From the NCBI RefSeq assembly GCF_037975245.1, contig NC_092570.1, positions 16,409,418-16,473,417 of the forward strand: a stretch of DNA of 64,000 bases, given 5' to 3'. Shown piece after piece: positions 1-64,000 of this stretch. Origin of the DNA: Apostichopus japonicus (Eukaryota; Echinodermata; Holothuroidea; Aspidochirotida; Stichopodidae). Positions within the stretch are counted from its first letter, which is position 1. Each line of letters starts with the position of its first letter. Position numbers and translations under genes: made by a program. The notes beneath the pieces were generated by a model. That model worked only from the letters and a program-made list of their open reading frames with translations, ran no database searches and was not told where the DNA came from.

Positions 1-86
1 CCCCTATAATTTTTTATTAAGTTACCTTCACAGATAGTGGTACAGCCATTCAGAGGTTAGGGGAAAATGACCTGTCAGTGGCACAC

Positions 87-1050
87 TGATATACCATATG
101 ACATTGTGTTGCTGTACTATTCATTTTGCTCTGAGTTTTGTTCCTTTCTACCCCTCAGGTATGTTCTTTTTACTTTATTGTACTTATTACTCTTATCTTT
201 AATAGTTAAAGGATCTAACTGATGTATTCTTATTAGTATTCATGGTAACATTCAATAGAAATGTCAAGATATTGAAGTGCACCTTTTTATCAGTGCTAGT
301 AGTTTCATATGTTCTTAATATAGCCTTAAGCTGTATGTTACCTGTATGGTACATTGTTATTTGATATGGTGAAGCCACTGCAGCTACGCCCAGGAACGAG
401 GTGGTTCCATGGTGTCAAATTACTTAGCAGGTATAACCTGTGCTGCATAGGCTAATTAGATGGATTGTTCTATTGGAAGAGGGGTTGATTAAAGTAGCTA
501 CACAGCAAGCTGCATAGGGTAGACCCCCTACAGAGGTCTGGGTGCACAGGATTGGTGGAACTGTTTAGGTTACCATGGCAATCCTATACCAGGTAGAGAT
601 ATTGTTCTTATTAGCTGTATACTGCCTGTGCAGTGGTAGTGTGTGGGTACAACTATATTGAAACCTTTGTTTTAATAATAAGTCGTAAGCTAGCTCCCTA
701 GTTCATGCAGGGAAATGTTGCTAGTCTAGGGGTGCACAGAGGATTAAGATGTAGAATAAATATTAGCACTTCTGTGTGCAGCTGTGTGGGTCATGTCAGT
801 TAGTTTGGTGGATATGTTTGTTGGTCTATGCGTGAGTGTGTGTTATCTGTAGACTGATGAGGTTTATCTGTTTATCAATAAATTCATGATGTTCACAGAG
901 GTTGATATGATATAACAGAGAGCTGTAAAGGACAATTATGTTCTAGGTAATAGATTAAAGGGTTGTAAATAAACATTGATATACCATATGACATTGTGTT
1001 GCTGTACTATTCATTTTGCTCTGAGTTTTGTTCCTTTCTACCCCTCAGGT
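87..1050. repeat. 74-bp direct repeat pair, 890 bp apart
   Basis: Positions 87-160 and 977-1050 are essentially identical and in the same orientation. Each copy ends in a pyrimidine-rich run followed by CAG (CTTTCTACCCCTCAG), which looks like a 3' splice acceptor. The sequence in between (161-976) shows no recognisable coding region. A tandem duplication of about 890 bp, or a pair of element ends, would both explain it. Confidence 0.7.
161..976. other. Unassigned sequence between the two direct repeats
   Basis: No long reading frame, RNA gene or terminal repeat was recognised. Base composition is ordinary for this genome. It may be the interior of a duplicated segment or of an old insertion. 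Confidence 0.5.
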
Positions 1051-1101
1051 GGCCTATATATTGGCTCATACCTAGGTCACCCGAATCCCCGGGGTAACAA
1101 T

Positions 1102-1110
1102 TATATATAT

Positions 1111-1146
<36 letters not shown>
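1102..1146. repeat. (TA)n microsatellite
   Basis: An almost uninterrupted TA run with one AA interruption. It directly abuts the TGTTACG end of the LTR-like element that follows, and a similar TA run lies on the other side of that element. The element therefore seems to have inserted into a TA tract. Confidence 0.9.
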
Positions 1147-1147
<1 letters not shown>

Positions 1148-2615
1148 GTTACGAAGTCCAGCTATCATGGTTTGGGAATCGAACACAATAAAGTAGGTTA
1201 GAGAGGTTTTGTTTTTAAAATGAATCAAATACGTGTCTCTTGGTAACAAAAATATATAACTTAGGATAAATGCAATACTTAAAGTTAACTTAGCGCGCAC
1301 GCAAGGTACCTCGGCTACCGCTGGGCTCTCCGTCGGGGTGTCAAATCCAGGGGTAGTCGGTGTTGATTAAGTAACCGTAGTGCTGGTGTGTCTGGAAGCT
1401 TCCGGAAGGGGCTTTCCGTAAATAACAGTTCCGGTATAGAGAACATGACCAGGTAAGGTAAATGATAAATCCAGAAGAATGGTATCCAAAAGAGAGTTAA
1501 GAGTAAGTCACACACAGCGTGGTTGGCATGGTGAAGAAAGGCCGGAACGGAAAAGGTGGGTTTTGTAGGTGCTAGGCAGACATAGTTGTTTTACGTGGCG
1601 TGACGTATATGGCGGGCCATCAGTCTCAAATCATGGGAGATCGACTTATACCGATTTAAATCGACATATACCAGTTTCCTTCGACTTATACCAGTTTCCA
1701 GCAGCTGAAATTGACTTCTACTGATTTAAAGTGACTACACGTGATGTATCTCCACATGTCAATCATCACCGAAATCGGGATTTGGAATATGTTAATGAGC
1801 TAAATCGATGATATGTCGATTTAAATAGGTATATGTCAATTTGAGACGCTAGAAACTGGTATAAGTCCACGGAAATTGACTTCTACCGATTTAATTCGAC
1901 ATATCATCGATTTAAACTGGTAGATGTCGATTTTAATGGACATATCATCGATTTATTTTACATATCATCGATTTAAATCGATGATAAGTAAAATAAATCG
2001 ATGATATGTAGAATGAAACTGGTATATGTCGATTTAAACTGACATATACCAGTTTCATTCTACATATCATCGATTTAAATCGACATATACCAGTTTACTT
2101 CGACATATCATCGATTTAAATCGACATATACCAGTTTACTTCGACATATCATCGATTTATTTTACTTATCATCGATTTAAATCGATGATAAGTAAAATAA
2201 ATCGATGATATGTAGAATGAAACTGGTATATGTCGATTTAAATCGATGATATGTAGAATGAAACTGGTATATGTCGATTTAAATCGGTAGAAGTCGATTT
2301 CAGCTGCTGGAAACTGGTATAAGTCGAAGGAAACTGGTATATGTCGATTTAAATCGGTATAAGTCGATCTCCCATGATTTGAGACTGATGGCCCGCCATA
2401 GACGTACAGGTTGGTGCCACTGGGAGAAGAGACCGAGCCACTCCTTGAAAACTAATTTATATGACATTCGGTGAGGTTACTCGACCGTAGCTTAGAACTG
2501 CACTGATTGTGCTCTACGTTTACAAATTAGCATAATAATAATACACCATTTAAGCATTACATGACAGCAATTAGCGTACTAGTAAAACTTCAAAGCAACA
2601 TGCTACATCATAACA
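1147..2615. mobile_element. Candidate solo LTR in a TA tract, carrying a nested foldback element
   Basis: The sequence begins TGTTACGAAGTCC and ends CTACATCATAACA, the TG...CA ends with short inverted TGTTA/TAACA termini typical of LTRs. Both flanks are (TA)n. Without the nested 1608-2400 insert and its duplicated target it is about 660 bp. An AATAAA occurs near 1188. No gag or pol frame is visible, so this would be a solitary LTR or an unrelated element with similar ends. Target duplication cannot be judged because the flanks are TA repeats. Confidence 0.4.
1608..2400. mobile_element. Foldback (long inverted repeat) DNA element
   Basis: The outer about 120 bp on each side are near-perfect inverted repeats starting TATGGCGGGCCATCAG and ending in its reverse complement. 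They are flanked by the direct repeat GACGTA (1602-1607 and 2401-2406), which is a probable target duplication. The interior is a patchwork of short palindromes built from CATATCATCGATTTAAATCG-like and CATATACCAGTTT-like modules in alternating orientation. There is no coding capacity. The superfamily is not identified; Mutator-like foldback elements are one possibility, but the 6-bp duplication is short for them. Confidence 0.8.
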
Positions 2616-2663
2616 ATATATATATATATATATATATATACAGATATATATATATATATATAC

Positions 2664-2703
<40 letters not shown>
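2616..2703. repeat. (TA)n microsatellite
   Basis: TA run interrupted by CAGA units, giving a repeating ATATATACAGATATA pattern. It is the right flank of the LTR-like element. Short frames rich in Tyr-Ile across it are artefacts. Confidence 0.9.
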
Positions 2704-2704
<1 letters not shown>

Positions 2705-3500
2705 TAAAACTGATGTCAACCGTTGGAGGAGGGGGAACGGAGGAGGAGAAGGGAGGAGGTGAAGACTGGGGAAGGGATGGGAGAAAGGGTTTGCATGAGC
2801 CAACAAGTATAGTACAATTTAATAAGATTGACACTTTTGAAAAAGAATTATAAGTATTGATGAGTTTATACACTGAGACTTCCCTTCCTCACACCTCCTG
2901 GCACAAAAGTGAAAATGAAACCAACATACAGAATAAGTTTCACGCTCTCACAGGTCACAACCTGTTCCAAAGAAACTGAGCACTTCCCTTTCATCAATTG
3001 TTCCGTATTTGCAAAAAACATTACACAGTTAAGTTGCAGTCTGCACAAAATAAACAGGCGCGTATCCAGGATTTTCTAACCCGGGGGGCGCGAATTACCA
3101 TCTAAGCGGAGCGCCACCATCGGTTGGCGCGGAGCGTGCAAGAAAATTTCTGGTTTTGATACCCCCCAGATCACCGGAAATGGCACTTCTCGGGCTTGAA
3201 AATGACCAACCAGATGTACACTTTTGCCTGAGAACCAAGTATTTACCAAAAGTTTTTTTCCATCCATAACCTTTTTGAAGGTTGTAACCAGTCACACATC
3301 ATGTTCGACCTCCTTGCATGTCCTATGGATCATTGCTTTTTTAGGTGATTCTACGTCACGGCCCACAATATTCGAAAGCCCCACTTTTGAAGGTTTTAAG
3401 CCCATTATTTGTTGAGAATTTGAAAATTCACATTTCTCGTGAATAAAAATCACTTCAAAACATACCCATAATGTTGCACAAAATTCAATCTATGGACAAC
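2704..3500. other. Non-coding; contains a hAT-MITE-like fragment
   Basis: Purine-rich tract at 2725-2790. From about 3056 the sequence CAGGCGCGTATCCAGG opens a fragment carrying the GC-rich core (about 3098-3140, containing GCGCCACCATCGGTTGGCGC) found in other hAT-like elements of this window. A matching right end was not found. The 8 bases just before 3501 (3493-3500) are the left target duplication of the next element. Confidence 0.5.
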
Positions 3501-4427
3501 CACTGGCGGATCCAGGGCATTTCTTTGGGAGGGGCCAAAGTGGCATTAGAGTGATATGGGGGAGGGGTCTAAGGGGAGCGGGTCCCCCCCTTTGGAAAAT
3601 TTTCTATTGCTGAATGCCCTCAGATGCAATTTGGTGCGACAAAAGTGTACAATGGTGATGTTAATTTACTTCTAAAAAAATGTTTCCCAGGTGTAATTTT
3701 CTAAAATATTTATGAAACAAAGTTGGGATCATCTTTCTCAAGAAATTTTATTTCTCATAGGTTATAAAAAGGCAAATGCTGGTCCATGCCACGAATCGCC
3801 GTCCTGGGGAGGGGTATAAGGGGAGGGGGTGTCCCCCTCCCCCTTTTGATTTTTTTTGGAATCCTGGTGATGCCTACATGTAAAATGGTGGCACTTAGAA
3901 AGGCTTTTGTCACCCAAAATTTTCTGAGAAATATGCATTTTTTGTGTGTAACATCAATAAATTGAATAATAGGTGATAATTCATTCTTTCCCGTGCCATG
4001 AAAATGTTCGCTGCTCGCCCCAATGAAAAGAAATATAGGTTAATTTGAGGTTCAAATGATGCTGTAAAGGAGGTTTTATACTCTATTATGCTAAATGCTA
4101 AAGAAATGACGGTTGCTAAGTCAAAATTTGATGCAATTTTTTTATGTATACTTGACAATTACAATGCGGTTTTTCGGACGCTTGTGCGGGTCAGCCGGTT
4201 TGGGTGTTAGAATGCGGGTCTAATTCCCGCGAATTGCGGGTCAGTTGGGAGCTCTGCATTTAATTTTAAACCAGAAAACGAAAAGGTTTAGACTAGTCTA
4301 CCACTGCTATTCCTCTCGATTTTGTTAATTTCCAATCATATGATTTAGCGGATGTTCGGAAACACTTTTTGGCTCACCTTTGGGGGGGGGGGCCATGGCC
4401 CCTTTGCCCCCCCTGGATCCACCAGTG
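3501..4427. mobile_element. hAT-type MITE, 927 bp
   Basis: Terminal inverted repeats CACTGGCGGATCCAGGG and CACTGGTGGATCCAGGGG are flanked by a perfect 8-bp target duplication TGGACAAC (3493-3500 and 4428-4435), the hAT hallmark. The interior has G-runs, two copies of a GAGGGGTMTAAGGGG motif, and a subterminal CAGATGCAATTTGGTGC also seen in the elements at 35740 and 40688. There is no transposase, so it is non-autonomous. Confidence 0.92.
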
Positions 4428-4665
4428 TGGACAACCAATATATAAAAACCTCCTTCAACCCCTAATAGACAGGTCAAAATTGCACGAGTAGAAGAAAGTA
4501 TGATGAAGAAGGTTGGTGAGGAAATTTTCGAAAATTAAGACACAGTTAATTATTGGTGTACAAATATTAAAACCTCTTATAATGGCTATTATAAAACTTG
4601 GTTGAAGGAAATGATAAATACCAGATATTTCCGATATCAGGTATATCGAAACCGAACACTACACA

Positions 4666-5103
4666 CATAGGCGTAGGTCCCGTAGGAGGCGGAGGCTGCA
4701 GCCCCCCCCCCCCCCGCAACCATTTTTTCCCATTTTTTCGGGCACCTACTGAAAGAAAAATAAATAGCTATGAATAGCTTAAAAATGATCTCCTTGGTAA
4801 TTAAAATAAAGTTCTAAGCTTGGCCGACATTACTACTGTAAAAGAGAGTTTTGACATAAATGGATCTGTATGCTTTTTCTCCATCTACATAAGACATTTC
4901 GTTGCTTACATTAGCATCCGGCGGTATACTGTGCAACTTTCACGGACCGTAAGGTACACGATGCCATGCAATGTAATGAGCGATGCTTGCTTATATGATA
5001 TTGACATCGATATGTTGAACGCGCGCAAAGCGCGCCAAAAATTTCGGCTTTTTTTCGGGTAAGTCGTTACAGCCCCAAATCCAATTAGGCTCTTACGCCT
5101 TTG
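4666..5103. mobile_element. hAT-type MITE, 438 bp
   Basis: Perfect 8-bp direct repeats ACTACACA (4658-4665 and 5104-5111) flank imperfect inverted ends CATAGGCGTAGGTCCCG and CAAAGGCGTAAGAGCC. There is a C-run near 4700. The short frame inside (4820-5062) is not similar to anything recognised and is treated as chance. Confidence 0.82.
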
Positions 5104-5111
5104 ACTACACA

Positions 5112-5988
5112 CATAGACAGTTTTTTGAGGCTGTTCATCGTGGAACATGCATTTCAATGCTCACTGATGTGATGTTATATCTGATCTTTGCTTTACAAAT
5201 TCGAACAGGCGTGTAGCGAGTAATTGCCAAGGGAGGGGCGAAGCCTGTAGGCAAACTATCTAAGCGAAGCTCCACCATGGTTGGCGCGAAGCGTACTAGA
5301 AAAATTTTGGCTGAAAATGCCTCCCAGATCGCTGGAAATGACACTTCCCAGGCCTTGTAAGCTGCATCTAAGCATTGTCTATTTTGAAATTACTAGCGAT
5401 GTCATAAAGAAAATTTGCTCGGGGGGGGGGGGGCGGTCGTCCCCTTCCCGAAATGCGTCATGTTCCCCGACGACTCTGTCGAGTTCAAGACCAGCCACAG
5501 TTGGTTCCATATAGCACAATTGTACTACAATTTGTACAATTGTTTAAAGCTTCCATACACACACGCGTTATGATAGACCATATATAGTATTTATATAGAT
5601 ACATTAGTGAGAGAGGAAAAATGGAAACGTCAAAAATGGAGTTGTCGGTGTAAGGGGTAGGGTGAGGCGCACACCCCCTCCGTAATCCTTGATCTGTCAC
5701 TGGCTACCCTGTGTATATAATAGGGATCAGCGCTTTAACTTTGACTGTTCCTCTTTCTCTTCCCGAGGTCTTGGCTATCTTCTACTCCCTCCTTTTCTTC
5801 TTTTTCTCTCTTTTTTCTTTTTCTTTTCCTTTCCTTTCTCTCCTCCTTTTCTTTTCCCCCCTCCTTTTCCCTTTTTTCTTCTCTTTTTTTCTCTCCTCTT
5901 TTCCTTACCCGGGGGGCGCGCGCCCCCAACGCCCCCCTGGATACGCACCTGATAAAAGGGAAGTGCTACTGAACATATCCAAATATGC

Positions 5989-5991
<3 letters not shown>
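5112..5991. other. Non-coding; hAT-like fragments and a polypyrimidine tract
   Basis: From 5206 a CAGGCGTGTAGCGAG end and the shared GC-rich core (5258-5297) closely resemble the complete element at 28014-28303, but no paired right end or target duplication was found. A C/T tract at about 5740-5900 is followed by a hAT-like right end near 5930-5951 (CCCCCCTGGATACGCACCTG). Frames reading through these tracts (poly-Phe/Leu or poly-Lys/Glu) are low-complexity artefacts. Confidence 0.5.
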
Positions 5992-6020
<29 letters not shown>

Positions 6021-6036
6021 GTATATATATATATAA
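5992..6036. repeat. (TTA)n and (TA)n microsatellite
   Basis: About nine ATT units pass into a TA run. It lies at the tail side of the minus-strand SINE that follows, as expected for a SINE 3' tail expanding into a simple repeat. Confidence 0.85.
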
Positions 6037-6153
6037 ATGAAAATCGTAATGAGTTGGAAAATCAAGAACAGTGAAAAAACTTTCAGCCTCCACCGGGATT
6101 CGAACCACGGGCTTCCGCTCTGTACGCGGACACCCTAACCACTAGGCTATGGA
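6034..6153 (-). repeat. tRNA-derived SINE, copy 1
   Basis: On the minus strand a tRNA-like head shows an A-box TAGCCTAGTGGTTAGGGTG (about 6132-6150) and a B-box GGTTCGAATCCC (6095-6106). It folds with an anticodon stem TCCGC/GCGGA whose 7-base loop GTACAGA would give anticodon ACA, which is not a usual eukaryotic cytoplasmic anticodon. The body continues GGCTGAAAG and ends in a TA-rich tail. A second copy follows 370 bp downstream, so this is a SINE and not a functional tRNA. Confidence 0.82.
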
Positions 6154-6404
6154 CGCTGATTGTATGTCCAGAGGTTCGAAACCGGTAAGGAAGTTCGTAA
6201 TTCCACTGTAGGCGTTTGTCACCTGTATCGAAAAATACTAGTTCTGTTTTTGGTGACATATTTTGCCTTACACTAGAGATCAAACATGATGCTAACCAAC
6301 TCGAAATCATTTGTGATTCCTAAAGCCGGATCTCGAAAGAGATACTTTGAACAGACTTTATGTTAATGCAATGGAGGTAAACGACAAAGGCAAATGAATA
6401 TATA

Positions 6405-6520
6405 CAAATGAAAATCGTATTGAGTTGGAAAATCAAGAACAGTGAAAAACTTTCAGCCTCCACCGGGATTCGAACCACCGGCCTTCCGCTCTGTACGCGG
6501 ACACCCTAACCACTAGGCTA
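6405..6520 (-). repeat. tRNA-derived SINE, copy 2
   Basis: Near-identical to 6034-6153 over the body and tRNA-like head (B-box 6465-6476, A-box about 6500-6518), same orientation. Its head abuts a (TA)n run at 6520-6552. The intervening 6154-6404 is not repeated. Confidence 0.82.
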
Positions 6521-7354
6521 TATATATTTATATATATATATATATATATATACATATCTACAGGAAGTCAAAACAGTTCATCCACTAAAATCGTTGAAAG
6601 GCTTGCCAAGTAGATCACTCTAAGAACAAGAAAGATAAAACGCAGTGATAAAGAAAGTAAACCCAAGCGCTCTCCTTATTGCCACACAAAATAAAGTGCA
6701 ACCCGTTTTCATAACTGTAGTTGATGCCCGACAGAGATAACCGAAGTCTTAGTTTCCAAGCGTATAGGCAATACACTCACCAAGTAAAATTTATAGCGTA
6801 TTTTAAATTTCTTTACTTTTATAATATGTATCACAATAAATGACTCATATTTTATGCTACCTAATTAATCGTTTGCACGTTTTATGTTATGTAAGTAATA
6901 TAGAATATGCATAAAGATACACAGTGAAAACAACTATATATATGACAGAGGGAGTAATTGCGAGATTACCTTTGAAAAATATTCTCTAAAAATATGTTTA
7001 GGTATGGTTAGATAGTCACGAAATACGAGGAACGAAAGAAGAAATATGCCTCATGACTTCTTTGGTTTATGATTCCATGAAATACTTGTCACGGTTCCAT
7101 AAAACGTTACATATATGCAGAACTAGCTAAATGTACAGACTGTCATAAAATCGTTTCTGATGAAGAAACCCACCCCACATTTGGGCTCCAAATAGGGCAT
7201 ATATGATTTCAATTCAGGGTACATTCAACTGATAGAAATTAATTACTACACTAGAGTTAATTGGTAAAGTTGTTCCTTCTTTGACTGCCCTATACAAGTC
7301 AATGTACAGGCCCAGAATCACTTCTATCAAACCCCGGGCAGGTGCCAACATTTC
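6521..7354. other. 3' flank of the first receptor; nothing else recognised
   Basis: A TA microsatellite at 6520-6552 is followed by unique AT-rich sequence without a supported gene. It contains the presumed 3' untranslated region of the minus-strand gene that ends at 7355. Confidence 0.5.
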
Positions 7355-8980
7355 TTACCGTCCCTGCTTGTTAACTTTGGCATACAACGAGCTGGGGTCC
7401 TCTTCTGTTGAAGATGAAGTGTTTTTGTTTTGTAGGTGTTGGCTGTCTTGAGAGAATTCATCTTCGCTTCTACCGCCCTTATTAATTGAGGCATACAACG
7501 AGCTGAAATCCTCTTCTGTTGAAGGCGAAGAGCATCCTTCTTCCTTTAGATGTTGCTCATCGTCAGAGCATCCCTCCTGGAACCTGGGATTTTCCTGACC
7601 ACCAGAAATGGTTGTGTCTTCTGTTGGTCTCTTGACATCTCCCTCAATCAATGCGTAGACATCATCCCATGAACTTATTGAAGAACAAACTCCAGGTAGG
7701 GAAGCAGTGTCCAAGTCCGAATCTTTCACTGGACAACCAGGAGGAACCAAATCATCACCATGATCCTCATACACTGGATGAATTCTTCCAAGCGTAGTCG
7801 TAACTTCATCTTGATTTGAAATTTTCTTTTCATATGCGTGTCCGCTGACTGATCTATCGTTGTCCGTACGGGTTTTGGATGTGCTAGGGAGGATTCCGTT
7901 GTGATGTTCCGTTCTTCGTTCGCTTCCGTTGCTGAGTAATAGTGTATTGTTGGCATTGCCAACAAGAAAGGCAGAATTTCGTTGCACGGATCCTGCTGAG
8001 AATTCTTCACCTCTCCTCAAATTGTCAGATTTGTATTTCCATCTACATACAACTAGGGCAACCAAAGTAAGCATTATGAATATGCAAATAATGGCCAAAA
8101 CGACTTTCACTATATTTGAAGAAGAAGGAGTGGTTTGATCTAAGTTGATAAAGACAGGCGTAGTTGACATCCCGTTTGTTACTTTTTGAACATCAGAACT
8201 GGGAAATTGTCGACTTGCTTCTTGATTTGGAATGTCAGTCACTGTTGAACTACTACACGAGATGAGGTGACTACTTGAAGTGGCGATGATTGAATCATTT
8301 TGAGATATACCAACTGGCCCTATTGAACACCGCTTAGTACCTCTTCTATGTGGAAGTGTTACAAAACAATCATATCTAACATTTACATCAGTAGACACGT
8401 TGTACCTCACTAAAACTTGTTGTATCTCCTTTCCTGGGCGTTGAATAGTTTCGATATTGCTCAAAACATTGCCCACCGAGGAACCCTCATCGGTCAATAC
8501 CCACTGGCACCCGTTTCCTTGGCTTGCGCAGTAACATGACACTAGAAACCAGTCACCATCCTTGTACGGCTGCCCTACTGTACCGTTGCGAAAACAGCGA
8601 GGACCGTTATCGTTTTGAATGTTCAAATGTAGAGAGGTTACCTCCTTTACCTGTCTCCCATTCCTACAAGTCAACGTAACTATACATTTCAGCTCGCGGT
8701 CACTTATTTTTACCCTCTGAAATGTGTATTGAATACTTGTTTGGTTGTTACTTTCAAAGAGCAACAGTCCCCTGGTATCCTCAATTCGCATGCCATCAAT
8801 CGGTAAATCACCAGCGTACGAACAAATGACTGCAACATCCTCTTCACCAAGAAATATGACTTCATTCACATCGGTATCCAATAACTCAAATGTTATTTGA
8901 CCTGTGCAGGACGACAGAAGGAAGAAATATAAGCAGCAATGGATATGAAAAGTTTTCTCAGTTGCTTTAGTTCCTCCCAT
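7355..8980 (-). CDS. Ig-domain transmembrane receptor with two ITIMs (divergent array member)
   Basis: 541 aa from an ATG. Signal peptide about 1-28. Ig domain 1 about 29-121 (Cys53, Cys99; the F-strand reads SDRELKC, lacking the usual Gly and Tyr). Cys-rich Ig-like domain 2 about 129-222 (Cys129, 149, 151, 158, Trp160, Cys205, 218; N-glycosylation site Asn132). Ser/Thr-rich stalk, transmembrane helix about 291-312, then a long acidic tail. The tail ends in two ITIM matches, S-L-Y-A-S-I (Tyr496) and S-L-Y-A-K-V (Tyr533), embedded in a tandemly duplicated module of about 28 residues, plus D-V-Y-A-L-I upstream. In known families phosphorylated ITIMs recruit SH2 phosphatases; an inhibitory surface receptor is inferred. 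The ligand is unknown. The gene has the same architecture as the array downstream but is clearly more divergent, and its flanks do not match theirs. No intron is needed. Confidence 0.82.
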   Translation of the reverse strand: MGGTKATEKTFHIHCCLYFFLLSSCTGQITFELLDTDVNEVIFLGEEDVAVICSYAGDLPIDGMRIEDTRGLLLFESNNQTSIQYTFQRVKISDRELKCIVTLTCRNGRQVKEVTSLHLNIQNDNGPRCFRNGTVGQPYKDGDWFLVSCYCASQGNGCQWVLTDEGSSVGNVLSNIETIQRPGKEIQQVLVRYNVSTDVNVRYDCFVTLPHRRGTKRCSIGPVGISQNDSIIATSSSHLISCSSSTVTDIPNQEASRQFPSSDVQKVTNGMSTTPVFINLDQTTPSSSNIVKVVLAIICIFIMLTLVALVVCRWKYKSDNLRRGEEFSAGSVQRNSAFLVGNANNTLLLSNGSERRTEHHNGILPSTSKTRTDNDRSVSGHAYEKKISNQDEVTTTLGRIHPVYEDHGDDLVPPGCPVKDSDLDTASLPGVCSSISSWDDVYALIEGDVKRPTEDTTISGGQENPRFQEGCSDDEQHLKEEGCSSPSTEEDFSSLYASINKGGRSEDEFSQDSQHLQNKNTSSSTEEDPSSLYAKVNKQGR

Positions 8981-9440
8981 TCTCAGTAGATGTAAAATGA
9001 CTTTGCCGTAGTCAAGATCTTCCTTACGTACAATGAGTCATGGACGGGACCTCTGCTTAACTTGATTGAAACTCCAGTACGAGAAATATCTTTACTGAAG
9101 TAAACCTTTTTTTCTTGTCTTTCAAAATACGAATTCGGCCTCTCTAGACAGTTATAACAACGCATTAACTTCCAAAACCGGTATTTCACAACTGGTTCAT
9201 TGTATCAAGTGCCATTGTCGTGGGTAGTTTGTTGAACGTATCGGCAGATATACGGATCCTATTATTTGGTTAACAGTCATACAAGTTCTTTAAGATTGTG
9301 CAGTCATGTACACAATCATATTTGTTTGATAAAGACGACACGCCGTGCAAAATAAAGAAAACACCAGTTAGTCATTATTTCAGCCGATTGGTCTACCAAT
9401 TGCTGGTGTGTGCCAAAAAAATAACGCCGAACAACTTTGA
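8981..9440. other. Upstream region of the first receptor
   Basis: Presumed 5' untranslated region and promoter of the minus-strand gene starting at 8980. It does not share the conserved upstream block found before the other receptor genes, and no clear TATA box was seen. A short open frame at 8983-9189 is not supported. Confidence 0.4.
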
Positions 9441-11700
9441 AGCTGTTCATTACAAGAAAGGGGGAAATAGGTGCAGGAAACTTTATAACCTGTCTGTCCT
9501 TGACTTTTCTGAAACATGGCTCAATGACAATTGATATCTGCAGGAAATGTCCTTGAATAATTATAAGCATTTATTGAAAGTTATTGTAAGACAAGAAGAA
9601 GCAAAGGTAAAGGATTTTTGTTTGAGTAACGAGTTTCAGTATACCTTTCTTAGAGACCTTTCTTATTTAAACATCGATATTGAATGCATTTGTTATAGAG
9701 TTGTGTCTTCCTATATTGAAGCACGAAGTCGTAGTGGGAGTGGTGTAGCGTCCTACTGACGGCAACACTGCCAGATTCCATGATAACCTGTATGCTGTTC
9801 TTAGTAAGATTTCATTAGAAGGTTAGTATTTTTATGTAAATGGTGATTTTAATATAGACCTCTGTAAGTCAAACTCATCTCAGAATGTTCATAGTATCGT
9901 TGCTTGTGGGTTTAGTCCAACCGTCAACAAGAGTGACAAGCAGTACAGCTAAATAATCACCAAATGTCAACAAAATTGATTCCAAAACTCATATTAACGT
10001 ATCTGGTACTCTAATAACGGACATTGTCGTGACCGTTTTCCCATTTTCATAAATTCATCACTTCAGACAAAAAATTGTGAGAATGAACCAATCTTTATCC
10101 GCAGTTATTCTAATTGCAACACACACCGTTTTGTACCACGCATTGAGGGCGCTGATTGGCATGAAGATTATAAAGGAAAGACACCAATCTAGCGTTTGAC
10201 ACTTTCATTCAAACCTTTCTTGCAACGTACAATGAAAGTTTCCCAATCATAAAGTTTAACAAAACATAGGAAGGAGAAAAATAATTGGATTACAAGAGAC
10301 ATCAGCTCAATCAAAACTAAAAATAAGCTCTACAATGATTATTTGAAAATACTTACACAAACAAACAAACCTACAACAATTACCGTAACAAACTGTTAAT
10401 CTTATTTTTAATCATATTTAAAGCATAGCATAGCAAAGGAAATGTACTATACTGAATTGTTTAACAGATTTAAAAATGACATCAAACGAACAAGGCAAAC
10501 TATTGATGACATTCTACACCAAGGGAGATAACAATAAAGTTATCCTGACCCGTTTATTAATGGTGATTCCATGATTTCAGATCCAAACCCTATTGCTAAC
10601 GCTTTCAATGATTTCTTCGTTAACCTTGGTTCATCACTTGCATCCAAAACTTCCACAAACTACACGCCTGAAGGAACTAATGCCAGAGTAAACGTCCAGT
10701 TCGTTCTTTCTTTCACCCATACGTAAAGACGAGCTCGCCAATGTGTCTTTCGAGTTTCTACACCCAAATAAATCTGCTGGCTAAGATGGTTTCCGGCCTT
10801 TGCTGATTCGTTAGATTATTCCGTACATTTCCGACCCATTGACCTAGGTATTTTTTAATTTGTCTTTGACAAATTATACAAGGCTATTGACAACAATAAT
10901 ATATCTAATGGGGTGTTTCTTGACCTGTCAAAGGTATTAGACAAGATGGCCATGGTATTCTTTTTACAGAAATGTGTACGCTATGGTTTAACAGGTATTT
11001 GCCTAGAATAGTTTGAAAGTATCTCTCTGAAAGGGTTATCTTTTAACAACGCGATGTCTAAGTTAAAAACTGTAAGATATTGTGTACCGCAAGGCTCAAT
11101 TCTTGGGCCGTTACTATTAATCTGTATGAATGATATTTCCTTGATCTCTAAGAAAGCACAACTAGTACTCTTTGCTCATTTTGCATATTTTCTCAGTTAC
11201 GCAAATGACCTTACCAAATTCAAAGTACTGTTGTTAATGAGCTAAGCATCTTTTCCGATTGGTTCATAGCGAACAAGTGATATCTTAACATCATTAAAAC
11301 AAACTTTTATCGTATTCAATAATCCTTATGATCACGTTTTTAATACCTCCATGAATATGTATAAGTTTGAACCAGTTGAATGTGTTACAATTCTTGCTGT
11401 TATAATTGACTCTATAAGCTTACTTGGCATGTGCACATCAGTCAGATATCTTCACAAATTGCCAAAAGAGTTGGTGTAATTGGCAGATTAAGACATTCCT
11501 AACCATAATTATTCTTCGTTCAATTTACCTCACTCTTGTGAATCCTCATCTTATGTGTTGTTCCACAGTATGGTCTTGTATACGAGCCTCTGACATTCAT
11601 TGGCTGGTTGTTTTTTCAAAAAAGGGCTATTCGCCACATTTCGTTGTCCAGACCTCGTGATCATATCTAACAAGTTATATAAGTTGCTTAATCTTTTGAA
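9440..11700 (+). mobile_element. Decayed non-LTR retrotransposon (LINE)
   Basis: Fragments in changing frames on the plus strand follow the order of a LINE ORF2. An endonuclease region shows a SETWLND-like piece (about 9505-9535) and NGDFNIDL (about 9839-9865). A reverse transcriptase region shows VPQGSILGPLL (about 11084-11115) and a degraded active site where Y/FADD is expected (YAND, near 11200). C-terminal pieces resembling LYLTLVNPHL (about 11520-11560) follow. Many stops and frameshifts make it inactive. The class resembles CR1/Jockey-type elements, but the exact clade is not determined. Confidence 0.75.
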
Positions 11701-14330
11701 ACTTTAAGATATGATCAATCTTAATATTAATAATAGTTCACAACTATTTTACCCTTCAGTATTAACTCTTACACCCCGTACTACAGGAAATTTGTGTTTG
11801 TTTAAAACAAAAAAAACTTGTCTTGTTGTTTGCTGGTTTCCCTTATATCTTGCTGACGTTAAAAGCTTGAATACTGCTGGCGCTATTCATAAATACATTG
11901 ACGGAACTTATATAGCCCTAACTATAAATTTTGCATTTACAACCAAAATATATCGAATCCCTTTGGTTTACGTGACTTCAGAAAAAAAAACAATGACAAA
12001 TCGAAGAAGACACACACGTGTTATGCAAAAGACCCAGAGGTGAAAGTGGGTAACTCAACGTAATGTCCTTTTAGCTAGATGAGGAGGATATAACCAGACA
12101 TGTGGCCGTGACCCCGGTTAAACTTCTGTGCCCCCATCTGTGCCATCATCAATATGTGCACAAACGTCACACGTTACGTGACATGAGTGTTATGCCACCC
12201 TTAAATGTTTGGTGCTCTAGCTCCTTAAATTGTGGGATGGCACTGTGTCGTGTCATGATGTGAAATGACCAGGCTGGTTGGGCGAAATGACTAGGCTGGT
12301 TGGGCGAAATGGCAGTTGGGCGAAATGGTTGTTGGGCGAAGTGACCAGAAAGCGATCATGGTAGGCGTAATGGAAGGCAAGCGATTAATTCATAACAAAT
12401 GTTTAGGAAAAATGCAACTAATTGTACCGCAAGGTCGTGGTTGCCATCTACAATGTATATAAACCGGCATTGTCCTAAGTGTTATCTCGTGTTATGGTTG
12501 AATGAATATTAGAAGGAACTTGCCGGTTGCGTTTCACAGTACCTGTTATGTTAATTTCTCTATTAAGCAAAGTTCCTAGTATACCAATATGCTATACATA
12601 CTTGCCTGTAAAAATTGCCTTCGACATAAACTGATCGATGACCTCTTGAGAAAACGAGTACTTACAAACGTCAATAAATGAATACAACATGGAGTCATAG
12701 TAATGAGCTATTGGCTTATATTTGTAACAATCCATGTGCATTTTTTTTTGTAAGACTCAGTCTTCGGCCCCATTAAATGATGTACCTTCTAGAGCAATAA
12801 TATGTTGTACTTTACATTACAAGTAAACTCAAACGCTATTGTAATAACAAGCTAAACTTAATAACAAACAAATAACGAAGGAAAATAACAAGATGCTAAA
12901 AAGAGAATAGATTGATTGGACTGTATAATGGTTTTGGACAATTAGTCTTTAAAAAAAAACAAAAAACAAAAAAAAAACAGATTAGTTCAAACTTGTTTCA
13001 ACTCTGTTGATTACATTTGACAATACTAATTATTTATTTGGTTTTGACAGTTTGGATTTTTTATGAGTTTTGATTAGCGTCTCTAAGTATATATTCTAGA
13101 AAGTCAAACAGTTGTCGTATATATTCATATAAATTTCAGCACGTACGTTATCTATACGTTCTCAAGATCTTTACTTTATTCAAATCTCTACATGATAACT
13201 CATTGGCTGTGTTGTGAAAAGTCAGAACTGGCATGGACGCCAATTTGGCACGGTAAAATCGAAGGCAATAGAAAATGTAAAAACATTGAACCTGTGCGAG
13301 ATGAGTAAGGGGAATGTTGCAATGAGCAAAAATATACAGCAGCGGTTCAAGATATCACCTTTCTGTGAACACTGCCATGCAATTGTTAAAAAAATCTTTT
13401 GAAAATTTGTAAACACCAAAATTGTCAGGTAATTATTTATACAACCAAATATTTCTAAAATTGTTCAAAAAGGTTTCGTAAAATTTGAAAAAATTCAGCC
13501 TAACTATGGCGTAAGTGGTTTGTAAATATATACACGCTTTAACCATCGTTAAAGTTTAGCGTAACCAAAACACTAACCCAGATTTAATTTGACCCGTTTT
13601 TTACAGACGTCTGTGACAGGAACGTCAACACGCTTAAAACATACTTAAAGCCAGGCGCTTGTGAACGACCAAAACAACTGTGTCAAAGAGTATAGTATAC
13701 AATGAAGTTGTGAGAATAATGTCAAAGCTGCAAAAGATTTGTCATATATAACAGCTAAATCTACTTTAGGTCAATGTTACATGTTTAGCATGAAAAGTTT
13801 TCGTCAGTGAAAACTATGAATATACAAGACTTTATGAACCGTATCTAGGGCATAGTTACCTCAATGAACAATCAGGCAAACAAATGCAAGTGTACAATGA
13901 TTTTTTGTGGAAAGTGTGACACGACTAAGTTAAGTAGCTATATAATATTGTCAGGTTTGCGTTAGGCGTGGATAGGGAACAGGACGCCTTTCGAAGCTTT
14001 TCAAAAATGAACGTATACATTCCCAAGTCAAACAAGATCGCATATGAATATACACGGTCAGCAAGTGATATTAACTATCACCACACAATTAATATAACCT
14101 CAAAACTGATATGGTTAACAATACAAGTGATAATAATAATACGAAGAATGAAATTTATAACGACTCACTACTTAGAAACATATATCTGCTCAAGGCGATG
14201 TACATTTAACAAACGAACAATGTTTGCAAAAATGAGTCTTTAAGCTTTTCATCGAAAGATACTGATGTCAAAAGCTTAGAAAGTGTAGGCAAATTGAAGA
14301 ATCCCAAAACGGGAGAAGTTGTTACAGTTG
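11701..14330. other. Intergenic, no supported gene
   Basis: Plus-strand frames at 11711-12043 and 13968-14243 and the rest show no recognisable domain. There is an A-rich run at about 12950-12982 and one short tandem repeat (12262-12350, listed separately). The right end is the 3' flank of the receptor gene ending at 14331. Confidence 0.5.
12262..12350. repeat. Short tandem repeat of a TTGGGCGAAATG motif
   Basis: About five degenerate copies of GGTTGGGCGAAATGACCAGG-like units, of unequal length. It could be an element terminus or a small minisatellite. No function is seen. Confidence 0.65.
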
Positions 14331-15815
14331 CTAGTTGTCTACCTCAGCGTACACGTCGTTCATATCATCACCACAAACCGTTGTTGGTCTACTCCCAGGG
14401 AGAGTGCTCTTCCGTTTAGATTTGTCTATTTTAGCGTAGAGCCTACTTATGTCCTCCTCACCGTCATTATTATCAAGTGCGGATCCTTGATTTCTTCTTT
14501 CATATGGTGTGAGTTGAAAATCACTCGCAACGAAATGAACTTTCCCACTATCATCGTCACGACTTCTTTTCGCACTTCCAGTCTTAGTAACATCTGGTAA
14601 TTTAGTACTTTCTAATTCTCCATAAGTCTCGTCAGGAACAGATGTTACTACTGCGTTCATGATGTTCATGGGTGGAGAATCGTATGTGTGGCTATCATCA
14701 GTAATACCGTTACAGTTGTCATCGCTTACGACACTAGGACTACTATGTATGAAAGCGTTGTTGTAGTGTGGCGTATTGCGATTAGCTTCGTTATCCTCAT
14801 TGTAGGTGTTATTCTTCGTCATATTTTCACCTCTTGCTTTCTGGTCTCGCTTGTTTCTGGCTCCGCACAAAATGAAAACAGTTAAAATGACAATGACAAC
14901 GGTAAGGAGAGTAACTAAACTGCCGGAAATTACGATTACGGTGTAAGATATATTATTGGTATTCTGGTGAACAGAATTATCCGGCATATTAATTTTGCTG
15001 TTGGTGTCTTCCATTTCAGTTGCCTTCGATGTCATTGGATCCAAGAAGATTCCTTCCTTTGACGTTGGTTCTGTAGTTGGAGGTAAGCAAATTTCCGTTG
15101 ACGTCACAGTTTCCATCGAGTTAATAATGATATCAGTAGATGATTCACTCTGTGGTCCAATCTTACATCGATCTGTCGATGCCGATCCACTGAAACAAAC
15201 ATATCTAGTATTAGGATCAGTAGATGATGTGTAATGTATTATAACTCTTTTGATCGTCTTTCCTTTATGGATCACCATTTCATCGAGTGGTAAAAGATGA
15301 GCTGTATTTCCACTACCATTTACTGTGGATGTCCAAGAACACATATCCATCTCCCTACAGTAACATGACAACAATATCCAATCACCAGGTTTGTAGGGCT
15401 CCCCAACGGTACCATTACGAACACATTGAGGACTAGTATCATATTTAACATTAAGATTGAGAGTCGCTACCTCGGTTAGCTCTCTTCCATCCATAGATGT
15501 ATATCTTACGTTACATTTGTACATACCACCATCGCTGATCACCACAGTATTGATTCTGTACTCGACCAAAATCGTGTTTATTTCTTCAATTACGGTATTT
15601 CCATTTTGATCCATAATCGTCACTGTTTCAACATTTAAATTGCCAGTATAAGAACACCGCAAAGTAATATCCGTCTCACCAACGAAAACCACTTCGTTAT
15701 ACTCGCCATCCATTAATTCGAACAATACTTGTGCTTTTCCCAACGAGGTAATGAAAATGTATATCACTATCATATCAAAGAAAATTGTTTTCCTAAATCC
15801 TTCAAATTGATACAT
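14331..15815 (-). CDS. Ig-domain transmembrane receptor, tail type with L-Y-A-K-I
   Basis: 494 aa if translation begins at the ATG at 15815 (MYQFEGF); an upstream in-frame extension begins only with GTG. A at -3 gives good start context. Signal peptide 1-29. Ig domain 1 with Cys54 and D-G-G-M-Y-K-C ending at Cys101. Domain 2 with Cys131, 151, 153, 159, Trp161, Cys207, 217 and glycosylation site N-G-T at 134. Stalk, then transmembrane helix about 291-317. Tail tyrosines: H-T-Y-D-S-P, E-T-Y-G-E-L, R-L-Y-A-K-I (Tyr460) and D-V-Y-A-E-V (Tyr489). These are YxxI/L/V SH2-type sites that do not strictly match ITIM at -2. The domain 2 loop (GSGNTAHLLPL) matches the split gene at 58873-59733, not its nearest neighbour. 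It lies downstream of a TATA-like box at the conserved distance. Confidence 0.82.
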   Translation of the reverse strand: MYQFEGFRKTIFFDMIVIYIFITSLGKAQVLFELMDGEYNEVVFVGETDITLRCSYTGNLNVETVTIMDQNGNTVIEEINTILVEYRINTVVISDGGMYKCNVRYTSMDGRELTEVATLNLNVKYDTSPQCVRNGTVGEPYKPGDWILLSCYCREMDMCSWTSTVNGSGNTAHLLPLDEMVIHKGKTIKRVIIHYTSSTDPNTRYVCFSGSASTDRCKIGPQSESSTDIIINSMETVTSTEICLPPTTEPTSKEGIFLDPMTSKATEMEDTNSKINMPDNSVHQNTNNISYTVIVISGSLVTLLTVVIVILTVFILCGARNKRDQKARGENMTKNNTYNEDNEANRNTPHYNNAFIHSSPSVVSDDNCNGITDDSHTYDSPPMNIMNAVVTSVPDETYGELESTKLPDVTKTGSAKRSRDDDSGKVHFVASDFQLTPYERRNQGSALDNNDGEEDISRLYAKIDKSKRKSTLPGSRPTTVCGDDMNDVYAEVDN

Positions 15816-16130
15816 CTTTCTCCTTTCCACTACCCCTTTCAAGAGGAAATATAGTTTCCAAAACTTCTTCACTTTGTGTCTTCTATAGTTTGTTTAATCC
15901 CATGGGCAGTCGTGCTGACATATACAACCGTCACTTAGTGTTTGGCGAATGCACTTGTACAATGTGTATAGGACTAAACGAGTCGAACGCCGTTTGCTTT
16001 ATGTTCTTCTTGCCATGTCGAGTTGTATGTAGGAAGTGCTGCAGTGATTGCAGCCACTCTGCTCAGTAGGCATGAAGATTGGTGTAACACGTCAATCCTC
16101 ACACAATAGGCATTTCTTTTTTATATACTA
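15816..16130 (-). promoter_or_regulatory. Conserved receptor upstream region with TATA-like box
   Basis: About 300 bp upstream of this ATG are highly similar to the regions before the genes at 25205, 32848, 41680 and 58873. A TATAAAAAAG match on the minus strand lies at about 16117-16127, about 305 bp before the ATG. It is conserved in position and sequence before 26638 and 59733 but altered before 34257 and 43077. Also conserved is AGGAAGTGC (an ETS-like GGAAGT core). Transcription start is inferred, not shown. Confidence 0.55.
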
Positions 16131-16238
16131 TTTCGTAATATGGTGTATGATGTCAAGTGAAGTGTAAAATGTACTCGTTTATACGAACCCCAGCTTTCCC
16201 GTTAGGCCATCAAAGATATCATTGATAAAATATTGTTC

Positions 16239-18900
16239 TTCGATTGTCAGATTTTTGCCCGACGTGACAATCGCTAAGGCGGATTTGAAAATGGTTTCTT
16301 TTTTATTCCGACTCTTGAAAGTACTCATAGATATTGAGCAATAAGTTGTTTAATGAGAGTGGCAGTAAAAAATATTGTTCCAAAAGTCGAATATTGGCGA
16401 CGACTATTCGACATTCTAGGATTACAAAATTTTAAACATTATGTAGACAAACAATTACGTCAAATTAAGAAATGAAGCATATAAATTTAGATTCCGTCTC
16501 TTGAAAGTACTCAAAGATATTGAGCAATAAGTTGTTAAATGACAGTGGTAGTAATAGTATGTTCGCAAATTCGAATATAAGTGACGACTATTCGACATTC
16601 TAGCTTTGAATAAATATTATGTAGACAAACAGTTACGTCAAATTAAGAAATGAAAGTACATATCAATATATTGAAACAAGTTTTACTTAAGCCACGGTGT
16701 TTTTATCTGAATAATAAACCCTCCAGACCCGATAACTATTTAAACAAATTCTTCTGTAATCAATATTTTTTCCACGAACTCCTTTAGTCTAGTCGAAACA
16801 CTTTCCTTCAAATTCATCAGCTTGTATATTTCATATGAAACGAGCAACAATTTGTAAAAGAAATCAAAATAATATCTTTGAGGTCTACAATGAACATTGT
16901 CAAATCCTATATAGAAATGTTTACATAATATGTGCACAAATGTCATTTTCAGTATATATCTTAGGGTAGGAAGTGCAGCCGCATTTTATTTTCCTCTGCT
17001 CGTTAATATAAGTCTCATTGCAAAGTAAGTGATAATATACTTAAGATTTTACTTATCCCCGGTTAGTGCTTTCCATGAGTAATTGTAAGCAACGACCAAA
17101 CAAAAGTAGTTTGCTATATAGACTTATGTACAGCGGACAAAATCAGGTAATAACTTTAAATCTACAAGGGACCAAATGTTAAAGAAGAGGTAGAATAATC
17201 CAGTTCCATGTTTTGTTTATGATACGTCTTGTTTTATTAATGCGTGGATGTTCATCGGCAATGTTCTGAATGAATACAACAATTTGTACATGTCTACAGA
17301 GTGTTTCTTCTGAAATGTATATATGATGAAAGTGTGTTATAGTGATGATAAGACTGCATGAAATTCATTGGAATATAAAATGTTTGCTGAGCCTTCTGTC
17401 GATTTGATTTTGATTTTCAGAACCATAGAATGGGAATATGGTGGTGGAATTTTCCGCTATAATAATGGTATTGCCGTCACATTGATAAATTACCATACTA
17501 CTTTTAATTACTGCATGATCGTTAATGTTTATACAACCCAACTAGTATCTAGTTGTCTTGGTTTTGCTATACCGATCAACAAAAATTATACAATCTGTGA
17601 ACTTGCTATTTTGATGAAAGGTATTTCATATTAAGCATTATTAATAAATCTAAACAGAACATAAAATAAGCTTAATGCATTGTTCCACCGTTTTTTTCAG
17701 AATACAGATCAACAATATAAAGGATTACAAATAGTATCTTTTAATTGTAAAAAAAAAGTTGTTTCAATCGATTCGATGCTTATGTGATTATAATTGTAAG
17801 AGAAATATAAGAAGAGAAATCTATAAATATTGATTTATTAAAAACAAAACCTTTATTTATACCGAACCCGTAAATACGTTTATCTCGTTTATGTCTCTTT
17901 ATATTAATAACCATTCTTATGTAGAAGCGCAGGTTATATCAAAGACGAATGGCTTAATTCTTATCCTTAACCTTTGGAAATAATGAAACATTTTGAATAT
18001 TTCGTGTTTGCTTTGTAAAGTATTAATCTAGTATACTTCTATTAATAAATGTATAATGGGATGATCTACCTGCATGCCACTGTAAATATGTTTTTTCTGG
18101 GATGAATAAAGCTTTCTAGATAACAAGAACTGTCTTGAAACCATACTGATTTATAAAGGTCTTCAGTACCCCCCCCCCCCCACACACACACACAAGTATG
18201 GATGACATATTACTTAAAATCGCTTCAAATGTGCCTTTTGAACCATCTTTGCAAGGTATACTTACAAGTCAAACACATGGACAGTTTGTGTATATAAATA
18301 TATATATATATATAATATATATATATATATATACATACATATATATATATATATATAGCAGTAATAGCAGTGTAGTTCTCAATTGGTGCAGAGTTAAAAT
18401 GATATATGTGTAAACCCGCTATTCCATTGCGTTGTAACTCGGAGCTTCACGCACACAGTGAGTTCTTTCACTGCGGCGATCATCAGGCAACTGAATCTTG
18501 CAATGACGCTTATTTCCTTATTGGGATATCGAAGGATTGTGAGGTGAAACATGGATATGTTAATTAAGGTCAATAAAGACAATGTGTAAATTAGTAGCAC
18601 AACGGTACTTTATTAGGCTTTAGTCGGGATACTCCCTAATAAATACAAACTAAATAAACTACACACTAATAAGTAATATTTGTTTTGCGTTGTTTGCTTT
18701 TTATTTAATTCCTCTGTACAATGTGTTTTCTATCTGATTTGATTTGTGAAACTGTTCGACAAACCCCTGTTTTTTTTTTTTTTTTAATTATACTCCCCTC
18801 TCCTTCATTGCCATCTTCAAATTATTTCGTTATTTCTGCACTTGTACTATTTAATGTTGTAGGAGAACCTAAACGAAACGACACGAATGAACACGGTGGT
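16239..18900. repeat. Inverted copy of the B and C blocks inside the A block
   Basis: 16239-18290 is the reverse complement of the B block seen at 38143-40280 and 62687-64000, including the stretch at 16740-16946. It is followed by a (TA)n tract (18292-18357) and the inverted C block (18360-18890; compare 23280-23590, 52260-52580, 62100-62400). The left junction falls right after TTGTTCTTCG and the right junction just before TGAAATTCC. In sister units those two pieces are separated only by GGCATGCACCGA. The frames at 17368-17634 (+) and 18394-18600 (-) recur in the other B and C copies but are not supported as genes. Confidence 0.82.
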
Positions 18901-19611
18901 TTTAGTGAAATTCCTTGGGGGGGGGGGGGGGTGGCTTATGCACTCTATAATGATGTATTTTTTATGTGAGAAGTAATGTGTTGCAAAATTTCCCGCGCCG
19001 TTTTCAACTTCGTTGCCTAAATTTACATAAAGGATTAATATAGGCCTCCTGTTATGTTGACGGAATGTGTATAGCAATCCAGCTCAGACTTGACATTTGA
19101 GCAAAATTTAACTCATTATGCATCCCATCTCCATCCCTTCATCCGCCGCCCATCCCAGCCCCTCCCCCTTTCCGATACTCACCTTCATGTTATTGATCTT
19201 CGCAAAATTGGTGTTGTACCGAGCTTAGCAATGAATACGAAGACTATTCACTCCGTTGGCGAGCCGAATACGCCTTTTTTTCCTCTGGTTGTATGTTGGT
19301 AAATAGGAATATCAGAATGATAAAATTGAACAAAAATATGCTCTCAACAGACAGTAACCAGAACAAGAACTAAAAAGACTTCTGTATATAAAGCGAACTG
19401 CATACATTTCAGAATAATTGCTTACAGTCAATGTCAGACAACGTTGACAACGACAACGTAGACACATCTTTAGAAAGTCAGACGTAGGGTGATGGATGCC
19501 TCCATACACAGATGTAACGTACAACCGAAAACAATAGTCAGTGAAAATACACTCTGGATTTAATGGCTTACTTATTAAAGTGCATTACATTACTATATCT
19601 GTGGTGTATGG
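18900..19611. repeat. A block of the duplicated unit (first part)
   Basis: G-run, then sequence shared with 27060-27850, 35460-35731 plus 36614-37000, 50492-51195 and 60170-61044. No gene is supported. Differences between copies are small indels plus the element insertions listed separately. Confidence 0.75.
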
Positions 19612-19739
19612 TACGCCAAAACCGACAAAAATGCACACAAACAAATATGTAAACCTAAGTCATTATATGAATTCAAAGTTATTGCCGCATGATGACCAAG
19701 AACAAATTAAGTCCATATGTGGCACTAATAGCACCTCCT

Positions 19740-21258
19740 GATTTATTAAAGTGATGCCCCGTAAGTCGAATTAACGATTAACAACCAGCATAACAATGTA
19801 CATGTGCAATTATAAAGTAATACTGAACGATAATGAATAATTATAAAGGAAACGTCTTTGAAAGGCTGTCATTCATAAAAGATGAACCATAATACCATTT
19901 TAACTAATGTTTGGCAATATTGCGGCCACAAAACTTTTGAAAGGTCTCAATATACAAACAATTACTAGTTGGCTTCATCATATCATTTCCCTACAGCTTC
20001 TGGTTCCCATAGCAACCATTCTGGGGACAAACATGTACGTATGGTATACAGTCATACGATAACATAGTAGGCCTTGTATTGAACACGTACGGTACGTACC
20101 GTACCTACGTACGTACGTACACTCACTTGAACGTACACACTTCACAGTGCTTGGCACTGCGGTCGTTTAACTTTAAATTTATAACACTATGAGCAACATA
20201 ACGGCCCTGCGAACATTTAATTACGGACAGATACTGGATATATTTAAACTCAAGGCATCCACAACTGCTTGGTGTTTTAAAACGGATATAACTATGAATT
20301 TTGGAAGTACCTGTAAACATTCACAGGACTTTGGAACGAACATTTGGAAAACAGTTTGGACATGTTAGACGTTCAGCCCTAACAGCAGCAGTAATGTTAA
20401 TGTCATTGTTGGAGGCAACAGCTGTGCAGCCTACACTTTGGCCTAGACTCGAGTGCGGATCCATGTTTTCGCGTCCTTTACCTCTGATGGCATCTTGCAA
20501 GACTTTTGAACAAGATCGTTTCTGTGAATTAGATGCATCTTGGCAGTAACTTTTTATACTGCTCTCGTTTCTGTGTCCACTCATGGCCATAATGACCCGT
20601 GTCTCGATGCCAGCATTACTGAGTGTTGTAATAGTTGTTGCACGAACACAGTGGTTTGTGTATTTCTTACTCAGCTTTGCTTTTTCGGAAATCTTCACCA
20701 TCATTTTGCCAAGGGTGTTAACCCCCAGCGGCTGGTTGTCATACCATACTTGGTCTGATTCAGCAACAGATAACTTTGGCCGTTGAAAAAAGTGTTCGCA
20801 GTTTGGATTCAGCTTTTGCAAATTAATATAAAGCATCAAAGCAGACGACAAAACATGGTAACATGGTAACAATTGTATTCATCCGCCGGTAATTTTACCG
20901 TGCGTTACTCACAGGATTAACCACGGTCAGCTGACCTGAATGGGCCAATAGGATTTAGGAATCTTTACTAAGTATGAATGAATAAGGGGTTAGAGTGCAT
21001 CCAGCGATAGCATTAACACCCGGAGTGCATTAATCATGTGAGTAACGCACGCTAGACCGTTGATTAACCCCGTTCATTCATACACTACCATTTGTGTGGG
21101 GGAAAAATCATAAAACAAAACATTTTTGGTTACATATAACCAAAGATTTATTAAAGTGATGCCCCGTAATTTTACCGTGCGTTACTCACAGGATAAACCA
21201 CGGTCAGCTGACCTGAATGGACTAATAGGATTTAGGAATCTTTACTAAGTATGAATGA
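19740..21258 (-). mobile_element. Crypton-like tyrosine-recombinase element, insertion relative to paralogs
   Basis: Comparison with the sister units near 51315-51340 and 61155-61190 shows that this copy jumps from GCACCTCC (to about 19739) to ACATTATATTAATC (from about 21259). The extra 1.5 kb carries a Crypton recombinase frame. The flanking or internal sequence TTTATTAAAGTGATGCCCCG occurs twice (about 19742 and 21150), as does a block of about 85 bp (20888-20972 and 21168-21256). There are no terminal inverted repeats, as expected for Cryptons. Exact ends are uncertain because the insertion also removed about 15 bp of host sequence. Confidence 0.65.
20321..20872 (-). CDS. Crypton-type tyrosine recombinase, C-terminal catalytic part
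   Basis: 183 aa from an ATG. It resembles the DUF3504/Crypton recombinase domain also found in domesticated ZMYM and QRICH proteins: FFQRPK (29-33), WYDNQPLG (43-50), then the catalytic box with His74-x-x-Arg77, SGH with His100, and the presumed nucleophile Tyr109 in SIKSYC. These are the family's conserved H-x-x-R, H and Y positions; the first catalytic Arg would lie upstream and is absent, so this is a partial gene or the last exon. The 70 residues after the domain are low in recognisable features. It would cut and rejoin DNA through a phosphotyrosine. Activity is unlikely in this truncated form. Confidence 0.78.
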   Translation of the reverse strand: MLPCYHVLSSALMLYINLQKLNPNCEHFFQRPKLSVAESDQVWYDNQPLGVNTLGKMMVKISEKAKLSKKYTNHCVRATTITTLSNAGIETRVIMAMSGHRNESSIKSYCQDASNSQKRSCSKVLQDAIRGKGRENMDPHSSLGQSVGCTAVASNNDINITAAVRAERLTCPNCFPNVRSKVL

Positions 21259-21348
21259 ACATTATATTAATCATGCGATCCTAACACTGCCACATAAAGG
21301 AACGCCAATACCGACAATATTCGTAAGTCCTTACGTGGGGATTCGCTT

Positions 21349-21395
21349 ATCGCCACATAAGGACTAACGCATTTCGTTAGTCCTTATGTGGCGAT
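21349..21395. repeat. Perfect 21-bp hairpin
   Basis: Arms ATCGCCACATAAGGACTAAC+G and their exact reverse complement are separated by 5 bases. The same hairpin occurs at 51428-51474 and 61272-61318 with at most one mismatch in the arms. It is the centre of the TA-flanked MITE. Confidence 0.9.
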
Positions 21396-21496
21396 TCGAG
21401 TATTTAAATAAGGAATAGCGCAGTTCGTTAGTCCTGATGTTGCTATAGGCGAATATCCACATAAGGACTAACGAATATTGTCGGTTTTGGTGCGTA

Positions 21497-21915
21497 GAAA
21501 AAAATTAGTTGATAATTTCTCATGCGGCGGGGCTATTTCAAAAACATGTTGGTTTGGGCGCGTATCTACAAACATTGTTTACGCTATAATATAGGGAACA
21601 CAACGCAGCAATTGTGTACAGCTACTAGCGAGGCGCTGTAGCTAGACCTGTGTTGTGGTGTAGTGTAAAGAAACTAACTATTTAATCTACTTCGTCTGAA
21701 TCTCGTATTCAGTAAAACCAAATGCGCTCGGAATGAGTGGTTAAAACGTCTGGCTCTTATAACAAAATATGTATGTTTATTACATAGCTTTCTCACATTA
21801 TGCCACGCATGGTCAGTGACTCAAAAAACAGAGAGTCGGACAAATCTGCAGTGTCATTGAAAGTGTTAGTGATTAAGAATTCGCTGCTTAACAACTTCTA
21901 ATACACGCTACTAGA
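21497..21915. repeat. A block of the duplicated unit (second part)
   Basis: Matches 51576-52000 and 61420-61840. No gene is supported. The last 8 bases (21908-21915, CTACTAGA) are the left target duplication of the element that follows. Confidence 0.7.
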
Positions 21916-23011
21916 CAGGCGCGGCGGAACGGAAAAATTATTGGGGGGGGGGGGGGCTAATGTGTGGAGACTATCTAAGCGGAGCGCCACCATCGGTTGG
22001 CGCGGAGCGTACAAGAAAATTTTGGGTTTTTTCAAACCCCCAGATGGCCGGAAACGGCACTTCCCGAGTGTTTTATGCTGTGAATACCTGGCCCTAAAAT
22101 ATGGGTCTCAAGCCTGCAATTTCTCAGATTGCACGTAAAGTCTGTATAAACATTGTAATATGTATATTCGATGGTGTTTTAAGAGAGTAGCTATTACTCG
22201 TAGTGTACTCGCAAAGACGTTTTTGAGTGTAGTAAGGGCAGTGGCGGAGCTAGGGGTATTGGTCGGGGGGGGGGGCAAGAATGGTCTGTAGGGGCGCTTT
22301 CGACACTATCTAAGCGGAGCGCCACCACAGGTTGGCGCGGAGCGTACAGAAAATTTTTGAGTAAAGATACTCCCGAGATTGCAGGAAATGACCCTTTCCG
22401 GGGCCTTGCTAATTTGCAGATAAACGGAGAATAAATAGGTGTCGTCGCCATTTTGTCGGAAAATTACACCGACAGAATATGACAAATGTCAATGGCTATA
22501 TGAGAGCGCAATAAAATAGTCAAAAATCGCGAATAAGTAAAAAGTAGTGAAAAGCTGAAAAGGGCGCCAGCAGTCCATTTGAGTCCGTCAGGGGGGGGGG
22601 GGCATCCGCCCCTGACTGTATATATGGACGCTCGATCAACCACTAAGTAAGGGGATGTTGGAGAACTGGCTGGAATGAGGCAAGTCATTGGCCTAAGACG
22701 AAGTTGTGTTACGCTTACCGGTACTCACACTCACTGCTTCCACTTTTCACGGGGCGTGAAGACGCGGTTGGGGTGACAATGTGGTCTATAGCCAAGGGAA
22801 GGGCTGAGGGTCCCCCAGCAATTACTAAAATTATTACACCTATAGAGTATACGTGTGCATCGGACAGATCGACAAGTATGCATTGAAAAATGGGCAGATG
22901 TACGTTTCGGAGCCATGGTAAATATTGGGGGGGCTTATCATGCATTTGCCCCCTCAACTTTTTTATTGGGGGGCTGAGCCCCCCCAAGCCCCCCCGGTTC
23001 CGCCGCCACTG
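21916..23011. mobile_element. hAT-type element, 1.1 kb, non-autonomous
   Basis: Inverted ends CAGGCGCGGCGGAACGG and CAGTGGCGGCGGAACCGG lie between perfect 8-bp duplications CTACTAGA (21908-21915 and 23012-23019). The empty site exists in the sister unit at about 61834-61841. The interior has the shared GC-rich core (21967-22010), and a second hAT-like start CAGTGGCGGAGCTAGGGG at about 22240 with its own core copy (22308-22350) and a possible end near 22610, suggesting a nested element. There is no transposase. Confidence 0.88.
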
Positions 23012-23019
23012 CTACTAGA

Positions 23020-23596
23020 GTCACCGTGTACTTTCGTCTCGTTTCGTTTCGTTTATGTTCTCTTACAACATTAAATAGTACAAATGCAGAAATAACGATA
23101 TAATATGAAGATGGCAATGAAACAAAGGAAAGAATAACTAAAAAAAAACCCGGGGGGCTTGTCGAGTAGTTTCGCTCAATAAAAACTTGAGAAAAAATCA
23201 ACTCAGGTAGAAAACACATTGTACAGAGGAATTAAAGAAAAAGCAAACAAGGCAAAACAACACGTAGTTATTAGTGTGTAGTTTATTTAGTTTGTATTTA
23301 TTTGAGAGTATCCCGACTAAAGCCTAATAAAGTACCGTTGTGCTACTAATTTACACATTGTCTTCATTGACCTTAATTAACATATCCATGTTTCACCTCA
23401 CAATCCTTCGATATCCCAATAAGGAAATAAGGGTCATTGAAAGATTCAGTTGCCTGCTGATCGCCGCAGTGAAAAGAACTCAATGTGTGCGTGAAGCTCC
23501 GAGATACAACGCAATGGAATAGCGTGTTTATACATACAATATTACATACATTACATCATTTTAACTCTGCACCAATTATATTGAGAACTATAGTGC

Positions 23597-23640
<44 letters not shown>

Positions 23641-25204
23641 GCATGTATACCGTAGCCTATAGCATATTATATACAATTATTAACAATAAGACTCATATAT
23701 TCTGTGAACTTAAGCTGGTTTTACGTTAGTTTTAAATAATATTTTCACCTTTTCATTCGCTGATACTTTACTTCTCTAAAAAAAATAGTGAAAGTTGATT
23801 CTTTTAACTTTTCCAATAAAGCTGTCACTTTTAACGCAAACGAAACGTTTTGGTAATTCAGGTTCCCTTTATTGAGATTGAATATTTATAGATATGTGCT
23901 CTAATCACGCGCTAATTTATACAAGAGTACATCGTTATCTTTATGAAACTCTGTTGTATTTAATATGGTTTTGTTCCGTAACCAATCACAATCTAGGCGC
24001 ATCTTCACAGCATGGAATCAAGTAGCATTAAATCAATCGGAGTGCAGCTGCAATGTGTGTGTTTGTCAAAAAGCGCAAATATTTGTTTAAATTTGTCAAA
24101 CAAAAAGCCGTTTTCTAGTAATGTTTTTATCGATTTCCCAACAAAAACAGTTTTTCTAAATAATAAAAAGGACATTTTTAGCTTTAAAGTATAAAAGGTA
24201 TGTCATTAACAGAAATATGGATAATTTTCTTGTTTACTAATAGTTATTATTTTGTTTATATATTTTATTTATTAACTTAGTTATTTTTATTTCTTATTAC
24301 GTTTTCCACAACGTTTAAGGCATGTGCCCCATGAACACCGCAACGTCAAAATGTGAGATGGTTCTATAGCTAAACCATTGTCACTTCTTGGAACCAAAGA
24401 AGGAGAATTTACTACCTTGGAGTATAATCACATCCAATCTGTCGTAGAGCCGTCATTGTGGATACCCCCCCCCCCCTGCTCTCTCTCTCTCTGGGTGTGC
24501 CATACTATAAACCATTTATTCGATGGTTAATGTTACCATAATATCATTCGTCATTAATTAATGTTAAAACAGTGGTGAAATAGTGTTATTATACAATAAA
24601 TAAAGACGTTAAAATGAAATATATGTGAAGACCGTGGATTTGACCCTCAGTAAAGTTTTACAAAAACTGTGAAATACGATTCATGAAGGCTTAGTGGGTT
24701 TTGTTTTGCATGATAAAAATCGAAACACTGCTCACTGTTAAAGCGAACCTGAATCAAAATATGAGTTCCTGATTTGAGCGTATACAGTAGCATTTTTTTT
24801 ATAACTATAACAACCGGTGTCTAGTGAAATATGACAGACCAGGGCATGTGGGCATCGCAATTTCATTCCAAAACATGACTGGCAATTATATATCAATTAT
24901 TGGTCCTTGTTATTGAGGGCACTGATTCGAGCAGGGCGTTGTGCCAACTCCCTAAAACAATAATGAACCACGTAAACCGCATATTACAACTATGCTTCTC
25001 TGCGTGATATGTAGTATGTTTAATTAACCGAAAAAGACTTGCTATAACAAACAAAAAATAAGCTGTTAAAAGGTTCATCTTTACAAAACCTTGTTTACGA
25101 ATTACACGCTGATAATGTTATGACTATTCATCAAGCAGTCTCGAGAAAACACAACATCCGATCTCAAAATAATATTGATGATCCATCAGATAGGCAACAT
25201 GTAG
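23020..25204. repeat. C block, (TA)n tract and D block (3' flank of next receptor)
   Basis: 23020-23590 is the C block; its plus-strand frame at 23340-23522 recurs in the inverted copy but is frame-broken at 52350 and 62180. A TA run lies at 23598-23642. The D block (about 23660-25200) matches 31405-32847 almost throughout and 53150-53959 in part. No B block is present in this unit. C-run and CT-run at about 24465-24492. No supported gene. Confidence 0.7.
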
Positions 25205-26638
25205 CTAGTTATCTTTATTTACCATATCGTACTCTGTGGTAGATACTGATATATTACCAGGGACGCTACTATCCCATTCAGACTCATTAACTGTATAGTA
25301 AGGCATATCTTCGTCGTCATTGGTATCAAGAATGGGTTCTCGGTTCCCCGAATGAATCGGTTTGCTTTCAACACTACGAACCATTTTGCTTTCTTCAAGG
25401 CGTCCACTCAAGATTCCGATCTTACCAGTATGCCGTTGCGATTGCTGAGGACTATCTACTTTTGTGTAGTTGTCATCAGGTAGAGATGTTTCCACTACAT
25501 CCCTCATTTGCATCGATGGAGAATCGTATGCGTGACTATTATCATTAATGTCCTCATACGTTACGTTATTATCTCTGAAAACATCAGTAATTGTGCGTTG
25601 GTAGGTACGGTTGTAATATGGCGTATTGTAGTCAGCTTCGTGTTTATCATTCGGAGTGGTGTGCTTCGTCTTCTTATCATCTTTTGTCACTTTACGGTTC
25701 GGCTCATTTGTTTCCCTGCAAAAACGGTAAACAATTAAAACAACGACAAAGACCACTAATAGACAAACTACAATGACTCCAATGACGGTTACGATCAAAA
25801 CAAGATTTTCATTAACCGTATTCTTTGTGTCTCTGATTTCAGTTACGTTCGAAGTAATTGAGTCCATGAAGGTTCCTTCCTTTAACATTGGTTCTGTAGT
25901 TAGAGGTGAGCAAATGTCCGTTGACGTTACTGTTTCCATTGAGTTAATAATGATATCATTAGATGATTCACTCTGTGGTCCGATCTCACATCGATCTGTC
26001 GATGCCGATCCCCTGAAACAATCATATCTAGTATTAGGATCAGTAGATGATGTGTAATGTACTATAACTCTTCTAATCGCCTTTCCTGTATGGTTCATCA
26101 TTTCATCGAGTGGTGACAAAAGATCTGCTAGTCCACTGCCTCTCACTACGGCAGACCATAAACATGTATCCATCTCCCTACAGTAACATGAAAACAAAAT
26201 CCAATCACCAGGTTTGTAGGGCTCCCCAACGGTACCATTACGAACACACTGAGGACTAGTATCATCTTTAACATTTAGATCGAGCGTTGCTACCTCCGTT
26301 ACCTCTCTTCCATCCATATACGTATATCTTACGTTACATTTGTACAAACCACCATCGCTCATCGCCACAGTATTGATTCTGTACTCGGCACAAATAGTTT
26401 TTATTTCTTCAGTTACGGTATTTCCATTTTGATCCATAATCGTCACTGTTTCTATAGTTAACTTGCCATTATAAGAACACCGTAAAGTCATATCCGTCTC
26501 ACCAACGAAAACTACTTCGTTATACTCGCCATCCATTATTTCGAACATTACCTGTGGTTTTCCCAACGAGGTAATGAAAATGTATATCACTATCATATCA
26601 AAGAAAATTGTTTTTCTAAAACCTTCTAATTGATACAT
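25205..26638 (-). CDS. Ig-domain transmembrane receptor with ITSM-type tail
   Basis: 477 aa from the ATG at 26638 (MYQLEGF); five upstream in-frame codons begin with GTG, so the ATG is preferred. Signal peptide 1-29. Ig domain 1 about 30-124 with Cys54 and D95-G-G-L-Y-K-Cys101. Domain 2 about 130-222 with Cys131, 151, 153, 159, Trp161, Cys207, 217 and glycosylation site Asn134. Stalk 223-278, transmembrane 279-304. Tail tyrosines include Tyr371 (Y-D-S-P), Tyr391 (Y-T-K-V), Tyr447/448 (P-Y-Y-T-V) and the C-terminal Tyr470 in T-E-Y-D-M-V, which fits the ITSM consensus T-x-Y-x-x-V/I. In vertebrate receptors ITSMs bind SAP-type adaptors or phosphatases; such signalling is inferred here. It is most similar to 32848-34257. 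The AATAAA in its last codons could double as a poly(A) signal. Confidence 0.83.
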   Translation of the reverse strand: MYQLEGFRKTIFFDMIVIYIFITSLGKPQVMFEIMDGEYNEVVFVGETDMTLRCSYNGKLTIETVTIMDQNGNTVTEEIKTICAEYRINTVAMSDGGLYKCNVRYTYMDGREVTEVATLDLNVKDDTSPQCVRNGTVGEPYKPGDWILFSCYCREMDTCLWSAVVRGSGLADLLSPLDEMMNHTGKAIRRVIVHYTSSTDPNTRYDCFRGSASTDRCEIGPQSESSNDIIINSMETVTSTDICSPLTTEPMLKEGTFMDSITSNVTEIRDTKNTVNENLVLIVTVIGVIVVCLLVVFVVVLIVYRFCRETNEPNRKVTKDDKKTKHTTPNDKHEADYNTPYYNRTYQRTITDVFRDNNVTYEDINDNSHAYDSPSMQMRDVVETSLPDDNYTKVDSPQQSQRHTGKIGILSGRLEESKMVRSVESKPIHSGNREPILDTNDDEDMPYYTVNESEWDSSVPGNISVSTTEYDMVNKDN

Positions 26639-26952
26639 CTTTCTCCTTTCCACTACCCCTTTCTAGAGGAAATATAGTTTCCAAAACTTCTTCACTTTGT
26701 GTCTTCTATACTTTGTCTAATCCCCTCGGCAGTCGTGCTGACATATACAACCGTCACTTTGTGTTTGGCGAATGCACTTGTACAATGTGTATAGGACTAA
26801 ACGAGAGGAACGCCGTTTGCTTTATGTTCTTCTCGCCATGTCGAGTTGTATGTAGGAAGTGCTGCAGTGATTGCAGCCACTCTGCTCAGTAGGCATGAAG
26901 ATTGGTGTAACTCGTCAATCCTCACACTATAGGCATTTCTTTTTTATATACT
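26639..26952 (-). promoter_or_regulatory. Conserved receptor upstream region with TATA-like box
   Basis: Near-identical to 15816-16130. The minus-strand TATAAAAA match is at about 26939-26950, about 303 bp before the ATG, the same spacing as in two sister genes. Confidence 0.55.
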
Positions 26953-28013
26953 ATTTCGTAATATGGTGTATGATGTCAAGTGAAGTGTAAAACGTACACT
27001 TTTATACGAACCTCAGCTTTGCAGTTTGGCAATCAAAGATTTCATTGTTCAAATATTTGTTCTTCGGCATGCACCGATGAAACTCATATAGGGGTGGGTT
27101 GGGGAGAGGGGTGGGCTTATGTACTGTATAATGATGTATTTTTTTTATGTGAAAGTAATGTATTGGTTTTATCTATGTCAAAGCTTATGAAGGTACAGTA
27201 CAAGAAGATCGAAACTACAAATCATGGCATAAAACGTACCGTAACTAACCTGCTAGAATAATTCCATGAAATTATTATTAGCCTACCCGCTCTAATTTCT
27301 TCTTATAGTACTTCAGATCTTTGGATTCTTACCACTATTCTACATTTACCGTAATTAAGGAGGAAAAAGCATCTAGTTTTATTGTAAACATGCAAAATTC
27401 CCCGGGCGATCTGCAATCGCATCGCCATAAAAAACAAAAAAAGGTTAATATAGGCCTGCTATGTTATGTTGACGCAAAATGTGCATAACAATCCGCTCAT
27501 AATTGACATTTTTGCCAAATTTAGCTCTTTATGCATTCCCCGTCCCACCCCCACCCCCCCCCCCCATCACAGGCCCTCCCCATATCCGACACTCACCTTC
27601 ATTTTACGGATCTACGCAAAATTTGTGTTGTACCGAGCTTTGCAGTGAACACGAGTGCGAAGACTTTATATTCACTCCATTGTCGCGCCGAATACGCCTT
27701 TTTATTCGCTGGCTGCATATTAACAAAGAAGTTATATATCTGAATGATCAAGTTGAACTAAGGTATCCTATCAACACACTGTAACCAGAATAAGAACTAC
27801 AAAATTCCTTGCATAAAGCGAACTGCATAAATTTCAAAATAATTGCATACAGTCATGTGAGACATATTCCAAATAAGATACAAATAAATGATTTTACAGA
27901 ATACATAGGAGTAGATCAGTCTTACTCGTCATTGCTTTTCTGTAGTATTTTCATCAAAAATATGTGCAAATGTATTACGTAAAGTAGAGTTGGTTTTCTG
28001 TGAGATTATAATT
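26953..28013. repeat. A block of the duplicated unit
   Basis: Matches other A blocks, with C-rich tract 27540-27575. At 27770-27800 the sequence CTATCAACACACTG is uninterrupted and serves as the empty site for the hAT insertion at 35740-36605. No gene is supported. Confidence 0.7.
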
Positions 28014-28303
28014 CAGGCGCGTAGCCAGGAATTTGCCAAGGGAGGGGCGAAACTGTAGATTCGGCATTGCAAACTATCTAAGCGTAGCGCCACCATGATT
28101 GGCGCGAAGGGTACAAGACAATTTTGGCTGAAAATGCCTCCCAGATCGCTGGAAATGGCACTTTCGAGGCCTTGTAAGTTGCATCTTAGCATTTTCTCTG
28201 TTGAAAATACTAGCGATATCATAAAAACATTAAACAATTTTTTTTAAATATGCTCAAGGGGGGGGGGCTGCCCCCTTCGCCCCCCCCCTTGGCTACGCGC
28301 CTG
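28014..28303. mobile_element. hAT-like MITE, 290 bp
   Basis: Inverted ends CAGGCGCGTAGCCAGGA and CAGGCGCGTAGCCAAGG. A 7-bp match GATTATA flanks it (28004-28010 and 28304-28310), with three extra bases before the left end, so the duplication is imperfect. It contains the shared GC-rich core (28073-28112) and a G-run, and is the complete counterpart of the fragment at 5206. Sister units lack it at this place (about 36865, 51020, 60880). Confidence 0.78.
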
Positions 28304-29148
28304 GATTATATGTACTAAGTGGTAAAGGGAAGTGGCCACAACTTTTCAAAATTAGACGTTGCCATCATGCAGAGACGTAACGTACAACTGAAAACAATTG
28401 TCAGTGAAAGTACACTCTGGATTTAGTGGCTTACTTATTTAAGTGCATTTACTGTATCTGTGGTGTATTGTAAAGAATCAAAGCTATTTAATCTAGTTCG
28501 TCTGAATCATTAAAAACAAATGCATTAGGAATGAGTGACTAAAACGTGTGGCTCTAATTACTAAACACGCATGTTTATTTCATAGCCTTCTCAAATTATG
28601 CCACATATGGTCAGTGACTCATATACTCAGGCTATATCTCTTAAAAACAGAAAGTCGGACAAATCTACAGTGTAATTGAAAGTGTTAGTGATAAAGAAAT
28701 CGCTTCAAATACACGCTACGAAATTCCCCGTGTTCATTCGTTTCGTTTCGTTTGTGTTCTTCTACAACAATAAATAGTACAAGTGCAGAAATAACGACAT
28801 GGCAATGAAGCAGAAGGAAGTAAAACTTAAAAACACTGCGTGGCATGTCGAACAGTTTCAATCCCTAGAAACTGAAAAATAGTCAAGACAGAAATATATA
28901 GATATAAAGGCATATAATAATATCCTCTTTGTCATCGAGAACAAATTTTCGGTTTCGTCTTGCAGATGGCGTTTGGCAATGAAGCAGAAGGAAGTAAAAC
29001 TTAAAAACACCGCGTGGCATGTCGAACAGTTTCAATATCTAGCAACTGAAAAATAGTCAAGACAGAAATATATAGAAATATAGTCATATAATAATATCCT
29101 CTTGTCATCGAGAACAAATTTTCGGTTTCGTCTTGCAGATGGCGTTTG
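28304..29148. repeat. A/C block with a local 174-bp tandem duplication
   Basis: 28310-28800 matches 36890-37370. Units 28801-28974 and 28975-29148 are tandem copies with a few differences; the paralogous place (37375-37550) has a single copy, so the duplication is recent and local. Confidence 0.8.
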
Positions 29149-29735
29149 TAAAATATGACGTGATTTTTCACTTTCGTCATAGCTTCTTGACGGCTCTCCA
29201 GTCAGAGTAACATGTGGTGGCCTAGGATTATCATACGTCTCAGCAGATCTCCCCAGATACAGATGAAACTACTGCGTCCATCATTTTCATGGGCGTAGAA
29301 TCTTATGTGTGGCTATCATCACTAATACCGTCACAATTCCCCATTTCATCAGTTACTACATCGGAGCTAGTATTTTTATAAGCATTGTTGTAATATGGCA
29401 TATTGTTGTCAACTTCGTGATGATCATCGGGGACGGTATCCTTCATCCTTTTTTTTAACTCTCGCTGTATTTTCAGGCTTGTTTTTCTTCCGAACAAAAT
29501 TAACCCAATTAAAGCAATCATAACAACCATTCGAAGACCAGCTACACTGCCACCAATTACCATCACGATGAAAAAAAGGATTTCCAATGTTCGTCCGTGC
29601 TAATTGTACTTTGGGTGTCTGCAATTTTATTTACCTTCATAGAGGTCGTATCCACGGTAATTCCTGTGATTGATTCGCCTTCGGCATTCACAGTTACACA
29701 AACGTCTGGTGACGTCACTACTTACTCTAAACAAC
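29149..29735 (-). pseudogene. Receptor pseudogene: stalk, transmembrane and tail remnant
   Basis: On the minus strand the stalk (TSPDVCV), a transmembrane helix (VMVIGGSVAG to LIGLILFG) and the start of the tail (PYYNNAY, then DDSHT) align with the receptor at 14331-15815. The frame is broken in the stalk. In the tail an ochre stop falls exactly where the conserved Y-D-S-P tyrosine is expected. The ectodomain is missing: at 29736 the stalk joins the B block directly. A sister remnant at 37540-38142 shares the same junction, so the fusion predates duplication. Confidence 0.8.
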
Positions 29736-30890
29736 TGTCCCTGTGTTTGACTAGTAAGTATACCTTGTAACGATGGTTCAACTTCTTGGACTTCTTATGT
29801 GACATAAAGCGAGAACATTCGTATTTCTCCGGTTTTCAATTAACTTAATTTACAACAACCAAGAGTTGCCCCGAATGTAGTATTTATTTGTCAAAAATGT
29901 CACGAAAGCTAAAGGGGGTAAAATAATGGTCACCAATGTTAAAATAGTAACAAAAAGCACACTGGACAGTTACTATCCACGCTAAGACATTATATTGTGT
30001 ATTTTAATTCCTGGTAATAATTTCAAGGATCATAGCTTCTACTCTTGAAAATTTACAGTATTTTTTTCTCTGGGGGGGGGGGGGAAGGGGGGTGCTGAAA
30101 TTCGGGGCCAATACTGAAGACCTTTGTAATCAGTATGGTTTGAAGACAGTACTTTTTATCTTGAAAGCTTTATTTATCTCAGAATTTGTTTTGTACAGTG
30201 GCAAACAGGCAGATCATCCCTTTATACCTTTATTTATAGAAGTATACTAGATTTAAAGCTTTACAAAGCAAACACGAAAGATTCAAAATGTTGCATTATT
30301 TCCAAAGGTTAAAGATACGAATTAAGCCATTTGTCTTTGATATAACTTGCGCTTATACGTGAGAATGGTCATTGATATAAAGAGACATATACGAGATAAA
30401 CGTATTGACGGGTTCGGTATAAATAAAGGTGTTTTTTCAATAAATCAATATTAATAGATTCCTTTTCTTATATTTCTCTTACAATCATAATCACATAAGC
30501 ATTGAATCGATTGACACAACTGTTTTTGACAATTAAAAGATACTATTGGTAATCCTTTATATTGTTGATCTGTATTCTGAAAAAACCGGTGGAACAATGC
30601 ATTAAGCTTATTTTATGTTCTGTTTTAGATTTATTAATAATGCTTAATATGAAATACCTTTCATCAAAATAGCAAATTCACAGATTGTATAGTTTTTGTT
30701 GATCGGTATAGCAAAACCAAGACAACTAGATACTATTTGGGTTGTATAAACATTTACGATCATGCAGTATTTTTTTTTAAATAGTATGGTAAGTTATAAA
30801 TGTGAGGGCAATACCATTATCATAGCGATAAAATCCACCACCATATTCCCATTCTATAGTTCTGAAAATCAAAATCGAATATTCGAAAAT
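29736..30890. repeat. B block of the duplicated unit
   Basis: Begins AAACAACTGTCC..., the same left boundary as at 38143, 52770, 62687 and (inverted) about 18290. In the two latter forward copies it follows a (TA)n tract; here it follows the pseudogene stalk. G-run near 30075. A minus-strand stretch encoding TIEWEYGGG (about 30840-30860), preceded by TTTTCAG, recurs in all full B copies. Confidence 0.75.
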
Positions 30891-31061
30891 ATCTTGGGCT
30901 TTTCCAAAGGAGATAATAATCGATATCCATATGATTGTAATCAAGACATATTTTGAAATTTCTTGCAGAAGACACATCTTACAATCTGTACACCAAACGT
31001 CGTTCAAGAATGTTTTGCTTTGTTCTCTTGAAAATATGTCACGTAAGGTCGAAGAATACAA
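30890..31061 (-). pseudogene. Receptor signal-peptide fragment fused to the B block
   Basis: The minus-strand frame contains VLITIIWISIIISFGKAQDIFE, comparable to the signal peptide and first residues (...SLGKAQVLFELM) of the receptors. After DIFE the frame runs into B-block sequence rather than an Ig domain. With the tail remnant at 29149-29735 it brackets a receptor whose ectodomain has been replaced by B-block DNA. Non-functional as a receptor. Confidence 0.6.
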
Positions 31062-32847
31062 CTTATTGCGAGTAACGATGTGAATTGCAACTGATTATTA
31101 TCTGATTATTGAGAAAAGTATATCTACAACGTTTGGTAGCGCCTGATAGTTGAATACACAAATTGCATCACGAAGGAAAGTTTAATAAATGGCTTTGTCT
31201 CGTATGACCTTATATATACAAATTATACCAACCCAACACTTATTTCAAAATGATGAGAAGTCGAGTGTGTAAAACAGTGTGAACTATAGAAAAATAGCAC
31301 CTTTTAACTCCCCCTTCTTTTTAACAATGACACCTTCGATATCCATGGGAAAGATCTCGTTTCAAAAACCCTCCCTACAACATAATGGTAATCTTGGCTC
31401 TTCTACAATTATTAACAATAAGACTCATTGAAGTGTGTCATATTCTGTGAACTTAAGTTGGCTGTACGTTAGTTTTAAATGATATTTTCACCTTTTCATT
31501 CGCTTATCCTTTACTTCTCAATAAAAAAAATCGTGAAAGTTGATTCTTTTAACTTTTCCAATAAAGCTGTCACTTTTAACACCAACGAAACGTTTTTGTA
31601 ATTCAGGTTCCCTTTATTGGGATTGAATATTTATAGATAAATGCTCTAATCACGCGCTCATTAATACAAGAGTACATCGTTATCTTTATGAAACTCTGTT
31701 GTCTTTAATATGGTTTAGTTCCGTAACCACTCACAATCTAGGCGCATATTCACAGCATGGAATCAAGTAGCATTAAATCAATCGGAGTGCAGCTGCAATG
31801 TGTGTGTTTGTCAACAAAAGCGCAAATATTTGTTTAATTTTGTCAAACAAAAAGCCGCTTTCTAGTAATGCTTTTTATAGATTTCCCAACAAAACAGTCT
31901 TTCTAATAACAAAAAGGACATTTTTTAGTGATAAAATATAAAAGGTATGTCATTAACAGAAATATGGGTAATTATGTTGTTTATTAATAGTTTATTTTTA
32001 TTACGTTTTCCACAACGTTTAAGGCATGTGCCCCACGCCCCCAGCCCCGTCAAAAAGGGAGATGGTTCTATAGCTAAACCATTGTCACTTCTTAGAACCA
32101 AAGAAGGAGAATTTACTACCTTGGAGTATAATCACATCCAGTCTGTCGTAGAGCCGTCATTGTGGAACCCCCCCCCCCTCTCGCTCTGGGTGTGCCATAC
32201 TATACTCCATTCAATTAATGGTTAATATTACCATACTATCATTCGTTATTATGTGTTATTATACAATAAATAAAGACGTTAAAATGAAATAATATGAAGG
32301 CCGTTGATCTGACCCTCAGCAAAGTTTTAAAAACTGCGAAATACGATAAAATGAAGGTTTAGTGGGTTTTTTTGCATGATAAAAATCGGAACACTGCTCA
32401 CTGTTAAAGCGACCCTGAATCAAAATATGAGTTCCTGATTTGAGCGTATACAGTAGCAATTTTTTTTATAACTATAACAACCGGTGGCTAGTGAAATATG
32501 ACAGACCAGGGCATGTGGGCATCGAAATTTCGTTCCAAAACATGACTGGCAATTATATATCAATTATTGGTCCTTGTTATTGAGGGCACTTATTCGAACA
32601 GAGCGTTGTGCCAACTCCCTGAATCAATGATGAACCACGTGAACCGCATATTGCAACTATGCTTCTCTGCGTGATATGTAGTATGTTTAAACAAAAAATA
32701 TAAGCTGTTAAAGAAGTCATCTTTACAAAACATTGTTTACGAATTACACGCTGATAATGTTATGACTATTCATCAAGCAGCCTTGAGAAAACACAACATG
32801 CGATCTCTAAATAACATTGTTGATTCCATCAGATAGGCCACGTGTAG
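31062..32847. repeat. D block: 3' flank of the next receptor
   Basis: From about 31405 the sequence matches 23660-25204 closely, with small indels. C-run at 32167-32178. 31062-31404 is not repeated elsewhere in the window. No supported gene. Confidence 0.7.
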
Positions 32848-34257
32848 CTAGTTGTCTTTATTTACCATATCGTACTCTGTGGTAGATACTGATCTATTAC
32901 CAGGGACGCTACTATCCCATTCAGACTCGTTTACTGTATAGTAAGGCATATCTTCGTCGTCATTGGTATCAAGAATGGGTTTTCGGTTCCCTGAAGGAAT
33001 CGGTTTGCTTTCAACACTGCGAACCATTTTGCTTTCGTCATGGCGTCCACTCGAGCTTCCGATCTTAACAACATGCCGTTGCGATTGCTCAGGATTATCT
33101 ACTTTTGTGTAGTTGTCATCAGGTAGAGATGTTTCCACTACATCCCTCATTTGCATCGATGGAGAATCGTATGCGTGACTCTTATCATTAATGTCGTCAT
33201 ACGTTGCGTTATTATCTCTGAAAACATCAATAATTGTGCGTTGGTATGTATGGTTGTAATATGGCGTATTGTAGTCAGATTCGTGTTGATCATTCGGAGT
33301 GGTGTCCTTCGTCTTCTTATCATCTTTTTTCACTTTACGGCTCGACTTATTTGTTTCCCTGCAAAAACGGTAAACAATTAAAACAACGACAAAGACCACC
33401 AATAGACTCACTAAACTTACTCCAATGACGATTAACCTGTTTTGAGGATCAATCATTTTAGTTACCTTTGAAGTAGTTGAGTCCACGAATATTCCTTCCG
33501 TTGACACTGGTTCTAAAGTTGGAGATGAACAAACGTCCGTTGACGACACTGTTTCCATTGAGTTAATAATGGTATCATTAGATGATTCACTCTGTGGTCC
33601 GATCTCACATCGATCTGTCGGTGCCGATCCACTTAAACAATCATATCTAGTATTAGAATCAGTAGATGATGTGTAATATACTATAACTCTTCTTATCGCC
33701 TTTCCTTTATGTATCACCATTTCATAGAGTGGTGGCAAAGGATCTGCCAGTCCACTGCCTATTACTGTGGATATCCAAACACACGTATCCATCTCTCTAC
33801 AGTAACATGACAACAACATCCAATCACCAGGTTTGTAGGGCTTCCCCACAGTACCATTACGAACACATTGAGGACTATTATCATCTTTAACAATTAGATC
33901 GAGAGTCGCTACCTCCGTTACCTCTCTTCTATCCATACATGTAAATCTTACGTTACATTTGTACATACCACCATCGCTGATCGCCACACTATTGATTCTG
34001 TACTCGGCAAAACTCGTTTTTATTTCTTCAGTAACGATATTTCCATTTTGATCAATAATCGCCACTGTATCAACAGTTAAATTGCCAGTATAAGAACACC
34101 GTAAAGTAATATCCGTCTCACCAACGAACACCACTTCATTATACTCGCCGTCCATTAATTCGAACATTACTTGTGCTTTTCCCAACGAGGAAATTGAAAT
34201 GTATATCACTATCACTTCAAAGAAAATTGTTCTTCTCAATCCTTGTAATTGATACAT
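32848..34257 (-). CDS. Ig-domain transmembrane receptor with ITSM-type tail
   Basis: 469 aa from the ATG at 34257 (MYQLQGL). Signal peptide 1-29. Ig domain 1 with Cys54 and D-G-G-M-Y-K-Cys101. Domain 2 with the same seven Cys/Trp positions as its paralogs; the F strand reads RYDCLSG. Shorter stalk than 25205-26638, transmembrane about 274-296. Tail: A-Y-D-S-P, N-Y-T-K-V, P-Y-Y-T-V (about 439/440) and ITSM-like T-E-Y-D-M-V (Tyr462). Its tail is nearly identical to those of 25205-26638 and the split gene at 53960, which suggests recent duplication or conversion. Its upstream region lacks the TATA-like box seen in three sister genes. Intact reading frame throughout. Confidence 0.83.
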   Translation of the reverse strand: MYQLQGLRRTIFFEVIVIYISISSLGKAQVMFELMDGEYNEVVFVGETDITLRCSYTGNLTVDTVAIIDQNGNIVTEEIKTSFAEYRINSVAISDGGMYKCNVRFTCMDRREVTEVATLDLIVKDDNSPQCVRNGTVGKPYKPGDWMLLSCYCREMDTCVWISTVIGSGLADPLPPLYEMVIHKGKAIRRVIVYYTSSTDSNTRYDCLSGSAPTDRCEIGPQSESSNDTIINSMETVSSTDVCSSPTLEPVSTEGIFVDSTTSKVTKMIDPQNRLIVIGVSLVSLLVVFVVVLIVYRFCRETNKSSRKVKKDDKKTKDTTPNDQHESDYNTPYYNHTYQRTIIDVFRDNNATYDDINDKSHAYDSPSMQMRDVVETSLPDDNYTKVDNPEQSQRHVVKIGSSSGRHDESKMVRSVESKPIPSGNRKPILDTNDDEDMPYYTVNESEWDSSVPGNRSVSTTEYDMVNKDN

Positions 34258-34813
34258 CTTTCTCCTTTCCACTACCCCTATCTAGAGGAAAAACAGTTTC
34301 CAAAACTTCTTCACTTTGTAGTTTCTCTACTTTGTTAATCCTCTGGGCAGTCGTCCTGACAAATGCAACCGTCACTTAGTGTTTGGCGAATGCACGAGTC
34401 GAACACCGTTTGCTTTATGTTCTTCTTGCCATGTCGAGTTGTATGTAGGAATTGCTGCAGTGATTGCAGCCACTCTGCCTAGCAGGCATGAAGATTGGTG
34501 TAACACGTCACTCCTCACACAATAGAAATTCCTTTTTTTGTGTGTAAATATTCATTCTTAATATGGTAATGATGTCAAGTGAAGTGTAAAACGTAACCTT
34601 TTATACGAACCCCAGCTTTCCATTTATGACATCAAAGATATCATTGATCAAATATTGTTCTTCGGCATGCACCGATGAAATTGTTTTGTTCTTTTCTTTT
34701 CCTTTTTCTTTTGAGGAGTGGCAGCGGAGAAATGGCTTATGCACTGTATAATGATGTATGTTTTTTTCGTTAATAGTTATGTTTTTGTCGTATCTATTTC
34801 GAAGCCAATATAG
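34258..34813 (-). promoter_or_regulatory. Receptor upstream region, TATA-like box lost
   Basis: The conserved block continues to about 34640, but part of it (ACTTGTACAATGTG...) is deleted near 34395, and the TATA-like segment is replaced by TTTTTTTGTGTGTAAA near 34530. The remainder is A-block sequence. The last four bases (ATAG) are the left target duplication of the LTR-like element. Confidence 0.45.
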
Positions 34814-35353
34814 TGTAATGTAGTATATAGTTATATCCCCATCATATTACTTTAAACATGTGCTTCTATGCCTCTTTGTCTTAAGCGTAACTACTTACTT
34901 CCTGTTCCCGAGTTTATTCACCCCTCACCCACACCATAGTCATAGAGTCCCCCTTTGTCTTATAAATTTTCATGCTTAACCATAGATGACAACCTGTTGC
35001 ATCTCATGTGTATTACAAATGTGGTTAGTCATAGCACTCTCATATGTGCCTTAGGAATTATAAGTAAAAGACTCTGTGACCAAGAGTTTATGTCACAGAG
35101 AGGTTATCGCCCATTCACAGGAAGTTGTAATGAATTAAATACTGTAGTTTTTTAGTATGGAAAAAGACTAGCATTCCAGACTTCAGAGAGTGTAGTTCAG
35201 AGACACTCCAGCAACAATATCGCCACACAGAATAAATAAAGCTTATATTTTACAATTATATCTATGTCTGGAGTTTCTCTTTATCTGCTGTTAATTCTAC
35301 TTATTTAATAACGGAGCCCTGAACTTATTGAGCCGGAGCACCCCAACGTAACA
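34814..35353 (+). mobile_element. Candidate solo LTR, 540 bp
   Basis: Begins TGTAATG and ends GTAACA, flanked by ATAG on both sides (34810-34813 and 35354-35357). It contains AATAAATAAAGC (35231-35242) positioned like an LTR poly(A) signal, and it is absent from the equivalent place in the sister A blocks (about 27180 and 43620). No internal coding region. The class cannot be assigned from the LTR alone. Confidence 0.6.
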
Positions 35354-35357
35354 ATAG

Positions 35358-35731
35358 GTACAGCACGCATTTCTAGGTAGATCGAAACTACTTATCATAT
35401 TAAAATCGTAACTCACTTTATAAGTATATTTCCCTGAAATTATTATATTAGCCTACCACCTCTAACTGCTCAGACTTGACATTTGAGCCAATTGAGCTCA
35501 TTATGCACCCCCATCTCAACCCCCTCCCCCTTCCCAGCTCCTCCCCATTTCCGACACTCACCTTCATCTTATGGATCTTCGCAAAGTTGGTTTTGTAACG
35601 AGCTTAGCAGTGAACACGAATACGAGGACTTTATATTCACTCCGTTGTCGCGCCGAATACGCCTTTTTCCCTCTGGCTGTATATTGACATAGAAGTTATA
35701 TATCTGAATGATCACTTTGACCTAAGGTATC
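35358..35731. repeat. A block of the duplicated unit (before hAT insertion)
   Basis: Continues the A block seen at 27200-27780. C-rich tract 35520-35560. No gene. 35732-35739 (CTATCAAC) is the left target duplication of the next element. Confidence 0.7.
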
Positions 35732-35739
35732 CTATCAAC

Positions 35740-36605
35740 CAGCGACGTAGCCAGGTATTTGAAGGGGGAGCACATTTTGCGATTGATATGGAGGAGGGGT
35801 TTAAGGGGAGGGGTGTCCTCCTCCCCTTTTATATAGTTTTGAACAATTGAAGGTCCTTAGATGCGATCTGGTGCAATGTTTTGCCAGTTTTATCATCATA
35901 TGATATCATACTATCAGCAGATTTTGTTTCCTGTTTGACTTCTTTTATATGTTCTTTTACACATTATATCAGAAAGACAAACATAGTGCTCTTTTACAAT
36001 TTTTCCAGTAGGATGATTCTTGTTTATTGTCCAATTTCTGGACTTTAATACATTTGACGAACTTAACTGATGGACAATAAAAACTTTCATATTTTGTAAG
36101 ACAGCCAGATGTGCAGTGGCCTAAAAACAAATATCGTTATCGCAGTGTATTAGCAGTGTAATAATTATTTATAGAAAGCGCGTGTCACGTACGATTGCTA
36201 GCTTAGCTTCATAACATGCTGTTCCTGCGACAACTTAGGACGAATCATAGAAAGGATGAGAACGAACGTTGTTGACGTCGTTGTGCATACGGTTCGTGAC
36301 ACTCCATCGAGTGCAGTTAGGTAGGCAATATGTATTTTATTACGCAGTGGCCAACTGTAGGCATGTATTAGGCTATAGGCTAAATTTAGCTAATTGCATC
36401 TGCCAAACTAAGTACAGTAAGTAGCTGAATCAGTAGGCCTGAAGTTTCTAGGATTATAATCGAGTGAATGGAGCTGACGAGTATTCCAGATCAAAAGAGC
36501 ACAGACAAAATACCATGCTAAAGAAACAACAGTTTTTAACATTTTTTTCGACACTGATGGGGGGGGGGTAGTTGCTCCCCCTGCTCCTCCCTGGCTACGT
36601 CCCTG
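35740..36605. mobile_element. hAT MITE derived from the full-length element at 43915
   Basis: Ends CAGCGACGTAGCCAGG and (reverse complement) CAGGGACGTAGCCAGG with perfect 8-bp duplications CTATCAAC (35732-35739, 36606-36613). The pre-insertion site is intact at about 27772-27779 in the sister unit. Its left start and its right 480 bp match the two ends of the 6.6-kb hAT at 43915-50491, so it looks like an internally deleted derivative. No transposase. Confidence 0.93.
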
Positions 36606-36613
36606 CTATCAAC

Positions 36614-37539
36614 ACACTGTAACCAGAATAAGAGCTACACAGATTTCTGTATAAAGCAAACTGCATACATTTCACAATAATTGCTTAAAGTCATGTGAGG
36701 CAACGTTTAAATGTTTTATACTTCTCGCATTCAAACAAAAAAGATACAGATACATGATTTTAAGGAATAAATAGGAGTAGATCAGTCTTACTCGTCATTG
36801 CTTTTTTCTGTAGTACTTTTATCGAAAGTATGTGCCCAAGTAATACGTACAATTGATTTTCTGTGAGTAGTAAAGTGGTAAAGGAAGGTAGACACAACTT
36901 TACAAAACTAGACGTAGGGTGATGGATGCCTTCATGCACAGACGTAACGTACAACCAAAAACAATTGTCAGTGAAAGTACACTCTGGATTTAGTGGCTTA
37001 CTTATTAAAGTGCATTTACTGTATCTGTGGTGTAGTGTAACGAATCTAAGCTTTTTAATCTACTTCGTCTGAATCTGAATCAGTTAAATCAAGTGCGTTA
37101 GGAATGAGTGGCTAAAACGGTTGGCTCTTATAACTAAACACGCATGTTTATTACATAGCCTTCTCTTATTATGCCACGTATGGTCAGTGACTCATATACT
37201 CAGGCTATATCTCTTAAAAACAGAAAGTCGGACAAATCTACAGTGTAACTGAAAGTGTTAGTGATAAAGAAATCGCTTCAAATACACGCTACGGAATTCC
37301 CCGTGTTCATTCGTTTCGTTTCTTTTGTGTTCTTCAACAACAATAAATAGTACAAGTGCAGAAATAACGACATTGGAATGAAGCAGAAGGAAGTAAAACT
37401 TAAAAAACCCGAGTGGCTTGTCGAACAGTTTCATTCCCTAGAAACTGCAAAATAGTCAAGACAGAAATATATCAAAAATATAAGCATACAATAATATCCT
37501 CTTTGTCATCTAGAACACATTTTCGGTTTCGTCTGGCAG
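36614..37539. repeat. A/C block of the duplicated unit (after hAT insertion)
   Basis: Continues the A block after the hAT insertion and matches 27780-28975 without the MITE at 28014. The palindromic TA-flanked MITE found in three sister units is absent here. No supported gene. Confidence 0.7.
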
Positions 37540-38142
37540 ATGGCGTTTGTATAATATAACGTGATTTTTCCCTTTCGTCATAGCTTCTTGACGGCTCTCC
37601 AGACAAAGTAAAATGTGATGGCCTAGGATTATCAAACTTCTCAGCAGATCTCCCCAAATATAGATGAAACTACTGCGTCCATCATTGTCATGGTAGAGAA
37701 TCGTATGTGTGGCTAACATCACTAATACCGTCACATTTCCCCATTTCATCCCTTACCACATCGGAGCTAGTATTTTGATAAGCATTGTTGTAATATGGCA
37801 TATTGTTGTAAACTTCGTGATGATCATCGGGGACGGTATCCTTCATCCCTTTTTTAACTCTCGCTGTATTTTCAGGCTTGTTTTTCTTCCGAACAAAATT
37901 AACCCAATTAAAGCAATCATAATAACTACTAGAAGACCAGCTACACTGCCACCAATTACCATCACGATGGAAAAAAGGATTTCCAATGTTCTATTGACCT
38001 TCATCGCCCGTGCTACATGTACTGTGGGTGTCTGCAATTTTATTTACCTTCATAGTGGTCGTATGCACGGTAATTCCTGTGATTGATTCGCTTTCGGCAT
38101 TCACAGTTACACAAACGTCTGGTGACGTCACTACTTACTCTA
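37540..38142 (-). pseudogene. Receptor pseudogene: stalk, transmembrane and tail remnant
   Basis: Sister of 29149-29735. The transmembrane segment (VMVIGGSVAGLLVVIMIALIG) and basic membrane-proximal tail are preserved. The conserved H-T-Y-D-S is still encoded, but a stop follows two residues later, and further tail sequence (DNPRPSHFTLSGEPSRSYDE) continues in another frame. The stalk joins the B block at 38143 exactly as in the sister copy. Short overlapping frames here are pieces of this one remnant. Confidence 0.8.
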
Positions 38143-40687
38143 AACAACTGTCCCTGTGTTTGACTAGTAAGTATACCTTGTAACAATGGTTCAGCTTCTT
38201 GGACTTCTTATGTGACATACAAGCGAGAACATTCGTATTTCTCCGGTTTTTAATTAGCTCAATTTACAACAACCAAGAGTTGCCCCGAATGTAGTATTTA
38301 TTTGTCATAAATGTCACAAATGCTAAAGGGGGTAAAATAATGGTCACCAATGTTAAAATAGTAACAAAAAGCACACTGAACAGTAACTATCCACGCTAAG
38401 ACATTATATTGTTTATTATAATTCCTGGTAATAATTTCAAGGATCATAGCTGCTACTTTTCAAAATTTACAGTATTTTTTTTTCTGGGGGAGGGGGGGGG
38501 GTGCTAGAATTCGGGGCCAATACTGAAGACCTTTGTAATCAGTATGGTTTGAAGACAGTACTTTTTATCTAGAAAGCTTTATTTATCTCAGAATTTGTTT
38601 TTTACAGTAGCATGCAGGCAGATCATCCCTTTATACATTTATTTATAGAAGTATACTACATTTAATACTTTACAAAGCAAACACGAAAGATTTAAAATGT
38701 TGCATTATTTCCAAAGGTTAAAGATAAGAATTAAGCCATTTGTCTTTGATATAACTTGGCAGCGCTTATACGTAAGAATGGTCATTGATATAAAGAGACA
38801 TAAACGAGATAAACGTTTTGACGGGTTCGGTATAAATACAGGTGTTTTTTTCAATAAATCAATATCAATAGATTCCTCTTCTTATATTTCTCTTACAATC
38901 ATAATCATATAAGCATCAAATCGATTGACACAACTGTTTTTGACAATTAAAAGATACTATTGGTAATCCTTTATATTGTTGATCTGTATTCTGCAAAAAC
39001 CGGTGGAACAATGCATTAAGCTTATTTTATATTCCGTTTTAGATTTATTAATTATGCTTAATATGAAATACCTTTCATCAAAATAGCACGTTCACAGATT
39101 GTATAGTTTTTGTTGATCGGTATAGCAAAACCAAGACAACTAGATACTAGTTGGGTTGTATAAACATTTACGATCATGCAGTAATTTTTTTTAAGTAGTA
39201 TGGTAAGTTATAAATGTGAGGGCAATACCATTATCATAGCGATAAAATCCACCACCATATTCCCATTCTACAGTTCTGAAAATCAAAATCAAATCAAAAC
39301 GATATTTTGCGACAGAAGGCTCAGCAAACATTTTATATTCCAATGAATTTAATGCAGTCTTATCATCACTATAACACACTTTCATCATATATACATTTCA
39401 GAAGAAACACTCTGTAGACATGTACAAATTGTTTTCATTTCAGAATCATTTATCACATTGCCGATGAACATCCACGCAATGATAAAACAAGACGTATTAC
39501 AAAAAAAACCTGGAACCGGATTATTCTAACTCTTCTTTAACATTTTGTCCCTTGTAGATTGAAAGTTATTACCTTATTTTGTCCGATGAAAATAAGTCTA
39601 TATAGCAAACTACTTTTGTTTGGTCGTTGTTTACGATTACTCATGGAATGCCTTAACCGGAGAAAAGTAAAATTTTAAGTATATTATCACTTACTTTGCA
39701 ATGAGACTTATAATAACGCGCAGAGGAAAATTTAATGCGACTGCACTTCCTACCCTAGGATATATACTGAAAATGAATGACATTGGTGCACATATTATGT
39801 AAACATTTCTATGTAGAATTTTACAATGTTCATTGTAGATCTCAAAAATATTATTTTGATTTCTTTTTCAAAGTGTTGCTCGTTTGATATGAAATATACA
39901 AGCTGATGAATTTAAAGGAAAATGTTTCGACTAGACTAAAGGAGTTCGTGGAAAAAATATTGATTACAGATAAAAGTTTCTTTACATAGACGTCGATCTG
40001 GAGGGTTTATTATTCAGACAAATACAACAGTAAAACTTGTTTTAACTCTATTTATATGTTGCATTTCTTAATTTGAAGTAATTGATTGCCTTTATAATGT
40101 TTAAAAATTTGTAATGCTAGAATGTCGAATAGTCGTCACCAATATTAGAACTTGGGAACATACTTTTACTGCCACTCTCATTTACCAACTTATTGCTCAA
40201 TATCTATGAGTACTTTCAAGAGTCGGAATAAAAAAGAAACCATTATCAAATCCGCTTTAGCGATTGTCATGTCGGGCAAAAATCTAACAATCGGAGGCAA
40301 TTCTAATAATACTGACTCGCGTTGTCCTTGTGGCACTATATGTAGCCATCCTAACACACCCAGAGCAGCTATAGCAATCGTGTCAATAAATATATATTCC
40401 CTATTACCGTCGTTAAACGTTAGTCTAGCTGTATGTATGCAAATACTGACTCGTGTTACCATTATTTGGTTCATTTTGGCCTGTGACACAAAAGGCAACA
40501 CACCATACTCATTCAGCCGTTGCTTTGGAATTTCCGAAAAATGTAGACTCAGCAATTACCGGGTCAAAGAGTATGCTATGGAATACTATAGTAGCCAACA
40601 TGATGGTAACAAATGTGTTGTTAAAATCTTAAGAACTGTACAGTTCTGTCTGAACTGCTTTCAAAACCATAAGAGGAACAGTTCCTC
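38143..40687. repeat. B block, longest forward copy
   Basis: 38143-40280 has an inverted counterpart at 16239-18290 and a partial forward one at 62687-64000. G-run near 38487. The minus-strand TVEWEYGGGFYRYDNG stretch at 39200-39280 recurs. A minus-strand frame at 40190-40555 (121 aa, no ATG at its start, hydrophobic C-terminal half) is only partly present in the inverted copy; I do not recognise it, and it may be an exon of an unrelated gene or chance. Confidence 0.7.
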
Positions 40688-41059
40688 CAGTGGCGTAGGA
40701 AGGTACTTTTGAGTGGGGGGGGGGGCTGAAGACTGATGGCCGGCCTGGGGGAGGGGTCTAAGGGAGGGGGTGTCCCCCTCCCCCTTTGGAATTTTTTGCA
40801 TTTCCAGGTAGCCTTAGATGCAATTTGGTGCAATATAGCACACTTCAACACCCACTCCATTTTGTAAACTTAATTTTGTATTTTCACCAGGCCTTAGATG
40901 CAATTTGGTGCTCCAAATGAGATTTTTTTTCTCATTTGGAAATGAAAAAGGGGTTTTCTGACTTGCGAAGCGGGGGGGGGGCGGAATGATACTTCCGCCC
41001 CTCCACATTTTTCACTGGGGGGCTGGCGCCCCCCCAGCCCCTCGGTTCCTACGCCCTTG
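40688..41059. mobile_element. hAT MITE, 372 bp
   Basis: Ends CAGTGGCGTAGGAAGG and CAAGGGCGTAGGAACCG, flanked by AGTTCCTC (40680-40687) and AGTTCCTT (41060-41067), a 7 of 8 target duplication. The interior repeats CCTTAGATGCAATTTGGTGC twice and has G/C runs. Non-autonomous. Confidence 0.83.
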
Positions 41060-41067
41060 AGTTCCTT

Positions 41068-41679
41068 ATTGACATATCGCATTCTTCATTAATATCAGTT
41101 ACAACTATCCTAATGTTGAGCTTAACTTCTCTTTCCAGCATAACCCGTAAAATTAGGGAAATAAAGGGAAAGATCAGTTTCGCATCGTTAATTGTTTCCA
41201 AATCATTACCTACTGCTTGATGATGCCTCTACGAGGTTATCATGATACGCAAACTTGGAGGTACGGTGAATGGCCTGTTATCCTGATGAGGATAGCGTTA
41301 AGTATTTCAAAAGATATAAAAGGCTTCATAAAGATCTTCGAAGAGTTAAATTGTTTGATGGCCTCATCTATGACGTATACTCAGACACGTTAAACTATAC
41401 CCATATGCAATGAGTTTAGACAGCGTGACTGGATATTTTTTTATGAGAAAGTACCTACCAACTGACATAGTATTATTGCCCGCTATTTGGGAACTAAACT
41501 ATATCCATGCAATGAACAGACAAAGGGAAGAAATTCAAGTGTATTAAACTCAAAGAACATCGCGCAAGAATTACATGCTGAATATACGAGTACTGTTCAT
41601 CAAGTGGGGCCTATACTCACACACATATCATCACAACTCGAAATGCTATCGATAATTGTATACCATGTGTCACACGTTG
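41068..41679. other. 3' flank of the receptor at 41680; nothing recognised
   Basis: Not similar to the D block that flanks the other receptors. No gene, repeat or RNA was seen. Confidence 0.5.
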
Positions 41680-43077
41680 CTAGTTGTTTTTATCCACCAT
41701 AGCATACGGAGTTGTAGATACTGGTCTATTGCCAGGGACGTTGCTTTTCCGTTTGGTCTTGTCTATTTTTGCATAGAGCATACTGAAATTATCCTCCTCG
41801 TCAGCTTTATCATCAACAATGGCTTCTCGATTCTCTAAAGGAATCGGTCTACCTTGCAAATCACTGCCAACAGCCCGAGCCACATAACTTTTACCATGGG
41901 TGCCAATCGAACTCATTTGAGATAGCTTAGCTTGATCTACCTCTGCGTAATTGTCGTCGGGTAGAGATATGACATCACTCCGCTTCATAGGCGGGGAATC
42001 GTACGTGTGGCTAACATCATTTGCAATATCTTCAGGACTTGGTTGTTGGTAAGCTCCATTTAAATGAGTCCCATTAATGTAGTCAGTTTTGTAATTATCA
42101 TTCGCCCTTTTATCATCTTTCACTTTACGGTTCGCCTTTTTTCTTCCTCCGCAAAAAATGAAAACAATAAGAAAAACAACCACGACTGCTAAGAGACCAG
42201 CTGCACTGACGCCAATTACTATGACAATAACAAAAGAATTATCGTTATTCTGCGAATCATCCATTGCAGGTGTATCTTTAGTTGTAACCTGTACAGTCGT
42301 CTTCTCTAAGATGATTCCATCGTTTAATGTACCATCTGTAGTTAAAGATGAACAATCATCTGGGGACGTCGCTGTTTCTATTGAGTTAACAATGATATCA
42401 TTACATGATTCACTCTCTGGTCCGATCGTACATCGATCTGTCTCTGCCGATCCACTGAAACAATCATATCTAGTATTAGAATCAGTAGATGTGTAATGTA
42501 CTATAACTCCCCTAATCGCCTTTCCTTTATGGATCACCACTTCATCGACTGGTGACAAGAAAAATGCAGCTGTACTGCCTATGACTGTGGATGTCCAAAC
42601 ACACGTATGCATCCCTCTACAGTAACATGACAACAATATCCGATCACCAGGTTTGTAAGGCTCCCCTACGGTACCATTACGAACACATTGAGGACCAGTA
42701 TCATGTTTAACATTAAGATTGAGAGTCGCTACCTCGGTTACCTCTCTTCCATCCATACATGTATATTTTACGTTACATTTGTACATACCACCATCGCTAA
42801 TCGCCACAGTATTGATTCTGTACTCGGCAAAAATCGTTTTTATTTCTTCAGTTACGTTATTTCCATTTTGATCCAAAATCGTCACTGTATCAACAGTTAA
42901 ATTGCCATTATATAAACACCTTAATGTAATATCCGTCTCACCAACGAAAACCACTTCGTTATACTCGCCGTCCATTATTTCGAACATTACTTGTGCTCTT
43001 CCCAACGATGAAATTAAAACGTATATCACTATCACTTCCAAGAAAATTGTTCTTCTCAAACCTTCAAATTGATACAT
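41680..43077 (-). CDS. Ig-domain transmembrane receptor with L-Y-A-K-I and ITSM-like motifs
   Basis: 465 aa from the ATG at 43077 (MYQFEGL). Signal peptide 1-29 ending GRAQ. Ig domain 1 with Cys54 and D-G-G-M-Y-K-Cys101. Domain 2 with the conserved Cys/Trp set and a different loop (GSTAAFFLSPV), one residue shorter before RYDCFSG. Stalk, transmembrane about 282-308. The tail combines both types seen in the array: H-T-Y-D-S-P, N-Y-A-E-V, M-L-Y-A-K-I (Tyr435) as in 14331-15815, and the C-terminal T-P-Y-A-M-V (Tyr458, ITSM match) as in 25205-26638. It is the most intermediate member. The upstream block is conserved, but the TATA-like box is altered. Confidence 0.83.
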   Translation of the reverse strand: MYQFEGLRRTIFLEVIVIYVLISSLGRAQVMFEIMDGEYNEVVFVGETDITLRCLYNGNLTVDTVTILDQNGNNVTEEIKTIFAEYRINTVAISDGGMYKCNVKYTCMDGREVTEVATLNLNVKHDTGPQCVRNGTVGEPYKPGDRILLSCYCRGMHTCVWTSTVIGSTAAFFLSPVDEVVIHKGKAIRGVIVHYTSTDSNTRYDCFSGSAETDRCTIGPESESCNDIIVNSIETATSPDDCSSLTTDGTLNDGIILEKTTVQVTTKDTPAMDDSQNNDNSFVIVIVIGVSAAGLLAVVVVFLIVFIFCGGRKKANRKVKDDKRANDNYKTDYINGTHLNGAYQQPSPEDIANDVSHTYDSPPMKRSDVISLPDDNYAEVDQAKLSQMSSIGTHGKSYVARAVGSDLQGRPIPLENREAIVDDKADEEDNFSMLYAKIDKTKRKSNVPGNRPVSTTPYAMVDKNN

Positions 43078-43906
43078 CTTTCTCCTTTCCACTACCCCTT
43101 TCTAGAGGAAATATAGTTTCCAAAACTTCTTCACTTTGTGTCTTCTCTACTTTAATCCCCTGGGCAGTCGTCCTGACAAATACAACCGTCACTAAGTGTT
43201 TGGCGAATGCACTTGTACAATGTGTATAGGACTAAACGAGTCGAACGCCGTTTGCTTTATGTTCTTCTTGTCATATCGAGTTGTATGTAGGAAGTGCTGC
43301 AGTGATTACCACTCTGTTCATCAGGCATGAAGATTGGTGTAACGTGTCAATCCTCACACAATAGAAATTACTTATTTCGTTATATATTAATTCGTAATAT
43401 GGTAATGATGTCAAGTGAAATGTAAAACGTACTCTTTTATACGAACCCCAGCTTTCCAGTTAGGCGATCAAAGATATCATTGATCAAATATTGTTCTTCG
43501 GCATGCACCGATGAAATTAATATGGGGGGGGGGGGTGGGGTGGGGTGGTTTAAGCACTGTATAATGATGTATTATTTATGTGGAAAGTAATATCTTTGTC
43601 TTATCTTTGTCAAAGCTTATGAAGGAATAGCACAGAAAGATCGAAACTACAAATCAAGGCATAAAACGTATCGGTACTCGCTTGCTAAGTATATTTCCAT
43701 GAAATTATAATATTAGCCTACCAGCTCGAATTTATTATAATATTTATGCAGATATTTGGATTCTTACCACTATTCTAAATTTACCGTAATTAAGAAGTAA
43801 TCAGCAACTTGTTTGATTGTATACATGCAAAATTACCCGGGCCGTCTTCAATCGCAATGCCTTTTAAATACACAAGGGTTTAATATAGGCTTGCTGTTAT
43901 GTTGAC
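43078..43906 (-). promoter_or_regulatory. Receptor upstream region and start of A block
   Basis: The first about 300 bp match the other receptor upstream regions; the TATA-like segment is changed to TATATAACG on the minus strand (near 43375). A G-run near 43524 starts the A block. 43907-43914 (GCAATGTG) is the left target duplication of the hAT element. Confidence 0.45.
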
Positions 43907-45869
43907 GCAATGTGCAGCGACGTAGCCAGGAATTTGAAAGGGGGGGGAGCACTTTTTGCGATTGATATGGATCTTCAAAGTCGTAGGCACGACTATCTGA
44001 GCGGAGCGCCACCATCGGTTGGCGCGGAGCGTACAAGAAAATTTTTGGTTTTACAAACTCCCCAGATGGCCGGAAACGGCCCTTCCCGAGTGTTCATTCT
44101 GGTTCCCTGGCCTCTTGCTAACTTGAGATACCTCATTCAATATCACTTTTAAACCCCCAAATCAAAGGAGTTAAAATAGTACGTAATTCAATACTAAATA
44201 ATGTAATTAAAATTAGCAAGGTACAAGTCTTAATTTTCAACTTCTGATACTTGTAGATACAAAGATAGGCCAGAAATGTCTTTCATACAGCTATAGCCAG
44301 TAATTGTCTTTGATACAAATGTAGCTAGTAATGTTTAAATTAGCCTTATAAGAGAAGGCGAAAGCTATCCGACGATTGCCATCTGATGCAAATTTTTCAA
44401 CTGTTTTCTCAACTGAAATATTATTTTCCGTAGACAGGTTCTTAACTAGATGTTATAAAACTGACAAAATCGGAATCTAGTCTTTTTCGGCAGATAGAGT
44501 GTTGAATGAAACGGCACGCGATAGAATTGACAGCCTAGATGACAGAAGAATAGGTCACCTAATTTAGCCATATTCTTGCTACGTTCATTTCAATAGTTGT
44601 TCTTGTCTAGACTCTTAAACTCGCCCAGCAAGCTTATGGATTTGAATTATGGGTGTTTTAAAAAAAAAAAGGTAACTTGGCCAAAAAAGTGTAGGCCCGG
44701 GCCTACAGTGCTATATACTGGCTACGCCCTGATCATATTATATCATATTATCAGCAGATTTTGTTTCATGTTTGAATTCTTTTACATGTTCTTAACGTAA
44801 TATATCAGAAAAACAAACATAGTGCTCTTTTACAATTTTTTCTAGTATGATGATTCTTGTTTATTGTCCAATGTCTGGATGAATTTAACTGATGGACAAT
44901 ATAAACTTTCATATTTTGTAGCAGAATTACACATCATCATTATCAGATTATACGGTTTCTTATGTTTAGAGAGAAGTAAAAATGCATCAAATCATTATGC
45001 ATAATTATGCATCCAGCATTGCATAACATAGACCTAGTGCCCTTCATGTAGATATACCGGGCATATATTAAAAGGGAGTGGCACTCATAGAATGTTGCAA
45101 TTTCAAATATATCTGGTAATGTTTAAAACAATGCAGAGCCAGAACGTATATGCTTAGGCTAAGTACGTGAGCTTGTGTGTGACACCTAGTCGAAATGAAT
45201 GATTCTCGTTTAAATATTCCGCCCCAGTGGATGTAATACACTACCTTTCAAATTAGTTTATAACAATTATTATATCGATGATCAAAATATTTTATTTTTG
45301 AACTTTGATCAGAACTATAGGCTATGCTATCTTTGAAATTCCCTGACTATGGAAGACTAATGTCTGAATGTTACCATCTGGAAAATTTGAAGCAACCCAT
45401 GTTACAAAGTACTTAGTACCAACCATAATAGAGTAGATTTAAGAGAAGTTGATAATTTGCTAAGAGAAAAAACTCGCCGAGCTCCTTCAAAGTGGGATGG
45501 AGTTGGACCTGATCGTTACTGGTTCGAATTGTCAGATATCTGGATATGGGATAACAAACCTTGCGAGTGTTTATTGAAAGCAATTGCCCATATACGTACA
45601 GTAAGCCCCACTATGAAAAAAAACTATAACACGTTAACAAAGGCATTTGTTGGTGCATGTAAAGCAACAAACTATTGTAAGAATATTAATGCGTCTTCTT
45701 AATTAAGGTGGGAGATACCCCACAAGAAAAAAAGCCTATAATTGGGGTAATCTTTTGTTATTTCGTCTATCATCACTACTATGCTGTACACGCCATACCT
45801 AAAACCTATGATTGAGTGTTATACATGTCTGTATGTTATAAATAATGCCCACCACTTGCCACTCTTAAG

Positions 45870-47378
45870 TTATAGTATTAATAAGCGACGGTTGCTGTCA
45901 CTGGCGAAACGTTCAATTACGCGTTCAATGTCAATCTTCTCATTAGGGTGAACGTACATCATTGTCAAACCATTCAATCGTGTTTCAGATGATCTGTTAC
46001 GAAGGTACGTTTTGAGAAGCCTAAGGGATGAAAAGGATCGCTCAACAGTTGCTGTGGAGACAGGCAAGATGATGGCAATATTGAGTAAGCCATAAATGCA
46101 AGGAAACATGTCAACATCGCAGTGTTGTATTGCAGACATGTGCTCAGAAGGCACACTCTCAGAGGGCTCCATTTTCCATTTCATCACCCATTGTCTGTAC
46201 TGTGTTAACGCATGTACGCCTGCTGTGTCGTCAGGCTGAACTTGGTTTGCGTGCAGAGTTGCAGCATATTTTTTCCAGAGCTGTGCAAATTTTTCTTCCT
46301 TCATATCGTCCTTGAGGCATTTTGATGATGGCAGTAAGATGTCGAATGTTCCCGAGAACTGGGTTTTGTCGTTGAAGCGAAAATGCATTTGATGTATAAC
46401 CGTGTCTAAGAACGGTGTGAAAATAGTAACTCGGAAATAATCTGTTGCAGTAGGCACGTCAGGATTGGGTCTAAGTGTTGACCGCTTAGCGATTCGAGGA
46501 CGTTCGATGTTAAGCTTGAGTGGAGAGATGGTATCGTTAATCAACTGCATAATTGCTTCAAATCTATGATTACTGTTCTTTCGGTCATCTTCCAGAACAG
46601 CCATAATATTGTTTACATTGCCCATGGCACTCGACAAGCATGTGCCTTTCTGTTGTAACCTTTTGGATAGTTGATCAATATTTGATGTGATTACAACACA
46701 AGTAAACAAAGTGACTATAAATGTGCTGTCTGTAATTGATTGAATTAGCCATGCTGCTTTTGATTTGGCAGAGGCGTCTTTCCACCGACTGATTGCCATT
46801 AAGGCCCGCACTATTGTAACGTAGTTAGATGCAAAATTCTCAAGAGCGGTTATGCGTTCAATCCATCTAGTCTCACATAGTGATTGAAGGGCGCCTCCCT
46901 GGCTTTTTCGCGATAAGTCATGAGCCATTTTTAGTGTTATTTTCTTTTTGTTGCTAGTTGAGAAGAAATTTGTTATCTCTTTTACTGTACTGATCATGTT
47001 GCGAACCGCAGGGATTTTTGAAGCATGAACCAGGGTCAAATTGAGGGCATGTGCAGAGCAGTGATAGTACTCTGCATATGGACAATGATTCTTAACATAT
47101 GCGCATGTACCGACAGATTCCGAGCTCATAACACTGGCTCCGTCATAGCTTTGTCCGATTGCAGCTTCGAGAGATAAACCACTGGTTTCAATCTCACTAA
47201 TGATGGCTTTACCAATGATGTTTCCAGTAAGTCTTGGCTCTTCGAGAGTGTATGTTGTTTCATTTTCTTCATAGCAGCTCTCCAAATATTCTTCGATTGT
47301 TTTGGGTGTACTTGTTTCTATGATGACTGGACATTCCTCTTTGTTTTTTTTCACCATATTCATGTTCGAGTACCTCAA
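45870..47378 (-). pseudogene. hAT transposase, catalytic core and dimerisation domain (frame 3)
   Basis: This frame carries the second half of the transposase: the GQSYDGASVMSS motif with the second catalytic Asp, YHCSAHALNL, the long helical insertion region, and the C-terminal hAT dimerisation domain (LPVSTATVERSFSSLRLLKTYLR within about residues 440-470, then ETRLNGLTMMYVH). It overlaps the upstream frame by about 110 bp; the switch falls near a T8 run at 47344-47351 (A8 in the coding sense), so a single-base indel or assembly error explains the break. An intron is less likely because both sides read through. Confidence 0.85.
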
Positions 47379-48189
47379 TAAACGATATGAAATCTTCTTT
47401 TATTGTATTACTCTCCTTGTGGTAATACCTCAAACATACCGAGAGCTGTTCAGTTGAAGATATATCTGTTGTTTCATCCGCCATTATGGTGTAGAAACCA
47501 GACTCTTTCACACGGTTTATGATTTTCTCTTTTATTTCTGCTCCAACACAACTAATTATTTGATTCTGGATATCTCCAGATGTATAACAGGCGTTTCTTG
47601 GAGCACTAACAATCTGTTCTCTTAGTTCCGTATCCCCAGATTCAATTCGGTACCGTAAAAGACGCCTGAAATTACCTTCCCCGTCTTTCGTTTCGTCAAC
47701 ATCCATAGGTCCGCTATCATCTCTGCCTCTGAGAGCTATGTTGTTCTGACCACAAAAAATCACTGTTTTAACAAGTGGTTCAAGTCGCTTTCTATTCTGC
47801 TTACATACCTTCTCATGATGGGAATTCATCGATTTGTAGACATTTGTGCTCTTGTGAGAATTTGAGAGAAATTCGTGACATCTACATGCCGCATATTTGT
47901 GATATTCAGTATTAATATGTTTATTGAGATCACCTGTAGCACCAGTAATTCTATCATACCTGGTTAATGCTTTCGTTACTAATTTACCAAGAGTAGCATC
48001 CGTACGGAAGTGGGTCTCATGTATCCCAACTAATACACAGGCTTTACAAAGAATTCCACCAAATGTTTTACTATATGCAAAGTCAGAAAACTTATCAAGA
48101 TGACTTTGGCGCAAATACCGTTTGGTGCCATCTTTCCTGCAGGAGAATGGCCACTCAAAACCTGCTTGTCCTTTCCACTTTGTTTTCAA
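47269..48189 (-). pseudogene. hAT transposase, TTF zinc finger and DUF4371 start (frame 2)
   Basis: Central part of the transposase. A TTF-type zinc-finger region (WPFSCRKDGTKRYLRQSHL, GGILCKACVLVG, LNKHINTEYH) is followed by the start of the DUF4371 RNase H-like core with FYTIMADETTDISSTEQL, which holds the first catalytic Asp. The frame opens after a stop at about 48220 without an ATG (its first codon is TTG), so it must be joined to the upstream frame by a frameshift or splice. Confidence 0.85.
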
Positions 48190-48638
48190 TATGTATGCTT
48201 TTGTAAAATCTGTACCTTAGGTTTGCCCAATGAAAATTTGCCAATATCATAATCAGGTGACATGCTAGAGCTACCTAGTATGATAGGTCTAGGAGTATCC
48301 ATTAGGCCTATTGGTTGTGGCGGTTTCTCAATAATTCCTGTAGCTAAAGTTGATGAATCAAAGGAAGTAGAAGGCTCTTGATTGGCAGATGCGTTTGGAT
48401 TTGAGGATGATGTTCCTTTCTCGTTAGAAGCAACTGTTCTTTCTGGTCGTGTTTGGGTTGACGATGGAATACATGGTTCAGCAGACTCAATTGGTTTGAA
48501 ACTAAGTGTTGTCTGTTTCAGTCTTACTGTTTTATTTGGTGGTGGTTTGTCAGTACAGTCACTGATACTTCCTCTTCTAAACCGTGGGGGCCATCTACCA
48601 TTGACTCTGTTAATTGAGATGATAGATAAAAGGGACAT
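48186..48638 (-). pseudogene. hAT transposase, N-terminal disordered region (frame 1)
   Basis: Starts at the first ATG (48638); the longer open frame to 48704 begins with GTG. It encodes a Ser/Thr/Pro-rich segment with LKQTTLSFKP near the start, as often precedes the zinc finger in ZMYM1-like hAT transposases, and ends in YDIGKFSLGKPKVQIL. It stops 4 bp into the next frame. No catalytic residues here. Confidence 0.6.
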
Positions 48639-49335
48639 CCATTCAGTGGCGTGTTGCGTCAGTAGCCAGAGAGAGGGGGGGGGGACAGAATGCAGAGGTC
48701 CCACTCACAGAATTTGTTTGGGATAACATGGGGTCAGCTAAATTAAGTTAACATGAACCACATTTGGCCACATCAAATCGGGCACAAAAACACAGAGAGG
48801 ATGTCTACCGGACAGGAGGAACCAGTACATTAAAATACCTCATTTACCTTTGTGATTGAGGAAGCGATCAGGGGGAACGAAAGAACATTTATGAGAAGTA
48901 CCATGACACATTCCCGGAGAACCCCTCCTCCCTCCGTCTTACATTATGTTGGGGAAAATAACGGCTACATACGATAAACAGTTTGTGAACTTTGTGCAGT
49001 CATGCTTGTCTGGCCCCCTGACAGGGACAACCCCCCCTTCCCCCTTCAGGAACATCCTAGTGCCGTCATGCCGATGCTTTCATCACCAATACTTCAGCTG
49101 GCCAAGGGTCTGGAATAATATAACACCCCCCCCCCTACCAAAAATGTAGTGGTTTCATTGTTGGTAGAATAGTGCTTGTGAATAAATAACCTCCCAACCG
49201 GCCCCCACACGCTTATCTCGGGGCCGATCCATCATCCAGGAGAGCAAGAAGACCTGCTTTACACATCAACTATGTAGTCCCATACTCCCATTGAACTCGT
49301 AGGCTACAAATAAAGACCCAAATTTTGATATGGCC

Positions 49336-49584
49336 GTGGCTATTCTTATGACCAGGAGTAACAATTATTTATATACTATTCTTACGACATCGGCGAATTT
49401 CCGGTTACGCATGCGCATTAAAGTAAATAAAGCAACTGCGCAGCGCAGTAGGGGTAACCCTAACCCTAAACCCTTACCCTAACCGGAAATTATTGTTACT
49501 CCTGGTCGTAAAAATAGCCACGTTAAAGCAACTGCGCATGCGTAACCGGAAATTATTGTTACTCCTAGTCGTAAAAATAGCCAC
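49336..49584. mobile_element. Nested MITE-like repeat with telomere-like core
   Basis: Inverted ends GTGGCTATTCTTATGACC and GTGGCTATTTTTACGACT. An internal segment of about 60 bp (TGCGCATGCGTAACCGG... ATTATTGTTACTCC) is repeated in tandem and once inverted. At 49456-49483 it contains CCCTAACCCTAAACCC, resembling the animal telomere repeat. It lies inside the full-length hAT element. Target duplication not resolved. Confidence 0.6.
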
Positions 49585-50499
49585 TTTGATTTTGTATACA
49601 TTTCTTACCTCCCCCCCCCCCCAACTACGATTTTTATCCAGGCTAAGGCCCTGACGTTTCTCACAGGCTGGGCATGGCGGGGTGGGTTACGTTAAATCTA
49701 TAACTATATCTCAGTGCGCCAGGAAAATATTTCCCTTTTTGCAACGACGCAGCACGCGCTCTGTGCCGAAGGTATCTGAGGCGCCATTGATAGGCCTACA
49801 TGTCCGCCATGCCCATTTGCCCCTTAGCCTACTTCATACCTGTCCGCTTCATGATCCTTTCTCTTTCGATCCATTATTCCGTATAATTTTACAAATATCA
49901 GATTAAATTTTCTGCAGATGATGACGTTGACTTGAAATCGCTGTATCGTAAGTTGTACCACTGACACTCGCTGAGTTATAGACAGCCAGATGTGCAGTGG
50001 TCTAAAAACAAATATCGTTATAGTAGTGTAACAATTATTTATAGGAAGCGCGTATCACGTGCGATTGCTAGCTTAGCTACATAACATGCTGTGCGTTGCA
50101 ACAACTTATGACGAACAATAGAAAAGATGAGAACGCGTTGTGCGTACGGTTCGTGACACTCCATCGAGTGCGGTTAGGTAGGCTATACAGGGAGTTGTTA
50201 TTGAACAACTCCCTAGGCTGTATGTATTTTATTATGCAGTGGCCAACTGTAGGCTTGTAATAGGCTATAGGCTAAATTTAGCTAATTGCATCTGCAAAAC
50301 TAAGTAGCTGAATGCAGTAGGCCTGAATGTTACTACGATTATAATCGAGTTAACGGAGCTGACGAGAATTCAAGATCAAAAGAGCACTGACAAAATACCA
50401 TGCTAAAAAAAAACAGTTTAAAAAAAAAAAAATCGAAACTGAAAGGGGGGGAGCGGTCGCTCCCCCTGCTCCCCCCCTGGCTACGTCCTTGGCAATGTG

Positions 50500-53959
<3,460 letters not shown>

Positions 53960-54519
53960 CTAGTTATCTTTATTTACCATAGCGTACTCTGTGGTAGAAA
54001 CTGATATTTTACCAGGGAGGCTACTATCCCATTCAGACTCGTTTACTGTATAGTAAGGCATATTAAGTTTCTCTTTGTCGACATTAGTATCAAGAATGGG
54101 TTCTCGGTTCTCTGAAGGAATCGATTGGCTTTCAACACTACGAACCGTTTTGCTTTCGTCATGGCGTCCACGCGAGCTTCCGATCTTAACAACATGCCGT
54201 TGCGATTGCTTAGGACTGTCTACTTTTCTGTAGTTGTCATCAGGTAGAGATGTTTCCACTACATCCATCATTTGCATCGATGGAGAATCGTATGCGTGAC
54301 TATTATCATTAATGTCGTCATACGTTACGTTATTATCTCTGAAAACATCAGTAATTGTGCGTTGGTAGGTATGGTTGTAATATGGCGTATTGTAGTCAGA
54401 TTCGTCTTTATCATTCGGAGTGGTGTCTTTCGTCTTCTTATCATCTTTTTTCACTCTACAGTTTGGCTTATTTGTTTCCCTGCAAAAACAGTAAACAATT
54501 AAAACGACGACAAAGACCA
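53960..54519 (-). pseudogene. 3' half of split receptor: transmembrane end and ITSM tail
   Basis: Encodes the second half of the transmembrane helix (VFVVVLIVYCF) and the complete cytoplasmic tail, with A-Y-D-S-P, N-Y-R-K-V, P-Y-Y-T-V and C-terminal T-E-Y-A-M-V (ITSM match). It is separated from its 5' half (58873-59733) by the CACTA-like insertion. The frame is open upstream into the element, whose end supplies an in-frame ATG seven codons before the join (MSTCVFC). A tail-only product is therefore conceivable but unsupported. The tail frame has no internal stop. Confidence 0.88.
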
Positions 54520-57500
54520 CACAGAAAACACAAGTACTCACAAATGCGAGTAAACTTAGATCCCTGATTTTACTATCCGTGGTAGTACTTATACTTGCCG
54601 GTATTGAGTAAAGATACTGATTCGGAGGAGTTGATTTACTAGTTTAAATGTTTACAATTACTAGGCTGATAGTGAAAGTACTGCTTTTAGTGTTGTCCCT
54701 GATTTCACTAACCAAAGTAGTAACATTACATGGTAAGGCATGTAAACTTACTAATACATATTTATAGTACTGATATGGTAGTTAGTAGATATACACAGAT
54801 GAGCGATGATAACAAACAGAAATTTGGAGTTTATTTCTCTTTTTATTGAACTTGTAAAGAACACTTTCATATTCCAACATCTCAAAACACAAATACCATG
54901 TTTTTGATAATGAAGTTCTTAAGATACATATGATAATAAACTGATGCTGTACTTCCCCATGACATACTAAACCTCTGACAATAATCAAGCAGCAAAATGC
55001 ATGAGAAATTACGATTAACTTCGAGAGAAACACAACTGCTACTGTGGTAAAGTCAGTTGACAAAATCCATCTTCTTAGGTTCTTATAAATATTGCAATAG
55101 GTCTCTAAAGTTTTTTGGCAACTTTTACTTTAAAAACAGCTACTTTATTCACTTAAACTCAATGAGACCTCACCGACACATTTGCAAGGACAAACCCTAT
55201 AAACTGAATTAGGTGAAATACAAGAAACACAGATAAATGACTAATACAGATAAATAAACAACCATGAACAAAACACAGAACAAAATGTTTAAAACACTGA
55301 TTTCTTTAAGTATGCACATCCTGCAATGTGATACTGTTAGCTTTTGATTTAAACAAATGCAATAACAGAAAACTTATATGTATTTTGGAACGGTTGAATC
55401 AGTAATGCTAATCATTTGGTAATCAATCAAGCTTAAAAAAATCAATTAATTCTGGCCTTGACGTATCTTTACTTTCGCGATCAAATCAGGCAAGCTCAGA
55501 CTGAAACACTAATGCTGGTCTCTATGTAAACCAGCCCTTGCTTTATTTTGATGGTATAATTTAACCACCATGACAAATCACACAAATACCGACCTCTTCC
55601 TTTGCAATGAATCTCTGAACATGCTTTGAGCTTTCCATCCTGTTATCCCACAAAGAGATTTCTTCTGATTATCCAAAATTCAGAAAAAGTCCCCATTCTA
55701 CGTCAAAACAAATAGAAATGTCTTCTCTCGACAAGTACATAAGTGATCTAATTAAGGCAAGAAATATTGCAACAGTGTGCAACAAAAATGTAAACGTAAC
55801 GAACACAAAAAGATAAAAATCCTCAGGTAGCAAAGCTTTGCATCATATAAACATTAAAAGTCTTTATATTTTGTTACGAAAGTTGCAACAGATCTTGGGA
55901 TCTTTTTGGATTTAAAGCCCAATAACAAATCCAGGAAAAATAAAGTCTTCTTACTTTTCTTTGGGAAGCTGATGTTGAATGTATAAAAGGCGACAATCAA
56001 GCATTCAAACCCTTCCATGATTGAGTCTACTTCACACACAACTTTGTTCTCCGCCTTAATCTGAATGTGTTTTGCACTTAGGTGATTCGGTCCTGATCCA
56101 ATGAGACATGGCGCTGAGGACAGAGGCCCGACGTTGTCAATCTTTCTGAACCACTGGTGTGGAGATAGTTCTTGCCATGTTTCCTTCTTATATGTTTTTT
56201 TAGAGAATTGACAATACTATATGAGGCTTCACAATGATTAATTCCACAGAAAACTCTGAAGTTCTGTTCTCCTGAGTGGACCATTTGAAGATGGTTAAGA
56301 AGTTTAATTCGAGTTCTGCTCTCATATCTACAATGGCAGCATCTGAAGATGCCTAAATGCTGTGTGTACACATTTTCTGAATCAGTAAGACTGAAAGAAG
56401 AAGAAGCCATTCTTAGTTGAAGACTTTAGAAAGTATTTCAGTATTGTCACAATGGACTCTTCCAGCTAAAATTTTCAATCAAATCAGGGAGGCCAATTAA
56501 GAATGTACCAACTTTAATGTGAAGAAATCTTGCTTGCCCTTGAAGTACAGCACCTGTTTGAAAATGAGAGGCATAAAAATGTTTTGCATTAAACAAAGCA
56601 AAGGCACTACCATGGAAAGTTAAACTCTAATTCAAGTGCTTTCATAATGTGCAATTTAACAGAAACAGTTCATTAGTGTTGAACAGGAGGCCAGGTTTAG
56701 TTAGCAAGGAAATCCTCCTAAGGAAATCTTCGAAGTCAGTGACTCTTTGTTGGTAACTGTAGTGAAATATATTTATCATGACAAGATAAGGACACAAATG
56801 ATTGTCTGGATTTGCAAGAAAAGGCAAGCAGGTTTTTTAAATTCAAAGTGGCTGTCAAATTAGGCACCTTGATGTGTAGTACACCATGTGCACCACATGT
56901 CTATGCCAATAATATAAAACAGCCACTATAATCTAGAAACACAGGCCTGTACATAGTACATGTATCTTACAGTACTCAATTACACTTGAACACTGACCTG
57001 TATGTGTACCTTATTTACTAGGGTAAGTCTATGGTTAAAGCTGTACACTCATCAATCCAGATGATTCATATTAACATTAACATTTTAGAACGATTTATTT
57101 TCATAAGTCTGCTTGCACGATTAACATACTGCGCAGGCTTGAAAAGGTTATATCAGCTGTTCAAATTTCCCTGTGGTTTGCTGTTGCTACATGTGTTGTA
57201 CTAATTATACTACTCCGTACACCACTGCACATAAAAAGTTTACTGTATCAAACCAGTCCGTACCACTACCAGTACATGTGCAGCACGTGTGCATGTAGAA
57301 AATGTGAGGAGCGGAACTGTGGGCTATTGTGTGAGTTTATACGTACACAGCCTTACCGCGGATTGAGACGATAATCGTTTCTTGCAGTTAAATTTCGTCT
57401 GAATTAGTTGTAATTTTGTTGATTCTACAGTTGTTTTGTTATGGTCCTGAGCAATTATGACTTGAAATTTGTTAAAATAATCATAAAACTGTCTATCATA

Positions 57501-58872
57501 TGATTAAGTGCAACTTGTGATGGAAGGTAATAGGCTACATTACATATGTTCATGAAAATCTATATCTAGCGTTTTCTGGTATTTTACTTTTGCAAATCTA
57601 GCGTTTTTTGGGCATATGCCGCTGGTAACGCTGACTACATTGTTCAAGCCACAGTAGTTACCACACCAATCACATCATAATAATGTGTCCAATACTTTCA
57701 CATACTACTTTTATAACTTGGGCAGTACGTGTAGGCCTAAGCTGGCGGGCTTATTACAGAATCACTTATAATATGCACTTGGATCCTACATACGTTCAAT
57801 GCAGTGCATTGCTGCAGTGCAAAGGAAACCTCAAACTAAACGTAAATTGCTTAGGCCTATGGAGATTGCTTCCATAGCATACAGTACGCCAGTAGTCATG
57901 TGATGATCATGTTGTTAGTAATATTTTTCCGCCATTACCTTTGACTATTTGGAAAGGCGAAATTCGGTTGTTGCCGTGTATTTCCGCAATAATACTAACT
58001 TTGCTACACTAGTTGGGCTGTTTGTTGTAAGCTGACTTTGTTTGGACGAAATGACTGGTTCCAAAATCAGGCATATCAGTGCAAAAGCTTTGTGTTGGGT
58101 TAACAACGTTGTAGTTGAACCATGACTCAATACGTTAGGCTAACCGCAGAGTTTAACACGAGGCCTCTCCCGCTAATGATCAGTAAGATGTTCAGAATAA
58201 TGTGATATAATTGCATCAAAATTAGAAAATATTGATTTTAACTACCTAAAAATAACATACATCATAGTACTAAACAAAACACATGACAACTTACCTTGAT
58301 TTTCCAAAATATCAACAAATATGTCCATAAATTAGAAGGAGCAGTTGTGTCTTATCGTGCATGTCTTGGTCGTTGCGTCGCTCTGGTACTACATAGTACT
58401 AACTGAATGGCATGGGCAGTACTTCTACGAAAGGCAGTTCGCACAATTACGAGGCGTGTAGTTTAATCGCTATGATCGCTATGTAGAGTTGTAGAATCAC
58501 TAGTTGATCACTCTTAATACTTGGAAACAATCTGTAAATGTACGTGTCACGTTAGTATTTCGACCAACTACAACATTCTTAATCTACTCACGATGAGTAA
58601 CATCGTTCACATCGTTTATTGTAAGCATTAAGGAAGTATCGAAACTCAATGCATGAGTCAGTTTACGAATTAGATCAATTAGTTGACTACCTTACAATTC
58701 GGCGTCTAGCATCTGTACACATTGCCCCATGTATTTTCAGTACTGATTAAAATTTGCAAGTACATGTATGCGCATATTTTGTGAAATAAGAGTCGCACTA
58801 CGAGTTGAGGTGCATCCCTACTCATTAAAGGTATAACATCTTACTAACAGACGAGTAAGCAGATTTTCTGTG
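54520..58872 (-). mobile_element. CACTA/EnSpm-like DNA transposon inserted in a receptor gene, 4.35 kb
   Basis: Boundaries come from comparison with the intact gene at 32848-34257. Both ends begin CACAGAAAA (left CACAGAAAACACAAGTACTC, right, reversed, CACAGAAAATCTGCTTACTC), and CA is duplicated at 54518-54519 and 58873-58874. CAC termini and a 2-3 bp duplication fit the CACTA-Mirage-Chapaev group. Inside is a two-zinc-finger frame (56078-56410) of the type I associate with animal EnSpm-like elements. No transposase core was recognised in the remainder (54540-56070 and 56420-58870), so it is probably non-autonomous or has small exons I cannot join. Confidence 0.75.
56078..56410 (-). CDS. Two-C2H2-zinc-finger protein or exon of the CACTA-like element
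   Basis: 110 aa from an ATG. Finger 1: Cys24-x2-Cys27-x12-His40-x4-His45. Finger 2: Cys55-x4-Cys60-x12-His73-x4-His78, with the linker HSGEQNFRVFCGINHC. The CX2C then CX4C pair with an F-x-V-x-C-G-I start resembles the N-terminal fingers of animal EnSpm-type element proteins (family resemblance from memory, to be tested). The last 30 residues are unremarkable, so this may be the first coding exon of a spliced transposon gene. Confidence 0.6.
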   Translation of the reverse strand: MASSSFSLTDSENVYTQHLGIFRCCHCRYESRTRIKLLNHLQMVHSGEQNFRVFCGINHCEASYSIVNSLKKHIRRKHGKNYLHTSGSERLTTSGLCPQRHVSLDQDRIT

Positions 58873-59733
58873 CACCAATAGACTAACTAAACTGACTCCA
58901 ATGACGATGAACCTGTTTTGGGAATCGCTCATTTCAGTTACATTCGAAGTAGTTGAGTCCACGAATATTCTTTCCGTTGACATTGATTCTGAAGTTGGAG
59001 GTGAGCAAACGTCCGTTGACGTCACTGTTTCCATTGTGTTAATAATGATATCGTTAGATGATTCACTCTCTGGTGCGATCGCACATCGACTTGTCGATGC
59101 CGATCCACTGAAACAATCATATCTAGTATTAGGATCAGTAGATGATGTGTAGTGTACTTTAACTTTCCTAATTGCCTTTCCTTTATGGATCACCATTTCA
59201 TTGAGTGGTAAAAAATGAGCTGTATTTCCACTGTTTACTACTGTGGATGTCCAAGAACACGTATCCATCTCTCTACAGTAACATGACAACAATATCCAAT
59301 CACCAGGTTTGTAGGGCTCCCCAACGGTACCATTACGAACACATTGAGGACTATTATCATATTTAACATTTAGATCGAGAGTCGCTACCTCCGTTACCTC
59401 TCTTCTATCCATACATGTAAATCTTACGTTACATTTGTACATACCACCATCGCTCATCGCCACACTATTGATTCTGTACTCGGCATAAATCGTTTTTATT
59501 TCTTCAATTACGTTATTTCCATTTTGATCCATAATCGTCACTGTTTCAATAGTTAAATCGCCAGTATAAGAACACCTTAACGTAATATCCGTCTCACCAA
59601 CGAAAACTACTTCGTTATACTCGCCATCCATTAATTCGAACATTACTTGTGATTTTCCCAACGAGGAAATTGAAATGTATATCATGATCACTTCAAAGCA
59701 AATTGTTCTCCTCAATCCTTGTAATTGATACAT
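58873..59733 (-). pseudogene. 5' half of split receptor: ectodomain and half transmembrane
   Basis: From the ATG at 59733: signal peptide, Ig domain 1 (Cys54, D-G-G-M-Y-K-Cys101), Cys-rich domain 2 (loop NSGNTAHFLPL) and stalk, to the first 13 residues of the transmembrane segment (FIVIGVSLVSLLV). The frame then enters the CACTA-like element, adds about 15 residues (HRKSAYSS...) and stops at 58825, giving 302 aa. The ectodomain is intact, so the transcript could give a weakly anchored or secreted form; this is inference. Domain 1 resembles 32848-34257 and domain 2 resembles 14331-15815. Confidence 0.88.
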
Positions 59734-60045
59734 CTTTCTCCTTTCCACTACCCCTTTTTAGAAGAAATATAGTTTCCAAAAGTTCTTCACTTTGTCTCTT
59801 CTCTACTTTGTCTAATCCCCTGGGAAGTCTCCCTGACAGATACAACCGTCACTTAGTGTTTGGCGAATGCACTTGTACAATGTGTATAGGACTAAACGAG
59901 TCGAACGCCGTTTGCTTTATGTTCTTCTTGCCATGTCGAGTTGTATGTAGGAAGTGCTGCAGTGATTGCAGCAACTCAGCTCAGCATGCATGAAGATTGG
60001 TGTAACACTTCACTCCTCACACAATAGACATTTCTTTTTTATATA
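59734..60045 (-). promoter_or_regulatory. Conserved receptor upstream region with TATA-like box
   Basis: Matches 15816-16130. The TATAAAAAA match on the minus strand is at about 60035-60045, about 302 bp before the ATG. The intact promoter region suggests the split gene could still be transcribed. Confidence 0.55.
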
Positions 60046-62408
60046 CTATTTCGTAATATGGTGTATGATGTCAGGTGAAGTGTAAAACGAACTCGTTTAT
60101 ACGAACCCCAGCTTCCCAGTTAGGCCATCAAAGATATCATAGATAAAATATTGTTCTTCGGCATGCACCGATGAAATTCCTTGGAGGGGGGGGGGAGGGG
60201 GGGCTTATGCACTGTTTATGATGTATTTTTTATGTGAAAAGTAATGTGATGCAAAATTTCCCGCGCCGTCTTCAACCGCGTTGCCTAAATTTACATAAAG
60301 GATTAATAACGGCCTCCTGTTATGTTGACGCAATGTGTACAGCAATCCAGCTCAGACTTGACATTTGAGCAAAATTTAACTCATTATGCATCCCATCTCC
60401 ATCCCTTCATTCCCCCGCCCACCCAGCCCTTCCCCCTTCCCGATACTCACCTTTATGTTATTGATCTTCGAAAAAATTGGTGTTGTACCGAGCTTAGCAA
60501 TGAATACGAAGACTATTCACTCCGTTGGCGAGCCGAATACGCCTTTTTTCCCTGGTTGTATTTTGGCAAATAGGTTAGATATCAGAATGATCAAATTGAA
60601 CAAAAATATGCTCTCAACAGACTGTAACCAAGAACTATAAAGACTTCTGTATACATAGCGAACTGCATACATTTCAGAAAAATCGCATACAGTCATGTGA
60701 GAGAACTTTTAACAGCGTTATAATCCTTGCATTCAAAAATAAGATACAGATAAATGATTTTAAAGAAAGCATAGGAGTAGATCAGTCTTTATTCGTCATT
60801 GCTTTTTCTGTAGTATTTTTATAGAAAATGTGTGTCGATGCAATACGTAAAGTAGAATTGGTTTTCTGTGAGATAAAGTGGCAAAAGAAGGTAGACACAT
60901 CTTTTCAAAATCAGACGTAGGGTGATGGATGCCTCCATGCACAGACGTAACGTACAACCGAAAACAATAGTCAATGAAAGTACACTCTGGATTAAATGGC
61001 TTACTTATTAAAATGCATTACATTTCTATATCTGTGGTGTATGGTACGCCAAAACCGACAAAAATGCACACAAACAAATACGTAAACCTAAGTCATTATA
61101 TGAATTCAAAGTTATCGCTGCATAATGACCAAGAACACTTTAAGTCCTTTTTTGGAACTAATAGCACCTCCACATAATGACGAAGAACATTATATTAATC
61201 ATGCGATCCTAACACTGCCACATAAAGGAACGCCAATACCAATTCGTAAGTCCTTACGTGGGGATTCGCATATCGCCACATAGGGACTAACGCAGTTCGT
61301 TAGTCCTTATGTGGCGATTCGAGTATTTAAATAAGGAATAGCGCAGTTCGTTAGTCCTGATGTGGCGATAGGCGAGTATCCACATAAGGACTAACGAATA
61401 TTGTCGGTTTTGGCGCGTAGAACAAAATTAGTAAATCATTTCTCATGCGGTGGGGCTATTTCGAAAAACGTATTGGTTTTGGGGCGTAACTACACACATT
61501 GTTTACGCTATAAACGCAGCAATTATAGTGTACAGCTACAAGCGCGGCGCTGTAGCTATACCTGTGTTGTGGTGTAGTGTAAAGAAACTTATTAGCTATT
61601 TAATCTACTTCGTCTGAATGTCGTATTCAGTAAATTAACCAAATGCGTTAGGAATGAGTGGTTAAAACATGTGGCTCTTAGAACAAAACATGCATGTTTA
61701 TTACATAGCATTCTCACATTATGCCACGCATGGTCAGTGACTCAACAAACAGAAAGTCGGACAAATCTGCAGTGTCATTGAATGTGTTAGTGATAAAGAA
61801 TTCTTTGTTAAACAACTTCTAATACAAGCTACTAGAGTCACCGTGTACTTTCGTCTCGTTTCGTTTATGTTCCCCTACAACATTAAATAGTACAAGTGCA
61901 GAAATAACGAAATAATATGAAGATGGCAATGAACGAGAGGGAAGTATAACTTAAAAAAAACCGAGGGGCTTGTCGAACAGTTTCACTCCATAAAACTTGA
62001 AGAAAAAAAATCAACCCAGGTAGAAAACACATTGTACAGAGGAATTAAAGAAAAAGCAAACAACGCAAAACAAAACGTAGTTATTAGTGCGTAGTGTATT
62101 TGGTTGTATTTATTAGAGAGTATCCCGACTAAAGCCTAATAAAGTACTGTTGTGCTACTAAATTTACACATTGTCTTCACTGACCTTAATTAGCCTCACC
62201 ATGTTTCACCTCACAATTTTTCGATATGGAACTCTTCCCAATCAGGAAATAGACGTCATTGCAAGATTCAGTTGCCTGATGATCGCCGCAGTGAAAGAAC
62301 TCAATGTGTGCGTGAAACTCTGAATTACAACGCTATGGAATAGCATGTTTATACATATATCATTTTAGCTCTGCTCCAATTATATTGAGAACTATACTGC
62401 TATGGATG

Positions 62409-62410
<2 letters not shown>
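60046..62410. repeat. A and C blocks of the duplicated unit
   Basis: The cleanest copy of the A block: it lacks the Crypton and the hAT insertions and so serves as empty site for several of them. It contains the TA-flanked palindromic MITE (61045-61419, hairpin 61272-61318), then the C block (61840-62400). No gene is supported. Confidence 0.78.
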
Positions 62411-62475
<65 letters not shown>

Positions 62476-62584
62476 CACACATATATGTAGCCTATATATA
62501 GTCTATATATATAGCCTATATATATGTATGGCCTATATATATATATATGGCTATATAAATATATATATATATATATATAGCCTA

Positions 62585-62620
<36 letters not shown>

Positions 62621-62680
62621 TGTATGTATGTATGTATGTATATATATATATAGCCTACATATAGCCTATATAAGCCTAAA
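62411..62680. repeat. (TA)n and (TATG)n microsatellite
   Basis: TA run 62411-62468, a variable stretch with repeated TATAGCC units, a (TATG)n run at about 62592-62640, and more TA. It occupies the C/B boundary as in other units. Confidence 0.93.
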
Positions 62681-62686
62681 CAACTG

Positions 62687-64000
62687 TCCATGTGTTTGAC
62701 TAGTAAGTATACCTTGCAAAGATGGTTCAAAAGGCACATTTGAAGCGATTTGAAGCGATTTGAAGTAAAATGTCATCCCTACTTGTGTGTGTGTGTGGGG
62801 GGGGGGGGGCTAAATTTGGGGTCAATACTGAAGATATTTATAAATCAGAATGGTTTCAAGACAGTTCTTGTTATCTAGAAAGCTTTATTTATCCCAGAAA
62901 AAAAAACATATTTACAGTGGCATGCAGTTAGATCATCCCTTTATACATTTATTTATAGAAGTATACTAGATTAATACTTTACAAAGCAAACACGAAATAT
63001 TCAAAATGTTTCATTATTTCCAAAGGTTAAAGATAAGAATTAAGCCATATTCGTCTTTGATATAACCTGCGCTTATACATAAGAATGGTCACTAACATAA
63101 AGAGACATAAACGAGATAAACGTATTTACGGGTTCGGTATAAATAAAGGTTCTGTGTTTTAATAAATCAATATTTATAGATTTCTCTTCTTATATTTCTC
63201 TTACAATTATAATCACATAAGCATCGAATCGATTGAAACAACTGCTTTTGACAATTAAAAGATACTATTGGTAATCCTTTTTAATTTAAATTGTTGATCT
63301 GTATTCTGAAAAAAACGGTGGAACAATTCATTAAGCTTATTTTATATTTTGTTTTAGATTAATTAATAATGCTTAATATGAAATACCTTTTATCAAAATA
63401 GCAACTTCACAGATTGTATAGTTTTTGTTGATCGATATAGCAAAACCAAGAAAACTAGATACTTCTTGGGTTGTATGAACATTGCGATCATGCAGTAATT
63501 AAAAGTAGTATGGTAATTTATCAATGTGACGGCAATACCATTATTATAGCGGAAAATTCCACCACCATATTCCCATTCTATGGTTCTGAAAATCAAAATC
63601 AAATCGACAGAAGGCTCAGCAAACATTTTATATTCCAATGAATTTCATGCAGTCTTATCATCACTATAACACACTTTCATCATATATACATTTCAGAAGA
63701 AACACTCTGTAGACATGTACAAATTGTTGTATTCATTTCAGAATCATTAATCACATTGCCGATGAACATCCACGCATTAATAAAACAAGACGTATTATAA
63801 ACAAAACATGGAACTGGATTATTCTCCTCTTCTTTAACATTTGGTCCCTTGTAGATTGAAAGTTATTACCTGAATTTGTCCGCTGAAAATAAGTCTATAT
63901 AGCAAACTACTTTTGTTTGGTCGTTGTTTACAATTACTCATGGAAAGCACTAACCGGGGATAAGTAAAATTTTAAGTATATTATCACTTACTTTGCAATG
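62687..64000. repeat. B block, cut by the window end
   Basis: Matches 38143-39700 forward and 16700-18290 inverted. Includes the minus-strand TIEWEYGGG stretch (about 63560-63590). Continues past the window. No gene is supported. Confidence 0.75.

Follow-up and report, generated by a model that had tools for sequence, protein, structure and literature searches.

Single-exon two-Ig receptors of a sea cucumber share mosaic ectodomains above separate classes of tyrosine-bearing tails

Introduction

Vertebrate paired receptors, LILR/KIR and SIRP among them, are encoded by multi-exon genes and have gene-converted ectodomains over differing tails, and the SLAM family and PECAM-1 carry TxYxxV/I-type motifs. 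The Alr genes of the cnidarian Hydractinia contain introns, and echinoderms reject allografts. For CD300A and CD300C, gene conversion is described as holding the ectodomains alike above divergent signalling tails (PMC12447643). Invertebrate Ig clusters with ITIM-type motifs have also been published: PMC12065747 covers the Fester co-receptors (FcoR) of the Botryllus schlosseri fuhc locus and the Alr of the Hydractinia allorecognition complex. As described there, FcoR are clustered Ig-superfamily type I receptors whose long tails bear ITIM, hemITAM or core YxxI/L/V motifs that vary between copies; each has one sushi domain along with a V-type and two C2 Ig domains, and fester partners are their neighbours. 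Alr, likewise encoded in a cluster, are Ig-like receptors of which some bear ITIM/ITAM-type motifs (PMC12065747 and PMC11999971); PMC11999971 reports 41 members.

Here we describe an array of receptor genes in a 64,000-nucleotide stretch of the Apostichopus japonicus genome (hereafter referred to as the window). Unlike FcoR, these receptors have two Ig domains only, without a sushi match in Pfam or the V-Ig, sushi and two C2-Ig arrangement; their coding sequences are single exons, no partner gene was seen and the enriched motif is YA[KE][VI]. They are likened to Alr by description, not by sequence. With the vertebrate paired receptors they share ectodomains kept similar above differing signalling tails, but those receptors set a canonical ITIM against an activating partner, and no sequence relationship to the array was detected. 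PECAM-1 and SLAM likewise have Ig domains but no detected sequence relationship, and only some copies of the array carry TxYxxV. A text search of the echinoderm/holothurian receptor literature found, among the matches listed, no cluster with immune-type tyrosine tails; to this extent the array can be called undescribed, whereas invertebrate clusters of the ITIM type are in print (PMC12065747).

Results and Discussion

The array

The receptor array is real: the minus strand of the window carries five intact single-exon receptors (G1 to G5), one split copy (G6) and two decayed tails. The intact genes are as follows.

7355..8980, minus strand: G1, divergent receptor, 541 aa (ORF, alignment, motifs)
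14331..15815, minus strand: G2, receptor, 494 aa, tail class B (ORF, motifs, tail tree with support 86/91, tail identity)
25205..26638, minus strand: G3, receptor, 477 aa, tail class C (ORF, motifs, tail tree, identity)
32848..34257, minus strand: G4, receptor, 469 aa, tail class C (ORF, motifs, tail tree, identity)
41680..43077, minus strand: G5, receptor, 465 aa, tail class A (ORF, motifs, tail tree, identity, structure model)

G1 was 31% identical to G2 in the alignment. At five of the six loci neither AATAAA nor ATTAAA occurs less than about 700 nt from the stop codon, and G3 has one of each; polyadenylation signals were uninformative. The initial annotation, made from the sequence, had recognized an apparently invertebrate genome and tandemly duplicating two-Ig receptors with phosphotyrosine-type tails, both of which were borne out; to its six genes or gene halves must be added the other half of G6, at a distance of 4.35 kb, and two more degraded tails.

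Predicted fold and relatives

All five intact proteins begin with a signal-like N-terminus, followed by two Ig-type domains, a stalk and a single transmembrane (TM) helix; their tails are long and bear tyrosines. This plan of tandem Ig domains, one membrane helix and an intracellular tail places them with Ig-superfamily type I receptors, the fold being predicted for G5 only.

42700..42993, minus strand: G5 D1, Ig domain, residues 29-126 (structure model, fold matches)
42388..42699, minus strand: G5 D2, Ig-fold domain with extra cysteines, residues 127-230 (prediction only)
42148..42240, minus strand: G5 TM helix, residues 280-310 (structure model, hydropathy)

Structure prediction, which had been proposed as a check, gave a two-Ig fold for G5, with pLDDT 83-94 across residues 41-130; the Pfam Ig_2/Ig_3 matches in D1 fell below the cut-off. 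In neither model did VIA-align matches name an alternative fold; this carries no weight as an exclusion. Other weak Pfam matches (TMEM154, Protocadherin, RIFIN and the like) were below cut-offs and mostly spanned the TM stretch, and were dismissed as noise.

The fold neighbours of G5 included PECAM-1, NCAM2, neuroplastin and MAG and, equally, NKp46 and LILRB, at 9-20% identity in the alignments listed. The best PDB profile matches were neuroplastin (E 9.5e-5), sodium channel beta-2 (3e-4, TM stretch) and NCAM (6e-3), and no LILR, KIR, CEACAM or SLAM chain was among the 60 of 78 matches listed. Relatives with the same architecture occur in Holothuria leucospilota, which belongs to a second holothurian family, and all named relatives were holothurian in searches of limited sensitivity. 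True orthology with vertebrate leukocyte receptors (LILR/KIR, CEACAM, SLAM) would agree with the similar overall plan and the predicted fold near LILRB and NKp46, but the low identities, the profile matches and the holothurian relatives make it highly improbable. We set vertebrate family membership aside because the PDB profile matches listed gave no sequence-level signal for it, and on the same matches the suggestion of a cluster ancestral to those of vertebrates is not supported.

Sea cucumbers are solitary, which counts against reading the proteins as receptors for self/non-self recognition or homophilic adhesion of the kind represented by Hydractinia Alr or PECAM/neuroplastin, with ectodomain diversity serving allorecognition or cell adhesion and tails that tune adhesion. 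We regard this reading as doubtful: the fold neighbours PECAM-1, NCAM2, neuroplastin and MAG and the best profile match, neuroplastin, argue for it, but NKp46 and LILRB are equally among the neighbours. It also has precedent in colonial invertebrates (PMC12065747).

Tyrosine motifs of the tails

We compared motif counts with shuffled sequences in the tails of 13 proteins, a set from which near-duplicates (G3, both halves of G6, P0001-P0007 and P0012) had been removed; since the tails are homologous, the shuffles make them look more independent than they are. The canonical ITIM, (S/I/V/L)xYxx(I/L/V), was seen 5 times against 3.51 expected (556/2000 shuffles). This result rejects the ITIM as the family-defining motif, and with it the earlier view of the ITIM as a common feature. 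Single genes qualify: G1 has two such sites, the G6 tail one (as does P0003) and G3, dropped from the counts as near G4, one; the motif scan found none in the G2, G4 and G5 tails. Other motifs exceeded expectation more clearly: YA[KE][VI] (18 versus 0.07), TxYxx[IV] (5 versus 0.61), YxxP (11 versus 3.67) and the core Yxx[ILV] (35 versus 13.9). Taken protein by protein, the shuffle p for the core motif was 0.019-0.115 in G1-G5. The core is absent from three of the 13 tails (P0008, P0014 and P0016); these proteins may represent short-tailed variants, or their models may be incomplete. The motif scan located the following sites in G1 and G5.

7646-7660, minus strand: G1 VYALI site
7484-7501, minus strand: G1 canonical ITIM site SLYASI
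7373-7390, minus strand: G1 canonical ITIM site SLYAKV
41992-42003, minus strand: G5 tail YDSP
41938-41952, minus strand: G5 tail NYAEV
41761-41778, minus strand: G5 tail LYAKID
41695-41712, minus strand: G5 tail TPYAMV

The G2 tail carries YDSP, TYGEL, LYAKID and, at the C-terminus, VYAEVD; that of G3 carries VTYEDI, YDSP, NYTKV, YYTV and a C-terminal TEYDMV. The initial annotation had assigned S-x-Y-x-x-I/V or T-x-Y-x-x-V to every copy, but the former is restricted to G1 and the latter to G3, G4, G5 and the G6 tail, G2 having neither; YDSP, said to be conserved throughout, is present in G2-G5 and the G6 tail and missing from G1. Some sites are conserved: an acidic stretch followed by [LT]-Y-A-[KS]-[VI]-[DNE]-K aligns in G1, G2, G5, P0001, P0005, P0006, P0010, P0013, P0015 and P0017. 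Taken together, tail tyrosines showed no excess of conservation over the remaining tail positions (Fisher p 0.13-0.71 in four alignments).

The core Yxx[ILV] by itself also fits sorting signals, and the Y-x-x-hydrophobic sites could be AP-2-type endocytic signals instead of SH2 docking sites. However, the tails prefer Ala at +1, [KE] at +2 and often [DN] at +4, several hold 2-4 copies, and YxxP occurs; AP-2 requires neither such preferences nor repeated copies or YxxP, and we consider this reading unlikely. Activating or phagocytic receptors, with hemITAM-like YxxPhi sites recruiting Syk or adaptors and not phosphatases, would explain the core motif and the acidic residues preceding the LYAKIDK tyrosine, and a Botryllus FcoR with a core motif is interpreted as activating (PMC12065747). 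The several spaced sites, TxYxxV in G3/G4/G5 and the true ITIMs of G1 look more phosphatase/SAP-like, however, and by eye the TM cores of G1-G5, edges aside, have no charged residues for an adaptor; an activating role seems questionable.

Shared ectodomains, separate tail classes

The new point is modularity: ectodomains are mosaic regardless of the tail, and TM plus tail fall into three classes, A, B and C. An upstream block is shared as well.

15816..16242, minus strand: conserved 427-nt upstream (promoter/5'UTR) block of G2 (alignment)
26639-27066, minus strand: copy of the block at G3 (alignment)
34258-34664, minus strand: copy at G4 (alignment)
43078-43500, minus strand: copy at G5 (alignment)
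59734-60160, minus strand: copy at G6 (alignment)

The block copies of G2-G6 are 83-95% identical, and upstream block plus ectodomain DNA is about 90% identical among these genes, mosaic whatever the tail. Identity within and between tail classes was 0.842 versus 0.839 for D1 and 0.775 versus 0.771 for D2 (16 and 39 pairs each), and 0.860 versus 0.420 for TM plus tail (21 and 45 pairs, counting one tail twice, as P0003 and the G6 tail half). Permuting class labels over 11 rows gave 1553/5000 for the ectodomain and 0/5000 for the tail. In one gene pair, G2-G5, synonymous divergence was 0.096 in D1, 0.180 in D2 and 0.940 in the tail, and around the stalk-TM border DNA identity drops to about 0.6 in G2-G3, G2-G5 and G3-G5. 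Mosaic tracts were evident from 16 adjacent equal splits against 6.2 expected at 47 informative sites (3/20000 permutations). A PHI-like recombination test was not significant (644/2000), so it is the clustering of tracts and the dS mismatch that carry the case for gene conversion; with like ectodomains over differing tails, these features match the structure of paired receptors. The only supported cross-copy ectodomain pair joins G2 (class B) with G6/P0003 (class C; 87/87). The tail tree was built without the G6 N-half, P0002, P0008 and P0009.

Ectodomain diversity, calculated without P0003 (same as the G6 N-half) and the G6 tail half, peaks in one patch.

42538..42606, minus strand: G5 hypervariable patch in D2, residues 158-180 (per-site diversity)

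Over 11 rows, mean per-site diversity was 0.429 in the patch and 0.159 elsewhere in residues 29-223, and none of 5000 shuffles matched the top 20-residue window. Positive selection in the patch was suggestive, not significant (pN/pS 1.33; the bootstrap interval of the difference spans zero). Between classes, tail dN/dS was 0.38-0.53 at dS 0.79-1.14 (7 pairs), which points to evolution under constraint; within class C it was 0.79-0.93 at dS 0.07-0.09 (3 pairs), suggesting little recent constraint.

We lean slightly towards a gene-converted, paired-receptor-like holothurian family that joins shared heads to different phosphotyrosine tails. These intronless (single-CDS-exon) type I receptors would follow paired-receptor logic, their two Ig domains, most variable on the D2 patch, binding a putative self or microbial ligand. 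A disordered tail would present Y-A-[KE]-[VI], Y-x-x-V and Y-x-x-P sites to a Src-type kinase; once phosphorylated, these could dock SH2 proteins (an SHP2/Csw-type phosphatase or SAP-like adaptors, plus Crk-type adaptors) and so tune the response of a cell, most likely a coelomocyte in an immune role. Gene conversion would circulate upstream block and ectodomain among loci while stalk, TM and tail remain classes A, B and C, so that the same recognition heads would be coupled to different signalling tails. Inhibition as the net outcome is the weakest element of this reading and is not supported as a fact.

More tentatively, the array may be a germline mix-and-match system of echinoderms, in which gene conversion moves a population-wide pool of heads (upstream block plus ectodomain) onto a small number of fixed tail classes, whose phosphotyrosine code (YAK[VI]DK, YDSP) would be specific to holothurians, individuals differing in how heads are wired to outputs; if true, discrimination of self from non-self or of pathogens would have been solved here independently. 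Trading outer halves between copies while inner signalling halves stay in separate types resembles the on/off receptors of mammalian immune cells, and if coelomocytes carry these receptors, echinoderms would join mammals, where a balance between activating and inhibitory tails is known, and Botryllus and Hydractinia, for which it has been reported. One ectodomain pool with several tail types would then be a clean natural experiment, and single-exon genes are easily expressed and swapped in the laboratory.

The split copy and the decayed remnants

Three further features represent the split copy and two the decayed tails.

58825..59733, minus strand: G6 N-half with signal-like N-terminus, D1, D2, stalk and TM start (ORF, homology)
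54521..58872, minus strand: 4.35-kb insertion dividing G6 (ends CACAGAAAA.../...TTTTCTGTG)
53963..54502, minus strand: G6 tail half, class C, with VTYDDI (canonical ITIM), YDSP and C-terminal TEYAMV (homology)
37478..38131, minus strand: degraded stalk/TM/tail remnant with frameshifts and stops (homology)
29107..29718, minus strand: degraded stalk/TM/tail remnant (homology)

The 29107-29718 remnant sits inside a 93% duplicate of the 37373-39294 segment. No ectodomain was found adjoining the 37478-38131 remnant, and no N-terminal remnant beside either decayed tail was significant. The remnants and the split copy, together with the intronless coding sequences and the class C dN/dS, would suit a retrogene-derived array that is mostly silent and decaying. 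Five full-length ORFs (465-541 codons), the between-class tail dN/dS, the relative P0012, which differs from G1 at only 11 of 541 residues, and the architecture retained in Holothuria all speak against such decay, and we judge it quite unlikely.

Homology of the G6 N-half stops at about 58873. A spliced intron was rejected for the gap, as none of the four possible joints was GT-AG by eye; the 4.35-kb insert is likely a DNA transposon. The public protein P0003 matches G6 identically on both sides (tail identity 1.00) and reads through the insert point; the insert may therefore be polymorphic, or the annotation of P0003 bridged it.

Organization of the receptor array

The positions that the initial annotation had proposed for the array were borne out: five long open reading frames and one half frame are present on the minus strand. 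We located the missing tail of the half gene, G6, at 54502–53963 (minus strand) by a tblastn search of six translations against the window. This search, combined with inspection of the reading frames, also identified two decayed receptor tails:

29107–29718, minus strand, decayed receptor tail
37478–38131, minus strand, decayed receptor tail

Self-comparison of the window revealed duplications of several kilobases surrounding the receptor copies. Thus, the open reading frames, the tblastn matches and the self-comparison define an array of five intact genes (G1–G5), a sixth gene, G6, interrupted by 4.35 kb, and two pseudogenic tails. 'Intronless', as applied to these receptors, refers to the coding sequence only.

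Relatives in public databases

The nearest named proteins found in a database search with G5 were A. japonicus models, six of them on two contigs (BSL78_20070–20072 and BSL78_18118–18120) and a seventh, P0003, on a 20-Mb contig. P0003 has an ectodomain identical to that of G6 over 190 residues and a tail identical to the separated G6 tail; among these seven database models (P0001–P0007), it is the only one whose allelic or paralogous relation to G1–G6 is established. The best public match to G5 was 82%. As judged by these matches, the window comes from A. japonicus or a very near relative and contains receptor copies that are absent from the public annotation. P0001, P0002 and P0004–P0007 do not have the signal-like N-terminus seen in the window genes because the models start at an internal methionine (MDGEYNEV or MFELMDGEY), and the public annotation may mask their receptor nature.

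Holothuria leucospilota, which belongs to a different family, has relatives encoded by HOLleu_28026, 28033 and 28034 on one contig and by HOLleu_24832 on another, and the searches yielded six further relatives beyond these named proteins. Four relatives are short-tailed (P0008, P0009, P0014 and P0016), P0009 having a single YxxPhi site and the other three none; they could be either genuine short-tail partners or incomplete models.

Invertebrate clusters of ITIM-type Ig receptors are already known, according to the cited excerpts, from Botryllus (FcoR; PMC12065747) and Hydractinia (Alr; PMC12065747; PMC11999971). Compared with FcoR, the sea cucumber family has another domain plan and another enriched motif. 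Among the matches listed in searches of the open-access literature, including those on echinoderm and holothurian receptors (titles and beginnings of abstracts; one search was weak, its listed matches lacking the taxon word), the holothurian family was undescribed.

Modularity of heads and tails

The chief new result is the modularity of the receptor heads with respect to their tails. G2–G6 are approximately 90% identical in DNA from about −430 to the stalk. Four of six pairs compared show a dip to 0.71–0.82 at the hypervariable patch of the second Ig-type domain (D2). Identity drops to approximately 0.6 near the stalk-transmembrane border in G2–G3, G2–G5 and G3–G5; for G3–G4 it is at least 0.74 along the whole scan. 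The transmembrane and tail regions fall into three classes.

Transmembrane and tail classes
Class A: G5, P0001, P0002 (the last outside the tail tree and assigned by identity)
Class B: G2, P0005, P0006
Class C: G3, G4, G6, P0003, P0004, P0007

In the tail tree, classes A (G5 and P0001; 98/98) and C (99/100) were strongly supported and class B more weakly (86/91). The ectodomain tree was star-like, leaving 9 of its 13 inner branches open; G2 of class B and G6/P0003 of class C formed one of the few supported pairs (87/87). Identities within and between tail classes were alike in the ectodomain, at 0.842 and 0.839 for the first Ig-type domain (D1) and 0.775 and 0.771 for D2, and were 0.860 and 0.420 for the transmembrane and tail region. 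Permutation of the class labels gave 1553/5000 for the ectodomain and 0/5000 for the tail.

Between G2 and G5, the synonymous distance rises from 0.096 for D1 and 0.180 for D2 to 0.940 for the tail, values that simple duplication without exchange would not yield. Among 47 informative sites, identical splits were adjacent 16 times as against 6.2 expected (3/20000); a PHI-like test was not significant. The class order by locus tag, A-C-B, is the same on both public contigs as in the window (G5, G4/G3, G2). Common heads on differing tails, as in this family, are the logic of paired receptors; for CD300A/CD300C, gene conversion is described in the cited excerpt as keeping shared heads on different tails (PMC12447643).

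Variation in ectodomains and tails

Ectodomain diversity was highest at D2 residues 158–180 (G5 numbering; 0.429 versus 0.159 elsewhere), and the best 20-residue window was matched by 0 of 5000 shuffles. In the structure prediction, which covered G5 alone, these residues lie along the C/C′ side of D2. Their pN/pS was 1.33, with a bootstrap interval that includes no difference. Whole-domain dN/dS ranged over 0.26–0.82 for D1 and 0.64–1.72 for D2 (10 pairs of G2–G6), and tail dN/dS was 0.38–0.53 between classes (7 pairs) and 0.79–0.93 within class C (3 pairs). G1 behaves unlike the other copies: with just 11 mismatches to its relative P0012 over 541 residues, it may be the conserved member that does not exchange.

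Tail motifs and possible signaling

The SxYxx[IV] or TxYxxV motifs initially ascribed to the tails are present in G1 (SLYASI and SLYAKV) and, as TxYxxV, in G3, G4, G5 and the G6 tail; the claim failed for G2, the tail of which has core sites only (TYGEL, LYAKI and VYAEV). Canonical ITIMs occur in G1, G3 (VTYEDI) and the G6 tail (VTYDDI), and YDSP recurs in the A. japonicus G2–G6 tails. The excess of core Yxx[ILV] was only mild per protein (shuffle p 0.019–0.115 for G1–G5), and the core is absent from 3 of 13 tails (P0008, P0014 and P0016).

Over the 13 tails, the homology of which inflates these contrasts, Y-A-[KE]-[VI] was overwhelmingly enriched (18 versus 0.07 expected; 17 versus 0.02 with [DNE] next), TxYxx[IV] (5 versus 0.61) and YxxP (11 versus 3.67) were enriched, and strict ITIM (5 versus 3.51) and YxN (9 versus 7.46) were not. 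Single tails contain four (P0017) or three (P0013 and P0015) copies of YA[KE][VI]. A block LYAK[IV][DN]K recurs, replaced by PYYTVNE in class C, as does a C-terminal site of the YAx[VI] type. In alignments of the tails, the tyrosines as a class were no better conserved than the remaining tail residues.

We envisage that the heads would bind ligand via D1–D2, that tail tyrosines in acidic context would be phosphorylated by Src-type kinases, and that SH2 proteins would then dock, with an outcome differing by tail class. Because G1 has two true ITIMs, an inhibitory signal would be the first guess for this receptor, and a weaker one for the others.

Mobile elements and repeats

Transposase and recombinase matches were found at two places:

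45870–48216, minus strand, within the array: two overlapping frames for a hAT-type transposase (Dimer_Tnp_hAT, DUF4371)
20321–20836, minus strand: fragment of a tyrosine recombinase, for which the Phage_integrase match exceeds its cut-off and the DUF3504 match does not

The latter fragment could represent a Crypton-like or domesticated recombinase. The insert that splits G6 (54521–58872) has short inverted ends, CACAGAAAA / TTTTCTGTG, and contains a C2H2 zinc-finger-like open reading frame (56081–56425, minus strand) slightly below cut-off. The public protein P0003 runs straight through the insert point, so the interruption may be due to a transposon that arrived recently or is polymorphic.

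A segment repeated in both orientations at 81–92% identity in the self-comparison adjoins receptor copies at five places:

16491–18357
30078–30880
38487–40229
52597–53087
62597–64000

It may belong to the unit that duplicates, or represent a mobile element aiding recombination of that unit. Near copies of this segment lie long TA-rich microsatellites, which read YIYIYI when translated:

52589–52766
62401–62672
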